Of a DNA stretch of 64,000 bases, positions 1 through 64,000 are shown in pieces. Numbering within the stretch: position 1 is the stretch's first letter; each line of letters starts with the position of its first letter. The translations under genes were made by a program, and so were the position numbers. Location: assembly GCF_026625885.1 (NCBI RefSeq), contig NZ_CP113068.1, positions 6,324,001 to 6,388,000 on the forward strand, written 5' to 3'. Under the pieces are notes generated by a model. The model did no database searches, had not been told where the DNA came from, and saw only the letters and a program-made list of their open reading frames with translations. The DNA is from Roseateles sp. SL47 (GTDB lineage Bacteria; Pseudomonadota; Gammaproteobacteria; Burkholderiales; Burkholderiaceae_C).

Positions 1-2
1 AC

Positions 3-719
3 GAATCCGCTCTGTTTGCCGGCGATCTGGCCCGGATGTACATGCGTTTCGCCGAGAGCCAGGGCTGGCGCCACGAAGTCCTGTCGTCCCATGAATCCGA
101 CCTGGGCGGCTACAAGGAACTGGTGCTCCGGCTGGAAGGGGACGGTGTTTATGGCCGGCTCAAGTTCGAGTCGGGCGGTCACCGCGTGCAGCGTGTCCCT
201 GCCACCGAATCCCAGGGACGCATCCACACCAGCGCCTGCACGGTCGCGGTGATGGCCGAGCCGGACGAAGCCGAAGAGATCCAGCTCAACCCCGCCGATC
301 TGCGCATCGACACCTTCCGGGCCAGCGGCGCGGGGGGGCAGCACGTCAACAAGACCGACAGCGCCATCCGCATCACCCACCTGCCCACCGGCCTGGTGGC
401 CGAATGCCAGGACGACCGCAGCCAACACCGCAACAAGGCCAAGGCCATGGCCGTGCTCGCAGCCCGCCTGCGGGACAAGGACCGCAGCGAACGCGCCGTC
501 AAGGAAGCCGCGCAACGCAAGAGCCTGATCGGCAGCGGCGACCGCAGTGACCGCATCCGCACCTACAACTTCCCGCAGGGGCGGCTGACCGATCACCGCA
601 TCAACCTCACCCTCTACAAGCTGGGGGCCATCATGGACGGAGACCTGGAAGACGTGATCCAGGGGCTGCAACAGGCTCAGGCGGCAGAGCAACTGGCGGC
701 TTTGGAAGGACGGGCATGA
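3..719 (+). CDS. prfA: Peptide chain release factor 1, C-terminal part (5' end outside window)
   Basis: Release factor 1 recognises UAA and UAG stop codons in the ribosomal A site and triggers hydrolysis of peptidyl-tRNA. The frame is already open at the left edge, so about the first third of the protein is missing; the first visible residues read [16 protein letters not shown], typical of the RF1 core. The catalytic GGQ motif is present in [16 protein letters not shown], and the conserved QHRNKAKAM stretch and the [18 protein letters not shown] segment follow. The stop codon overlaps the start of prmC (ATGA), which couples the release factor to the enzyme that methylates its GGQ glutamine. 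Confidence 0.97.
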
Positions 720-1555
720 CGCCCCTCAAAGCGCCAGTCACCGTCGCGGAGGCCCTGCGCCACGCCGCCAGCGCCGGCCTGCCCCGGGCGGAAGCCCAAT
801 ACCTGCTGCAAGCCGTGCTGGACTGCACCCGCAGTTGGCTCATCGCCCATGACACCGACCTGCTGAGCGACACCCAGCAGCAGCGCTTCCAGGACTGGCT
901 GTCCCAACGGCTGGACGACGTACCGCTGGCCTATCTGGTGGGCGAAAAGGAATTCTTCGGCTTGCGGCTGCAGGTGACGCCAGACACCCTGGTGCCCCGC
1001 CCCGACACCGAGGTGCTGGTGCAGTGGGCACTGGAGCAGCTGCAGGGCCTGACCGCCCCGCGCGTGGTGGATCTGGGCACCGGCAGCGGCGCGATTGCCC
1101 TGGCGCTGGCCTCGCAGCGGCCGGATGCAAACGTCCACATGGTGGATGTCAGCCCCGGCGCGCTGGCGGTGGCCAGCGGCAATGCGCAACGGCTGGGTTT
1201 GACGGTACACGCCCATCTCGGCAGCTGGTTCCAGCCCCTGGAAGGGCAGGCGCCGTTTGATCTGATCGTCAGCAACCCACCCTATGTGGCGGGAAACGAT
1301 CACCATCTTCGCGCATTACGTCACGAACCCCGCTCCGCGCTCACACCAGGAGGTAACGGCCTGAGCGACATCGCCCACTTGACAAAACAAGCGCCGGCCT
1401 GGCTGAAACCAGGTGCCTGGCTCTTGATGGAACATGGCTGGGACCAAGCCGAATCTGTGGCGTCCTTGCTGCATGAACAGGGTTTCAGGGACGTGTCCCT
1501 GCGCCGTGATCTGGGTGACCAGCCCCGGGCCAGCGGCGGCCGGTGGGCGGGCTGA
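716..1555 (+). CDS. prmC: Release factor glutamine N5-methyltransferase
   Basis: PrmC (HemK) transfers a methyl group from S-adenosylmethionine to the glutamine of the GGQ loop in release factors 1 and 2, in the cytosol. At 279 residues it has the usual family length. The N-terminal helical release-factor-binding domain covers about residues 1-80. The Rossmann methyltransferase domain carries the SAM motif [15 protein letters not shown] (about residues 117-131) and the substrate-amide-binding NPPY motif in VSNPPYVAG (about residue 185). The start codon overlaps the prfA stop, an arrangement very common in bacteria. The assignment is secure. Confidence 0.97.
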
Positions 1556-1742
1556 GGCCACAGCGGTGCAGCCTGCAACCAACACTGCGGCCCGCCAGCC
1601 GCCCCAATGTGTCAGAAGCCGTAGCCAAAACTGCAACAGGCGACGAATCCCCTTTCAACTCAGGCTACACAAGCCGGGGACCACCGCGTAGCATGGTTTC
1701 TATCGGGCTCGGCATGGGTCGAGCCGGACTGGGAGACCTCCA

Positions 1743-2432
1743 ATGCGCGCCGCCCCTCTGCTCCTGCGCCTGGCCTTGGTCCTGGCCGGTGCAACCTCGG
1801 CCGGTTCCGTACTGGCTCAGCAGGGCCTGCAATTGAAATCGAATGCCTACACGCAAGGGTATGCGAATGCCTATGGCCAGGGCCTCGGCCGCGGCATGGA
1901 TGACGCCAGCGGTAGCGCGGGGCCCCGTCCCAGCGCCTGGCAAGCCCGCGTGCAACTGAACCAGTCCCAGGACAATCCCAACGGCAGCTACGACGCCCGC
2001 AACGGCAGCCGCATCCTGAGCGCCAACCTGCTGGGTGACTATTACCTCACCGGTTCCGGCCTCGGCCGCGGCACCCGGGGCGGCCTGCGTGCCACCGGCG
2101 GTTTGCTGGTGGGCCCACTCTCCCTGGTGCAAAGCAGCTCCGGGCTGGCCCTGGGCGGTGGCGCGAGCCTCACCCCTTATCTCTCCGTCGGCCAGCGCAG
2201 CCTCAGCCTGCTGACCGCTGCCGAGCGCGAGCCCAGCCTTTCCATGTCCTATCTGGGGGTTGGCTACACCAGCTATTCGCTGCGCGGCGGCTGGGGCTTC
2301 AGCGCCGACCTGGGCATGCTGGCCAACGGCGCCCCCGGCCTGCGCCTGGGCAACAACGCCCCGCTGGACGAGACGGGCCGCGACGCGCGGTTCAAGCCGG
2401 TGTTGCAGTTCGGCGTCAGCTACAGCTTCTGA
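1743..2432 (+). CDS. Exported protein of unknown function, possible outer-membrane beta-barrel
   Basis: I do not recognise a family. The 229-residue product starts with a clear signal peptide: MRAAPLLLRLALVLAGATSAG, with likely cleavage after VLA before QQGLQL. The mature part is rich in Gly, Ser, Leu and Tyr, has many alternating short strands (for example the LGVGYTSYSLRGGWGF region), has no cysteine, and ends in a C-terminal phenylalanine (QFGVSYSF). A terminal aromatic residue is typical of outer-membrane barrels recognised by BamA. The gene stands alone between prmC and grxD, about 190 bp downstream of prmC. Barrel topology is inferred from composition and the terminal Phe only. Confidence 0.75.
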   Translation: MRAAPLLLRLALVLAGATSAGSVLAQQGLQLKSNAYTQGYANAYGQGLGRGMDDASGSAGPRPSAWQARVQLNQSQDNPNGSYDARNGSRILSANLLGDYYLTGSGLGRGTRGGLRATGGLLVGPLSLVQSSSGLALGGGASLTPYLSVGQRSLSLLTAAEREPSLSMSYLGVGYTSYSLRGGWGFSADLGMLANGAPGLRLGNNAPLDETGRDARFKPVLQFGVSYSF

Positions 2433-2556
2433 GGGTGGATGGCCGCCTGGCGGCCTCTCAATGACCTGGGCGCGCACGGTCTTGACGCGTGGTCGATAAT
2501 CCTGCGATCGAGCCCATGGGCCTCGCGGGCCCACGCATTCAAGAAAGGATTCCCAG

Positions 2557-2871
2557 ATGAGCGACGTTCAACAACGCATTGATGACCTGGTCAAGAACAA
2601 CCGGGTCATGCTGTTCATGAAGGGTACCGCTCAGTTCCCGATGTGCGGCTTCTCCGGCCGTGCCATTCAGATCCTGAAGGCCAGCGGCGCCGCCGACCTG
2701 AAGACCTTCAACGTGCTGGAAGACGAAGCCGTGCGCCAGGGCATCAAGGAATATGCCAACTGGCCGACCATTCCCCAGCTCTACATCGGCGGCGAATTCG
2801 TCGGCGGTTCGGACATCATGATGGAGATGTACGAGAGCGGCGAGCTGCAACAGCTGCTGGCCAAGGCCTGA
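2557..2871 (+). CDS. grxD: Monothiol glutaredoxin (Grx4 family)
   Basis: Monothiol glutaredoxins of the Grx4 family bind and pass on [2Fe-2S] clusters together with glutathione and BolA-like partners. The 104-residue protein has the signature active site CGFS (MCGFSGRAIQIL) and the glutathione-binding WPTIPQLYIGGEFVGGSDI segment, both standard for the family. An AAGAAAGGA ribosome-binding site sits 7-10 bases before the ATG. ubiX starts 6 bases downstream, so the two are probably co-transcribed. Confidence 0.97.
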   Translation: MSDVQQRIDDLVKNNRVMLFMKGTAQFPMCGFSGRAIQILKASGAADLKTFNVLEDEAVRQGIKEYANWPTIPQLYIGGEFVGGSDIMMEMYESGELQQLLAKA

Positions 2872-2876
2872 ACGCG

Positions 2877-3473
2877 ATGACACCGGCCGGCCACGCCGCG
2901 CCAGCCCCCCGCCCCCGCCTGGTGGTGGGCATCACCGGCGCCACCGGCGCTGCTTATGGGCTGCAGTTGCTGCGCCGGGCTCGGGCGCTGGGTGCGGAGA
3001 CACATCTGATCCTGAGCCCTGCCGGGGTGCTGAACGCCCATCATGAACTGGGCCTCAACCGCGACGCGCTGGAACGGGAGGCCGACCGGGCCTATGCGCC
3101 GGGCGATGTGGGCGCCTGCGTGGCCAGCGGCAGCTTCTCCACCGCCGCGATGGTGGTGGCGCCCTGCTCCATGCGCACGCTGGCTGCGATTGCCCACGGG
3201 CTCTCCGACAACCTCATGACCCGCGCGGCCGATGTGACATTGAAAGAGCGCCGCCGGCTGATCCTGATGGTCCGGGAGACGCCGTTCAACCTGGCGCATC
3301 TGCGCAACATGACGGCAGTGACCGAGATGGGCGGCATCATCTTCCCGCCGCTGCCGGCGCTGTATCTGAAACCAGCGTCCATCGACGAGATGGTGGCGGA
3401 GACGGTGGAACGGGTGCTGGAGCTGTCTCAACTGCCGGGGGCCACGCCCCAGGCCTGGAATGGGCTGAAGTAA
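2877..3473 (+). CDS. ubiX: Flavin prenyltransferase
   Basis: UbiX joins dimethylallyl phosphate to FMN to make prenylated FMN, the cofactor of the UbiD decarboxylase in ubiquinone biosynthesis. The 198-residue product shows the N-terminal nucleotide-binding motif VVGITGATGAAYGLQLLR, the central SGSFSTAAMVVAPCSMRTLAAIAHG segment lining the FMN and prenyl site, and the LIVRE-like LILMVRETPFN segment. The frame is open further upstream into grxD, but the ATG at 2877 is preferred because it gives the standard N-terminus and lies just after the grxD stop. Confidence 0.95.
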   Translation: MTPAGHAAPAPRPRLVVGITGATGAAYGLQLLRRARALGAETHLILSPAGVLNAHHELGLNRDALEREADRAYAPGDVGACVASGSFSTAAMVVAPCSMRTLAAIAHGLSDNLMTRAADVTLKERRRLILMVRETPFNLAHLRNMTAVTEMGGIIFPPLPALYLKPASIDEMVAETVERVLELSQLPGATPQAWNGLK

Positions 3474-3558
3474 GCAGGACTCCTGCGCCCGCCTGGCGGC
3501 GGCCAGACTGCTGCTGGCGCTGCTTGCGCTGCTTCCGATTTCATGCGCCCGCAGCCCC

Positions 3559-4239
3559 TCAGCCCGGCGGCAACCACCGCTTGCGGGCGCCGAACACCAG
3601 GTCCGGATATTCCCGTTTGCCCCGGCTGCCGTTATAGCGGCCCAAGGCCAGGAACAGGTCGCCGTTTTCCCGGTCCAGGTAGTGGCGCATGATCACGCAG
3701 CCGAATCGCAGGTTGGTCTGCATGTGGAACAGGCGCGAGGCTTGGCCGTCCCCAATCAGACGGGTCCAGAACGGCATCACCTGCATGTAGCCCCGGGCGC
3801 CCGCCACGCTGATGGCGTATTTGCGGAAGCCGCTTTCCACCTGAATCAACCCCAGCACCAAGGCGGGCTCCAGCCCGGCGCGGGTGCTTTCGTACCAGAC
3901 GGTCTCCAGAAACTCGATGCGGGTCTGGGCCTCGGCCTTCTGGCGCTTGAGCCGCTCGCTCATTTCCCCCAGCCAACGCAGATAGACCAGGCGCGGTTCG
4001 ATGCTTTCGAAATGCGGCTTCGGGGGCGCGTCATAGGCAATGGCGGCGGACAGGACCGAACGCACCGCATCGGCCAAGGGCTCTTCCACTTGAGCACCGG
4101 CCCAGGCCGGGCGCGGCATGCCGCCCAGGCCCGCCATCAGGGCAGCGGCACCGCCGCCCAACAGCAGCCGACGTCGAGACGTCGGCGCCCCATCGGGGGA
4201 CCAGATCGGAACAGAGGGAGATCGGGACACAGGCTTCAT
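3559..4239 (-). CDS. Lytic transglycosylase (SLT domain) with Tat-like signal
   Basis: A soluble-lytic-transglycosylase-like murein hydrolase that would cleave between MurNAc and GlcNAc in the periplasm. Residues 1-47 form a signal with a twin-arginine-like block (TSRRRLLLGGGAAALMAG) and a probable cut after PAWA. The catalytic domain has the family pattern LVLGLIQVESGFRKYAISVAG with the acid Glu in QVESGF, followed by GARGYMQVMPFW. At 226 residues it is a compact single-domain member. It starts 4 bases after the stop of the DUF418 gene, so it is the last gene of a proS operon. Tat rather than Sec export is inferred from the RRR motif. Confidence 0.9.
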   Translation of the reverse strand: MKPVSRSPSVPIWSPDGAPTSRRRLLLGGGAAALMAGLGGMPRPAWAGAQVEEPLADAVRSVLSAAIAYDAPPKPHFESIEPRLVYLRWLGEMSERLKRQKAEAQTRIEFLETVWYESTRAGLEPALVLGLIQVESGFRKYAISVAGARGYMQVMPFWTRLIGDGQASRLFHMQTNLRFGCVIMRHYLDRENGDLFLALGRYNGSRGKREYPDLVFGARKRWLPPG

Positions 4240-4243
4240 GAAT

Positions 4244-5350
4244 TCAACGGGACATCCAGGCTTCCAGCGGCAGACGCCGCGAGCCCAGCTTGTGTGCCAG
4301 CATCAGGCCGGCGCCCCAATACAGCAGCGCCAGCAATAGCGAGACAGCGGTGCCCGGCTGCCACGCCAGGCCGGCTCCACTGAACAGCAGCAGGCTCAAC
4401 ACCGAACTGCCGATGTAGAGCGTCAGCGTATGGCGGCCCATCGGGGCCAACAGCCGCAGCCAGTCGGGCCGGCGGTGCAAGGTGAGCACCAGCGCGGGCA
4501 CCACCGCGCTGAGCAGCAGCAGCGTGGGGTAAAGATAAGCGATGGCGAAGCGACTGGTGTCGCGGACATCGCCCACCAACAATCCAGGCCACAGCAGCGT
4601 GACACCCACCACATTCAGCAGCAGGGCCGGCAGCCACCACCGCCGAGCCCAGTTCGCCAGCATCGGTCGCCAGCGCGGATGCGAGAACAGCCGAAGCCTG
4701 CCCGCCATCAGCCCCAACGTCATCAGCAGCAGCGGAAGCGGCAGGCCCAGGATCAGGACCATCAACAGGGTGAGCAGGTAGTGGCCGGCATTGCGGAGGA
4801 CCCAGTGCCCCCACGGGGCCGGCAGGCTGAGCGACGGGGAGGACGGCCCGCCCAACGGCAACTGGGACAGCATCACCGCCAACAGCAGGATCAGCACATT
4901 CAGCGCCACCACCACTCGCAGCCGCACGCGCAGGTCTCGCATGCTGCGGGCCATCCAGCCCAGCATCAGCCAGCCGCAGGCGGCATAAGTGGTGAGGATG
5001 TCGCCCATGTAGAGCAGGCAGCCGTGCAGCAGGCCCAGCAGGGCCATGCGCTGCAGCCGCTGGCGGCGGTGGGTCAAAGCACCGTCCGACTGCGAACGCT
5101 GCGACAGCGCCTGGCTGTAGCCAAACAAAAAGGCCAGCAGGCTGATGCCCTTGCCGGCCACCAGCGCATACAGCAGCCAGGAAAGGCTCTGGGCCAGCAG
5201 TGAATCGGCCGGCGCGGGCGCACTCAACGGTCCGCCGTCCGGCAGGGCCGCATAACCCACCCAGTTCACCACCACCACTGGCATCAAGGCGATGGCACGC
5301 AAAGCGTCCACCACCGCAACGCGGGGGGATGGCGAAGCCGCCAGAGTCAC
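4244..5350 (-). CDS. DUF418 family integral membrane protein (YeiB-like)
   Basis: A 368-residue membrane protein with about ten hydrophobic segments, an N-terminal [20 protein letters not shown] motif and a C-terminal [21 protein letters not shown] segment, as in the DUF418/YeiB family. It ends with the short LPLEAWMSR tail typical of DUF418 proteins. The biochemical role of the family is not established. The start is GTG and overlaps the proS stop (GTGA), so translation is coupled. The lytic transglycosylase gene follows 4 bases later, which hints at an envelope role; that link is inference only. Confidence 0.88.
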
Positions 5351-7101
5351 TTCAGACGCTGCTGCAGATGCGTGACCACGTCGGCCAGCGCCAGCTTGGT
5401 AGCGGCCGGCTCACGACGGCCCTGGTATTCCACCTGGCCTTCTTTCAGGCCCCGGTCGGAAATCACCACGCGGTGCGGCACGCCCACCAGTTCCCAGTCG
5501 GCGAACATCGCGCCCGGGCGCTCGCCACGGTCGTCCAGCAGCACATCCACGCCCAAGTCCAGCAGGTCCTGGTAGAGCTGGTGCGCGGCGGTCTTGACCT
5601 CGTCGCTGCGGTCCATGCCGATGGGGCAGACCACCACGGTGAACGGCGCAATCGCGTCCGGCCAGATGATGCCGCGCTCATCATGGTTCTGCTCGATGGC
5701 CGCCCCCAGGATGCGGGTGACGCCGATGCCGTAGCAGCCCATTTCCATCAGCTGCGGCTTGCCGTTTTCGTCGAGGTAGGTGGCATTCATCGCGGCGGAA
5801 TACTTGGTGCCGAGATAGAACACATGGCCCACTTCGATGCCGCGCTGGATGGCCAGCACGCCCTTGCCGTCCGGCGAGGGGTCGCCAGCAACCACGTTGC
5901 GGATGTCGGCCACCACATCGGGCTCGGGCAGGTCACGCCCCCAGTTCACGCCGGTGTAGTGGGCATCCGCCTCGTTGGCGCCGCAGACAAAGTCGGCCAT
6001 CAGGGCGACAGTGCGGTCCGCCACGATCTTGACGCTGCCGTCGCCTTCGCGCTTGAGTCCGATCGGGCCCAGGTAACCGGGCTTGCTGCCGAAATGCTGC
6101 TCGATCTCGGAGACGGTGGCAAAGCGGAAGCCGCCCTTGAGCCCGTCCACCTTGCCGGCCTTGACTTCGTTGAGATCGTGATCACCGCGCACCAGCAGCA
6201 GCCAGACTTGCGTCTTCACCACTTCGCCGGCTTCATTGGTCTGGTCCGCCGCCAGCACCAGCGACTTGACGGTCTGCGTCAGCGGCAGTTGCAGCAGCTC
6301 GGCCACATCCGCGCAGGTGGACTTGCCCGGCGTGGGCGTCTTGGCGAGCGCCTGCGTGGCGGCCGCCCGGGCAGCCAGCAGCGGCAGCGCTTCGGCCAGC
6401 TCGATGTTGGCCGCGTAGGTGCCTTCGGGTGCGTAGATGATGGCGTCTTCGCCGGTCTCGGCGATGACCTGGAACTCATGCGAGCGGTCCCCCCCGATGG
6501 CGCCGGTGTCGGCGGCCACGGCGCGGTATTCCAGGCCCAGCCGCTCGAAGATGCGGCAGTAGGCCTGGTACATGTTCTCGTAGCTGCGGCCTGCGGATTC
6601 CACGTCACGGTCGAAGGAGTAGGCGTCCTTCATGGTGAACTCGCGGCCCCGCATCACACCGAAGCGGGGGCGGCGCTCGTCCCGGAACTTGGTCTGGATG
6701 TGATAGAAGTTTCGGGGCAGTTGCTTGTAGCTGCGCAGCTCCTGGCGGGCGATGTCGGTGATGACTTCTTCCGAGGTAGGCTGGATGATGAAGTCGCGGC
6801 CGTGGCGGTCTTTCACGCGCAGCAGCTCGGGGCCCATTTTGTCGAAGCGGCCCGTCTCCTGCCAGAGCTCGGCCGGCTGCACCACCGGCATCAGCAGCTC
6901 GATGGCGCCAGCGCGGTTCATCTCCGAACGGATGATGGCTTCCACCTTGCGGATGACCCGCAGCCCCATTGGCATGTAGTTGTACAGGCCAGCGCCCAGG
7001 CGCTTGATCATGCCGGCACGCATCATCAGCTTGTGGCTGGCGATTTCCGCGTCGGCGGGGGCTTCCTTGAGGGTGGAGATAAAAAACTGGGAGGCTTTCA
7101 T
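5347..7101 (-). CDS. proS: Proline--tRNA ligase (bacterial type)
   Basis: This class II synthetase charges tRNA-Pro with proline. The 584-residue length fits the bacterial type with an inserted editing (INS) domain. Class II motifs are visible: motif 2 around [19 protein letters not shown], the TSEE stretch in [14 protein letters not shown], and motif 3 near [20 protein letters not shown]. The insertion domain occupies about residues 225-385, and the anticodon-binding domain starts near [10 protein letters not shown]. It heads a minus-strand operon with the DUF418 protein and the lytic transglycosylase, and is divergent from rppH. Confidence 0.97.
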
Positions 7102-7257
7102 GGGCTCGGGAGGGTCTGCGACCGCGCTCGGCCGGATCGACGGAAGGGCCCGTCGGCACGCGGGGAAAAAGAGCGGCAGGACTGAGGGTTAGCGACAATC
7201 GCCCCGGTTCTTTGCCCCGGTGCAATAATCGACTCAACGAATGATTTGAGGTTGATT

Positions 7258-7995
7258 ATGCTCGACCGTGAAGGCTTCCGGCCCAACGTCGGCATCATCC
7301 TGCTCAACCACAAGAACGAGGTGTTCTGGGGCAAGCGCATACGCACCCATTCTTGGCAGTTCCCTCAAGGGGGAATCAAGCATGGAGAAACGCCCGAGCA
7401 GGCGATGTTCAGAGAGCTGCATGAGGAAGTGGGCCTCACTGCAGACCATGTGCGCATCATTGCGCGCACCAGGGACTGGCTACGTTATGAAGTGCCAGAC
7501 CATTTCATCCGGCGGGACGCACGGGGGCACTATCGCGGGCAAAAGCAAATCTGGTTCCTGTTGCAGCTGACCGGCCGCGACAGCGATATGAACCTGCGTG
7601 CCACTGACCATCCGGAGTTTGATGCCTGGCGTTGGAATGAATATTGGGTGCCGCTGGAGGCGGTGATCGAGTTCAAGCGAGGCGTCTATCAGATGGCCCT
7701 GACCGAACTTGCACGCTTCCTGCCACGTCTGAATCATCACAACCGCTACCTGCGGGCTGGCATGCGCCCGCCTCCACGCGGCGACCGGCCAGATCGGCAT
7801 GAGCGGCATGACCACGCCAGCCGCGGCCACTTTGACGAGCACCACGGGCACGGGCACGGGCAGTTTCAGGACCCGCCTGCAGGGCCTGAGGTGGTCGGGC
7901 ACGCGACGGGGCCTGCGCCGGGCAGCGCCACGGCCACCCCCGAGAGCTCTGCCCTGCCACACGTCAACGGCTCTGAACCGCCCACAACCGACTGA
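7258..7995 (+). CDS. rppH: RNA pyrophosphohydrolase (Nudix) with His-rich tail
   Basis: RppH removes pyrophosphate from 5'-triphosphorylated RNA and so opens transcripts to RNase E decay. The N-terminus [17 protein letters not shown] and the Nudix box ([23 protein letters not shown], about residues 37-59) are canonical. The ATG at 7258 follows a GAGG ribosome-binding site and gives the standard N-terminus; a TTG twelve bases upstream is in frame but would bury that site. About the last 80 residues are a low-complexity tail rich in His, Pro, Gly and Arg (for example [13 protein letters not shown]), longer than in enterobacterial RppH. A terminator follows. Confidence 0.96.
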
Positions 7996-8019
7996 CACCG
8001 GACCGCCCCTCGAAAAGCA

Positions 8020-8059
8020 AAGAACCCGCCACTCCATCGGATTGGCGGGTTCTTTTTTT
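8020..8059 (+). terminator. Rho-independent terminator between rppH and proB
   Basis: A 12-bp perfect stem (AAGAACCCGCCA at 8020-8031 pairing with 8043-8054) with an 11-base loop is followed by a T run to 8059. It lies 25 bases after rppH. The opposite strand also reads into a T-rich stretch (TTCTTTGCTTTT), so it may serve convergent proB as well. Confidence 0.9.
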
Positions 8060-8090
8060 GAGGCTGCCCCTTGGAGGGGCGGGCGCGAGA

Positions 8091-10597
<2,507 letters not shown>

Positions 10598-10659
10598 TCA
10601 TGGTCCGACGCTCCCGCGCGGCCCGAGGTTTCACAAATCGCGCGGTGCGCATTCGTGAG

Positions 10660-10690
10660 AAAAACAAAAGCCCCGGGCAATGCCGGGGCT
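10660..10690 (-). terminator. Rho-independent terminator downstream of rpmA
   Basis: On the minus strand an 8-bp GC-rich stem (AGCCCCGG, 10690-10683 pairing with 10676-10669) with a six-base loop is followed by TTTTGTTTTT. It ends the rplU-rpmA transcript about 60 bases after the rpmA stop and separates it from obgE. Confidence 0.85.
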
Positions 10691-10751
10691 CTGGCGTTGC
10701 GCAGCGCCGGGACGAACCCGGCCACTGCACATCAGGAACTCAACAACAGAT

Positions 10752-11009
10752 TCAGACCGGCGTAACGACGACGGTGGAACGGTTGTTTTCGCCCTTGACG
10801 GTGAAGGACACTTCGCCGTCGATCAGCGCGAACAGCGTGTGGTCCTTGCCCATGCCCACGTTGGTGCCAGCGTGGAACTTGGTGCCACGTTGACGAACGA
10901 TGATGGAGCCGGCCGACACGGCCTGACCGCCATACACCTTCACGCCCAGCATCTTGGGCTTGGAGTCGCGGCCATTTCGTGTTGAGCCGCCGCCTTTTTT
11001 CTGTGCCAT
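10752..11009 (-). CDS. rpmA: 50S ribosomal protein L27
   Basis: L27 reaches with its N-terminal arm into the peptidyl-transferase centre of the 50S subunit. The 85-residue sequence begins [19 protein letters not shown] and continues with the [19 protein letters not shown] signature, of normal length. It starts 38 bases downstream of rplU with a clear AAGGAGTAATCC ribosome-binding region, and the two form the usual rplU-rpmA operon. Confidence 0.98.
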
Positions 11010-11047
11010 GGATTACTCCTTAATGGTTGCGTGGATCAGCCGACGGA

Positions 11048-11359
11048 TCAGCCGTTCACCGCGCTGATTTCCAGCTCGGTGTAGGTCTGGCGATGGCCTT
11101 GGCTCTTCTTGTAGTGCTTACGACGGCGCAGCTTGAAGATGCGCACCTTGTCGTGCTTGCCATGAGCCACCACAGTGGCCTTCACGCTTGCGCCAGCAAC
11201 CAAGGGAGTCCCGATCTTCAGGTCGCCACCGTTACCCACGGCGAGCACCTGCTCGATCACGATCTCTTGGCCAACTTCCGCAGCAATCTGTTCTACCTTG
11301 ATCTTCTCGCCAGCAGCAACCTTGTATTGCTTGCCACCGGTTTTTATGACCGCGTACAT
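11048..11359 (-). CDS. rplU: 50S ribosomal protein L21
   Basis: L21 binds 23S rRNA in the large subunit. The product of 103 residues starts [14 protein letters not shown], the invariant family N-terminus, and ends with the basic [19 protein letters not shown] segment. An in-frame ATG 33 bases upstream exists, but the ATG at 11359 is chosen because it gives the conserved N-terminus and has an AAAGGG ribosome-binding site 6 bases before it. Confidence 0.98.
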
Positions 11360-11937
11360 ATCAGCCCTTTCAACTAACAACTTTGACTTCACTCAACCAC
11401 CAGAATCGGCGGTTAGCGCTCCCAGTTCGCTGGCTCGGCATGGTTTTAGCCATGGCGCCAGGCTGCTGGTACTTTTTCTTCGCCAAAGAAAACACTCCGC
11501 CAAAAGCGCGGAAGCCGCAGATCCTAGCACAAGGGGTTTCCCGCAGGCAAGCCAAAGGCCCTGCAGGGGCGCAGGGCTGGGGCTTGGCGTCGGCTTTGCG
11601 GGTGTCACCGTGCGTCACCGGACAACACAGGGCGAAACTGGGCCACACAGGGCATCGGTAAACCGGCATGGAGGTCGCCGCTGCCGGACCCACGGGGCTG
11701 GAAGCGCTACCCAGCCCCGAAGCATTCGCGTGAATTTGTCACACCAAGGATTTGCCGGTGCCATGCCGAGTTCTGAGCGATGGTGCCACGAGGCCCTTTC
11801 CCTGCACTGACAACACCCGACCCTCGACGTGAAGGGTCGCGAGATCACGTCAACAAGCGTGCGAGAAACCGCACCCCTCCCCCGGCAAGTCGACAGGCCT
11901 TTCTATAATCCGCGTTCCCCCCTTTTGTGAGCCAAGA
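11360..11937. other. Divergent intergenic region rplU / ispB (no gene seen)
   Basis: About 580 bases without a convincing gene. It should contain the promoter and leader of the rplU operon (minus strand) and the promoter of ispB (plus strand). A short inverted repeat TTTTCTT/AAGAAAA (11474-11480 and 11486-11492, 5-base loop) lies about 115 bases upstream of rplU. Open frames here have poor composition and no family resemblance. Confidence 0.6.
11904..11909 (+). promoter_or_regulatory. Probable -10 element of the ispB promoter
   Basis: A perfect TATAAT hexamer lies 29 bases before the ispB start codon. No good -35 match is visible at 16-18 bases upstream, so only the -10 is proposed. Confidence 0.5.
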
Positions 11938-12924
11938 GTGCAGCCCATTGCCTCTACCCCTGTTGCCGAGGTCCTCGCTGCGCTGAATGCGCAGATGGAA
12001 GAGGTCGATGCCGTCATCGCGCGCCGCCTGTCTTCTGACGTTGCCCTGATCAACCAGATCTCCGCCTACATCATTCATGCGGGTGGCAAGCGCATGCGGC
12101 CCAAGCTGGTGCTGATGTTTGCCAATGCGCTGGGTGCCGACAGCCCAGCCAGCCGTGAACTGGCGGCGGTGGTTGAATTCATCCACACGGCCACGCTGCT
12201 GCACGACGATGTGGTGGACGAGTCCGAGCTGCGCCGCGGCAAACAGACCGCCAACGCCATGTTTGGCAACGCCGCCAGCGTGCTGGTGGGTGACTTTCTC
12301 TATTCCCGCGCCTTCCAGATGATGGTGTCGGTGAATCGCATGCGGGTGCTGGAGGTCCTGGCGGACGCCACCAACGTGATTGCAGAAGGGGAAGTCCTGC
12401 AGCTGATGAACATGCATGACCCGGATGTGGCGGTGGACAGCTACTTGCGTGTCATTCGCTACAAGACGGCCAAACTGTTTGAAGCCAGCGCCCGTTTAGG
12501 TGCGGTGCTGGCCGATGCAGCCGCCGATCTGGAAGATGCCTGCGCCGGTTACGGCCGCGCCCTGGGCACCGCCTTCCAGCTGATCGATGACGCGCTGGAC
12601 TATGAAGGTAGCAGCGAATCGCTGGGCAAGAACGTGGGGGATGACCTGCGCGAAGGCAAGCCGACGCTGCCGCTGCTGATTGCGATGGAGCGTGGCACCG
12701 AGCAGGAACGTGCCCTCATCCGCCACGCCATCGAGCATGGCGAGGTGGAACGGCTGAAGGACATCGTGGAGATCGTGCGCCGAACGGGCGCATTGGAAGC
12801 CACCCGTGATGCCGCTCGCGCGGAGATCGAACAAGCGAAGCAGTGCTTGTCTCATTTACCTCTTAACAAGTGGCGAGAAAGTCTGCTAGAATTTGCGGCT
12901 CAGTCGGTAGAGAGAAATTCCTGA
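11938..12924 (+). CDS. ispB: Octaprenyl (polyprenyl) diphosphate synthase
   Basis: IspB elongates farnesyl diphosphate with isopentenyl diphosphate to make the side chain of ubiquinone. The 328-residue protein has the two aspartate-rich motifs of trans-prenyltransferases: FARM as LLHDDVVDESELRRG (about residue 84) and SARM as FQLIDDALDYEG (about residue 216), plus GGKRMRPKL near the N-terminus. The start is a GTG (MQPIASTPVAEVL); no earlier start fits. It lies just before tRNA-Pro and divergent from rplU, the common layout in Burkholderiales. Confidence 0.96.
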   Translation: MQPIASTPVAEVLAALNAQMEEVDAVIARRLSSDVALINQISAYIIHAGGKRMRPKLVLMFANALGADSPASRELAAVVEFIHTATLLHDDVVDESELRRGKQTANAMFGNAASVLVGDFLYSRAFQMMVSVNRMRVLEVLADATNVIAEGEVLQLMNMHDPDVAVDSYLRVIRYKTAKLFEASARLGAVLADAAADLEDACAGYGRALGTAFQLIDDALDYEGSSESLGKNVGDDLREGKPTLPLLIAMERGTEQERALIRHAIEHGEVERLKDIVEIVRRTGALEATRDAARAEIEQAKQCLSHLPLNKWRESLLEFAAQSVERNS

Positions 12925-13032
12925 AGCAGCTCGGTAGTTCAGAGCGGTTTTCAAGAGATTGAACTGATCGATTGAAGCAAAACCATCAACAGATTGCGAT
13001 CAAACATTGATCCATCCATTGATGGGCACCAT

Positions 13033-13109
13033 CGGGGTGTAGCTTAGCCTGGTAGAGCGCTACGTTCGGGACGTAGAGGCCGGAGGTTCGAATCCTCTCA
13101 CCCCGACCA
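13033..13109 (+). tRNA. tRNA-Pro(CGG)
   Basis: A complete cloverleaf of 77 bases with encoded CCA. The acceptor stem CGGGGTG pairs with CACCCCG, the D arm starts TAGCTTAGCCTGG, the anticodon arm is CTACG-TTCGGGA-CGTAG with anticodon CGG, and the T arm contains GGTTCGAATCC. It reads the proline codon CCG. Accessory DNA begins directly downstream, which makes the 3' end of this gene the likely insertion site of the neighbouring island. Confidence 0.97.
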
Positions 13110-13204
13110 GGAATTTCCTTCTAGATCAAGCATTTATGCTGAACTACTCTGCATAGGCATTGATGCCAAGTTAGAGTAAATTCAAGATCTGGGTGTCCCA
13201 AAGA

Positions 13205-13242
13205 TGTCCCAAGACCGCAGAGGTTCTTGGGACATTTTTTTT
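13205..13242 (+). terminator. Rho-independent terminator after tRNA-Pro
   Basis: A perfect 10-bp stem TGTCCCAAGA/TCTTGGGACA (13205-13214 and 13225-13234) with a 10-base loop is followed by eight T. It lies 96 bases downstream of the tRNA-Pro gene and should end its transcript. Confidence 0.85.
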
Positions 13243-13252
13243 GCGGACTCGC

Positions 13253-13612
13253 CTACTTCTCGGCTGTGGCGCATAGCCCGAGGCGGAACACCCAAGCAGG
13301 ATGCCAACCCTCACGCCTCGTTCGGCGCATAACTTCGGACCGGTAGGCAGTCGGTTCGGGAGGGGCTCTACGCCTGTGTCTGGTGCAGTTGCAGTGCAGG
13401 CATGCGGCAACAACATTTTCTGGTGCGTCGCGGCCGCCGCTTGCCCGAGGCACCAAGTGCTCTGCGGTACACCTCAAGCGAGATAAACCCGATCGCCTTG
13501 CAACCGATAGCTCGTCAGGGGAGGCGAGCCACATGTGGACGCCGCAATACCAGCAGCGCCCGTCCTGATGGTCGAAGGCTTTGCGGCGGAGGGTTTGGAT
13601 CTTTGATGGCAT
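13253..13612 (-). CDS. Small HNH endonuclease
   Basis: A 119-residue protein with a single HNH domain. A first cysteine pair CWYCG (about residues 19-23) is followed by CTAEHLVPRASGGRDAPENV, which contains the H of the HNH core and the conserved Asn, and then the second pair AACLHCNCTRHRRR. The rest is basic, as expected for DNA contact. Similar small HNH proteins occur in mobile elements and defence regions. It is the first gene of the accessory region after tRNA-Pro and stands apart from the main operon, about 400 bases from its last gene. The substrate is unknown. Confidence 0.85.
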   Translation of the reverse strand: MPSKIQTLRRKAFDHQDGRCWYCGVHMWLASPDELSVARRSGLSRLRCTAEHLVPRASGGRDAPENVVAACLHCNCTRHRRRAPPEPTAYRSEVMRRTRREGWHPAWVFRLGLCATAEK

Positions 13613-14017
13613 AGGGACTCCAGGATGGAAAGTCCCCGCTACCGATAGCCGGCCATCACGGGCGCCGTCGCTAACGCGTATCGGCTGTACTGCCCCATAG
13701 CGGGTTCAGCGGGCATGGCCTCCCGGCCACGCGCGGCTCCATTTTGCTAAATGCTGCGGCCATCGGCAATGTGGCCGGCCGGGCAAAGAAAAATCCGCCC
13801 AGCTTGCGCATCAGGCGGACGAGAAACCAAAGCCGTCGTGCAATAGCCCGCTCAGGGAGGGAAAGCGGGGAACTTGCGTTCAAGAGGAAACATGCCACAG
13901 CGAAGCGAGGTGTCGGCTTGGGGCCTTCGATACCATGTCGCAAATGCCGTCGACAAGTAGGGGACGGTTACCCGGGTCTACGATTCCGATGCGCCATGAC
14001 AGGCCCGGCCTCCCTGT
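13613..14017. other. Intergenic region, no convincing gene
   Basis: About 400 bases between the small HNH gene and the end of the large defence operon. I see no ORF with family resemblance. The only structure I can support is a terminator-like hairpin at 13783-13819, listed separately. Confidence 0.5.
13783..13819 (-). terminator. Putative terminator of the large minus-strand operon
   Basis: On the minus strand a 6-bp stem TCCGCC/GGCGGA (13819-13814 with 13799-13794) is followed by TTTTTCTTTG. It lies about 200 bases beyond the stop of the GHKL ATPase gene, the last gene of the operon. The stem is short, so the call is moderate. Confidence 0.5.
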
Positions 14018-15991
14018 TCAATCTTTGCCTGGCGCTGCAAACGCGAGACTCGCTTGTGACGCGGTCTGCATGACCTTCGCAGACAGGTCCGCGCCGGACA
14101 CATCCTCGTAGCGTGCCGGGATTCGCTCTTTCAAGCGGAACAACCGCTGATGAGCCGACCGCGTGAGCTGGCCATAGGTCACGGCCTGCACCCTGCCACG
14201 CAGCACGCCCTCTTCTTTGAGTTCGATCTCGCGCGTGGTCTTCGCGGTGATCTCATGCCCGACGACGAACGCGCGGAACATCGGCGTGCCGTCGAGCGCG
14301 CCGCTGCCAAGAAAGTCCTGGACATAGCCATTGCCCTGGTTCATCTCCTCGCGGCCGATCGCGGAGCGGCCCTTCTTCAGCTCGATGATCAGGACGTTTT
14401 GGATCCGCGTCAGCGTGGGATCGGCCGCGTCGAATCCTTCGGTGCCGACAATTGAGCAGGTTGCATCGGCCAACGTCATGATGTCGGGGCGCTGCTTGGC
14501 GTTGATGAAGGCCTCTGTCGACAGTCGCTTCTTGAAAACCTTCTCGGCGGCAGTGCGCAGGCTGACGTTCGACGAATATTCGCTACTGTCGAACTCGGGG
14601 CCGAATAGCCATCGGGCCTGAGTCACCAGCGGGTGCAGCGTGTGCAGTTCGTCGGCCGCTTCGTCGCCAGCGAGCTTCTCGATGGCCACGATCACCGCCA
14701 GGCGATGGTCGATTTCATCCAGCACTGACAGCGCGTCGCGAACCGTCCACTGGCTAAGCAGACGATCGAGCCCCTCGATGTCCGATTCGTCCAGCTTGGT
14801 GAGCTTTTCGAGCAGCGCCGCGCCGCCGCGCGCCTTCTCGATGTTGATCAGCGCCTGCACTGCGGCCGATAGCACGTCCTGGGAGACGGTAGGCGTGGCT
14901 TTCACCAGATCGCGAGCGAAGCTGGCCACCTCCGCTCGGCCCAGGGGCGAAAGCTCCTTGAAGTCCTCGCGGTTCTTGACGAGGGCTTCTTCGGAGCTCT
15001 CCTCAACCAGCGTCGCGGAGAGCTGCGCGAAGACTTTCTTGGCATAGTCGCGTGCGGCCTCGAAGAGGGCATCGACCTTCTTGCCGCTGCGGAAGCGGAC
15101 CCAGTCTTGCTCGACTTCAGGCAGCCAGCCGTCATCGGCCTTGATGACGATTGAAAAGCGCTTGGCGAAGCGCGCCCGGCCGTCGATCACAGCCTCCGCG
15201 CCGACAACCCAGCTTGGCACTCCGACCAGGCGCCCGTTCACCCAGAATGCAATGCCTTGGTAGAGCGTGTATTTGGCCGTCCGCGTCGTGTCGACTACGA
15301 AGGCCTCGGCCGGCGGGCAACCAGGGATCTCAAGATCCTGCTTCTCGATGAGTCCCGTTTGGTCGGCCAATGCGACCGACACCCCATTGACCCGGACGAC
15401 GAACTGAGGATCGTGGACGAAGCGGCCTGCCAGGATCTCCCGGATGGCGTCAGCGTCGGGCAGGTGCCGCTTGACGATGACGGATAGCTTGGTCCCATGC
15501 CCCTTCCGGAGAAACGAACCCTCCTTCTCTATCTTGAAGGGGTTCTCTTCGCTCTGGGTGCCGATCTCGAAGCTCGCTCCCTTGTCCTCCCGCCAGGTCT
15601 CCACCGAATACTGGTCGGCGAAGCACAGCAGTCCGTGACGGCCGACGCCATTGCGTCCATAGGCCCTGCGACGCCAGCCTTGGCGCTCCGGCGGGAACTC
15701 GACCTGCGAGCTTTGATGCTTGAGGCGGTCGTAGCCCAGCTTCATCCATCGGCCTTTGAACTGGCCCGCATTCATGCCATGGCCATCGTCCTCGACCGTC
15801 AGAGCAAGCTCATCGGTGGGCGGGATCGTCAGATCCACGAGCGACGCGCCCGCATCCCATGCGTTTGCAACGAGCTCGGTGAGGGCGACCTCAGGGTCTT
15901 GGGCGATGCGCCCAAGCGTTCGGACGAGATAGTTCTCCTCGAAAAGCGATCCGGTCGCCGCGTCCGCCTCAGGTTTCGTCTTTGCCACCAT
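14018..15991 (-). CDS. GHKL ATPase (MORC/MutL/Hsp90-type) with C-terminal E-x-K nuclease-like segment
   Basis: A 657-residue protein with an N-terminal Bergerat-fold ATPase. The N box is ELVANAWDAGA (general base Glu39, metal-binding Asn43, Asp46), the G1 box is VEDDGHGM (Asp69, Gly72), the G2 glycine loop is GRNGVGRHG (112-120), and GHGTKLSV resembles the G3 box. The pattern is closest to MORC, MutL and Hsp90 ATPases rather than histidine kinases: no H box or receiver is seen. Around residues 525-555 the sequence NVLIIELKKGRSAIGREE and a following Gln/Tyr-containing stretch resemble the core strand of PD-(D/E)XK nucleases, but the first acidic residue of that motif is not clear. The gene starts 36 bases after the HNH gene and is the last of the operon. 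MORC/MutL-type ATPases are known in complex restriction-modification loci, which supports a DNA-loop or clamp role here. Confidence 0.85.
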   Translation of the reverse strand: MVAKTKPEADAATGSLFEENYLVRTLGRIAQDPEVALTELVANAWDAGASLVDLTIPPTDELALTVEDDGHGMNAGQFKGRWMKLGYDRLKHQSSQVEFPPERQGWRRRAYGRNGVGRHGLLCFADQYSVETWREDKGASFEIGTQSEENPFKIEKEGSFLRKGHGTKLSVIVKRHLPDADAIREILAGRFVHDPQFVVRVNGVSVALADQTGLIEKQDLEIPGCPPAEAFVVDTTRTAKYTLYQGIAFWVNGRLVGVPSWVVGAEAVIDGRARFAKRFSIVIKADDGWLPEVEQDWVRFRSGKKVDALFEAARDYAKKVFAQLSATLVEESSEEALVKNREDFKELSPLGRAEVASFARDLVKATPTVSQDVLSAAVQALINIEKARGGAALLEKLTKLDESDIEGLDRLLSQWTVRDALSVLDEIDHRLAVIVAIEKLAGDEAADELHTLHPLVTQARWLFGPEFDSSEYSSNVSLRTAAEKVFKKRLSTEAFINAKQRPDIMTLADATCSIVGTEGFDAADPTLTRIQNVLIIELKKGRSAIGREEMNQGNGYVQDFLGSGALDGTPMFRAFVVGHEITAKTTREIELKEEGVLRGRVQAVTYGQLTRSAHQRLFRLKERIPARYEDVSGADLSAKVMQTASQASLAFAAPGKD

Positions 15992-16027
15992 GCCTCCCCT
16001 TTTTGTTTGAGCCGATAGTTAGGTATC

Positions 16028-16918
16028 TCACGAATCGTCGTCCATTGGATACCAAGCCTGATAGCGCGCCGATGTGATGGCGACTCGATCACCCTTCTCT
16101 TTGAGGTTGCAAGGGCCGCACAGTAACTGCAGATTGGTGACATCGTTGAGGCCCCAGCTCGCCAGGGGCACGATGTGGTCGTAGTGCTCGGTGTCTTCCA
16201 GGCTTGCCATACGACTCAGATTAAGATTGCACATCACACAATGGCCGCGGTCGCGATGGAAGACAGCGTCCTTGGCCCACTTCGGCGGTTTTACGCGGAC
16301 CAGCATTCGATCGTCCATCAGCAGCGACCTATCCAAGTCATCGGCCTCATCAAAGTTAACGCGTCCGAGGATGCGGGAGATGTAGGCATTGAAGTCACGC
16401 ATCACCATCCGGTTCTGAAATAGAACGTGGAACACCCCGTCGACAGTGATATTCATGAACTTCTCGTAGGCCTCGGAGAGCCAGACTTCCGACATGAATT
16501 CGTAAATATCGTCATCGTCGGCATCCGCAAAGCTCTTGCCCATGTCAGCGAGATGCTCGATGAAGCTTTGATGGCCGATGCCGTGATAGTCGAAGGCCTC
16601 TTCGATCGGAAGCTTGCATGGGCGCATGTGGGGGAGTGCTTCGGGGATCCGTTCGAAGGACTTCAACATCCTCTTGCGTTCCTCCAAATCCACGCCATCG
16701 GATTCCTCTGCATGGACCTGTCTGACCGAGAACTCGATGAACTGGTGGAGAACGGAATACTTCTGAAAGGGCCTCAGCCATCCCGCCCATTGCCCGTCGC
16801 AGTGAAAGCCATCCAGTATGCGCAGGTGGTCGGAGGTGTTCCTGATCACTCCATCGACGATCGAGCACAGGCTGTACGTTTCATAGTGCCTCGCCTCGAA
16901 GATCAAACCTGCCTTCAT
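16028..16918 (-). CDS. HNH nuclease domain protein, operon gene 7
   Basis: A 296-residue protein. The C-terminal third holds a classical HNH domain: CVMCN (about residue 234), then EHYDHIVPLASWGLNDVTN with the His/Asn core, then LLCGPCNLKEKGDR. The N-terminal two thirds are acidic and helical (for example FADADDDDIYEFMSEV) and match no family I can name; they may bind a partner. It lies 36 bases upstream of the GHKL ATPase gene and about 100 bases after the Hsp70-like gene on the same strand, so an operon is likely. It could be the effector nuclease of the system, which is inference from position. Confidence 0.85.
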   Translation of the reverse strand: MKAGLIFEARHYETYSLCSIVDGVIRNTSDHLRILDGFHCDGQWAGWLRPFQKYSVLHQFIEFSVRQVHAEESDGVDLEERKRMLKSFERIPEALPHMRPCKLPIEEAFDYHGIGHQSFIEHLADMGKSFADADDDDIYEFMSEVWLSEAYEKFMNITVDGVFHVLFQNRMVMRDFNAYISRILGRVNFDEADDLDRSLLMDDRMLVRVKPPKWAKDAVFHRDRGHCVMCNLNLSRMASLEDTEHYDHIVPLASWGLNDVTNLQLLCGPCNLKEKGDRVAITSARYQAWYPMDDDS

Positions 16919-17021
16919 TGATCCACCCCTCCAACACGCTGCGCGCGCAAATCCCTGTTAACGCAGATCGGCAGCGCTGACGCCCCACCTCCCAGCGCGT
17001 CGGCCCCGAACTCTGACAGAT

Positions 17022-18821
17022 CTACATCTGGTCCTTTGACACGAAGGCACTGTCACGAACGGACGGCTGATACCGATCTGCATCTGGCACCTCGATCGCC
17101 CTGACGATTGATCCAAGTGTGGTGTCGCCGTTACCGGCTAGGCTCAGTCCGTACGCTACTGAGAGCCGATCAAAGTCGTCAGCATGCCAGCCGGACTCCA
17201 CGAGATCCGGCGGTAGAGGCAGGCGCATGCTCTCGACACTGACGTCCCAGCCTCGAGTTCCGTTGATGGAGTCACTGATGGTTCCGTAATACCGCATCCG
17301 TGATCCGCCTCCGCACAATAGAAGCGGAATGCGGGCGAGTTGGGTCGATGGAATGCCCTTACCCACCTTTGCATCGTTGATAGTGCCTGCAATCTGCGCG
17401 CGGTAGCGCTCGTTCCGGAACCGATCATCTACGTCAGTTCCGACTAGCTCGATGGTGTATCCCCCAAGATATTCGCGAACCGACTCCGGAATGGGTCTCA
17501 GTCGGTCGGTCGGCTTTCCTATCGCTTCCAAGTGTTCGAACGCATCGGCGTGTTCCTGCCCTTTGGGCAAATGCGCCTGCAACCATTCGACTCTCGACCT
17601 ATGGAGACACATAGCTCCATTGAGCTCGACCCTGCTCGAATAGAAAGTAAGGACGCCCTGCCCACGCTGCGGGGCACGCACATGAAAGAGCGCCGAATCC
17701 ACAGTGCCAGCGCCGACATCGACGAGCATCATCACGGGGCGCGAATTCCAGTCCCAGCGTGCCGATGACATGAAACCCTGCAGCTGCGCACTAACTTCGG
17801 GTATGGCGTCTACATCGCTCCAGGCGAACTCGCCCCGGCCAACGGGCTTGCCCAAGGCTTCATCCAAAGAAGCGAGCCTGTACTTATCAACCGTCGCTAC
17901 AGTTATCGCTGCAGCATCGCGGTCACTAGCGAGATTGGCGGCCGCCCAAGCCAGTCGACGGAACAGCGCTACCGTGGCCGCGTCTTCGTACGAGCGAGTA
18001 GCCAGCCCTAGGTTCAAACGCCAGCCAAGTGCATGCCGAGAGTACACATCCCTGTGCTCGGAGAGCATCCAGCCTCTGACGCGTCGGATGACTAGAGCCA
18101 GGAATGCGCAACAGTCATTGAACTCTGTCACCGGACTCCGCGCCTTGCATGCGAGCAGCCCCAGCTTCAGGTCCGTGATCCGATGCGCTCCCTGCACCAG
18201 CGAGTAGACCTCGCCGGTCCGGAAAACCCGCGAGGGCAGTAGGTAGCCGTCGATGCCTGGAAGCCCCCGACTCAGCGGAACTGGAAAGACGCCGGTCGCC
18301 GCGAAGGCATCTCGCACGACAACCTTCGTCGCCGATGTGCCGAAGTCGAGCCCGATGATGAGGTCCGTCGCATTGTCCGGCTCCTCGGTGAGCTGCCCCT
18401 CGATGCCGCCGTTGGGAAGGTCAGGCAGACCAGCCGGCTCCGAGGGATCCGGCTGGAAGAGGGGATGCGAGTGGAATGGCGACACTCGCACGAGCCGGGT
18501 CACCGGGCGCGGCGGCGCAGGTGCAGGAGCCTGCGCTGTCGGAGCCATCTTCTCCGGCGTACTGACAGTCCGCGCAGCTTTGCGCGCCCCCTTCGCCTCA
18601 GCCGATCTCTCGGCGGGGGCCGGCGACGCACGACGGACCTGATCCTTCCAGTACGCCAACTCGCCAGCCGGCCGCTCTGCCTTGCCGATCCCCGCGACTC
18701 CTTGCGAATGCGAAAGCGCCGCTGTCTCTGCCGGGCGACCGGGTCTCGCCAGTTCGGCCCCTTTCGAGCCGCTCAGGCCCAGCGCCTCTAGTGCATCCCT
18801 CAACTGGGTTCCGAGCTTCAT
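17022..18821 (-). CDS. Hsp70/actin-fold ATPase, defence-operon member
   Basis: A 599-residue protein with an actin/Hsp70-type nucleotide-binding domain after about 150 residues of Pro/Ala/Arg-rich, probably disordered sequence. The phosphate-1 motif is LIIGLDFGTSATKVVV (about 157-172), phosphate-2 is LVDVGAGTVDSALF (about 366-379), and the adenosine motif is LCGGGSRMRYYG (about 504-515). No substrate-binding beta-sandwich or lid of canonical DnaK is visible after the ATPase domain. It starts 18 bases after the SNF2 helicase gene, so it is co-transcribed with it. A chaperone-like or ATP-gated scaffold role inside the complex is inference. Confidence 0.85.
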   Translation of the reverse strand: MKLGTQLRDALEALGLSGSKGAELARPGRPAETAALSHSQGVAGIGKAERPAGELAYWKDQVRRASPAPAERSAEAKGARKAARTVSTPEKMAPTAQAPAPAPPRPVTRLVRVSPFHSHPLFQPDPSEPAGLPDLPNGGIEGQLTEEPDNATDLIIGLDFGTSATKVVVRDAFAATGVFPVPLSRGLPGIDGYLLPSRVFRTGEVYSLVQGAHRITDLKLGLLACKARSPVTEFNDCCAFLALVIRRVRGWMLSEHRDVYSRHALGWRLNLGLATRSYEDAATVALFRRLAWAAANLASDRDAAAITVATVDKYRLASLDEALGKPVGRGEFAWSDVDAIPEVSAQLQGFMSSARWDWNSRPVMMLVDVGAGTVDSALFHVRAPQRGQGVLTFYSSRVELNGAMCLHRSRVEWLQAHLPKGQEHADAFEHLEAIGKPTDRLRPIPESVREYLGGYTIELVGTDVDDRFRNERYRAQIAGTINDAKVGKGIPSTQLARIPLLLCGGGSRMRYYGTISDSINGTRGWDVSVESMRLPLPPDLVESGWHADDFDRLSVAYGLSLAGNGDTTLGSIVRAIEVPDADRYQPSVRDSAFVSKDQM

Positions 18822-18839
18822 TCTTTCCCCCTGCGCCCC

Positions 18840-21800
18840 TCACTCCACTAGCACCACCCCGGCACAGACCAGCGTCGAGTCGTGCGCAAGATCCCTGCGC
18901 TTGCGGAGTCGGGCTCGCCGCTCTTCCGCACGCTCCTTCACCTTGGACAGCCGCCCCTCGTTGGCCTTGATCGTTCGCGTCTTGCCCTGCGCACGCAGAC
19001 GATGAATGAGTTCCTGGAGACGCAGGATTTCGCGCGCCTCCTGACGGTCGATCTGGTCCAGCTGGAATGCGATCCGGTCCCGGTTCTCGCGCCCCGCATT
19101 CGCCGTGAACGCCGCATAGCGGCGATCGAGCGCCTCCGTCACGAGATCGAATGCATCCCCGACGGCATCGCCGTTCAGTTGCCCGGTTGCGGCCGGCCAA
19201 GGCTGCCCGAGCATCGCGGCCACCGTAACGAGGCGTTCGGCGGAGTCTGGATCGAGTCCACGAGCTTCGCCAAGACGAACGGCTTCGAAAGCAAGGCGCT
19301 CCGAGTCCTGCTCGCCGCTCAGGCACCACCGGTGGACCGCGAAAACGTGGACCCCGGCAGCGGCGCCTGGCTCGTCCGTGGAAGCCAGCCGCATCGCCGA
19401 AACCACAGCGGTGCGGTGCCGATCTTCGGCGTCCAGCCTGCGGCGCACGAATGAGATGAGCGGGTGGTACTGGGAAATCGACTCGGCGTCACTCCGGCTC
19501 CTCTTCAGGAGGTTCTCGAAGACGCAGGGCTGGCGTCCGCTAGCCGCCACCGCTAGGCGGGTACGGCTTTGCAGACGCTCCCTCTCGAGGAAATCAGCGA
19601 AGTCCGCACGAACGGCCGGGCCGAGATCGATCTCCCATACAGGTTGCTCGCCGTCGCGGATGCGAACCAGCTGGGCACCCTGACAGTACTCGTCGATGAA
19701 GTCGCTGACATAGGACTGAATATCCTCGGATGTCACGTATCGGTTCAACTGTCGGGCTGCCGCGATACGCTGCTGCAGATAGTCACCATGCGCCACGAGC
19801 CGCCCGGCCTCCTGCTCCAGGTTGTCCTCGATGCGAGACCGTTGCTCGACCGCGACGCACGTCTGCTCGATGACTTCGTTCTCCTCCTCGTCGGACAGCT
19901 CGTGCCGGAGCAGATCGAAGCTCATCTCGCGGATCATCTCGCCGAGGATGCCTTCAATGCTGCCCAGCGCGCGCTCGAAGATCCGCAATCGTTCGAAGAG
20001 CCTGACGTAGACTCGCTCATCGAGCGAACCGCCGAGGAAGAGATTCAGGATCACGATCCGCTCGGCCTTCTGGCCGATGCGGTCGATCCGACCGATGCGT
20101 TGCTCGATTCGCATCGGATTCCACGGCAGGTCGTAATTGACGAGGAGCGCCGAGAACTGGAGGTCGATGCCCTCGCTGGCCACTTCCGAGGCGAGCAGGA
20201 GCCGCGGCCCGTCCGGTGCCTTGAACTTCGCAAGAGCCGACGGCTTGTCCATGCCACCCATCAGCACCACCGAGTCGACACCGATCTCTGCGAATCGCTC
20301 GGCCAGGTACGTCAGCGTGTCTCGGAAGTACGCGAAAAGCACGACCTTCGCACCTCCCGTGCGCTTCCAGTACTCGAGCAACTGGTCACGCAGCTTCTCA
20401 AACTTCGAGTCGTGCCTGCGCAAGGCGTCAAAGTCGCCGACTTCCCGTGCGATGCGCGACAACTGGGCGATCAGGCTGTCGGCATTGACCCGCTTCCCGC
20501 CCCTGCTGTCGAACGAAGGGTCGTCGCCGAAGGCGTCCCACAGGATCTGGTCGATCTCCTGTTCCAGGTCCCTGCTCCGGCGGGACCAGGACCTGCAGGC
20601 AGCAGCCATGGAACTGCACATCTGTCGCTGCGGGATCGTGAGCAGGAAGCCCTCGGCCATGTCGAGGTTCCTGCAGTACTTGCGCACGGCCGCGGTGACC
20701 TGGTCATAGAACTCCGCCTCCACGGACGACATGTCGGCTCGCAACGCCACCGGCTGACGAACGACCCTGCGCTCGTGAACATCCCGCTTCCGCGTCCGGG
20801 TAACAACCTTGGTGATTGGATTGATCCGGTCGATCTGCTCGGCCAGCGAGAGCCTGCGACCCACATCGATGAGCGTCTCCTCGTCCAGTGGGGACGCCAG
20901 CAGGAACTGGAGAGCTTCGCTCCGCTCGGCGACCTCCGACGTGCGAACGTCCTGCAACGCCGCCTCGATGGCCTCGATATCGGGCTTGCCGCGAAGCAGT
21001 AGATCCCGCAGTTCGATCAGTGGTGCGTTCTGCTGCAATGCGTGATCGAAGGACCATTCGTGGGGGAAGGAATCGCTGTCCACCAGGTTGAGCAGATGGA
21101 ACAGATCCGAATTGCGAAGGTGGACAGGCGTCGCCGAGAGAAGCACCAGATTACCGGCCATCCCGCGCAGCATCTGCCCCAGCTTCGCAGTCTGTGTCTC
21201 CGGATTCCGCATGTAGTGCGCCTCGTCAATGATCACGAGGTCGAGCGGCGCATCATCGCCGGCACTGTCGTCGGCGATGCGCCGGAAGCGCGCGGCCAGC
21301 GACTGCTCGTCATCGTCGTCCTCGACGTCCGCCAGCGCTCTCAAGCCCTGCATGCTGGCGATCATGGCGAAGGAGGTCCTCAGGTTGCCCGCCGCGTTTT
21401 CCAGAGTTTCCACGGCTTCTTGCGCATTGCACTTCCGCGCTTCGACGCCGAACCGGTCCGCCAGTTCCTGCTTCCACTTATCCTGCAGCATCGCGGGGCA
21501 GAGCACGAGCAGACGGCGTGCATCTTCCCTGCTGCGAAGCTCGGTCCAGATCAGTCCCGCCTCGATCGTCTTGCCGAGGCCCACCTCGTCGGCGATGAGA
21601 ATGCCCCGCGAAGGCGAATCGAGAAAAGAAAGGACAGGCTTGAACTGATACGCGTAGAAGTCGGTGTTGGTCGTGTATAGGCTGTAGATGAGATCGGCCA
21701 GCTTGCCGCCCAAACGGGCGTGCGTGAGCGCCGAACGCAGGTCTCTTGGCCGACCGAAGCGCAGCTGGCGCATGTCGGCGAAGGGGTTAGCACCTTCGTC

Positions 21801-21968
21801 GGCAACGGGTTCCAGCGCAAGACCAGGAACGAACTCCGTACGGTCCGGGAAAATCACCTGCCAACGAGGTGACGCCGGATTGCCCGCAGTCTGGCCCGAA
21901 AGCACACCGACCCGCACCGGATTGGACTTCAGGCGTACCCGCTGGCCGGCTTGGTATCCAGAACTCAT
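18840..21968 (-). CDS. SNF2-family helicase/translocase, DrmD-like
   Basis: A 1042-residue Swi2/Snf2 ATPase. Motifs in order: Walker A ADEVGLGKTIEAGLI (about 127-141), Walker B IIDEAHYMRN, motif III LLSATPVHL, motif V SEGIDLQFS, and motif VI EQRIGRIDRIGQKAE. The layout, with a short N-terminal beta-rich domain and a long C-terminal coiled coil (about 930-1030), resembles RapA/HepA-type translocases. DrmD of class 1 DISARM has the same SNF2 architecture and length, so it is called DrmD-like without a symbol. The Hsp70-like gene follows 18 bases later; the NERD-helicase gene lies 171 bases upstream on the same strand. Confidence 0.9.
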   Translation of the reverse strand: MSSGYQAGQRVRLKSNPVRVGVLSGQTAGNPASPRWQVIFPDRTEFVPGLALEPVADEGANPFADMRQLRFGRPRDLRSALTHARLGGKLADLIYSLYTTNTDFYAYQFKPVLSFLDSPSRGILIADEVGLGKTIEAGLIWTELRSREDARRLLVLCPAMLQDKWKQELADRFGVEARKCNAQEAVETLENAAGNLRTSFAMIASMQGLRALADVEDDDDEQSLAARFRRIADDSAGDDAPLDLVIIDEAHYMRNPETQTAKLGQMLRGMAGNLVLLSATPVHLRNSDLFHLLNLVDSDSFPHEWSFDHALQQNAPLIELRDLLLRGKPDIEAIEAALQDVRTSEVAERSEALQFLLASPLDEETLIDVGRRLSLAEQIDRINPITKVVTRTRKRDVHERRVVRQPVALRADMSSVEAEFYDQVTAAVRKYCRNLDMAEGFLLTIPQRQMCSSMAAACRSWSRRSRDLEQEIDQILWDAFGDDPSFDSRGGKRVNADSLIAQLSRIAREVGDFDALRRHDSKFEKLRDQLLEYWKRTGGAKVVLFAYFRDTLTYLAERFAEIGVDSVVLMGGMDKPSALAKFKAPDGPRLLLASEVASEGIDLQFSALLVNYDLPWNPMRIEQRIGRIDRIGQKAERIVILNLFLGGSLDERVYVRLFERLRIFERALGSIEGILGEMIREMSFDLLRHELSDEEENEVIEQTCVAVEQRSRIEDNLEQEAGRLVAHGDYLQQRIAAARQLNRYVTSEDIQSYVSDFIDEYCQGAQLVRIRDGEQPVWEIDLGPAVRADFADFLERERLQSRTRLAVAASGRQPCVFENLLKRSRSDAESISQYHPLISFVRRRLDAEDRHRTAVVSAMRLASTDEPGAAAGVHVFAVHRWCLSGEQDSERLAFEAVRLGEARGLDPDSAERLVTVAAMLGQPWPAATGQLNGDAVGDAFDLVTEALDRRYAAFTANAGRENRDRIAFQLDQIDRQEAREILRLQELIHRLRAQGKTRTIKANEGRLSKVKERAEERRARLRKRRDLAHDSTLVCAGVVLVE

Positions 21969-22139
21969 ATGTGGCCGACCCTTTGCATGAGGCGATGATC
22001 TCCCGCGGGTGGCTCACTGGATGAGCCATGCTGTCCGCGCTGCCCGCCTGCGTTCATGGGAGGGCATTCCACTTCGCGAGCCGCCCGATGGCCCTGAGCT
22101 TGCCCATTCCCAGTACCCCAGGGACAAGTCCCGGGACAG

Positions 22140-23879
22140 CTACTCATCCTTAGCGCTCGCTGCCATCCTGGATGCGAACGCTGCGGCCTGTCCGGCATAG
22201 GCCGGGCGAGCGCTGTCCTGGAGGAAGGTGTGGAGGAGACAACGGGCTCGTGACAAGCCAGCGTAGTGCAACATCGTCCGGTCGGGCTGTCCGATATCTT
22301 CCATGTCGATGGCAAGCACCACCATCCGCTCAAGACCCTTAAAGGAATGCATCGTCGCGAAGACCAGATCTCCGTCTTTCGCCGCAGCAGCATCGACCAG
22401 CGGGACCCCTCCGAGGCTACTGACGTCTGAAACAAGGGACTTGTCGCGGGCCCGTGTCGAGAGGATGGCGATGTCCTGAGGGCGGATGTCCTGCCTGAGC
22501 AGCCTTGACACCGTGGCTTCGAGCAGTGCCAGCAGCGCCTTCCGATCACGCGCGTAGGCGTTTTCGCACTCGGGCCCTTCGGGCGCTCCCTCGATCGCGA
22601 GATCGATGCCCGAGATGATCGAGGCCTGTACCGCGACCTGGCGCGTGTTGCGGCAGTTTTCGAACAGATCGTCGAATGCCGGTTGCGCTTCGGCCAGTCG
22701 CTTCTCGACGAGATCCTGGACCTCGACGCCGTAGATATTCTGGTTCCGATCTAGAAAGATGTGCCATCGCCCACGATTGATGCCGGCATCGCCGAGCATC
22801 AGGTCGAAGGCATCGATGTTGTCGGGCGTGAGGAGATCCTGCGCTTCGTCGATCACGAGCGCGTCCCAGGACGGGAGTCCGATCTCCAGCGATGCCTCCA
22901 CGAAGGTCCTCGGGAAAACTTCGGCGAACAGTTCCTGGTCGTTGGACGCCGCTCCTAGCCTGTCCAGAAGGCCAGCCTTGGAGATCACCTCCCGATACAG
23001 CAAATGGACGTGCCTGACGTCGATCCTTTCGGCAAGAGGGTCGGTCGCGAGGCCCGAGCAAACATGTCTGGCCAGCAGCTGATTGAAGCAGAGGAAGAGG
23101 ACCCGGAGACCTTGAGCAGCGAGCTGTCTTGCTCGTTCGACAGCGATCACCGTCTTGCCGGTGCCGGCCTTGCCCCTCACGATCGTCCGCGGGTTCGCAG
23201 ACATGCGCCGCGACGCGCGGATCTGGTCTTTGGACAGCTGGACCAGCTTGGACTCGACGCCGGTCAGGTAGCTTCCCAGGCTGAAGGCCGACTCGACGTC
23301 GGGTCGCAGCACCTGCCGCGCTCGCTGGATGTCGCTCTTCGTCGGCATCCTCGGCGTGCGGCCGTGCTTTGCCTGGTATGTTGCTATCCAATGCCTCTGC
23401 AACCGCCCGATGTAGTAGCCGAGGTTTGCCCTGAACTCGCGCTTGTCGAGCAGGACCGCAGGCTCGATCTCCGCACCTGTGGTCGTGAACGTTTCCATGG
23501 GCATCACGACACCGAAGCCATCCAGGATGCTTTCGAAGGCCGGGGCGGCCTCGATCAGCTTCTTGCGGACCGCGAACATGGTGCCCTTGGCCTGCGTCCA
23601 CGGATCCTCACGCTTCTCGTACGAGCCGCTGTCAGGGTTGCCGAAGGTCCAAACGCCATCGAGGCACGAGACCCGGCCCCCCTTCACCTCGAGCGAGAAG
23701 AACCCCTTGGTCGACAACACGACGATGTCCGCCTCGCCCCAGATCTTGGTCTCGTGGCCGTGCAGCCCGAGCGAGTGCAGCACGATCCAGTCCGCATCGA
23801 GATCGCGCCCCAGCTTCTCGTAGACGATCCGCTCGCCATACGGGCACTTCTTGGGCTGGTCCGGAATGAGGGTGGCCAT
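22140..23879 (-). CDS. NERD nuclease-related domain fused to SF1 (UvrD-like) helicase
   Basis: A 579-residue fusion. The N-terminal NERD domain (about residues 10-110) shows the expected pattern YGERIVYEKL, then WGEADIVVLSTKGFFSLEVK with the Asp and the E-x-K pair of a PD-(D/E)XK-like fold. An SF1 helicase follows: Walker A RGKAGTGKTVIAVE, motif II VIDEAQDLL, a LFENCRNTRQV motif IV-like stretch, motif V MHSFKGLERMVV and motif VI YAGLSRARCLL. The frame is open 63 codons further upstream, but the ATG at 23879 is preferred: it lies 4 bases after the drmB stop and the extra codons are low-complexity. Helicase-coupled DNA cleavage is the likely activity. Confidence 0.9.
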   Translation of the reverse strand: MATLIPDQPKKCPYGERIVYEKLGRDLDADWIVLHSLGLHGHETKIWGEADIVVLSTKGFFSLEVKGGRVSCLDGVWTFGNPDSGSYEKREDPWTQAKGTMFAVRKKLIEAAPAFESILDGFGVVMPMETFTTTGAEIEPAVLLDKREFRANLGYYIGRLQRHWIATYQAKHGRTPRMPTKSDIQRARQVLRPDVESAFSLGSYLTGVESKLVQLSKDQIRASRRMSANPRTIVRGKAGTGKTVIAVERARQLAAQGLRVLFLCFNQLLARHVCSGLATDPLAERIDVRHVHLLYREVISKAGLLDRLGAASNDQELFAEVFPRTFVEASLEIGLPSWDALVIDEAQDLLTPDNIDAFDLMLGDAGINRGRWHIFLDRNQNIYGVEVQDLVEKRLAEAQPAFDDLFENCRNTRQVAVQASIISGIDLAIEGAPEGPECENAYARDRKALLALLEATVSRLLRQDIRPQDIAILSTRARDKSLVSDVSSLGGVPLVDAAAAKDGDLVFATMHSFKGLERMVVLAIDMEDIGQPDRTMLHYAGLSRARCLLHTFLQDSARPAYAGQAAAFASRMAASAKDE

Positions 23880-23883
23880 GTTG

Positions 23884-25782
23884 TCAGTCCGCGAGGTCGT
23901 CGAAGTAGCCCTGCCAGTGTCCGAACTCGGATGTCTCCGGCGAACCGACGAGCATGGTTCGATCAAGCTCGCGGTTGAACTTCTCGCAGGCGGTCTCCGG
24001 GACCAGCAGACAGCAATGGCAAGCAGCGCCGCTGACGCGGTCACCGGACTGGGCAGGATCGGTCTCAAGACACACCGGATCGCTGCCGCACCAGCGCGCG
24101 TTCCTGATGGTCTGCAGAACGATCCTCTCGAGCTGTTTCGGGTCGGCCAGGCGCACCAAGCCGCCTAGACTGCCCTCGGAGTCGGGCGACCCTGTGTAGA
24201 TCAGGACGCCGTTCATGGCTGGACGCAATGGATCGGCGTCGCTCACGTAGAGCCTCTCGCGGAGCGCCGATGAAGAGTAGCCGCAGTCGATCGAGATCGT
24301 GCGGATCAGCGCATGCGCGAAGGAGTGGACCAGCAGCAATCTTGCCGTGATCCGGTAGTCGCGGAGATAGCCCCGATCGTTGGCGATCGCCGCGGAGCGC
24401 GTCTCCAGGACACGGACCCGCGCCGAGATGTCCGGATTGGCTTCCACCCAGGCGTCCACGGTCTCGGTCCGGAACCGGAGGAACATACCCTCGCCGCGGA
24501 TCTCGGCCGCCGGCAGCCAATTGCGAGCCGTCTTCGACAGTGGCGAGACCTGCCCGTCCTGTATCGCCTTGGCGATGCGTTCACCGCTGACCGGAAAGGG
24601 CTCGATGCGACTGAAGCCTGCGAGCGCCCTCACTTCGCGCAGACGCGAGACCGCACCGACGAGGTCGAACCATCGCGCGATCGCCTCAGGCGGGTCCGAC
24701 ACAGCATTGCAGAACTGCGGCGCAATGCCTCCCACGATCGGATCGTCACGGTCGTTCGAGAGAGCCGCATACTCCTCGGCCCTGGAACCCGCGTCGGTGA
24801 ACTCGCCATGCGTACCTTCGATCTTCTGCTTCTCGCGGTAAGCGGCCATGAGCGCGTCGAGCGGAATGTCATAGGTGTTCGCGAGGTTCGTGAGAACGGG
24901 CGCAACAGCTTCGGCCGGAAGCGCACCAAGGGTCATCCAGTGCCCCTCGATGATCTGGAACGTGGCCTCCGAGACCGGTGGAATGGACAGCGCGGACGCC
25001 ACCACGGGAAAGTGTGCGTTCGATGCGCCGCGCTGGATCACGCGTGGCGGCGAGTCACAGCCCGGTTGCCTGTCGTGCAGCCAGGGACGTCTGCCGTAGC
25101 AGTTCGTGCCCTTGAGACTCTCTGGCCTGAACGCATCGCCCATGGACTCCGAGGAGCCGCACTTCTGGCAGTGCACGTATAGATCGGCAAGCGCGGCCGA
25201 TTTGCCTCTTGACTTGAGTTCGAGTGTGGGCCGGTCGCACACGCCTCCGTCGCGCCTTCGATGCGCCCACCATGCCCACGGAAACTCATCCATGTGGCCC
25301 TTGCGACAGGCGAGGACGAAACGGACTGGCGTGGTGAATACCGGTCTGCCGTGCGCGGTGCACTCCAGCTGGCTTCCGTCGGCAGACAACTGGAACGGGT
25401 CGCCCTCGGTTCCGATGCGATGGCACTTCGGACACTCGTGCCACGCCGGGAATCGAATGGCAGGCGCCGAGTGCGCAGGATCGACACGGCCCGATGGACC
25501 GAGATCCTCAGACACGGGAGGCAAGCGGAAGTGGCTGACCCCGAGCTGTGCCTGGAGCCGTGCCTCACCGATGGTGAGCGAGGGCAACCTGGTCGCACTC
25601 TCCCAGTCCTCCAGGCCCATGGGCATGAAGGACCCCTTCTCCAGATCAATGATGGCACCGATGCCGTAGGTGGCGATCAGCTGCGATCGGCGCACCTTGC
25701 CCAGAGGCTCCACTCCCGCGACGGCCGCCGGACCGGCCTTGGCGGGCGCTCTTGACCGGAAGGTCTTCTTCGCTGTGGCCAC
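23884..25782 (-). CDS. drmB: DrmB-type protein (DUF1998)
   Basis: A DUF1998-containing protein of 632 residues that in DISARM forms a complex with the DrmA helicase. The DUF1998 core reads LLVHSFAHALIRTISIDCG, followed by the YTGSPDSEGSLGGLV segment. The C-terminal cysteine cluster CGSDPVCLE...ACHCCLLVPETACE is typical and probably binds zinc; another Cys pair (CPKCHRIG) lies near the N-terminus. The start is decided by the ribosome-binding site: a GTG at 25782 overlaps the drmA stop (TAGTG) and has a perfect AGGAGG six bases upstream, inside the end of drmA. An ATG further up would make an 88-base overlap and is less likely. Confidence 0.9.
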   Translation of the reverse strand: MATAKKTFRSRAPAKAGPAAVAGVEPLGKVRRSQLIATYGIGAIIDLEKGSFMPMGLEDWESATRLPSLTIGEARLQAQLGVSHFRLPPVSEDLGPSGRVDPAHSAPAIRFPAWHECPKCHRIGTEGDPFQLSADGSQLECTAHGRPVFTTPVRFVLACRKGHMDEFPWAWWAHRRRDGGVCDRPTLELKSRGKSAALADLYVHCQKCGSSESMGDAFRPESLKGTNCYGRRPWLHDRQPGCDSPPRVIQRGASNAHFPVVASALSIPPVSEATFQIIEGHWMTLGALPAEAVAPVLTNLANTYDIPLDALMAAYREKQKIEGTHGEFTDAGSRAEEYAALSNDRDDPIVGGIAPQFCNAVSDPPEAIARWFDLVGAVSRLREVRALAGFSRIEPFPVSGERIAKAIQDGQVSPLSKTARNWLPAAEIRGEGMFLRFRTETVDAWVEANPDISARVRVLETRSAAIANDRGYLRDYRITARLLLVHSFAHALIRTISIDCGYSSSALRERLYVSDADPLRPAMNGVLIYTGSPDSEGSLGGLVRLADPKQLERIVLQTIRNARWCGSDPVCLETDPAQSGDRVSGAACHCCLLVPETACEKFNRELDRTMLVGSPETSEFGHWQGYFDDLAD

Positions 25783-28700
25783 TACGCACCTCCTGTCTTG
25801 CGAGGAATGACCTTGAGGACGAACGCTGTGGACGGCTCGACCTCGCGCATCGTGTTCGGTGTAGGCCACGCGAGATTGCCGGCAGCGACACCCTCTTCCG
25901 CCGAGTACATGAGATGCGGAGCCGTGCGTCCGAATGGCGCTTTCTTCTCCCAGTACCGGAGGCGACCGGACGCGGATCGCGCGTCATGGCTTCTGCGTCC
26001 CCACGTCTGGAGGATGGCATCAAGGTCCGCCTTTGTGTCCTCGGCTTCCATGCCTTCGGAGACGGCCGACACGCGCAACAGGATCGCCTGGACCAGATCG
26101 TGGACCGCTTGACTGGACGGATCGAAACGCGTCGCGTCCTCGTCGCCTCCCAGACCGGGCACAAGGTGCCTCACGACGGAGGCGACCACCGCGTGCAGCG
26201 CCTTGTCCCTGGCACGCGGCGCCCATGGCGTGACACTCGTGGCCTCGACGCTTCGATAGAGCGCACTGTGATAGCTGCGGAAGTGTTCGAAGTGGGACAG
26301 GTCCCTGGGCCGTCCGAAGTTGTAGAGCGTGATCACCAGGCCCGGGATGCCGCGACCGACCCGGCTGCTGGCCTGGATGTACTCGGCAGTCGACTTGGGT
26401 TGTCCGTTGACGACCATCAGCCCGAGCCGCGGCACGTCCACGCCAACCGAGATCATGTTCGAAGCGAGGACGGCATCCTTCGGCGCAGCGAATTCGAACG
26501 GATCGGCCTTGAACTGCGCGAGTGTCGTCGAGAGCGCATGGAGCAACCCCGGCAACTCGCGCGACGACTTGCGGCTGCTCAGCTCCTCGGGTTCCAGCTC
26601 GAGATCGCGCCTCTTCGCGGCGAGACGCCCCGCGAGGAACTGCATCTGGCGCGGGACGTCATCCTGCATGAGGACATAGGCACCGCCCAGCTCTCGTAGG
26701 CTGTTGAAGTACGCGACGCAGGTCCAGTACGCGTCGATCGATGCATCGTCGGCCTGGCCTCGCTCGGCAAGCGTCGCCGCCGATTGGAGCAGTGCCGCTA
26801 TCACGGCCTGTAGTGCGAACTTCGGGCTGCGCCCTGCAGTCGGGATGCCGATGTAGAGCCTGTCAGGACCGGCGGAATCGCGGACCGCGAAGAAGGAATC
26901 CGACGCATCGAACCCGGGTGGCGGGAACTGCAGAACACTCCTGTCGAAGAGGGCACGCACCTGCTCGGCCGCGTGACCAATGGTGGCTGTCGAGCCGATA
27001 ACCTTGGGCCGCACCTTGCCCCGGGTGCAGATGAGATCGACGATCGTCTCGTAGAGACCTGCCATCGATCCGAGCGGTCCCGATATGAGGTGCAGTTCGT
27101 CCTGGATGATGAGCCCCGGCGGCAGCCCGCCATCGAGGCCGAAAATGCGCCTGATGTCGGTTCGTCTCGGCAGCTGTGCGAACTTGTCGATGGTCCCGAT
27201 CAACAGCGACGGTGGAGACTCGTAGATGGTGGCATCGACGGTCAGGACGGGCAGCGGCCGGCCACCCGTCTCGCAGTCCGTCTGGCCGCAAGTGATGTCG
27301 ATCCGTGGCTGCAGGGGATCGGCCCGGTACGCGGTCCCCCTGAGCTCCGATCCGCACACCGGGCAGCGGAGCAGTTGCCGCGGCGTGGACTTGGGCTTCT
27401 GGTCCGCGTGCTCCTGCTCTAGCGCCTCCCGCGCATCCTCCATCAGGTTCGGCGTTGCTTCGCCGCCGACGTAGAGCCCGAGCGAGATGCGCGCCTCACC
27501 CAGACGCATGTCGGACTCGCGGATCGCGTCGCACGCGGAGATGAGGGATGCGGCGCGCTGAAACTGCTGCACGGTCAGCAGCCGAAGCGTGTAGCGCATC
27601 AGAACGTCAACACCACCATGCTCGCGACGGTGTCCGTCGGTCAGCCGCCGGTGGAAGATCTGGAATGCCGTCAGCGCGAGATAGGCTTCGGTCTTGCCGC
27701 CGCCGGTCGGGAACCAGAGCAGGTCCATGCATTCGCGATCGTCCAGGCCAGGATCAGCCAGTCCGGGAATGACCAGCAGCATGAAGGCCAGCTGGAAGGG
27801 GCGCCACTGAAGCGGTCTCGGATGTTCTTTGGCGCGATATCTCGACTGTCGATCCATTGCGGCATTAGCCAGCGCGAAGGCGCTCCAGGCAGCGCCATCG
27901 CTGCGGAGCTTGTCCACGCCAGCTCGGATGCGATTCAGGGTCGAACTGCATCTCTCGAGGTTGTATTCGGCTGCTTTCCGCAGATCCCCATGGAACTCCG
28001 CGAGGCGAGCGCGCAGGTGCCGGTCGATCCACTCCGCGTACCTATCCGCGAAAGCCGCGAGTGCCTCGACGACGGCCGCACGCTCGGACTCCCGTGAGAG
28101 GAACTCGGCCTTCAGCGCATCCGGATAGGAAGTTCTGAACTCGTCGAGGAAGGCGTGGCCGTCAGGACTAGTGCCAAGCACGCGGGTGTCGGGCAGCCAG
28201 GCCGTGCTCACATGGCCGACGGCCGCGATCGCATCCGGCGGCCAAGTGGCGGCCACACCGTGTCCCACCGCGAACTCGCGAACGTCCCGGTACAGCAGCG
28301 AGTTCACCAGCGAGTCCTCGTCGCCGCCCGTGACCGGCGGCGCACTCCGGGGGTAGATGCCCGGCGACTCGTCAACAGTCGCTTCGACCACGATGCCCGC
28401 CTGGAACAGGCAACGCGCATCACGGGGTCCGGCATCCTCGTCGTCAGGCTCCTCGTTGATCAGCGTCACGGTGTAGACATGCTGCGCAGGTCCGATGCGC
28501 CTTCGGACGTGGAGCGCAAGGCGCTTGTCCGTGATGCTCACTCCTCGGGCGTCGACGAACTCATTGATGCGGAGGGTTCCCGACTGCTCTGCCGGCGACA
28601 GGCGGACCGAATAGCCCAGCGGACTGCGCTTCCACGCCTTGCGAACCTGTGCGACCTTTGGCGCTGGCTCCTCCGCGGCGGAGGCCGGGTTCGAATCGGG

Positions 28701-29045
28701 GGCGAGCTCCACCGGCGCGTACCGGGAGGTTTCCCCTAGGCCGATCGTGACCGTCGCCTCCTTGGCCACGGCGAACGTGATCCCGATCGAGCACGGACGG
28801 ATGGCGCGGTATCCAGGGATCGAGGCCTCCACCGCCGACGCCGGATCACTGCCGCTGTCGAGCCCGGCGTCGTCGTCCGTTCCGTCCAAGGCTGCGCCGC
28901 GCGGCCAGAGGATGCCGGTCAGGTAGGTGTCCACTGGCGCGGACTCGATGATCTCGTCGGGAGCCAGCGGCCCCATGAGCAGTGCGCTCGCTAGTCCGGC
29001 GAGATCCGCCCTTACCTGCTCCTGTTGCTTGTGGTCATTTGCCAT
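25782..29045 (-). CDS. drmA: DrmA-type helicase
   Basis: A large helicase of about 1087 residues with the DISARM DrmA layout: a long N-terminal region, a P-loop DEAD-like core and a helicase C domain. Walker A is FPTGGGKTEAYLALTAFQ (about 453-470), Walker B is IIQDELHLISGPLGS with DE-L-H in place of DEAH, and SVGVDVPRLGLMVV and ASSRVGRGIPGLVI are motifs V and VI. A zinc-like CPVCGSEL sequence lies between. The ATG at 29045 overlaps the upstream helicase gene by 11 bases and is preceded by GGAAG; an ATG eight codons earlier is also open. DrmA and DrmB are the defining pair of DISARM. Confidence 0.9.
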   Translation of the reverse strand: MANDHKQQEQVRADLAGLASALLMGPLAPDEIIESAPVDTYLTGILWPRGAALDGTDDDAGLDSGSDPASAVEASIPGYRAIRPCSIGITFAVAKEATVTIGLGETSRYAPVELAPDSNPASAAEEPAPKVAQVRKAWKRSPLGYSVRLSPAEQSGTLRINEFVDARGVSITDKRLALHVRRRIGPAQHVYTVTLINEEPDDEDAGPRDARCLFQAGIVVEATVDESPGIYPRSAPPVTGGDEDSLVNSLLYRDVREFAVGHGVAATWPPDAIAAVGHVSTAWLPDTRVLGTSPDGHAFLDEFRTSYPDALKAEFLSRESERAAVVEALAAFADRYAEWIDRHLRARLAEFHGDLRKAAEYNLERCSSTLNRIRAGVDKLRSDGAAWSAFALANAAMDRQSRYRAKEHPRPLQWRPFQLAFMLLVIPGLADPGLDDRECMDLLWFPTGGGKTEAYLALTAFQIFHRRLTDGHRREHGGVDVLMRYTLRLLTVQQFQRAASLISACDAIRESDMRLGEARISLGLYVGGEATPNLMEDAREALEQEHADQKPKSTPRQLLRCPVCGSELRGTAYRADPLQPRIDITCGQTDCETGGRPLPVLTVDATIYESPPSLLIGTIDKFAQLPRRTDIRRIFGLDGGLPPGLIIQDELHLISGPLGSMAGLYETIVDLICTRGKVRPKVIGSTATIGHAAEQVRALFDRSVLQFPPPGFDASDSFFAVRDSAGPDRLYIGIPTAGRSPKFALQAVIAALLQSAATLAERGQADDASIDAYWTCVAYFNSLRELGGAYVLMQDDVPRQMQFLAGRLAAKRRDLELEPEELSSRKSSRELPGLLHALSTTLAQFKADPFEFAAPKDAVLASNMISVGVDVPRLGLMVVNGQPKSTAEYIQASSRVGRGIPGLVITLYNFGRPRDLSHFEHFRSYHSALYRSVEATSVTPWAPRARDKALHAVVASVVRHLVPGLGGDEDATRFDPSSQAVHDLVQAILLRVSAVSEGMEAEDTKADLDAILQTWGRRSHDARSASGRLRYWEKKAPFGRTAPHLMYSAEEGVAAGNLAWPTPNTMREVEPSTAFVLKVIPRKTGGA

Positions 29046-31098
29046 TGCGCTTCCAGGTCTTGAAGTCACCCGTGCCGAAGAGCGTGATGCCCAACCACAG
29101 GCGGCTTGACCGCCAGGGTTCCGGGACCGCCTCGTCAGCGTCGCCCCGGGCGCACAGGGTGACGATCTCGCCGATGCGGAGATTGAAGATCGTGTTCGGC
29201 AACCACAATCCTTCGTTCCACAGGTACGCGAGGAGATCGTCGGTCACCTGCTGGGTGGTCCGTGCGAGCCTCCGGCCGGCCTTGGTGCCTTCCTGCAGGC
29301 AGATTTCCCATCGCGCATCCCGCATACGGGATTCCTCTTCATCGGAATCCAGCCGCTTCAGTATGACCTTGTGCCCGCGAAGCTGCGCCGCTGCGGACGC
29401 AAGCATCTGCTGCAGTTCGGTGACCTTCTCGCCGCCGCCATGGAATTCGGCGTCCACGAGGCTCTGAGGGTCGATGTCCCCCGCAAGACCGAACTGGAAA
29501 TTCGTCAGCCTTCCGGTCTTGCCGGGTGACCCAAGCATCGCGAAGCGACTTCGTCCGGTTCGGAGCGATTCGTCGTACGGTCCCGCATACACGCAATCGG
29601 ACGGTATCCTGTTCAGCACCTTGCCCGCCCGTGTCACCGCGACGAATCCGACGTTCGCGAGTTCCAGCGGATCCTCGGGTTCCTTCTGATTCTTCCTGGC
29701 GCGAGGGTCGAGAAGCGACACATTGTCGAACTCCATACCCTTGGCCTGGTGGACGGTCGTGATGTAGACAACGGCTTGCTCAATCGTCTGATCGTCGGGA
29801 AACGAATCGGGCCATGGGAGCCGTTCGCGCAGATCTCCCATGTCGATCGACGTGGTGTCGTCGCTCGCGCCACTGGCACGCGCGAGCCTGCTCCAGCAAG
29901 CCTGAAGGGATGGCATGTTCAGCGCCGTGCGCGCCTCCGGAGCAATCTCTTCCAGCGCCTTTTTGTAAATCAATTCGAACGTCGATCTAGCGACGCTCTG
30001 GGGCTTGAACCGCCAGAGTAGTGCAGCGATCCAGGCAGGTGCCGGCGGCGTCTCGCCCGCGGTCCGAAGTCGAACCGACACCGTCGGGCCTTCGACCTTA
30101 TCCCCAAGCAGCATCTTCGCAACTCGCAGAGATTCGCCGTTGGTGCGTGTCAGGATGGCTACGGAGCCCGCAGGCAGACTCGCGAGCCATTCAGAACTGA
30201 GCTGAGTTTCCGCTGGCATTCCAGGGATCCGCTCCAAGAACCGCTCCATAGCGGACAGCTTCCTGGGGGCGGTGAGATCCTCACTCTGCAGGATCTTCCG
30301 CAGACTTGCCGCCATGATGGCCAGTTTCTCGGTGGAACGATAGTTTCGCGTCAACGACACCTCGCGCAGCTCGGGCCCCATGACAGTCTCGAGCCGTTTC
30401 CATGGATCCTCGTCCAAGCCGTGACCGCTCGCGCGTGCCGCCCATCTATAAATCGATTGAACGGGGTCACCCAGCACCGTGAAACCTACACGTCGGCCAT
30501 CCACATTTAGGCGAGATAGAAGCGCGATGACCATAGCTGCGCGGACACCGGGCAGGTCCTGAAACTCATCGACAATCACATGGCGAATGCCTGCAAGTCG
30601 ATCGGCAACGACTGAATTCGCTCGGTCGGCTAAGGCGGCTGTGGCCGCCTCGATGTTCTCGTCGTGCTGCCGGCCCAACAGTTGCGGCACGGCCGCACCG
30701 CACTGCCTGAGGATTCGGAACGCCCAGGAGTCGAAGGTGCGGATTGCCAAGTGCCGGAGGTCCTCCACGACGTGCTCGTCAGCGAGATGCAGTCGGGCAA
30801 TGCGGCGGGTGAGCATGGCGACCGCACTTCGAGAGAAGCTGAGGACCAAAATTTGCGCCGGCAGCAGGCCCGTGCTGATGAGGTGCGCAAGCCGCATCGA
30901 CGCGACCTGCGTCTTCCCGGTTCCAGGTCCGGCTACGACCAGCAACCAATCCAAAGGCGAAGCGCTGATAACAGCAGCCTGCTCGGGATCAGGTACGAAC
31001 TTTTCTACCGCAAATGCACGAGGGCCGAGCCCCGCCGGCTGATGAAGACTCGCACCGCCGATGCCTGTAACCTCGTCAATCTGTCCGGCTCCCCCCAC
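29035..31098 (-). CDS. UvrD/Rep-type SF1 helicase, first gene of the defence operon
   Basis: A 687-residue superfamily 1A helicase. Motifs: Q-motif-like PDPEQAAVISAS, Walker A VAGPGTGKTQVASM (about 55-68), motif II VIVDEFQDLPGV, motif III VLGDPVQSIYRW, motif IV LTRNYRSTEKL, motif V TVHQAKGMEFDNVSLL and motif VI VAVTRAGKV. The start is GTG at 31098, giving MGGAGQIDEV. The stop codon lies inside the start of drmA, so translation is coupled. It is the first gene of the eight-gene minus-strand operon; vsr is divergent 122 bases away. It is a second SF1 helicase in the same operon in addition to the NERD fusion, which is unusual. Confidence 0.9.
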   Translation of the reverse strand: MGGAGQIDEVTGIGGASLHQPAGLGPRAFAVEKFVPDPEQAAVISASPLDWLLVVAGPGTGKTQVASMRLAHLISTGLLPAQILVLSFSRSAVAMLTRRIARLHLADEHVVEDLRHLAIRTFDSWAFRILRQCGAAVPQLLGRQHDENIEAATAALADRANSVVADRLAGIRHVIVDEFQDLPGVRAAMVIALLSRLNVDGRRVGFTVLGDPVQSIYRWAARASGHGLDEDPWKRLETVMGPELREVSLTRNYRSTEKLAIMAASLRKILQSEDLTAPRKLSAMERFLERIPGMPAETQLSSEWLASLPAGSVAILTRTNGESLRVAKMLLGDKVEGPTVSVRLRTAGETPPAPAWIAALLWRFKPQSVARSTFELIYKKALEEIAPEARTALNMPSLQACWSRLARASGASDDTTSIDMGDLRERLPWPDSFPDDQTIEQAVVYITTVHQAKGMEFDNVSLLDPRARKNQKEPEDPLELANVGFVAVTRAGKVLNRIPSDCVYAGPYDESLRTGRSRFAMLGSPGKTGRLTNFQFGLAGDIDPQSLVDAEFHGGGEKVTELQQMLASAAAQLRGHKVILKRLDSDEEESRMRDARWEICLQEGTKAGRRLARTTQQVTDDLLAYLWNEGLWLPNTIFNLRIGEIVTLCARGDADEAVPEPWRSSRLWLGITLFGTGDFKTWKRNGK

Positions 31099-31196
31099 CC
31101 TGAGTCACCCTTTTGTTTAGTTATGCGTCTTGCTTTACAAAGAGTATCACGGACTTTTCCGTAGTCTGAAGCATCGCGTTGCGCCAGTCATCTATG

Positions 31197-31209
31197 TACG
31201 CATAGCGTA
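31197..31209. promoter_or_regulatory. 13-bp palindrome in the vsr / defence operon divergent promoter region
   Basis: A perfect inverted repeat TACGC-ATA-GCGTA lies 11 bases before the vsr ATG in the 122-base region between the operon start (31098) and vsr. It could be an operator for a dimeric regulator, but no regulator gene is seen nearby in the island apart from hipB, whose sites differ. No strong core promoter was identified. Confidence 0.35.
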
Positions 31210-31220
31210 TCGTGCTCACC

Positions 31221-31694
31221 ATGGCCGATATCGTCAGCCCAGCCAAGCGCAGCCAGATGATGTCCGGCATCAAGGGCAAGAACTCTCTACCTGAGATGCT
31301 GGTCCGCAAGGCGCTGTTCGCGATCGGGCACCGCTTCCGACTGCATCGGCGTGACCTGCCAGGCACGCCCGATATCGCCATGCCGGGCCGCAAGATCGCG
31401 ATCTTCGTTCACGGCTGCTTCTGGCACGCGCACCAGGGGTGCAAATACGCCAAGATGCCATCAACGCGGCCTGAGTTTTGGGCGGCCAAGCTCCAGGGCA
31501 ATGTCGATCGTGACCGACGCGCTGCCGACAAGCTCGCGGAGATGGGCTGGCGGGTGCTCAATGTCTGGGAATGCTCAACGCGTGACCCGGGGTCCGCTGC
31601 GGAATTGCCTTTGGCGCTCAGAGCTTGGATCGACAGCGGTGCACCTGCGGGTGAAATCAGCGCTCAAAGCCTCGCAGCGGCCTCCTTGCGATAA
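31221..31694 (+). CDS. vsr: Very short patch repair endonuclease
   Basis: Vsr nicks DNA 5' of the T in T:G mismatches that arise when 5-methylcytosine deaminates, so it is a companion of cytosine methyltransferases. The 157-residue product begins MADIVSPAKRSQMMSGIKGKN, the family N-terminus. Asp51 (LPGTPDIAMP) and the IFVHGCFWHAHQGC block with His64, Phe67, Trp68 and His69 match the catalytic and intercalating residues of the E. coli enzyme. The ATG at 31221 is chosen over a GTG at 31212 because it gives this N-terminus. It is the only plus-strand gene in the defence region and points away from the operon. Confidence 0.95.
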   Translation: MADIVSPAKRSQMMSGIKGKNSLPEMLVRKALFAIGHRFRLHRRDLPGTPDIAMPGRKIAIFVHGCFWHAHQGCKYAKMPSTRPEFWAAKLQGNVDRDRRAADKLAEMGWRVLNVWECSTRDPGSAAELPLALRAWIDSGAPAGEISAQSLAAASLR

Positions 31695-31785
31695 CCTGCA
31701 GTCCCACCACTCCCGGCTGCCAAACCGGCGGACACGCTTGCCGTTTGCAGCCGGGCCTCATATCACCATCGTGATCGCCAAAACG

Positions 31786-32736
31786 CTAGCTGACATAATG
31801 CCCAGAAAGGTCTTCCAAAGAGCGTGACAGGATGACGCCGTATTTCGAGTCGAGCTTCGCCTGCTGCGCGTGGGAGATGGCTGCCTTCTCGGCGATGACA
31901 CGGTCCGAATATGGAATCGCGGTATAGAAGGACTGCATGTCCAGAACGTCGTTAGCCGAGAGAGTCCCGGTCTTGGCTTCCAGGCGCGTAGCCATTTCAA
32001 CTTCCACATTCATCGTCGGCACGTCCTCAAGCAGAGCTCGCATGGTGCTGTCGCCGAGCGCTGACAAGTCGTCGAACGAATACCCCAACGCAGCCACAAT
32101 CCGGTTGAGGACGTCCAGATGGTCCACCCATGATTGCGCCGCGTATATGCGCCGACGCATATCGAGGGACTCGCTTGCAAACCGTGCGCGCCGGCCCTCG
32201 ATCTGTGCGACCAACGCCGAAAGTCCTTCGCTCAACTTGGCATTGGCCTCTCTGCGGCGGGTATCGTCCTGCGTGACCATGTAGTTCAGGTAGAGCGCCG
32301 CGGGGTCTACGAGGGACGTCATCCGTCGTACGCGTGCAAGTTCTCCTGGGGACGCCATCAGCTCATCCATGGGCTCGAAGGCCTGCATAAAGCCCGGTGC
32401 AATCGCCCAATGGGTCGGCATGCGCTCAGGCTCAATGCCGAATCGGCGTTGAATTGCAGCTCGCAGCTCCACCTCTATCCGGGCGGCCCGGCTTCGATGG
32501 ACATAGCCGAGACTGAGCATGGCCTGTGTTTCGGCGATGAGCCGCCTGCTGACATCGTCGTTGCGCTTTGCGGTCTCCATGATGTTCGCCACCGATAGCG
32601 GAAACAGAACGCGCCCCTCCCGTACGGCTGCGACGAGCCGAGGGAACAACTGGGCGATCGGGCCGCCCTTAATTCGACCGCTGTGCACTTGAGCCAGCTC
32701 GATCCATTTGTTCTGGTCCAGAAAGATGATTTCCAT
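31786..32736 (-). CDS. PIN-like domain protein of unknown role
   Basis: A 316-residue protein. Its N-terminus IIFLDQNKWIELAQ with Asp7, then SVANIMETAKR with Glu54, and near the C-terminus NDVLDMQSFYTAIPYSDRVIAEK with Asp263/Asp266 and Asp278 give the spaced acidic residues of a PIN-like metal-dependent nuclease fold. The middle is helical. I recognise the pattern but not a named family. The gene lies 126 bases downstream of the cytosine methyltransferase on the same strand and is convergent with vsr. An RNA- or DNA-cleaving effector tied to the methyltransferase is an inference from domain and place. Confidence 0.65.
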   Translation of the reverse strand: MEIIFLDQNKWIELAQVHSGRIKGGPIAQLFPRLVAAVREGRVLFPLSVANIMETAKRNDDVSRRLIAETQAMLSLGYVHRSRAARIEVELRAAIQRRFGIEPERMPTHWAIAPGFMQAFEPMDELMASPGELARVRRMTSLVDPAALYLNYMVTQDDTRRREANAKLSEGLSALVAQIEGRRARFASESLDMRRRIYAAQSWVDHLDVLNRIVAALGYSFDDLSALGDSTMRALLEDVPTMNVEVEMATRLEAKTGTLSANDVLDMQSFYTAIPYSDRVIAEKAAISHAQQAKLDSKYGVILSRSLEDLSGHYVS

Positions 32737-32862
32737 ACGGCTGGCCGTCTCGGGTTCTCTTGCAGCGCTACACGGAACTCCATGGCAGCCGTGGGATCAG
32801 GCTTGGCCCGAATTTGCCGACGGGACCGCCAAGTCATGGAAAGGGCCACCTCGCTCAGACCC

Positions 32863-34428
32863 TCACCGCCTACGCGGAGAAATCATGAGATCGCGGATGA
32901 TTTCTCCAATCTGTTTGGCCAACAGCGGCGGGACGGCGTTGCCGATCTGGCCGTATTGCTCGGTGCGGTTCCCCTCAAAAAAATAGTTGTCGGGGAAGGT
33001 CTGCAAGCGAGCCGCCTCGCGCGCGGTGAGGCTGCGGCACTGGCCCGGATCCGGATGGATGTAGTAGTGCCCGTCCTTCTTAATGTGCGCGACCACCGTC
33101 GACGAGGGATGCTTGCCCAACTGGACCCGAAAACGGTCTTTGAAAGGGATCGTCTCCTCGTCCACGTTCACATGGTCGGGCAGCAGCTTGGGCGGGAAAT
33201 TGCGCAGGTCCGGGGCGTATGTCTGCGTCGCCGCGAAGCAGGCGGCGAACATGTAACGATGCAGATCCGAGCGCATGTGGCTGCGGGTCTCATGATGCAA
33301 GACGCCGCCTAGCCTCGGATCCAAATACCAGTCACGCAGATCTTTGGGCATGTAGTTGCCAGGTTCGACGGCGGTCTCGATGAATGGCCCGCCGAATGTC
33401 TTCTGCTTCTCGGCTCTCTTGATGAACTTCTCCATGGCCGTCTCAATGACGGCGCGCAGCGGCAGGCGCCACCCCACCAAGGCGCTTGGAGACTCTTTGA
33501 CGGCCTTGATCCAGGCTTCCTGCGAGTCAGGCTCTTTGGACAAGCGGCTGCGAAGCTCTGGCAGGCCGGCCAGGGCCGCGCTCACGCCAACCTTCTTGGG
33601 CTGTTTACGAAGCAGGAAGTCCTCGGGGCGCTCCCTGAGTGCAGGGGTCGCCGCCGCCACGTCCGATCGGACGCCGAACAGTATCACCCGATGGCGGCTT
33701 TGCGGGATGCCGTGGTCGTCAGCCTCGATCACGTAGTCGTTAGGATCGAGTTCGCCTTCCGACTTGTGGACCACCAGCGAGCGCACTTCGTAGCTCAGGC
33801 CAGCCTTGGGCGTTTTCAGATCGGCGAGGATCTGCTCGAAGATGCGCTTGCCGGAGTTGGTCGAATTCAGCATCCCCTTGACGTTCTCCATGACGAACAC
33901 CGCTGGGGCGAACCGCTGAATGATTCGAAGGTATTCGATGTAGAGGAAGTGCTTGGCGTCGGCCTCGAACTTCTTCACGTCCTTGCTGCGCAGGCGCGAC
34001 CGGCCAGCCAGCGAGTAGGCCTGGCAAGGCGGCCCCCCGATGAGCACCCAGTCTGTCTGCCCGCCCAGAGCTTCGCGGATCCAGCCGTCGACCTCCTTGG
34101 CCGGGGTGAGACCGAGCTCAGCGCATCGGGCCTCCTTGGCGGCATGTTCCGCCGCGACCTTGATCTCAGGATGAGCCAGAAACTGCTCGCGGTTGATTTT
34201 CCCTCGGACGTAGTCGTAGTAGCAGTTCGGCACCTTCCCCTTGGGGAACTTGCGGAAGATCGCCCGCAGCAGAAGGGTACGGTGGGCAATGGGATCCTTT
34301 TCGATGGATACCTTGACGTCAAAGCTACGCGCCCCCGACGCGTCGACGACCGACGAGAATCCCTCGCAAAGCCCCCCCGGACCGGCAAAGAGATCTATGA
34401 CCGGTATTGCTTCTTTTCTTTTGTGCAT
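32863..34428 (-). CDS. DNA (cytosine-5)-methyltransferase
   Basis: A 521-residue C5-cytosine methyltransferase. Motif I is VIDLFAGPGGLCEGF (SAM binding, residues 10-24), motif IV holds the catalytic cysteine in IGGPPCQAYSLAG, motif VI is VMENVKG, motif VIII is QSRHRVILFGV, and motif X is YGQIGNAVPPLLA. Between motifs VIII and IX about 150 residues form the target-recognition region; the target cannot be read from sequence. Class 2 DISARM uses a cytosine methyltransferase (DrmMII) to mark host DNA, and this gene is the obvious candidate for that role here. vsr nearby fits 5-methylcytosine production. An orphan or phage-type enzyme remains possible. Confidence 0.92.
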   Translation of the reverse strand: MHKRKEAIPVIDLFAGPGGLCEGFSSVVDASGARSFDVKVSIEKDPIAHRTLLLRAIFRKFPKGKVPNCYYDYVRGKINREQFLAHPEIKVAAEHAAKEARCAELGLTPAKEVDGWIREALGGQTDWVLIGGPPCQAYSLAGRSRLRSKDVKKFEADAKHFLYIEYLRIIQRFAPAVFVMENVKGMLNSTNSGKRIFEQILADLKTPKAGLSYEVRSLVVHKSEGELDPNDYVIEADDHGIPQSRHRVILFGVRSDVAAATPALRERPEDFLLRKQPKKVGVSAALAGLPELRSRLSKEPDSQEAWIKAVKESPSALVGWRLPLRAVIETAMEKFIKRAEKQKTFGGPFIETAVEPGNYMPKDLRDWYLDPRLGGVLHHETRSHMRSDLHRYMFAACFAATQTYAPDLRNFPPKLLPDHVNVDEETIPFKDRFRVQLGKHPSSTVVAHIKKDGHYYIHPDPGQCRSLTAREAARLQTFPDNYFFEGNRTEQYGQIGNAVPPLLAKQIGEIIRDLMISPRRR

Positions 34429-34840
34429 CTTGCCTGTAGCTGTGCCGCAGATGGACTGACCTGTTCCCCATCATGCGTTTCCAGCATTCTGCCAGGCAGC
34501 GTACCAATGCGATCAATTGTGGCGCGAGCCCCACCGTGCAGGGGAGCGCTGACCTAGTACTGTGTCTGCCCTTTCACGCAGATCACCAGCGCCGTCCGTA
34601 CGACTTGCGCACAAGCAACGTAGAGTTGTGCAGCACCGCCATCGAATAAGCAGCAGAACCCAATAGGAACACGCCTGCAAGACTTGCTGGCACCCGCAAG
34701 TCAAGAGGCCGTTGCCGGATGCGAGCTTGGCCGGGGCATCACACGCACAGGCCGCTTGCCAATTGCGCTCGACAGTGCGACAGCACGGTACTTCTGCATG
34801 AACACCAGCGGTGATTCAAGGCCCGGCAAAGGGATCGCGG
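34429..34840. other. Intergenic region upstream of the cytosine methyltransferase
   Basis: About 410 bases between the methyltransferase start and a small ORF. It should contain the methyltransferase promoter. No gene, tRNA or clear repeat was recognised, and short open frames here have no family resemblance. Confidence 0.4.
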
Positions 34841-34987
34841 TCAACCCGCGCCGTATCGCCGCGACTCGACAACCTCATCGATCTCCCGCTCCATCTCGTC
34901 CTCGATATCCTTGAGGAGTTGATCGTTGATCGACTTGGCCAGCGCTTCGCGCACTGCAAATTCCACTGTGGGACTGTCGTCCCCCAT
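34841..34987 (-). CDS. Small acidic ORF downstream of and in frame with hipA
   Basis: A 48-codon frame encoding a strongly charged, helical peptide (MGDDSPTVEFAVREALAKSI...ESRRYGAG). It starts 36 bases after the hipA stop. The frame is the same as that of hipA, and the codons between the two stops are all sense codons, so reading through the hipA TGA would add about 60 residues. The ribosome-binding site is weak. It may be a small independent protein, a former C-terminal extension of hipA, or chance. No family is recognised. Confidence 0.35.
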   Translation of the reverse strand: MGDDSPTVEFAVREALAKSINDQLLKDIEDEMEREIDEVVESRRYGAG

Positions 34988-35023
34988 CTCTAATTGGCTT
35001 TCATCGACGCCGGCAAGGCCGAC

Positions 35024-36388
35024 TCAGCCTTCCACCGCCGCCCGCCAGAGCGAGCCCAAACCCTGCTCCCACCGCGTCAACTGTGCTCGCACGCCCTCGA
35101 ACACAGCGTCTGCAGTTCGCGGAGGGAAGTCCGCCGGTAACCGTGCCTGTACTGCAGCTATCGCTGGCTCCACGCACTGGGACAGCGTCAGCATGTCCTC
35201 CCACACATCGGCCGCCCCCGACCTCTCGGCGGCGTCACGCCAATGGCGTGCCTGGATGCTGTGAAGGTTGTAATGCACGTTCTTGGACCGGATAGCCATC
35301 GCCAGTTTGGCAGCCCGCCATGGCACTTGATTGGCGGCGTTTCCGACGACAGGCCAGACTGAGATGACGTCATAGAGCGGCGTCATTCGGTACTGCCCGC
35401 CGGGAAGCAGAAAGATGGAGAAGTTCTTGGCATGCCCATCCGTAGCAGCCAAGAGCCAAAAGGCTAGCTGCGTGCGCAGGAAGTGGGAGACGTCGACCTG
35501 CGGCGCCTGGCCGCCCAACAGGATTTGGGTGCACCGCACCATGCTCGGACCGCCATGGCTTTCGTACTTTGCCGAAGGTGGAAGGCCCAAGACCTGGCAG
35601 AAGTCTTCTTGCGGCAAGCGGGCAATCCAGCGTTGCCCGTCAGTCAGCCTCGTCGCCCAAGAGCGGTCAAAGCGCTCGACCACCAGGGTCAACTGATCGC
35701 CAAACCTCACCATCTCGGTCTCAGCCACCGGAAGTCCGAGCTCGCGCAGAAACTGGGCGCAGAGCCATTCGTTCTGGACCGAGTGCGTGAGGTCTAGCCG
35801 ACGCCCGCCGACAAGCCCCAAAGGCAGTTTGACGATGTGCGTTGTGGGTGTGGCGCCAAGAGGTCTGCACCATTGGCCGTCCAGGCGAAGCAGCGCCGTC
35901 TTCTCCTGGGCTCCGGCGATGGAGATGCGAAAGTCTTTGGCATCGTCTTCTCCGCCAAGTCCAGGCGTGCTGACGACGCCGCGCAAGTGCTGCTCAACGG
36001 CCGCATCGCTCATGGGCTCGTAATCGATACGGTCGAAGCCGGTTGGCGCGGTCTCGGGCGGCAGCAACTGGGCGGCCCCCACACAGTCTCGCCCTATCGC
36101 CTGCAGTAATTCAAATGCGTCGATGGAGTTCGTTTTGAACCGCGCCGCAACGCGCTTGCGAATCTGGGCGTCATCAGGCAGCAGGTTGTCGAAGTAATTG
36201 CGGACGACGTCTCCCGATACGGTCCTGTCGGGCGTGATGGGCATCGACAAGGACAGAGGGCGCACTCGTGGCGAGTTCAGCCAAGTGGCCTCGTAGGTGA
36301 AGCGATGGTGTCCGGTGCGGCCGCGATGCCATACGCCCACGTGCTCGCCGTTCATCCATACCCAAAGTTCGCTCAGTTTGTCAGCCAT
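35024..36388 (-). CDS. hipA: HipA-type serine/threonine kinase toxin
   Basis: HipA toxins phosphorylate glutamyl-tRNA synthetase or other targets and cause growth arrest. The 454-residue product has full length. Features: the Gly-rich/autophosphorylation loop ISIAGAQEKTALLRL (about residue 158), the catalytic loop LLAATDGHAKNFSIF with the base Asp near residue 316, and the metal-binding TPLYDVISV Asp near 339. The ATG at 36388 is chosen because GGGAG lies seven bases before it; a GTG five codons upstream is also possible. hipB lies 24 bases upstream, the usual antitoxin-first order. Confidence 0.93.
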   Translation of the reverse strand: MADKLSELWVWMNGEHVGVWHRGRTGHHRFTYEATWLNSPRVRPLSLSMPITPDRTVSGDVVRNYFDNLLPDDAQIRKRVAARFKTNSIDAFELLQAIGRDCVGAAQLLPPETAPTGFDRIDYEPMSDAAVEQHLRGVVSTPGLGGEDDAKDFRISIAGAQEKTALLRLDGQWCRPLGATPTTHIVKLPLGLVGGRRLDLTHSVQNEWLCAQFLRELGLPVAETEMVRFGDQLTLVVERFDRSWATRLTDGQRWIARLPQEDFCQVLGLPPSAKYESHGGPSMVRCTQILLGGQAPQVDVSHFLRTQLAFWLLAATDGHAKNFSIFLLPGGQYRMTPLYDVISVWPVVGNAANQVPWRAAKLAMAIRSKNVHYNLHSIQARHWRDAAERSGAADVWEDMLTLSQCVEPAIAAVQARLPADFPPRTADAVFEGVRAQLTRWEQGLGSLWRAAVEG

Positions 36389-36412
36389 GAAGAGCACTCC
36401 CACGCATGGGGT

Positions 36413-36748
36413 TCACCATTGCCCTTTGGGAGGGTCTGCTGGCTCGCGAGGCGCGTCCGCAGGCTCTGTGTCAGTGAGCGTCGACGCCTTCCGTTTCCGA
36501 GAGTCGCCTGCTGCGCCGTCCATTGGCAGGGTGTGTGCGTCTCGCACGACCAGTTGAGCGTTGAGGACCGCAAGAATCTGGAGCAGTTGGTCGACGCTGA
36601 CTGCCCCGGGATTCGCTTCAATGTCCGCGACCCGCGACTGGCCAACGCCGAGGCGCCTGGCAAGGTCCGACTGAGTCAAACCGCGCGACTTGCGCAGTGA
36701 GCGCAAGTACTGCTTGATCTGGCTGGAGAGTGCAACAGGGTAGTCCAT
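36413..36748 (-). CDS. hipB: HipB-type antitoxin, XRE family repressor
   Basis: An 111-residue helix-turn-helix protein that would neutralise HipA and repress its own operon. The HTH covers about residues 8-62 (SLRKSRGLTQSDLARRLGVGQ followed by SRVADIEANPGAVSVDQLLQIL, typical of Cro/CI-type folds). About 45 C-terminal residues are disordered and acidic/Pro-rich and end in a terminal tryptophan (KGQW). In E. coli HipB the C-terminal Trp docks into HipA and controls Lon turnover, so the terminal Trp here is a meaningful match. Four matching operators lie directly upstream. Confidence 0.93.
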   Translation of the reverse strand: MDYPVALSSQIKQYLRSLRKSRGLTQSDLARRLGVGQSRVADIEANPGAVSVDQLLQILAVLNAQLVVRDAHTLPMDGAAGDSRKRKASTLTDTEPADAPREPADPPKGQW

Positions 36749-36758
36749 CTCGTCAGCT

Positions 36759-36857
36759 TATCGCCTCTAGGCGATATTAGCAAAATATCTTGTTTGACCG
36801 ATATTTGCGACATATCGCCTTTGGCAGATATTGAGAAAATATCTCCTTTGAACGATA
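36759..36857. promoter_or_regulatory. Four phased HipB-type operators upstream of hipBA
   Basis: Four 18-bp sites of the form TATC-N10-GATA lie at 36759-36776, 36786-36803, 36813-36830 and 36840-36857. Each start is exactly 27 bases from the next, with 9-base AT-rich spacers. The first, TATCGCCTCTAGGCGATA, is a perfect palindrome and begins 11 bases upstream of the hipB ATG. E. coli HipB binds TATCC-N8-GGATA, also 18 bp, so arms and length agree. The core promoter must lie inside this array, which implies tight, probably cooperative autorepression. Confidence 0.85.
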
Positions 36858-36996
36858 TCTTTTCGAAGCTGAGGCACCGTACCGCCCCCGGCCAGCCTGA
36901 CATCATGATCACGATCAGCCGGCCCATGAGCCATGGTGCCAGCCATTGGGCATGGATTGGGTACGAACAGCGCATGGCGACTGAGCGCAGGAGATG

Positions 36997-37029
36997 TCCG
37001 AATCTGATCCATTACTGTCCCAATTCGGA
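36997..37029. repeat. Inverted repeat upstream of the isochorismatase-like gene
   Basis: TCCGAAT at 36997-37003 and ATTCGGA at 37023-37029 form a 7-bp inverted repeat with a 19-base spacer, ending 56 bases before the start codon at 37086. It could be a regulator site for the following two-gene unit, but arms this short can arise by chance. Confidence 0.3.
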
Positions 37030-37085
37030 TCGACCAGCGGCTAAGCTCCAGCCAAAAATGCCACATCCCATTCACGGAGCTACGC

Positions 37086-37709
37086 ATGAACTCATGTCTT
37101 CTGGTGATCGATGTGCAGGAATCCTTCCGCCACCGTCCGTTTTTCTCCGAAGCCAAGCTGCCTGCCTATCTGGAAGCCCAGAACACCCTGATTCATCGAT
37201 GCATCGAAGCGGGCCTCCCGGTGGTGCGGGTGTTCCACGCCTCCGGCGCCAGCACTCCAGACAACCCCTTTGCCCCCGGCTCGCCATTGGTAAGCCCCCT
37301 CGCCGGCCTGACCCCCTTCGAGGCTGCCGCCCAATTCACCAAGTCGCGCCACAGTGCCCTGGTCGGCACAGGCCTGGATGTGTGGCTGGTGCAGCACGGC
37401 ATCCAGCGCCTGATCATCAGCGGCATCCGCACCGAGCAGTGCTGCGAAACCACCACCCGGCACGCGTCCGACCTGGGCTGGGAGGTCGATTTCGTCAGCG
37501 CCGCCACGCTCACCTTCGACATGACAGCCCCAGATGGCAGCGTGCTCACCTCAGCCGACATCACGAAGCGTACCGAGACCGTTCTGGCCCAACGATTCGC
37601 CACGCTCTGCTCGGTGGACGCGGCCGTGCGCCGCGCCATTGACGCGAACATCGGCGCGAACATCGGCGCGAACTACCCACCCCACGAACACCCCCGGAAC
37701 GCAACATGA
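37086..37709 (+). CDS. Isochorismatase-fold cysteine hydrolase
   Basis: A 207-residue member of the isochorismatase-like hydrolases. The catalytic Asp lies in LLVIDVQESF (Asp9), the Lys in QFTKSRHSAL, and the nucleophilic Cys in LIISGIRTEQCCETTTRH, all in family order. Substrates across the family range from isochorismate to nicotinamide, biuret and N-carbamoyl compounds; nothing here decides among them. The C-terminus contains a tandem 12-base repeat giving ANIGANIGAN. A GGAG ribosome-binding site lies 6 bases before the ATG. The stop overlaps the start of the GlxA-type regulator (ATGA), a pairing common for this hydrolase type. Confidence 0.9.
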   Translation: MNSCLLVIDVQESFRHRPFFSEAKLPAYLEAQNTLIHRCIEAGLPVVRVFHASGASTPDNPFAPGSPLVSPLAGLTPFEAAAQFTKSRHSALVGTGLDVWLVQHGIQRLIISGIRTEQCCETTTRHASDLGWEVDFVSAATLTFDMTAPDGSVLTSADITKRTETVLAQRFATLCSVDAAVRRAIDANIGANIGANYPPHEHPRNAT

Positions 37710-38713
37710 ACCCCCCCGTCCGCGTCCTCTTTGTTGTCATGCCCAACAGCCTGGCGCTGGACTGGGCCGGACCGGCCGAGGCCTTGCGAATAGCCAATGA
37801 CACATTGGTCGCGCGCGGGGCGGCGCCGGCGTTCCAGGTGGGGTTCATCGGCCCCGAAGCCGAGCCGAGCACCTCGGTCGGCATCAGCCTCAAAGGGGTT
37901 GCGGCGCTCCCACCGATTCAATCATTCGGTGAACAGCCCACCTGGGTGATTCTGCTGGGCCAACCCGGCCAGCGGCTGGACCCCCACACCCCCGCCATGG
38001 GCCAGTTGCTCGACTGGCTCCGAGGGTTTCATGCCGTCCCGGGCCAGCGCGAACTCCTCTGCGTCTGCGCCGGTAGCCTGATCGCTGCCCATGCCGGGCT
38101 TCTCGACCACCATGAGGCCACCACCCATCACCAGCATCTGCAGGAACTGCGCACCGTGGCCCCTCGCTGCCACGCGGTGGGCAACCGGGTGTTTGTGGAA
38201 AGCGATGGGATCTGGTCCAGCGCAGGCATCACAACAGGCATCGATCTCATGCTCTGTCGCATCGCCGACATCTGCGGCGAGCCGATTGCAGCGCGTGTTG
38301 CAGAAACCATGGTGGTGGCCCTTCGCCGCGGGCCGGCCGATCCGGAGCGGTCTCCCTTCCTGACACATCGCAGCCATCTGCACCCGCTGCTGCACAAGCT
38401 GCAAGATGCCATTGCGGAAGATCCTCGCGCCGCGTGGACGCTGGAAAGCATGGCCCGGATGGCGTGTGTCACGCCTCGCCACCTCAGCCGACTCTTTCTT
38501 CAACATGCCGATCTCACGCCGCTGGAGTATCTGCAGCGCATCCGCCTGAGCACGGCCGAAGCGGCCTTGCGCGTGGGGGCACGCGTCGGGCAAGCCGCCG
38601 ACATCGCGGGCTTCAGCTCCGAAGTTCAACTCCGACGGGCCTGGGCCCGCCTGGGTCAGCACGAGACCCCACCGTCAGAGTTCAGAAAACGGCATGCCAA
38701 AGAGACGGCGTGA
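37706..38713 (+). CDS. GlxA-type AraC-family transcriptional regulator
   Basis: A 335-residue regulator with an N-terminal DJ-1/PfpI-like domain (VRVLFVVMPNSLALDWAGP at the start, the elbow-like LLCVCAGSLIAAHAGLL around residue 118) and a C-terminal AraC helix-turn-helix pair (about 235-335; MARMACVTPRHLSRLFLQ and the second helix pair ending AGFSSEVQLRRAWARLG). The overlap with the hydrolase gene suggests it regulates its own operon in response to the hydrolase substrate or product; that is inference. It is convergent with the ABC permease gene. Confidence 0.93.
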   Translation: MNPPVRVLFVVMPNSLALDWAGPAEALRIANDTLVARGAAPAFQVGFIGPEAEPSTSVGISLKGVAALPPIQSFGEQPTWVILLGQPGQRLDPHTPAMGQLLDWLRGFHAVPGQRELLCVCAGSLIAAHAGLLDHHEATTHHQHLQELRTVAPRCHAVGNRVFVESDGIWSSAGITTGIDLMLCRIADICGEPIAARVAETMVVALRRGPADPERSPFLTHRSHLHPLLHKLQDAIAEDPRAAWTLESMARMACVTPRHLSRLFLQHADLTPLEYLQRIRLSTAEAALRVGARVGQAADIAGFSSEVQLRRAWARLGQHETPPSEFRKRHAKETA

Positions 38714-38759
38714 CACGGCCGGCCTCTGATCTATCGGGGGACCTCGTCTTCGAGCACCA

Positions 38760-40343
38760 TCACTCACGTCCCGCGGCACTCTTGTCAGCCGAGATGCCCA
38801 GCGTCCCCCGCCCCGCCGTCACCAGCGCAAGCGCCAGCGCGGCGCCCCCCAACGACAGAGCGCGCGTGCCCGAAGTTGCCACCCCGTTGAACCCAAACCA
38901 ATCCAGCCAAGGCGATCCCGGCACCTGAAGGCTCACATAGAACCCAAACAGAAACAGCACGAGAAAGCCACGCCCGCTTCGGGTGAAATGCCCCAAGGCA
39001 CTGGCAAGCGCACTCGCCAGGACCAGGCCACAGATCAGCGTCCACAGCAGCTCAAGATTCCCCACCGGCACGGCCACCGGCAGCGTGAACAACAAGCCCA
39101 AGCCCACTGTGCATAACCACTGCCGCCAAAAACGGCGTGAATCGCCTCCCGGCGCTGCCGCCACCAGATCCCTCGTGCGACTGCTCATGTCGCGCGCTGA
39201 AAGATCACTGATGAGCAGCCCCCATAAACAACAAGCTGCGGCCACCATGGCCGGCAGCTTGGCCATCGGCGCGATCTGACCCACTCCAGCCAACACCACA
39301 ATCGCCACGACGGCCCAGGGATTGGCCAGCAGCGTGAGGCTGATATCCGCCAGGTAGGCACCAAGGGGGCCACCGAGACGAGGCGCCAGTCGGAGCAGAT
39401 GCATCGCCGGCCAGCGCGCCGGGGTCATCAGAACACGCATCGACCGCCGCAGCCAGGACGGACGGCTGGCCGCCACGCTGCGCACACGTCGAGGATCAAA
39501 TCGATGGAACAGTGGCACCGCAGATGCGGCCACGACCAGGGCAATGACCGCAGTGGCGAGACGCAAACCCACCAAATCCCCACTCCAGAAGCCCTCTGGA
39601 AAATAGCGGATCGGCAGGCTGGCGTCGAAGGTGCTTCCCCCGATGGCCACCGTTGTGGTGTCCATGAGCACAGCCAGACGTGTGGCAGCGGCGGCCAGAC
39701 CGGAAGCATCAAGCGCCTGCACAGGACTGAAATGAATCTGCCCCGGCACCAGCGTGGCCGGCAGCACCGCAAACTGCGCCACCCAGACAAAGAAGTAGGC
39801 CACGTCTCCCTTGCGCCCCATCAGCGGGCCCCAAGCGTCCGCCAGCAGCGCAAAGCTGGCCACAGCCATCAACGTCGGCGTCAGCATCAAGGCGTAGGTC
39901 TGCACAAACACCCAGGGCTGCAGAGGGCCTTCCCCTCGAATCAACTGCAGCACGCAGCCGCCCAGCACCAGCGCAAGCTCCAACAGCATCAGATAGGCCA
40001 TCGCCCCCAACCAACGGCTCGCCAGCAGACGCCGGTTGCTTGTTGCCGTGGTGGCGATGAGGCCCGCACAGCCACTGTGCAAGTCCAGGCTGCTGCGGCC
40101 ACGCACCAGGTAGAAACCAAACAGGCTGAGCAGCACGCTGGCCATGCAGGCAGAGCCGAAGGCCACCGTACCGCTCTCATAGGCCGTGCGCGCTTTGTGG
40201 ATCACCATCATGGCAAAACCGGTCCGCGGGTCCACCACAATCATCCAGGACAGCACCAAGGTCAGCAGCAGCACAATGACCGTACTCATGCGGCGAAGTC
40301 GCAAGCGCACTTCAGCCAGCGCCAGGGGCCACAGGCCGCTCAT
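38760..40343 (-). CDS. ABC-2 type transporter permease
   Basis: A 527-residue polytopic membrane protein with about twelve hydrophobic segments in two halves around a cytoplasmic linker (about 285-320). The first segment is STVIVLLLTLVLSWMIVV. It lacks signature motifs, but the start overlaps the end of the ATPase gene (ATGA), so the two form one transporter. It lies at the downstream end of the biosynthetic cluster on the same strand. Export of the product or self-resistance is plausible, but the ABC pair could also be an unrelated neighbour. Confidence 0.85.
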   Translation of the reverse strand: MSGLWPLALAEVRLRLRRMSTVIVLLLTLVLSWMIVVDPRTGFAMMVIHKARTAYESGTVAFGSACMASVLLSLFGFYLVRGRSSLDLHSGCAGLIATTATSNRRLLASRWLGAMAYLMLLELALVLGGCVLQLIRGEGPLQPWVFVQTYALMLTPTLMAVASFALLADAWGPLMGRKGDVAYFFVWVAQFAVLPATLVPGQIHFSPVQALDASGLAAAATRLAVLMDTTTVAIGGSTFDASLPIRYFPEGFWSGDLVGLRLATAVIALVVAASAVPLFHRFDPRRVRSVAASRPSWLRRSMRVLMTPARWPAMHLLRLAPRLGGPLGAYLADISLTLLANPWAVVAIVVLAGVGQIAPMAKLPAMVAAACCLWGLLISDLSARDMSSRTRDLVAAAPGGDSRRFWRQWLCTVGLGLLFTLPVAVPVGNLELLWTLICGLVLASALASALGHFTRSGRGFLVLFLFGFYVSLQVPGSPWLDWFGFNGVATSGTRALSLGGAALALALVTAGRGTLGISADKSAAGRE

Positions 40344-41212
40344 GCTGCTTGTGCCTGCAAAGCGTAGCGCTGGGCCATCAGCGCCTCTTCGAGACTGGGC
40401 TCACCCGGTTCAGCGGCAGCAAAAGGCCGTTCACCATGGGCCAGGCGTACATGAATCTGGGCGCCCTGGCGCTGCGCCTGGAGCACTTGCACCTGGCCTT
40501 CATCCCGCAACAGCGCATATTCCGCCTCGCTCAGGCGCGCGCTCCAAATACTCCCGCGCGAACGCTGCATCAGCGATTCCGGCGTCTCGAATTCCACCAA
40601 CTTCCCCTTGCGCATGATGGCGAGTTGCCCAGCCATGCCCTCAATATCCGAGACGATGTGCGTCGAGACAATGACCAACTTGCTCAGCCCCATCTCGCTG
40701 AGCAAGTGTCTGAAGCGCAGCCGCTCCTCGGGGTCCAGCCCGGCGGTGGGTTCGTCCACAATCAGCACATCCGGGTCATTCAGCAGCGCCTGCGCAATGC
40801 CCAGGCGCTGACGCATGCCTCCTGAAAAACTGGCCGCCAACTGGTGAGCCTGTTGATGCAAATTGACCTGCTCCAGCAATCGAAGCAGACGCCTGCTGTC
40901 GCGCACACCCTTGAGCGCAGCAAAGTATTGCAAGAATTCCAGGGCGGTCAGCTGTGGGTAGACACCGAAATCCTGCGGCAGATATCCCAGACGCTGGCGC
41001 ATGCGGTTCGGGCGTTTCACCACGTCCTCTCCGTCCAGCAGGATGCGCCCGCTGCTGGGTTGGGTCAGCGTCGCGATCATCTGCATGAGGGTGGTCTTGC
41101 CCGCGCCGTTGTGTCCGATCAGCCCCACAACGCCAGGTTGCAACTCAAGACTGAGATCGTCCACGGCGCGCTGGGCACCAAAAACCTTCACGAGATTTTG
41201 CAGGCTGAGCAT
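40340..41212 (-). CDS. ABC transporter ATP-binding protein
   Basis: A 290-residue ABC ATPase. Walker A is GLIGHNGAGKTTLMQ, the Q loop is in YLPQDFGVYPQLT, the signature is FSGGMRQRLGIAQAL, Walker B is VLIVDEPTAGLDPEE, and the H loop is IVSTHIVSD. It resembles the drug-efflux class of ABC-2 exporters. It couples translationally to the permease downstream. A 99-base gap with a strong inverted repeat separates it from the carbamoyltransferase gene, so it may have its own promoter. Confidence 0.93.
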   Translation of the reverse strand: MLSLQNLVKVFGAQRAVDDLSLELQPGVVGLIGHNGAGKTTLMQMIATLTQPSSGRILLDGEDVVKRPNRMRQRLGYLPQDFGVYPQLTALEFLQYFAALKGVRDSRRLLRLLEQVNLHQQAHQLAASFSGGMRQRLGIAQALLNDPDVLIVDEPTAGLDPEERLRFRHLLSEMGLSKLVIVSTHIVSDIEGMAGQLAIMRKGKLVEFETPESLMQRSRGSIWSARLSEAEYALLRDEGQVQVLQAQRQGAQIHVRLAHGERPFAAAEPGEPSLEEALMAQRYALQAQAA

Positions 41213-41257
41213 GGCGGCAACTCCGGATGAACGACGCGCAGTATATGAAGAGGATCC

Positions 41258-41289
41258 GTGCCGACCGTCAGGTCACCAACGGTCGGCAC
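41258..41289. repeat. Perfect 10-bp inverted repeat between carbamoyltransferase and ABC genes
   Basis: GTGCCGACCG (41258-41267) and CGGTCGGCAC (41280-41289) pair perfectly around a 12-base loop. It lies just after the carbamoyltransferase stop (41312) and about 46 bases before the ABC ATPase start. There is no T run on either strand, so it is not a typical intrinsic terminator. It may be a transcript-end hairpin, a processing site or an operator for the ABC pair. Confidence 0.6.
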
Positions 41290-41311
41290 TGCCCCATTGG
41301 CGGGGGAAGGA

Positions 41312-43327
41312 TCACGTCGCGCCAAGCGGGCGGAGCAGCACAGCGCGCTGCTCCCACAAACGCACGAACTCGGCCAGCACCTCGGAGCGCTCGGCGCCAT
41401 CGGTGATGCCCAGATGATCGAGCATCATCCCGAGTGTGTGCGTGGGTTGCCGCTCAACGATGAGACGATAGGCACACTCACTGAGCGGCACTCTGCGGTG
41501 GCCGCTGTAGCTGCTCTCAATCGCATACTGCACCTGGCGGCCGCCCGGCGGCACAAAGCTCTCGGTTTGAATCAGGCGCCGGCTGTCCGCCAGATCCACC
41601 ACCAGCTGCTCCCACGGCAACGGACCCGTGCTTCGCTTCTCCACAAGAAAATCGCCGACTACAAGGCGGTCCAGCTTGGTGGTCAGAAAGCAGACGACGC
41701 CGTCTTCCACACTCTCCACAATCGGTTCAGCGTCATTGTTGAAGGATGTGTTCAGAAGCACCGGCACGCCGGTCAGATCTTTGAAGGCACTGATCAAATC
41801 CCAATAGGGCCGATTTGAATCCCGCGAAACGGTCTGAATCCGTGCCGACCCGTCGACGTGGCTGACGGCACCCAGCCCAGCACGGCTGGACTCGCGGGTC
41901 GGCAGAGAGAAGAGCATGTACGGCGAACGTTCCAGTCCTCCCAGCTCGAAAATCTCCGATGCCGATTCTTCCAGCACGGAAGGCGCGAAGGGTCGATAAG
42001 CCTCCCGCTTTTTCACCATCGCGTTGATCTTCGCCTTGTTCTCGGCGGGCCGTGGGTCCGCCAGGATGCTGCGATTACCCAGCGCACGCGGCCCAAATTC
42101 GGAGCGCCCTTGCATCCAACCGATGACCAGGCCCTGCGCCAGCAACTCGGCAGTCTCGCGTGCCGGATGGGCCAGTCGGCGCACCGAGACGAAATCGCTC
42201 CAGGGGCTCAACGCTTTCTCGATCTGCGCGGCCGTGCCGATGTCTGACCCCCAGTACACCGTCTTGGTGGGCTGCAAGGCCAATGCCTGACGCACGGCCC
42301 GATGGGCCGCATGCGCCGCGCCCAGCGCACAGCCAGCGTCGTGGGCGGCGGGCTGGATGAACATCTCCTTGAACAAGCCTTCGCCGGCCAATTTGCCGTT
42401 GAAAGTCACGTTCTGGGCGACGCCACCGGCATAACACAGACGCTCCATGCCGGAATTCTTGCGGTGGTACTGGAAGAAGTGCATGAGGATGGTCTCGACT
42501 GCCTCTTGCAAGGCGGCAGCGATGTCCTGATGGTGCTGGGTAAATGGGTCCCCTCGTCGGCGTGGCACCCCCAGCCCGCCCGAATACATCGTCCAATGCG
42601 CGATCTCCTGGTCATGAACGACTCTGAACCAACCGTCTGGTGTGAGCTGATACATCGATCGGAGCAGGGCGCGGTAGCGGGCTGGGTCGCCATAGGGCGC
42701 CAGCCCCATCACCTTGTACTCGTCGAAGATGGTGTAGCCCAGTTGATGAATCACCGTGTTGTAGAAGAAGCCCAGCGAGTGTGGCGTCCGGTGGTTGCGA
42801 ATCGGCTTTAAGCGGCCACCCCGGCCTTCCCAGACGGTCGTGCATTGCCCCTCGGGGCCGGCCCCATCGACGGTGACCACCAGCGCCTCGTCGAATCCGG
42901 ACATGGCGTAGGCACTCAGCGCATGCGCCTCATGGTGGTTCACAAACTGCAGCTTCTTCAGGTCAAAGCGCCCGAACCGATCCTGCAGGAGTTGGCCAAC
43001 CACCTGCCGAACTCCAGCCAAGGTATCCAACGAGCCGCCGATGTACTTCTCGAGGATGAACAAGTCGCCCACGGACTCGTCGACGTTGATGGCAAACCGC
43101 TCGACATCCTGCAGCGTCGCTCCCGCAGTACGCAAGCAAAAGTCGATCGCTTCCAGCGGAAACTTGTTGCTGTGCTTGATGCGATCGAGCCGCTCCTGCT
43201 CGATACCGGCCACCAGTTGACCGTCGGACAGCAGCACGGCAGCCGCATCGTGCCCCTGTCCGATCGGAAACTCCAGGCGATTCCCATGCTGCGGATCGAG
43301 GCCGCCACACATTCCCATCACCAGCAT
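41312..43327 (-). CDS. Carbamoyltransferase (NodU/CmcH/TobZ family)
   Basis: A 671-residue O-carbamoyltransferase that makes carbamoyl-AMP from carbamoyl phosphate and ATP and moves the carbamoyl group to a hydroxyl of a natural product. The Kae1-like N-terminal part has GQGHDAAAVLLSDGQLVAGI, the metal-binding HHEAHALSAYAMSGF motif, and LVVTVDGAGPEGQ. The later ATP-binding part has YAGGVAQNVTFNGKLA and the C-terminal YrdC-like region has the FGPRALGNRSILADPR block. Full length for the family. A perfect AGGAGG lies 7 bases before the ATG. Its place in the cluster means the final product probably carries a carbamate. Confidence 0.93.
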   Translation of the reverse strand: MLVMGMCGGLDPQHGNRLEFPIGQGHDAAAVLLSDGQLVAGIEQERLDRIKHSNKFPLEAIDFCLRTAGATLQDVERFAINVDESVGDLFILEKYIGGSLDTLAGVRQVVGQLLQDRFGRFDLKKLQFVNHHEAHALSAYAMSGFDEALVVTVDGAGPEGQCTTVWEGRGGRLKPIRNHRTPHSLGFFYNTVIHQLGYTIFDEYKVMGLAPYGDPARYRALLRSMYQLTPDGWFRVVHDQEIAHWTMYSGGLGVPRRRGDPFTQHHQDIAAALQEAVETILMHFFQYHRKNSGMERLCYAGGVAQNVTFNGKLAGEGLFKEMFIQPAAHDAGCALGAAHAAHRAVRQALALQPTKTVYWGSDIGTAAQIEKALSPWSDFVSVRRLAHPARETAELLAQGLVIGWMQGRSEFGPRALGNRSILADPRPAENKAKINAMVKKREAYRPFAPSVLEESASEIFELGGLERSPYMLFSLPTRESSRAGLGAVSHVDGSARIQTVSRDSNRPYWDLISAFKDLTGVPVLLNTSFNNDAEPIVESVEDGVVCFLTTKLDRLVVGDFLVEKRSTGPLPWEQLVVDLADSRRLIQTESFVPPGGRQVQYAIESSYSGHRRVPLSECAYRLIVERQPTHTLGMMLDHLGITDGAERSEVLAEFVRLWEQRAVLLRPLGAT

Positions 43328-43364
43328 ATGTCTTCCTCCTCAAAGAAATGGATCAACGTTCTGT

Positions 43365-45713
43365 TCACTGGAATCTCTGTGTCGTGAGACTCTGCGTGGT
43401 GTTGCTCGATTCGGCCCGATGAGCCATATGGGTGGCGTCTCGGGGCATCCCGTCAGCCATCGGCAGTCCAGGCGTGACATCGAACAGATGCACCGTGAAG
43501 GGACGCCCGGCTGTCACGACCAGTTGGATCGTCAGGCCCTCCGGGGGCAGGTTGTGGGCCGCCAGGGACCAATCGTCTGCCGTGGCCGGCGGAACTGGCC
43601 GCCCCTGAATCATTGCCTGGGTGACTCGGGCGCCAACGACCTGCAGCTTGAAATCTCGGGCTTCCCGGCGCGATCTCAGCTGAAGCTCGACGGTCCGTGT
43701 CCCGCCCTCGGTGCGGTCACTCAGTGTCTTCATATCCGGCGCGGGCAACCCGACGTCCGGCGCCGCCGAGGTCCAATACCGCCGCGACGCTTCGCCAAAC
43801 CATTCCGGAATGGAACGCCGCACGGCGCCGGCATCGAAAAAGTGGCGCTGCCAGTCACCCAGCACGACGTCACTGGACAGCCATTGCGCGGTGTTGGAAC
43901 CACCGTCCTGGACATAAAAGACGTTGACGGGGCGCGGGCGCTCTGCCGACACGCCGGAGGAGAACTCACCACCCGCCATCATGGCCACCCCGATCACCAC
44001 GGCGGCCCTGATGACAAGGCCGCGTCGAGGCACCGCCGCGAGCAAAGGCCAAAGAAGGGCCAGGAGAAACACAACGGCGATCATGGCCGCTCCAGCCATC
44101 GGGGTGGTCAGTGCCACCAGGAGCGTATGCACCAGCGGCGCAAACACCAGCGCTGCGGGAATGGCTCCAACTGTCAACACCATCACCCGTTGAAGGCCGG
44201 AGATCCGACCCGCCCCCACGAGCACCACCAGCCAGGCCGCCAGCACACCGGCCAACGGCCACGCCAAGGCATAGCTGGCGCCGGGGAATCTGGCTGTGCC
44301 CAGCAACACCAGGACAAGCCAGACCAGCGCGGCGCCCAAGGACAGTTCCATGGTGTTGAATCGGCGCTGCAGCCAACCGTAGATGCCGAGGAACCAGGCC
44401 AAGGTCAGCGCCAGCAGGGCCCCCCAATACCAGAGGTGGTTGTACAACTCGACCAGGCCACGGTATTCGGGGTGGAAGCTACGGATCAGCAGAAGCCCCA
44501 GGGTGCCCGCCAGGGCCAGCAGCAGCGCGGTGCAGGGCAAAGCGACCAGGCCCACCGCCATGCGCCCCACACGGACCTGGCCCTTGCGCATGCCCACGGA
44601 CAAGGCAGCGATCCACAGCACGCATGCCAGCCCGGCGGGCCCCCAGGCCAGCGACACCGGATAGTGCAGCAGACCCAGCCCGGGAAGGTCGAAATAGACC
44701 TGGTCAGGCGCTCCCTGAGTGCCGAATTCAACTTCGCCCAGGCGGCGTGACAGGGCAAGCATCGTCTCGCCCTGGTGCTGCACGCTACGGCCATCGACAT
44801 CCTCCACACGATCAAGCTCGCTGTGATAGGTGCTGGCATTGGAGATGGCCGCGAAATTCAAGCCAGGGATCCCGACGCGCTTGAAGACCGACATGTCCGT
44901 CTGGTTGGGCATCACCCGATAGATCTCGTACATCAGCGAGGTGCCCACCGGCAGTGGCGTCGACGCAAAAGCATCGATCAGACGCCCATGGCCGGGGCTG
45001 GTCTCGAACATGATGCTGGGGCCACTGTTTCCCCGGTATTCGAAATTCAACACGGCAGCGACATCAGGGACCCAGGGATGTCTGGCCACGAAGGCTTCCG
45101 CGCCGAGCAAACCGGCCTCTTCACCATCGGTCAGCAACACGATGACATCGTTGCGCAGGCGCGGAAGCGTCTTCAATGCACGAGCGGTCTCCAGGAGGGC
45201 GGCCACAGCCGCACCGTCGTCCGCCGCACCGGGTCCCGTTGGCACTGAATCGTAGTGCGCAACCAGCATCACGGCCTTGCCGTCGCCGGTACCTCGGAGC
45301 CGGGCCACCACATTGCTGATGAAACCGACGGCGCCGTCTTCCTGAGACATGCCCAGTTCGACCTGCGTCTGGGTCTCCCAGCCGAGGGACTCCAGCGTTT
45401 TCACCACGTAGGCCCGCGTCTGTGCGTTGGCTTGGGAGCCAATCGGATGTGGCACTGATGCAATTTCCGGCAGGTGCTTCATCGCCCGCTCCGCGGAAAA
45501 CACCTCCGGTGCGGCCGAAGACGGCACGGGCGCCGGTGGCTGCTTGCTCCAGATCCCCAGAACGACCAGCAGTCCCAAGACCACCAAGGACAGGGCGGCC
45601 GGCCAGCCGGCCGTCCTGTCCGTAGGAGCGGTCGCGTTGGCCTCGTCGGCAAGGGTGTTGCCATTCTGGCGCGATGCGCGCTGCGATTTCACTGAATAGG
45701 TATCCGCAGTCAT
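43365..45713 (-). CDS. Membrane-anchored M28-family zinc peptidase
   Basis: A 782-residue protein. One N-terminal transmembrane segment (about 38-58) is followed by a periplasmic M28 peptidase domain (about 75-330) with zinc ligands and base visible: VAHYDSVPTGPGAADDGAA (His, Asp), LLTDGEEAGLLGAEAF (the EE pair), NFEYRGNSGPSIMF, and the late His in TYHSELDRVED. About eight further hydrophobic segments lie between residues 345 and 620, then a C-terminal soluble domain. The start overlaps the oxidoreductase stop (ATGA), so it belongs to the cluster operon. Peptidases in such clusters may mature a pro-peptide or give self-protection; which applies cannot be told. Confidence 0.9.
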   Translation of the reverse strand: MTADTYSVKSQRASRQNGNTLADEANATAPTDRTAGWPAALSLVVLGLLVVLGIWSKQPPAPVPSSAAPEVFSAERAMKHLPEIASVPHPIGSQANAQTRAYVVKTLESLGWETQTQVELGMSQEDGAVGFISNVVARLRGTGDGKAVMLVAHYDSVPTGPGAADDGAAVAALLETARALKTLPRLRNDVIVLLTDGEEAGLLGAEAFVARHPWVPDVAAVLNFEYRGNSGPSIMFETSPGHGRLIDAFASTPLPVGTSLMYEIYRVMPNQTDMSVFKRVGIPGLNFAAISNASTYHSELDRVEDVDGRSVQHQGETMLALSRRLGEVEFGTQGAPDQVYFDLPGLGLLHYPVSLAWGPAGLACVLWIAALSVGMRKGQVRVGRMAVGLVALPCTALLLALAGTLGLLLIRSFHPEYRGLVELYNHLWYWGALLALTLAWFLGIYGWLQRRFNTMELSLGAALVWLVLVLLGTARFPGASYALAWPLAGVLAAWLVVLVGAGRISGLQRVMVLTVGAIPAALVFAPLVHTLLVALTTPMAGAAMIAVVFLLALLWPLLAAVPRRGLVIRAAVVIGVAMMAGGEFSSGVSAERPRPVNVFYVQDGGSNTAQWLSSDVVLGDWQRHFFDAGAVRRSIPEWFGEASRRYWTSAAPDVGLPAPDMKTLSDRTEGGTRTVELQLRSRREARDFKLQVVGARVTQAMIQGRPVPPATADDWSLAAHNLPPEGLTIQLVVTAGRPFTVHLFDVTPGLPMADGMPRDATHMAHRAESSNTTQSLTTQRFQ

Positions 45714-46873
45714 AACAGTCCCTTCACAGACGCTGGCATCTCGCGAGCCACGCGGACCACAGGAATACCGGATTGACGGTTCTTGTGCATGTCGTCCATG
45801 CAGCGAGGCAGGTCCTCAAAGGCGTAGATCTCGCGGTGGAGCACTGGCTTGAAGACCTTGCCGTACAGACGCGTGGCCTCCTCGCACCCTGCGGCGGTTT
45901 CGTAATGCATGTGGTCAATGGTCATTTGCTTAACCGAGAGCAGCGTCGAGTTGTATTCAACGCTCTGGGAGAGTTGCCAGCCGGAACTGACGTTCACGCC
46001 GCACCTCGCGGAAACGGCGAGACCGGCCTCGAACACCGGGCCTCTGAGCATGTCGCACACCACATGCATGCCTTCGCCATCGGTCAGCGCCTTGCAATCC
46101 TTGACGAAGGCCTTGACGTCATCCTTGCTCGCGAAGCGCGCGTACTGGTTCTGATCCATGGAGATCACGCCCTGGCGTTGAAGGTCCTCGCGGCGTTTTG
46201 CATTGCCCGAACAGTAGAAGACCCTGTGCCCCTCTGCCTTGGCCAGCATCAGAAACAGCTCCCCCACCCCGCCACCAAACGACAGCACATTCAGCACCGG
46301 GTTTTGCTGGTGCGAAACCTTCAGCCGATAAATGCCCAGGCCTCGCCGCCACAGGTGGTAAGCGGTAGGCGCGCGCAGGGACAGGGCGGCGATTTCCCAC
46401 AAGGACAGGCCACAATCGATCGGTGCAGCGATGAGCTGATGCTCATCAACCACCGCCTCCTCGGCATACCAGCCATCGGAGTCGGGCTGGTCGTAGGCCC
46501 AGATCCGCACCGGGAACCCGCCGCGATCCACACCGCCATTGCAATGCGTCAGCACGATGTCACCCGCCCTGAAGCGCTGGACGTCGCTCCCGGTCTCCAC
46601 GACTTCGCCTACGGCGCTGTTGCCGACAAAGAGTTTTCCGCCCCGGGCAGCGCTGATGTTGATGGGGTGGCCGATGGCCGCATGCACCACATTGTGTTCG
46701 GCGGACACCGCGAGCACCCGCATGCGAACCTGCGTCGCACCGCATGCGGGCAGCGTCAACCGGTCGAGCCGGATCGTCCGGGTGAGGTCGAACTTGTCGT
46801 GATCCCCGCGCACACGTTCGGACTCATGCGCGATGTCCTCGGCGGACACTGAATAGGCTCTTGTCACGGTCAT
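45710..46873 (-). CDS. MDR-superfamily oxidoreductase (alcohol dehydrogenase / enoyl reductase type)
   Basis: A 387-residue medium-chain dehydrogenase/reductase. The N-terminal GroES-like part has LFVGNSAVGEVVETGSDVQRF and the FRAGDIVLTHCNGG stretch; the Rossmann part has VLNVLSFGGGVGELFLMLAKAEGH, a variant of the nucleotide-binding GxGxxG. The catalytic-zinc Cys and His of alcohol dehydrogenases are not evident, so an NADPH-dependent enoyl or quinone reductase type is more likely. It could supply a missing trans-acting reductase for the polyketide synthase, which has no enoyl reductase in the visible module. The stop overlaps the peptidase start. Confidence 0.8.
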   Translation of the reverse strand: MTVTRAYSVSAEDIAHESERVRGDHDKFDLTRTIRLDRLTLPACGATQVRMRVLAVSAEHNVVHAAIGHPINISAARGGKLFVGNSAVGEVVETGSDVQRFRAGDIVLTHCNGGVDRGGFPVRIWAYDQPDSDGWYAEEAVVDEHQLIAAPIDCGLSLWEIAALSLRAPTAYHLWRRGLGIYRLKVSHQQNPVLNVLSFGGGVGELFLMLAKAEGHRVFYCSGNAKRREDLQRQGVISMDQNQYARFASKDDVKAFVKDCKALTDGEGMHVVCDMLRGPVFEAGLAVSARCGVNVSSGWQLSQSVEYNSTLLSVKQMTIDHMHYETAAGCEEATRLYGKVFKPVLHREIYAFEDLPRCMDDMHKNRQSGIPVVRVAREMPASVKGLL

Positions 46874-47002
46874 GCCTTCTTCTCCATCGGCTTGTGACGC
46901 CCGAGACGGCTCAGGCGTGCTCCCCAGCTACTGCGTTGATCGTCTGTGCAGCGGGACAACGCCCTGCACCAGCGATGCAGCTTGATGCGATTCCGTGGCT
47001 CG

Positions 47003-48373
47003 CTAGACGGCATCGGGTACCTCCGCTTCAACACGGTAGACGCGGCGATCCAGCAGGGACAGCAGGGCCACCAGTGACGCCACCATGCCCATCGCCACAA
47101 AGAGGACACTGGTGCCACGCCCAGGTCCGGTTCCAAACCAGGGGCCCAGGGCCTGAGACCACGCATGGCCCGGCATGAGCGCCGGCTCGAACACATACTG
47201 CGCCAGAACACCCCCCAAGCTTGCGCTGACCGGCAGGATGGCCAGCCCGATGGCTTGCTGGAACGCCGCAAAGTTCCCCTGGCGGTCGTGCGGCACTTTT
47301 CTTCGCCAGATGGCCGACGTGCTGCCCGCCAGTGTTGAACTGCACAACATGACAACAAAGGCACATGCACACAGCACCATGGCTGAGCTCTGCAGCCCGG
47401 CCAGAGCGATGGCAAGCCCTTGGACGATATTCAGAACCAGGACAAGTGGTGTCCACCGTTTCATGCCGCCCCAGACCACCAGCAGCAGCCCACTGGACAG
47501 TGCGCCCATCGCGCCACAGGTTGAAACGGCGGCGAACACCTTTTCCGAATGCTGCGCCAGCACCAGGGGCCCGATCAGCACCAGCACCATGCCGGTGAAC
47601 AACGCACCGATCACCCTGTACACGAACACCGCCCCCATGGCGGGCCGCTGTCGCAGAAAGCCGAGGGCCCATCTCACATCACCCAGGGCGCTGCGCGACA
47701 CCGGTGCCGCGCCTTCATCGGTCGGCCTTGTTGGCGCGGGCGGGATGCTCGCGACCAGCACGCCCACAATCGCGACCAGAAAGGTCAACACGTCCAGCAC
47801 CAGGATGCCGAAGATGCCCATTCGCCCCAGGAGGACGGCAGCCAACATCGGAGCCGCAAACTGGGAGACCGCCGTGGCGATCTGGTACATGCCGCTGGCG
47901 CGACCGTAGTGTTCCTTGGGCACCATCGTCGTGATGGCGGCGCTGGCTGCCGGCCCCTGAAGGCCGATGCTGATCGACAGTACAGCCTGCAGTGCATAGA
48001 GCTGCCAGACATGGAAGACATCCAGCCAGAAGAGCAGCGCCATCGTGGCGGTGCAACCGACGGCCACGAGTTCCGAGACGACCAGAATGGATCGCTTGTT
48101 CCACTGGTCGGCGATGGCCCCGCTCCAGGGCATCATCAGTAGCGCTGGCAGCGTCGAGAAAAGCACGAACTGCGTGAAGCTGATGACCGATCCAGTGCGC
48201 TGGAACAGCCACACCCCAATGGCAAAGGCCGTCAGTTGGGACCCAAACATCGACGCGAACTGGGTCGACCAGATGATGTAGAAGCCGCGGCTCATGCGAG
48301 CAACGGGTGCGGCCTCTGCCCTCGCTGGCGAGGACGCGTCGATGGGCATGGGATGTCGAGTGGGTAGGGACAT
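47003..48373 (-). CDS. MFS transporter, probable product exporter
   Basis: A 456-residue major facilitator with about twelve transmembrane segments (first one near FYIIWSTQFASMFGSQLTAFA). The motif-A-like loop reads GAIADQWNKRSILVVSE between segments 2 and 3. It resembles the EntS-like and macrolide-efflux group that often exports siderophores and peptides made by neighbouring synthetases. It lies 77 bases downstream of the peptide synthetase gene on the same strand. The exact start among three in-frame ATGs is unclear, as none has a strong ribosome-binding site. Confidence 0.9.
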   Translation of the reverse strand: MSLPTRHPMPIDASSPARAEAAPVARMSRGFYIIWSTQFASMFGSQLTAFAIGVWLFQRTGSVISFTQFVLFSTLPALLMMPWSGAIADQWNKRSILVVSELVAVGCTATMALLFWLDVFHVWQLYALQAVLSISIGLQGPAASAAITTMVPKEHYGRASGMYQIATAVSQFAAPMLAAVLLGRMGIFGILVLDVLTFLVAIVGVLVASIPPAPTRPTDEGAAPVSRSALGDVRWALGFLRQRPAMGAVFVYRVIGALFTGMVLVLIGPLVLAQHSEKVFAAVSTCGAMGALSSGLLLVVWGGMKRWTPLVLVLNIVQGLAIALAGLQSSAMVLCACAFVVMLCSSTLAGSTSAIWRRKVPHDRQGNFAAFQQAIGLAILPVSASLGGVLAQYVFEPALMPGHAWSQALGPWFGTGPGRGTSVLFVAMGMVASLVALLSLLDRRVYRVEAEVPDAV

Positions 48374-48450
48374 GGGGGGTGCCGGTGGAAGGCTTCAGGC
48401 CGCTGGCAAGCGGGCATCCGTTGGGGGGATCGGGGCCATCTGGACCAAGA

Positions 48451-56664
<8,214 letters not shown>

Positions 56665-56687
56665 GGGTCTACGCGGTTGGACCGGCC

Positions 56688-57431
56688 TCAGACATGCTCG
56701 CCGGTAAGGCGTCGCAGCTCCTGCACCACGAGGACCAAGGCCTCCCGTTCGGCAAGCGTCACTTCAGGGTTCCAGAGATCGACCAGCAGGCAGGTGCGCG
56801 CGCGATCACCTGCATTCCAGGCCTCATGCAGATAGGAGTAGTCGAACAGCAGGCAGCGTCCCTCCTCCCAGCAGTGATCGACGTTGGCCACCCTCAACAC
56901 GCAATCGGAGGGGATGTCCACCGCGAGGTGGAGGTTGATGGTGAAGTTCCACAGATCGCAATGCGGCGCAACCCTGGCGCCCGGCAGCAGGGTGGAGAAG
57001 TGCATTTCAAGGAGCGGGCACAGCCAGTCCGCGATCTGCTCTTTCATGAAGCGGAAGGTCTGGGGTACGTACTGGGCCGCAGCGTCCACCTCCTGCCCCT
57101 TGCGGAACAGGTAGAGCGCCTTCCAGTCATCCTGAACCCCTTTGTAGTGGCCGTAGTCGACCAGCGCTCCGGCTTTCGACGTCTGCAGAAATTCCGCCTT
57201 GATCTCCGGATGCAACTTCTCCAGCCCTTCCACGATGGGACGCAGCACCTCGTGCTCCCGGGGGTCATGCCAGGGTTTGGACGTCAGCCCGGGCAAGATC
57301 CATTTGGCCTGTTTCTGCAGCGGATGCCGATCCGAACGCTTGCCCAGCAGCATGCGTTCCACACGCAACACGGAATCCGCACCGTGACGGCGACGGATCT
57401 CCTCCAGACCTTCCTGAATCGACGGTGTCAT
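56688..57431 (-). CDS. Aspartyl/asparaginyl beta-hydroxylase-type dioxygenase
   Basis: A 247-residue non-haem iron(II)/2-oxoglutarate oxygenase of the Asp/Asn beta-hydroxylase family. The iron and cosubstrate residues fit the family: VAPHCDLWNFTINLHLA supplies the first His, FDYSYLHEAWNAGDRARTC the second His and the Arg, and LLVDLWNP closes the fold. A perfect AGGAGG lies six bases before the ATG, and the gene sits 15 bases after the hybrid synthase and 23 bases before the peptide synthetase, so all three are co-transcribed. It probably hydroxylates an amino acid, free or carrier-bound, or the chain; the hydroxyl could be the site of carbamoylation. Confidence 0.9.
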   Translation of the reverse strand: MTPSIQEGLEEIRRRHGADSVLRVERMLLGKRSDRHPLQKQAKWILPGLTSKPWHDPREHEVLRPIVEGLEKLHPEIKAEFLQTSKAGALVDYGHYKGVQDDWKALYLFRKGQEVDAAAQYVPQTFRFMKEQIADWLCPLLEMHFSTLLPGARVAPHCDLWNFTINLHLAVDIPSDCVLRVANVDHCWEEGRCLLFDYSYLHEAWNAGDRARTCLLVDLWNPEVTLAEREALVLVVQELRRLTGEHV

Positions 57432-57446
57432 GCTCTCCCTCCTGTT

Positions 57447-60400
57447 TTATTCAAGCTGCGCGCTGACGCGAGAACGCGGCGCCCCCTCGTCTTCTTCCAG
57501 CATGGCCAGCAGTTCGCTTTCCGATAGACCTCCAAGCTCCGACTTCAAGGCATCGATGTCCTCGCCCAGGTAGACCTTGAACTGCAACTGTTGGACCGAT
57601 TCAGCGAGGTCCCGCAGGACTGGGCGCTCAAACAGCTCCCGCATGGGAAGGTCCACACGGCATTCGTCCTCCACACGACGCAACAGCCGCACGGCCATCA
57701 GGGAGTGGCCCCCCAGCTCAAAGAAGTTGTCATGGCGGCCTACGCGCCCCACGCCCAGAAGCTCCTGCCAGATCTGCGCGAGGCATCGCTCCAGCTCATT
57801 GGCTGGCACTTCGTAGGTCCGGCTGGCCAGTGCCGCGAGGTCAGGCGCGGGCAGCGCCTTGCGGTCGATCTTGCCGTTGGGGGTCAGCGGCAGCTCGGGC
57901 AGCACCACAAAGGCGCTGGGCACCATGTACTCGACCAGGCTGTGCGCCAGCGCCTCGCGCAGTGCCGCTGCGGTCACCTGCTGCCCGGCATGTACCGTCA
58001 AATAGGCCACCAACCGCTTGTCGCCCTCCTGATCCTCACGGGCAACGACCACCGCCTCGCGCACCTCGGTGCACTGCAGAAGACGGTTTTCGATCTCCCC
58101 AAGCTCAATGCGGAAACCACGAATCTTCACCTGATGGTCGTTGCGACCGAGGTATTCGATGGTCCCATCAGGCAGCCATCGACCCAGGTCGCCGGTCTTG
58201 TACATGCGGGCGCCGGCCTCCGCGCCGTAGGGGTCCGTCAAAAACCGCTGCTGCGTCAGCTCTGCCCGGTTGCAGTAGCCGCGCGCCACGCCCAGGCCGG
58301 CAATGTGAATTTCGCCGGGCACGCCCAGCGGCACCGGGGCACCGCTCGCGTCGAGGATGTACACCCGGGTGTTGGCCACAGGCCGCCCGATGCCGGGCCG
58401 GAAGCCCTCGTCACGATCCATGGAGACAAAGGTCGAATAGGTCGTGGTTTCCGAAGGGCCATACAGATTCACCACCCTGCGCGCACGCGATGCTGCAAAG
58501 GCCCGATCCACCAACGCGCCGCGCAAGGGCTCGCCAGCCAGGTTGATGCACAGCAGCGCCTCCGGCAGCACATCGTGGTCCAGCAAAGACTGCATCGCCG
58601 AGGGGACGGTGTTGATCAGCGTGACATCGTTCCAGCTCGCGTCATGCGTCAGCGCGTCGGGCACAAGACGAATCGCGGTCCCCGCGCTGAGCGGGACAAA
58701 GAGCTCAAAAACGTGGAGATCGAAGTTCACCGACGTCGAGAACAAGGTCACCGCCAACTCGTCGGTGCTAAAGGCTTCCATGCCCCAATGGACGAAGTTC
58801 ACCGCATTGCCATGTTCGATACCCACGCCCTTGGGCTGCCCCGTCGATCCTGAGGTGTAGATGACATAGGCGAAATGCCCCGGGGCCAGCCCCCAGCCCT
58901 GCCGGCCCGGGTCATGAGGGTCCTGCTCGGCGATGCCTGCGGCGTCGGCTCCATCCACCACCAGCATGGGCACGCCGATGGGCAGTGCAGCCCGCACGTC
59001 CTGCTGAAGAAGCATCTGGGTCAACACCGCCACCGGCTCGCAGTCGGACAGCATGTAGGCCACGCGCTCGGCCGGATAGGCCGGATCCAGCGGGACGTAG
59101 GCTCCACCGGCCTTCAGCACGGCCAGCACCGCCACGACCAGGCCGGCATGGCGCTGCATGCAGATGGCCACACGGTCATCGGGACGCACACCTGTGGCCC
59201 GCAGCGCATGGGCCAGGCGGTTGGCGCGGGCATTGAGGTCCTCATAGCTCAACCGCTCGTCGCCGCACACCAACGCCAGCCGTTTCGGATGGAGGCGGAC
59301 ACCCGCTTCGAAGCGCTCATGCAGCAGCAGCTCACGAGGGTACTCAGTGCGGGTGGCATTGAACACTTCCAGCAACTCGTGGCGCTGCTGCGGGCCCAGC
59401 AAGTCCAACTGGCCGACACGTCGCTGGTCGTCCGCCACCATGTCGCCCAGCAAGGTCTGCAGGCAGGACTCCATCCGCGCCACCGTGCCGACATCAAAAA
59501 GCGCGCTGGCGTAGTTGATGTCCGCCGTGATCAGGTCGGTGCCGATATGGATGGACAGCATCAGATCGCACAGTGCAGTGTCTTCAAGGGTCTCCTTGGA
59601 AAAGAACTTCAGTCCGGCCACGGCCAGCTCGTGGTCGCCAGGCGTGTTGTGAACGTTGAGCATCGCCTGGAAGATCGGGTTGTGGCTCATGCTGCGCTGG
59701 GGCTGCAGGGCCTCAACCACCTGCTCGAACGGCAGATCCTGATGCTCATAGGCATCCAGGGTGGTCGCCTTGACCTGCTGCAGCAGTTGTTCCACCGTTG
59801 GATCACCCTCGATCCGAACGCGTAGCGCCAGTGTGTTGACGAAGAAGCCGATCAGTCCCTCCGTCTCTTTGCGCTGCCGGTTGGCCACTGGCGTGCCGAC
59901 GACAATGTCCCCCTGACCGCTGAAGCGACTCAGCAATACGGCCCAGGCCGCCAGCAAGGTCATGAACAGGGTGGTGCCATGCCGCTGAGACAGTTGGCGC
60001 AGTCCCGCCGTTAATGCGGCAGACACCTCAAAGGGTCGATGGCCGCCTGCATAGCTCTGCATGGCGGGCCGGGGCCGGTCGGTGGGCAACTCCAGGAGCG
60101 CAGGCGCGCCGCTCAGTTGTTTTTTCCAGTAAGCCGTTTGCTGCCCCAACACCTCACCCTGCAGCCACCGGCGCTGCCAGATCGCGTAATCGGCATACTG
60201 GATCGGCAGCGGAGGCAGTGGATCCGGCTGGCCCTGGCTGAAGGCCTCGTAGAGCGTGGACAACTCGCGCACCATGATGCCGATGGACCAACCATCCGAA
60301 ATGATGTGGTGCTGGGTCACGACCAGGATGTGCTCGGAGTCGGACAGACGTAGCAGGAGGCCCCGAATGAGAGGTCCCTGCGCGAGACTGAAGGGCGCAC

Positions 60401-63400
60401 GCTGTTCTTCATCACAGCGGCGCTGCACGGCTGCGGCCAGCTCGGGTTCAGGCAGGGCACCCAGGTCGACTTCGCTCAGCGCGAAGCCGGTGCTGGCTGG
60501 ACCAATGACTTGCACTGCCTGCCCGTCCAACTGACCGAAACACGTGCGCAGCCCCTCGTGCCGCACCACCACGGCGTCCAATGCGGCCTTGAGAAGACCC
60601 CGATCCAGCGGGCCAGCAATGCGGATGGATTTCGAAATGTGATAGGCCGCGTCGGCAGCATGATCTAGCTGATCAATGAACAGCAGCCGCTGCTGCGAAT
60701 ACGACGGCGGAACGATGTCCGTGACGGCCCGACGGGGGATACCGTCCCGGGCCCGCTCCGCTTCCGGTGCGCGCATGCGGTCGACTTCCAGCGCTTGCGC
60801 TGCGACGGTCGATTCACGGAACAGCGTGCGCAGCGGGACTTCGGCCCCCAGATGACTGCGGATGCGTGAGGCCAATTGGATGGCGATGAGCGAGCTGCCG
60901 CCCAACGCAAAGAAACTGTCCCTCACGCCAATCGGCCCCACGCCCAGCAACGCTTCCCAGATGGCGCAAAGATCCCGCTCGGTCGCCGACTGCGGCGCCA
61001 CGAACTCGGTCGGAAGATCCGGGCGCGCATGCAGCGACAGGGCAGCGGGTGCGCCAATGGATCCCGGCGCTGTCAGCCCCTCGTCGGACGGCTCCAGTGG
61101 CCCCTGCGGGTCGGTGTTCCCGATGTGCTGCGTGGCAGCAACGCGGGCCACGGCCCCCGCGCCCTTGCCAATCCAGTAGCGCTTGCGCTCAAAGGGATAG
61201 GTCGGCAATGGAACGCGTGAACGCGGTTCATCCCGGTAAACCGCCTGCCAGTCCACAGCGTAGCCCACGGTCCAGAGGCGGCCGAGCGCCGCCATCGCCG
61301 TCACCAGGCTGCTGGCTGGATCATCCTGGCGCGGGACGGAATCGATGACGCTGCAAGCCGCCCCCTGCCCAGCACCCGCACCTGCATCCCGTCGGACCAG
61401 ATTGCTGAGTGTGTGCCCCGGGCCCAGCTCAAGAAAGACCTCCAATTGGCGCTCTTTCAGCTTCTGAACGCCTTGAGCGAAGCACACCGTATTGCAAAGG
61501 TGTCTCACCCAATAGTCGGGATCCTTGGTTTGTTGCTCGGTGATCCACTCTCCCGACAGGTTGGAGAGGAAGGGCAACTGCGGAGCCTTCAGCTCGACGC
61601 CGGCCATCACCGACCGGAACGACGCCAGGATCGGTGCCATCAAGCCGGAGTGGGAGGCCGGCCAGCCCCTGAGAAACTGGAATTCGACGCCAGCCTCGGT
61701 CCAGCGGGCCGCGAGCGTCTCTGTTGCCTCGGGAGTTCCTGCTATGGTGCAGGCCTGTTGCGCGTTGACACACGCCAGCCATAGGCCCTCCCCCAGCCAA
61801 GGGCGCACCTGCTCCGGCGACAGCAGCACGGCCAGCATGTTTGCAGTCGGCAGGGCACCGATCAGTCGTCCGCGCTCTGCCACCACCTTCAATGCATCCG
61901 GCAAGGAAAAGACCTCCGCCAGGCAGGCCGCCACGTATTCACCCAGGCTGTGCCCGATCATCGCCATCGGCTGGACACCCCAATCCATGAACTGCCTGGC
62001 CAGCGCGTACTCCAGCGAGAAGAGCGCAACGAGGGACACCTCCAGCTGATTCATGTGCGCCTGTGCGGCGGCCAGTTGATCTTCTTCTGGAAAGAGCACG
62101 CTGCGAATATCCAGCTGCAGGATGGGCTTCGCCAGAGCGGCGCACTGGTCGATCTGCTGCCGGAAGAACGGTTCCGCCTGATACAGCGACCGCCCCATGC
62201 CCACATACTGGGTCCCACCACCAGGGAACATGAAAACGACGCCGGGCTGCCCCTTGGCACTGGATCTGCCCAGATGGGCCGTGTCCAGGCTGCGCGTCCA
62301 CCCCTTCGCGCTCTGCGCCTCCTCCCCAGCCGCTGGCGACTCGATGCACACCACACTGCGGCGGTACTCGAACTGCTGCCGCCCCACCATCAGCGTGTGG
62401 GAGATGTCGGCGGCGCTGAACTCAGGGTGGGACGCCAGATAGCTGGTCAGGTTCGCTGCGGCGGCCGACAGCGCCGTTGGTGTTTTGGCGGACAGCAGCA
62501 GCAGCTGCGGGCGAGTGGACCGAGTGACCGCGACTCGCGCAGGCGCTTCCTCCAGCACCACATGCGCATTGGTTCCGCCGACACCAAACGAACTCACACC
62601 GGCCCGCAATGGCGCGCCCAGGTCGGGCCAGTGGCCGAGCTGGTTGTTGACGTAGAACGGGCTGGACGCGAAGTCGATGTGGGGGTTGGGTGCCTTGAAG
62701 TGCAAGCTAGGGGGGATCAGCCGGTGCTGCAGCGACAGCACGGTCTTCATCAGCCCAGCGATGCCCGCCGCCGTGTCCAAGTGCCCCAGGTTGGTCTTGA
62801 CCGAGCCCAGCGCGCAATACTGCTTCCTTGTGCTGGTAAGTTCAAAGGCCTTGCTCAGTGCACGCACTTCGATGGGATCGCCCAGTCGGGTGCCGGTGCC
62901 ATGCGCCTCGACATAAGCGATGGTGTCCGCCGTCACATCCGCGATGGACAAGGCCTCACTAATGGCGGCAGCCTGGCGGTCCACGCTGGGAGCGGTGAAA
63001 CTGATCTTGTCGGAACCATCGTTGTTGATGGCAGAGCCGCGCACCACTGCATGGATGTAGTCGCCATCCGCATAGGCATCGGCCAGACGCTTCAGAAGCA
63101 CGATGCCCACGCCGCTGCCATCCACAATCCCGGTGGCATCGGCATCGAAGGCGCGGCAATGGCCATCTGCCGACTGGATGCCTCCATCCACAAAGGTGTA
63201 GCCGGTTTTTTCGAGGTTGGAGATGGCCACACCACCGGCAAGCGCCATGTCGCACTCGCCGTTCAGGAGGCTCTGGCAGGCCACATGCACGGCCACCAGA
63301 GAGGTCGAGCACGCCGTCTGTACCACCAGTGCGGGGCCGCGAAGGTTGAGCTCGTAAGCCACCCGGCCGCACAGGAAATCCTTCTGATTGACCTGCATGA

Positions 63401-63866
63401 TGGCGCGCCCGCCCATGGAGCGAATCACTGCCGGGTTGGACGCCAGGTTCTCAAAGAGGTAGGCGCTTTCGGCAACCCCACCGAAGATGCCGATCGACCC
63501 GTCATAGTCACGGGGGCTGTACCCTGCGTGCTCCAGCGCCTCCCAGGAACACTCCAGGAACAGCCGATGCTGCGGGTCCATGAGTTCGGCTTCGCGCGCG
63601 GCGACCCCGAAGAAGTCGGCATCGAACTTGTCGATGTCGGACAGCATGGAGGCCACCTTCACATAGTTGCTGTCGGCGATGAGATCCTCTTGCACGCCGG
63701 CCTGCCGCAACTCGTCGTCCGAGATCGGATGGACGGAGTCCAGCCCCTCGCGGAGGTTTTTCCAGAACTGCTCGAGTGTGGCGGCATCCGGAAAGCGCCC
63801 GGCCATGCCAATGATCGCAATGCTGTTGTTGGGGTCGATGTTGTTCTGATCATTCCATTGGTTCAT
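57447..63866 (-). CDS. Hybrid PKS-NRPS, KS-AT-ACP-C-A-PCP
   Basis: A 2139-residue hybrid. KS about 15-440 with the active Cys186 in QTACSTSL, EAHGTGTRLGDP and NLGHLDTAAG for the two His; AT about 545-870 with GHSLGEYVAAC, where Leu after GHS favours malonyl-CoA, although the later PASHSG motif is not the usual HAFH; ACP about 960-1030 (LGGSSLIAIQL); C about 1055-1490 (HHIISDGW); A about 1500-2010; PCP about 2025-2090 (LGGHSLMAVR); then a short C-terminal docking tail. There is no KR, DH or ER between AT and ACP, so a beta-keto unit is expected. The specificity residues of A read DLFNNALTY, which I recall for alanine. A polyketide synthase ends 2 bases upstream; the hydroxylase gene follows. 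Confidence 0.95.
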   Translation of the reverse strand: MNQWNDQNNIDPNNSIAIIGMAGRFPDAATLEQFWKNLREGLDSVHPISDDELRQAGVQEDLIADSNYVKVASMLSDIDKFDADFFGVAAREAELMDPQHRLFLECSWEALEHAGYSPRDYDGSIGIFGGVAESAYLFENLASNPAVIRSMGGRAIMQVNQKDFLCGRVAYELNLRGPALVVQTACSTSLVAVHVACQSLLNGECDMALAGGVAISNLEKTGYTFVDGGIQSADGHCRAFDADATGIVDGSGVGIVLLKRLADAYADGDYIHAVVRGSAINNDGSDKISFTAPSVDRQAAAISEALSIADVTADTIAYVEAHGTGTRLGDPIEVRALSKAFELTSTRKQYCALGSVKTNLGHLDTAAGIAGLMKTVLSLQHRLIPPSLHFKAPNPHIDFASSPFYVNNQLGHWPDLGAPLRAGVSSFGVGGTNAHVVLEEAPARVAVTRSTRPQLLLLSAKTPTALSAAAANLTSYLASHPEFSAADISHTLMVGRQQFEYRRSVVCIESPAAGEEAQSAKGWTRSLDTAHLGRSSAKGQPGVVFMFPGGGTQYVGMGRSLYQAEPFFRQQIDQCAALAKPILQLDIRSVLFPEEDQLAAAQAHMNQLEVSLVALFSLEYALARQFMDWGVQPMAMIGHSLGEYVAACLAEVFSLPDALKVVAERGRLIGALPTANMLAVLLSPEQVRPWLGEGLWLACVNAQQACTIAGTPEATETLAARWTEAGVEFQFLRGWPASHSGLMAPILASFRSVMAGVELKAPQLPFLSNLSGEWITEQQTKDPDYWVRHLCNTVCFAQGVQKLKERQLEVFLELGPGHTLSNLVRRDAGAGAGQGAACSVIDSVPRQDDPASSLVTAMAALGRLWTVGYAVDWQAVYRDEPRSRVPLPTYPFERKRYWIGKGAGAVARVAATQHIGNTDPQGPLEPSDEGLTAPGSIGAPAALSLHARPDLPTEFVAPQSATERDLCAIWEALLGVGPIGVRDSFFALGGSSLIAIQLASRIRSHLGAEVPLRTLFRESTVAAQALEVDRMRAPEAERARDGIPRRAVTDIVPPSYSQQRLLFIDQLDHAADAAYHISKSIRIAGPLDRGLLKAALDAVVVRHEGLRTCFGQLDGQAVQVIGPASTGFALSEVDLGALPEPELAAAVQRRCDEEQRAPFSLAQGPLIRGLLLRLSDSEHILVVTQHHIISDGWSIGIMVRELSTLYEAFSQGQPDPLPPLPIQYADYAIWQRRWLQGEVLGQQTAYWKKQLSGAPALLELPTDRPRPAMQSYAGGHRPFEVSAALTAGLRQLSQRHGTTLFMTLLAAWAVLLSRFSGQGDIVVGTPVANRQRKETEGLIGFFVNTLALRVRIEGDPTVEQLLQQVKATTLDAYEHQDLPFEQVVEALQPQRSMSHNPIFQAMLNVHNTPGDHELAVAGLKFFSKETLEDTALCDLMLSIHIGTDLITADINYASALFDVGTVARMESCLQTLLGDMVADDQRRVGQLDLLGPQQRHELLEVFNATRTEYPRELLLHERFEAGVRLHPKRLALVCGDERLSYEDLNARANRLAHALRATGVRPDDRVAICMQRHAGLVVAVLAVLKAGGAYVPLDPAYPAERVAYMLSDCEPVAVLTQMLLQQDVRAALPIGVPMLVVDGADAAGIAEQDPHDPGRQGWGLAPGHFAYVIYTSGSTGQPKGVGIEHGNAVNFVHWGMEAFSTDELAVTLFSTSVNFDLHVFELFVPLSAGTAIRLVPDALTHDASWNDVTLINTVPSAMQSLLDHDVLPEALLCINLAGEPLRGALVDRAFAASRARRVVNLYGPSETTTYSTFVSMDRDEGFRPGIGRPVANTRVYILDASGAPVPLGVPGEIHIAGLGVARGYCNRAELTQQRFLTDPYGAEAGARMYKTGDLGRWLPDGTIEYLGRNDHQVKIRGFRIELGEIENRLLQCTEVREAVVVAREDQEGDKRLVAYLTVHAGQQVTAAALREALAHSLVEYMVPSAFVVLPELPLTPNGKIDRKALPAPDLAALASRTYEVPANELERCLAQIWQELLGVGRVGRHDNFFELGGHSLMAVRLLRRVEDECRVDLPMRELFERPVLRDLAESVQQLQFKVYLGEDIDALKSELGGLSESELLAMLEEDEGAPRSRVSAQLE

Positions 63867-63868
63867 GG

Positions 63869-64000
63869 CTACCGTCCCGTCGTTACTTGCCGGCCGAGCT
63901 TCGACCGTCTCTCGCGTTGCTGCGCGGCACTGCGCTTGCGCGCCTCTGCACGCGACACCCCCTGTTGGGCGGGCGCCTCCTGATCCTGCTCACCGCCCAG
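63869..64000 (-). CDS. C-terminal end of an upstream megasynthase (cut by window edge)
   Basis: The frame is open from the right edge to a TAG at 63871-63869, 2 bases before the hybrid synthase start. The last 43 residues are charged and helical (VSRAEARKRSAAQQRERRSK), like the C-terminal docking helices of polyketide synthases that hand the chain to a following KS. This implies the assembly line starts outside the window. Only the tail is seen, so the domain set is unknown. Confidence 0.65.
   Translation of the reverse strand: MGGEQDQEAPAQQGVSRAEARKRSAAQQRERRSKLGRQVTTGR

Follow-up and report, generated by a model that had tools for sequence, protein, structure and literature searches.

A run of eight genes on the minus strand of Roseateles sp. 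SL47 raises the question of whether they form one new defence system or an assembly of separable parts. The window, i.e. the whole stretch of DNA that was analysed, comprises 64,000 nucleotides of contig NZ_CP113068.1, and the original prediction had read the eight genes in it as a single DISARM-like unit that uses DrmA and DrmB as a module. All eight were found where they had been placed (Table 1), although a Vsr gene and a cytosine methylase gene (DrmMII-like) nearby had been missed. The DISARM-like nature of the locus, with DrmA/DrmB as a module, was borne out as well, and no published name for the gene set was found in the open-licence literature; the locus is a new DISARM-like variant. 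The idea of one unit held only in part: the genes share a strand and are separated by short gaps, but comparative loci split the set into three parts. The conserved unit consists of six genes, Vsr and usually a cytosine methylase, and comprises two separable modules.

Table 1. Genes of the locus and its flank (positions within the window)
Feature	Position	Strand	Evidence and remarks
GHKL ATPase	14018..15991	-	PF13589; NF050001 BbrUII/HgiDII 107 bits (cut-off 550)
HNH endonuclease	16028..16918	-	PF01844; GC 0.550
Hsp70/actin-fold ATPase, 599 aa	17022..18821	-	predicted fold
DrmD-like SNF2/RapA helicase, Hsp70-linked clade, 1042 aa	18840..21968	-	PADLOC DrmD 834 bits
NERD nuclease-SF1 helicase fusion, 579 aa	22140..23879	-	NERD PF08378; PADLOC RTasNERD-Hel 108 bits
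DrmB, DUF1998/MZB protein	23884..25869	-	NF038324 516 bits (cut-off 240)
DrmA, YprA-like SF2 helicase, 1095 aa	25782..29069	-	NF038325 922 bits; PADLOC DrmA 741 bits
UvrD-like SF1 helicase, 687 aa	29035..31098	-	PF00580 8e-26; PADLOC GajB; opens quartet
Vsr mismatch endonuclease, divergent from UvrD	31212..31694	+	PF03852 4e-28; TIGR00632 148 bits (cut-off 98)
316 aa protein, no assigned family	31786..32736	-	weak Pfam match DUF4577, E 0.026
Cytosine-C5 DNA methyltransferase	32863..34428	-	PF00145 1.5e-43; top PADLOC match DrmMII, 306 bits

The first module is a quartet in the order UvrD-DrmA-DrmB-NERD-helicase, which the window shares with four other genomes and with four plasmid records of Alphaproteobacteria. 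The UvrD gene lies immediately 5′ of DrmA in genomes G001, G002, G003 and G005 (44-69% identity) and in plasmid loci L134-L138, and relatives at 46-49% identity exist in Pseudomonas. DrmA and DrmB are neighbouring, separate genes and thus provide the DISARM core. DrmA carries GGGKT and DELH and matched the solved DrmA structure 7s9v in a PDB search (E 3.7e-153), its NF038325 score lying below the 950 bits required. The NF038324 match of DrmB begins at residue 56, so that the real start of this protein may lie as many as about 55 codons further in. The NERD-helicase, with ADIVV...EVK, GKAGTGKT and DEAQD motifs, follows DrmB in eight other loci. In the tree, the nine DrmAs of quartet loci group together in a single clade close to class 1 DISARM (SH-aLRT 100). 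Vsr and/or a cytosine methylase accompany the quartet in seven of the eight other loci, and in L134, L135, L136 and L138 it occurs without a directly adjoining DrmD-Hsp70 pair, a DUF2357 gene adjoining that of L136.

The content of the locus could suggest an ordinary class 1 DISARM (DrmA, DrmB, DrmC, DrmD and DrmMI, as in Serratia sp. SCBI) that has picked up a few accessory genes, since the genes include separate DrmA and DrmB, a DrmD-like SNF2 helicase, a cytosine methylase and Vsr, and an annotated class 1 operon on a Microvirga plasmid also combines cytosine methylase, Vsr, DrmD, DrmA and a DUF1998 protein. We regard this as distinctly unlikely. The UvrD, NERD-helicase and Hsp70-like proteins set the locus apart, and DrmA and the DrmD-like helicase fall elsewhere in their trees, the latter scoring 407 bits with NF038317, under the cut-off of 610 and hence below the class 1 equivalog level. 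Furthermore, the same genome harbors an ordinary class 1 DISARM around C1:5.238-5.254 Mb, in which no Hsp70, NERD or UvrD match was found. No PLD family, as expected for the nuclease DrmC, was detected among the scanned ORFs of the operon and its flanks, a scan that passed over some small ORFs, and none of the ORFs scanned from 8 to 39 kb was a match for DrmMI (PglX/MmeI-like adenine methylase). Excerpts from PMC9142583 do report DrmC to be dispensable and often missing in DISARM.

Class 2 DISARM is characterized by DrmE and DrmMII. The locus shares the cytosine methylase with it, DrmMII being the best PADLOC match, but differs by the DrmD-like helicase, and DrmE was not among the PADLOC and NCBIfam matches listed for the operon proteins, Vsr, the methylase and the 316 aa protein, where the lists for DrmD, UvrD and the methylase comprise the best 25. 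Another relative is ARMADA type II, which, in the available portion of PMC12458937, combines RapA-like, YprA-like and GajB-like UvrD helicases with a methylase in one operon, as does the present locus. Measured against that description, the locus differs in its split DrmA/DrmB, its cytosine-C5 type of methylase, its NERD-helicase and its Hsp70-like protein; the RelE domain at the N-terminus of the ARMADA GajB-like UvrD helicase had no Pfam match in the UvrD-like helicase here, and the YprA-like-DUF1998 protein with C-terminal Vsr has no counterpart, DrmA and DrmB being separate ORFs and DrmA lacking a Vsr match at E 0.001. A McrBC-linked DISARM-like cassette and CoCoNuT CnuD, as described in part of PMC11090510, provide a YprA-like/DUF1998 pair and an Hsp70-like protein in restriction operons, respectively, and the present locus has proteins of both descriptions. 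McrB and McrC, however, were not found in the present locus, and the Walker A-like motifs of CnuD are called degenerate in that text, whereas the nucleotide motifs are invariant in 31 Hsp70-like sequences here.

The second module is formed by the DrmD-like helicase and the Hsp70-like ATPase, a pairing for which no earlier description was found in the literature searched. Both HMM score and tree place the helicase in an Hsp70-linked clade, although the split from DISARM DrmD is a matter of degree because PADLOC DrmD similarity is strong (834 bits). The two genes lie at most 50 bp apart in 38 of 43 loci and 214-781 bp apart in three, a count that is biased by the choice of these loci through the Hsp70-like protein; the remaining two gave no helicase match and have little upstream DNA. 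At L019, an ORF in the 700 bases upstream of the Hsp70-like gene did not match a helicase. When loci of the clade were selected by helicase instead, the Hsp70-like gene adjoined in all six, as against none of the 29 other loci of the NF038317 survey, including five above the cut-off. Distances within the two families are correlated (r 0.91 over 43 pairs, a set that differs from the 43 Hsp70-selected loci; best of 2000 permutations, 0.18), and labels change three times on the helicase tree compared with 26 when shuffled. By these measures, the two proteins form a near-obligate pair. It was seen in eight NCBI phyla, seven within the 43 loci (five of these seven each represented by one metagenome-assembled genome) plus cyanobacterial plasmids.

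Whether the pair belongs with the quartet is a further question. Elsewhere, it adjoins type III, Eco57I/MmeI-like, McrBC and GmrSD genes, for example a McrC-type gene in L074, and on a Leptolyngbya plasmid it lies near transposases with no other annotated defence gene adjoining. These settings would fit a defence island in which unrelated systems are neighbours and the DrmD-Hsp70 pair works alone, an explanation that we consider unlikely, as five genomes have quartet and pair together with order and strand unchanged, four of them with no long gene in between. Besides the window, G001, G003, G005 and G002 keep the six-gene order, G002 with type III Res and Mod separating NERD from DrmD. The gap is 171 bases long in the window, and in G001, where it contains a 120-aa ORF, it is about 750 bases. 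Environmental strains with copies of the set include Variovorax Root411 and Ramlibacter. Among the listed relatives of UvrD and of the Hsp70-like protein, 15 contigs of at least 18 kb matched by exact size (contigs of at least that size number 38 in the list for Hsp70 and 48 in that for UvrD). Vsr is found near the six-gene set in all five genomes and a cytosine methylase in four, with copies 41-58% identical in G001, G002 and G005; no methylase match was present in the 30 kb examined around the G003 system. The gene for the 316 aa protein was also considered as a part, but no relative was detected among the fetched loci searched, nor did the protein match PADLOC or NCBIfam models, and it is probably outside the system.

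The HNH and GHKL genes behave differently. That they are integral effectors of one new eight-gene system, as originally proposed, would be in line with the single strand and the short gaps throughout, with MORC/paraMORC GHKL proteins being described together with helicases and HNH nucleases in excerpts from PMC2292703, and with a weak GHKL-domain match of 41 bits (31% over some 120 residues) in an ORF that lies between the UvrD and Vsr genes of G003 (L066). Yet the 43 related loci yielded neither gene, at least 3 kb downstream of the Hsp70-like gene being included in 31 of them, and HNH was not found in the four nearest systems either (the G003 contig ending 1 kb past the Hsp70-like gene), nor was GHKL apart from the weak G003 match. 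In addition, the GC content of HNH is 0.550 versus 0.62-0.66 in the six-gene core, plasmid relatives of both genes sit in other settings, and the full-length plasmid relatives of GHKL had no drm matches in the three contexts viewed. An eight-gene system is thus very unlikely. Independence of the GHKL, HNH and Hsp70 genes from drmAB had been named in advance as evidence against it, and this is partly what was observed, the HNH and GHKL results being joined by the Hsp70-like gene, beside which drmAB was seen in five of 43 loci, a count limited in some by short upstream DNA (at least 3 kb upstream of the helicase in 31 of 40 helicase-bearing loci). We take HNH and GHKL to be a separate restriction-type pair and a locus-specific addition. 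Like MORC/paraMORC systems and HgiDII/BbrUII, the locus combines a GHKL ATPase and an HNH nuclease with a nearby Vsr gene and cytosine methylase gene, but the likeness to these systems is confined to the two 3′ genes, and the NF050001 score is far under the cut-off.

The Hsp70-like protein had been called a chaperone-type ATPase. Its model indeed has an Hsp70/actin/MreB nucleotide-binding fold with phosphate motifs, but the chaperone label seems too strong, since only a nucleotide-binding domain is predicted (residues about 152-579), preceded by an N-terminal helix and a low-confidence linker (17-92) and followed by a low-confidence tail; a substrate-binding domain is absent from the model. 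In the helix, L7, A10, L11 and G15 are nearly invariant; stretches expected to serve ATP binding are DFGTS and DVGAGT. PDB sequence searches with the protein, its profile and a piece of it returned nothing meaningful, and fold comparison alone gave a match.

Taken together, it seems somewhat probable that the locus represents a DISARM-like restriction system of composite nature, made up of the quartet, an independently mobile DrmD-Hsp70 module and methylase/Vsr, HNH and GHKL being separate. The analysis shows which genes are present, their order, conservation and clades, and a predicted fold, whereas all catalytic and regulatory steps, and defence itself, are what we infer. The quartet would be a lineage near class 1 DISARM with the NERD nuclease-helicase and UvrD in place of the PLD nuclease DrmC, joined in the present branch by a second mobile module, a DrmD-like translocase with its own Hsp70/actin-fold ATPase. 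The methylase would mark host DNA, and Vsr would mend T:G mismatches arising from methylcytosine deamination. Incoming DNA that is unmarked and exposes single-stranded ends would activate DrmAB; for Serratia DrmAB, activation by 5′-overhang ssDNA and sensing of methylation are reported in the part of PMC9142583 consulted. DrmD would then move along duplex DNA and pass it to UvrD and the NERD helicase-nuclease for unwinding and degradation; the cluster probably serves to destroy phage DNA. The N-terminal helix and the flexible linker may attach the Hsp70-like protein to DrmD, the helix as a tether being a guess from residue conservation, and the protein could act as an ATP-driven switch or clamp controlling DrmD, as opposed to a folding chaperone. 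A bolder reading, which we offer tentatively, is that the DrmD-Hsp70 pair is an autonomous, unnamed two-gene defence motor across eight phyla that combines with DISARM-like, type III, Eco57I/MmeI-like and McrBC systems, a chaperone-type ATPase switch gating a DNA translocase, and that the quartet is a third kind of DISARM. The same excerpts of PMC9142583 describe the DISARM mechanism as open, chiefly as to the role of DrmD and the identity of the nuclease that destroys DNA. The second of these points becomes testable with a naturally occurring variant that has a NERD nuclease-helicase beside DrmB and in which no DrmC was detected. The nearly constant company of an Hsp70-fold ATPase and one SNF2 helicase clade, near many restriction systems, points to a control principle undescribed for DISARM in the papers searched.

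Some minor observations can be added. Integration at tRNA-Pro (13033-13109) was considered, but there is no attachment-site evidence there, because the window has no second copy of the last 16 bases of the tRNA and no 13-mer of 13041-13300 recurs downstream on that strand. A search of viral_contigs for relatives of the Hsp70-like protein gave 25 pattern matches, none of which was confirmed. The PADLOC model PDC-M61B, from the unnamed candidate PDC-M61, matches the Hsp70-like family weakly (at most 40 bits) and, across 369 genomes, gave weak matches only, of at most 34 bits in 60 genomes. The GHKL protein, for which PDB sequence search yielded no match at E 0.01, carries a C-terminal PD...ELK stretch, which we take to resemble a PD-(D/E)xK nuclease motif.

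Whether the eight genes of the minus-strand operon form one unit, as in the original prediction, was examined in 43 loci obtained by scanning species genomes once with an alignment of the Hsp70-like protein. Genes for DrmA/DrmB lay beside the pair formed by the Hsp70-like gene and the DrmD-like SNF2/RapA helicase in five of these (upstream in L004, L006 and L008, divergent in L020, and in an additional upstream stretch in L005). Of the 40 loci in which the helicase is strongly matched, 31 include at least 3 kb upstream of it and the others a shorter stretch. HNH and GHKL genes accompanied none of the 43, where the DNA past Hsp70 reached at least 3 kb in 31 loci and less than 1 kb in 11. The helicase itself was found at most 50 bp upstream of the Hsp70-like gene in 38/43 loci (37 by ORF calls, and L005 by match positions) and at 214–781 bp in three (L026, L034 and L043); it was unmatched in L009, at a contig end, and in L019, where the 700 bases examined hold an ORF without a helicase match. 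By NCBI phylum the loci comprise 33 from Pseudomonadota, five from Acidobacteriota and one from each of five others, the last being open to binning error because all five are metagenome-assembled genomes.

Since these loci had been selected by the Hsp70-like protein, the survey was repeated from the helicase side. Six of 656 matching plasmid records span at least 80% of the helicase, and in all five of the loci examined among them the Hsp70-like gene adjoins it (Aminobacter, Sphingobium, Leptolyngbya with the order reversed, Cyanobacterium and Shinella; the Aminobacter and Shinella loci were also reached from the Hsp70 side, and the sixth record, Sphingobium CAP-1, is outside this count). When the NCBI model of DISARM DrmD was run against 369 genomes of the class, 335 gave some match and five exceeded the cut-off; one of the best 30 loci (L104–L133), namely L110, falls in the helicase clade of the window (1296 bits) and has an Hsp70-like gene, and the other 29, including the five over the cut-off, score at most 315 bits and lack that gene within flanks of about 1.5 kb or less. 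Scores of the 80 helicases compared split into at least 1020 or at most 315, and Hsp70 lies no more than 600 bp away from 45 of the 46 high scorers and 781 bp away from the remaining one, L043; L010 contributes a low scorer to the linked group, its second helicase, situated on the opposite side of the Hsp70 gene from the first. The Hsp70-linkage label changes three times on a FastTree tree, which includes several long branches, against 26 times in shuffles, and helicase and Hsp70-like distances correlate (r = 0.91) in 43 pairs in which both proteins are of sufficient length, a set distinct from the 43 Hsp70-selected loci.

The pair also occurs in other settings. It shares a locus with type III Mod/Res, Eco57I/MmeI-like methylase, GmrSD or McrC-type genes in L010, L016, L018, L020, L030, L032, L038, L039, L042, L043, L046 and L074, several of these partners being assigned only through a sequence cluster with a scanned representative. 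At the Leptolyngbya locus, for which the gene table is incomplete, annotation resumes with cas genes at 7 kb on the upstream side and with a transposase on the downstream side. PADLOC's unnamed candidate model PDLC04731 (PDC-M61B) matches the Hsp70-like family weakly, at up to 40 bits.

A second conserved set is the quartet UvrD–DrmA–DrmB–NERD-helicase, found in this order in the window, in the four genomes with the nearest related systems (G001, G002 from Ramlibacter, G003 and G005) and in four alphaproteobacterial plasmid-collection records, two from Rhizobium and one each from Azospirillum and Shinella (4.6 Mb in the case of Shinella). UvrD lies immediately 5′ of DrmA with 69, 56, 61 and 44% identity in G001, G002, G003 and G005, respectively; Tsukamurella has UvrD–DrmA–DrmB with no NERD match. 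A quick IQ-TREE analysis of 21 DrmAs, which omitted duplicate and truncated copies, groups the nine quartet DrmAs in one clade (SH-aLRT 100), two of them being labelled UvrD-only because the stretch covered stopped before NERD, and the DrmAs of four class 1 DISARM systems and L020 in a separate one (SH-aLRT 99); how these clades and Tsukamurella join is not firm. The partners of the quartet vary. Type III Res and Mod sit between quartet and pair in Ramlibacter, and in Shinella the two are about 46 kb apart. On the R. ruizarguesonis plasmid the partners are a SNF2-type helicase and a large protein, and on that of Azospirillum a helicase, seen as a partial 65-bit match at the stretch edge, and a large protein; the large proteins of Azospirillum and Rhizobium are 30% identical, without a Pfam match, and are encoded divergently from the quartet next to the SNF2-type helicase. 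In R. rhizogenes the partner is a DUF2357 (McrC-like) gene with a weak ATPase match.

Ordinary DISARM served as a control, the classes being those reportedly defined by Ofir et al. 2018 and in part set out in PMC9142583 and PMC12458937. DrmB matched 13 of 369 genomes; the nine over the cut-off were compared. The window's own genome carries a second, ordinary class 1 DISARM (775 bits for DrmB and, against the NCBI model, 1419 bits for DrmD), with no Hsp70, NERD or UvrD match in the surrounding 37 kb, and G358 and G216 resemble it. The remaining six genomes over the cut-off have no Hsp70 and no UvrD of 100 bits; five carry a more distant NERD-helicase near DrmAB (139–224 bits) and the sixth is represented by a 9 kb contig. 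Loci of this kind, with DrmAB and a more distant NERD-helicase but neither Hsp70 nor a UvrD of 100 bits (L098–L102, three of which match cytosine methylase and/or Vsr), are possibly further DISARM-like classes.

A Vsr gene and a cytosine methylase gene beside the operon, with a 316-aa gene between them, were overlooked in the original prediction. Among the four nearest relatives, Vsr is present in all and the methylase in three (G001, G002 and G005), their placement relative to the operon varying. Both are matched in three of the plasmid quartets (L135, L136 and L138), and neither in the fourth (L134). The window also holds a HipA-like kinase gene and two very long ORFs.

Coordinates of features, in the window unless a locus (L) or the window's own genome (G000) is named
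Feature	Position	Strand	Remark
Vsr	31212-31694	+	start 113 bases from UvrD, opposite strand
Cytosine methylase	32863-34428	-	best PADLOC match DrmMII
HipA-like kinase	35024-36403	-	upstream of methylase, outside conserved set
Two very long ORFs	48451-56664 and 57447-63866	-	2737 and 2139 aa
Class 1 DISARM	G000:C1:5238382-5253685		
Large partner protein	L134:1353-5132	-	plasmid quartet
Large partner protein	L135:6516-9482	-	plasmid quartet
ORF of G003	L066:6108-8321	-	between UvrD and Vsr
Pair, Leptolyngbya plasmid	L076:9641-15099		Hsp70-like gene ahead of SNF2 helicase

Other evidence likewise speaks against HNH and GHKL being integral to the operon. GHKL relatives occur in eight plasmid records (30–33% identity across most of the protein), and the three contexts viewed contain no match to other window proteins. 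The GC content of HNH is 0.550, against 0.62–0.66 in the six-gene core of quartet and pair. The two best relatives of HNH are plasmid-borne in Rhizobium and neighbour a cluster of helicase, ATP-binding protein, HNH, type II enzyme, Vsr and Dcm, which resembles the MORC-type systems of PMC2292703. On the other hand, one ORF of G003 matches a GHKL domain weakly over part of its length (41 bits; 31% across some 120 residues), so a GHKL protein of some kind may go with that system on its other side, and the G003 contig stops 1 kb past Hsp70, limiting the view there. HNH and GHKL are taken as a local addition.

No report of the pair or the quartet was found in the open-licence literature, subscription papers being mostly outside the search. 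PMC12458937 describes ARMADA, BRIGADE and TALON and states that the DISARM-like clade contains many uncharacterised classes, and PMC11090510 mentions an McrBC-linked DISARM-like system and Hsp70-like CnuD proteins whose motifs are degenerate; term counts and passages of PMC12839542 and PMC10853773 yielded no mention of Hsp70 or DISARM. The mechanism of DrmAB is treated in PMC9142583. By homology to Serratia DrmAB, the window's DrmAB would be loaded and activated by unmethylated DNA with 5′ overhangs. UvrD and the NERD-helicase may then unwind and cut in place of DrmC, with DrmD as a putative translocase on duplex DNA. The Hsp70-fold ATPase, with its intact nucleotide motifs and no substrate-binding domain in the predicted model, would most simply be an ATP-state switch acting on DrmD.

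In a set of 100 genomes, made up of the window's own and 99 relatives, matches to the Hsp70-like family were limited to the window's genome and one 55-residue fragment (E 7e-4); the locus is therefore accessory, the family being absent from the 15 other genomes of the genus. Searches returned 457 UvrD relatives at E 1e-20 and 191 Hsp70 relatives at E 1e-5, and the 120 listed for each have at least 15 exactly equal contig sizes of at least 18 kb in common, which suggests that the UvrD and Hsp70 relatives share those contigs. The listed UvrD relatives also include four from Pseudomonas (P0209, P0210, P0218 and P0222; 46–49% identity) on contigs of 0.3–6.6 Mb.
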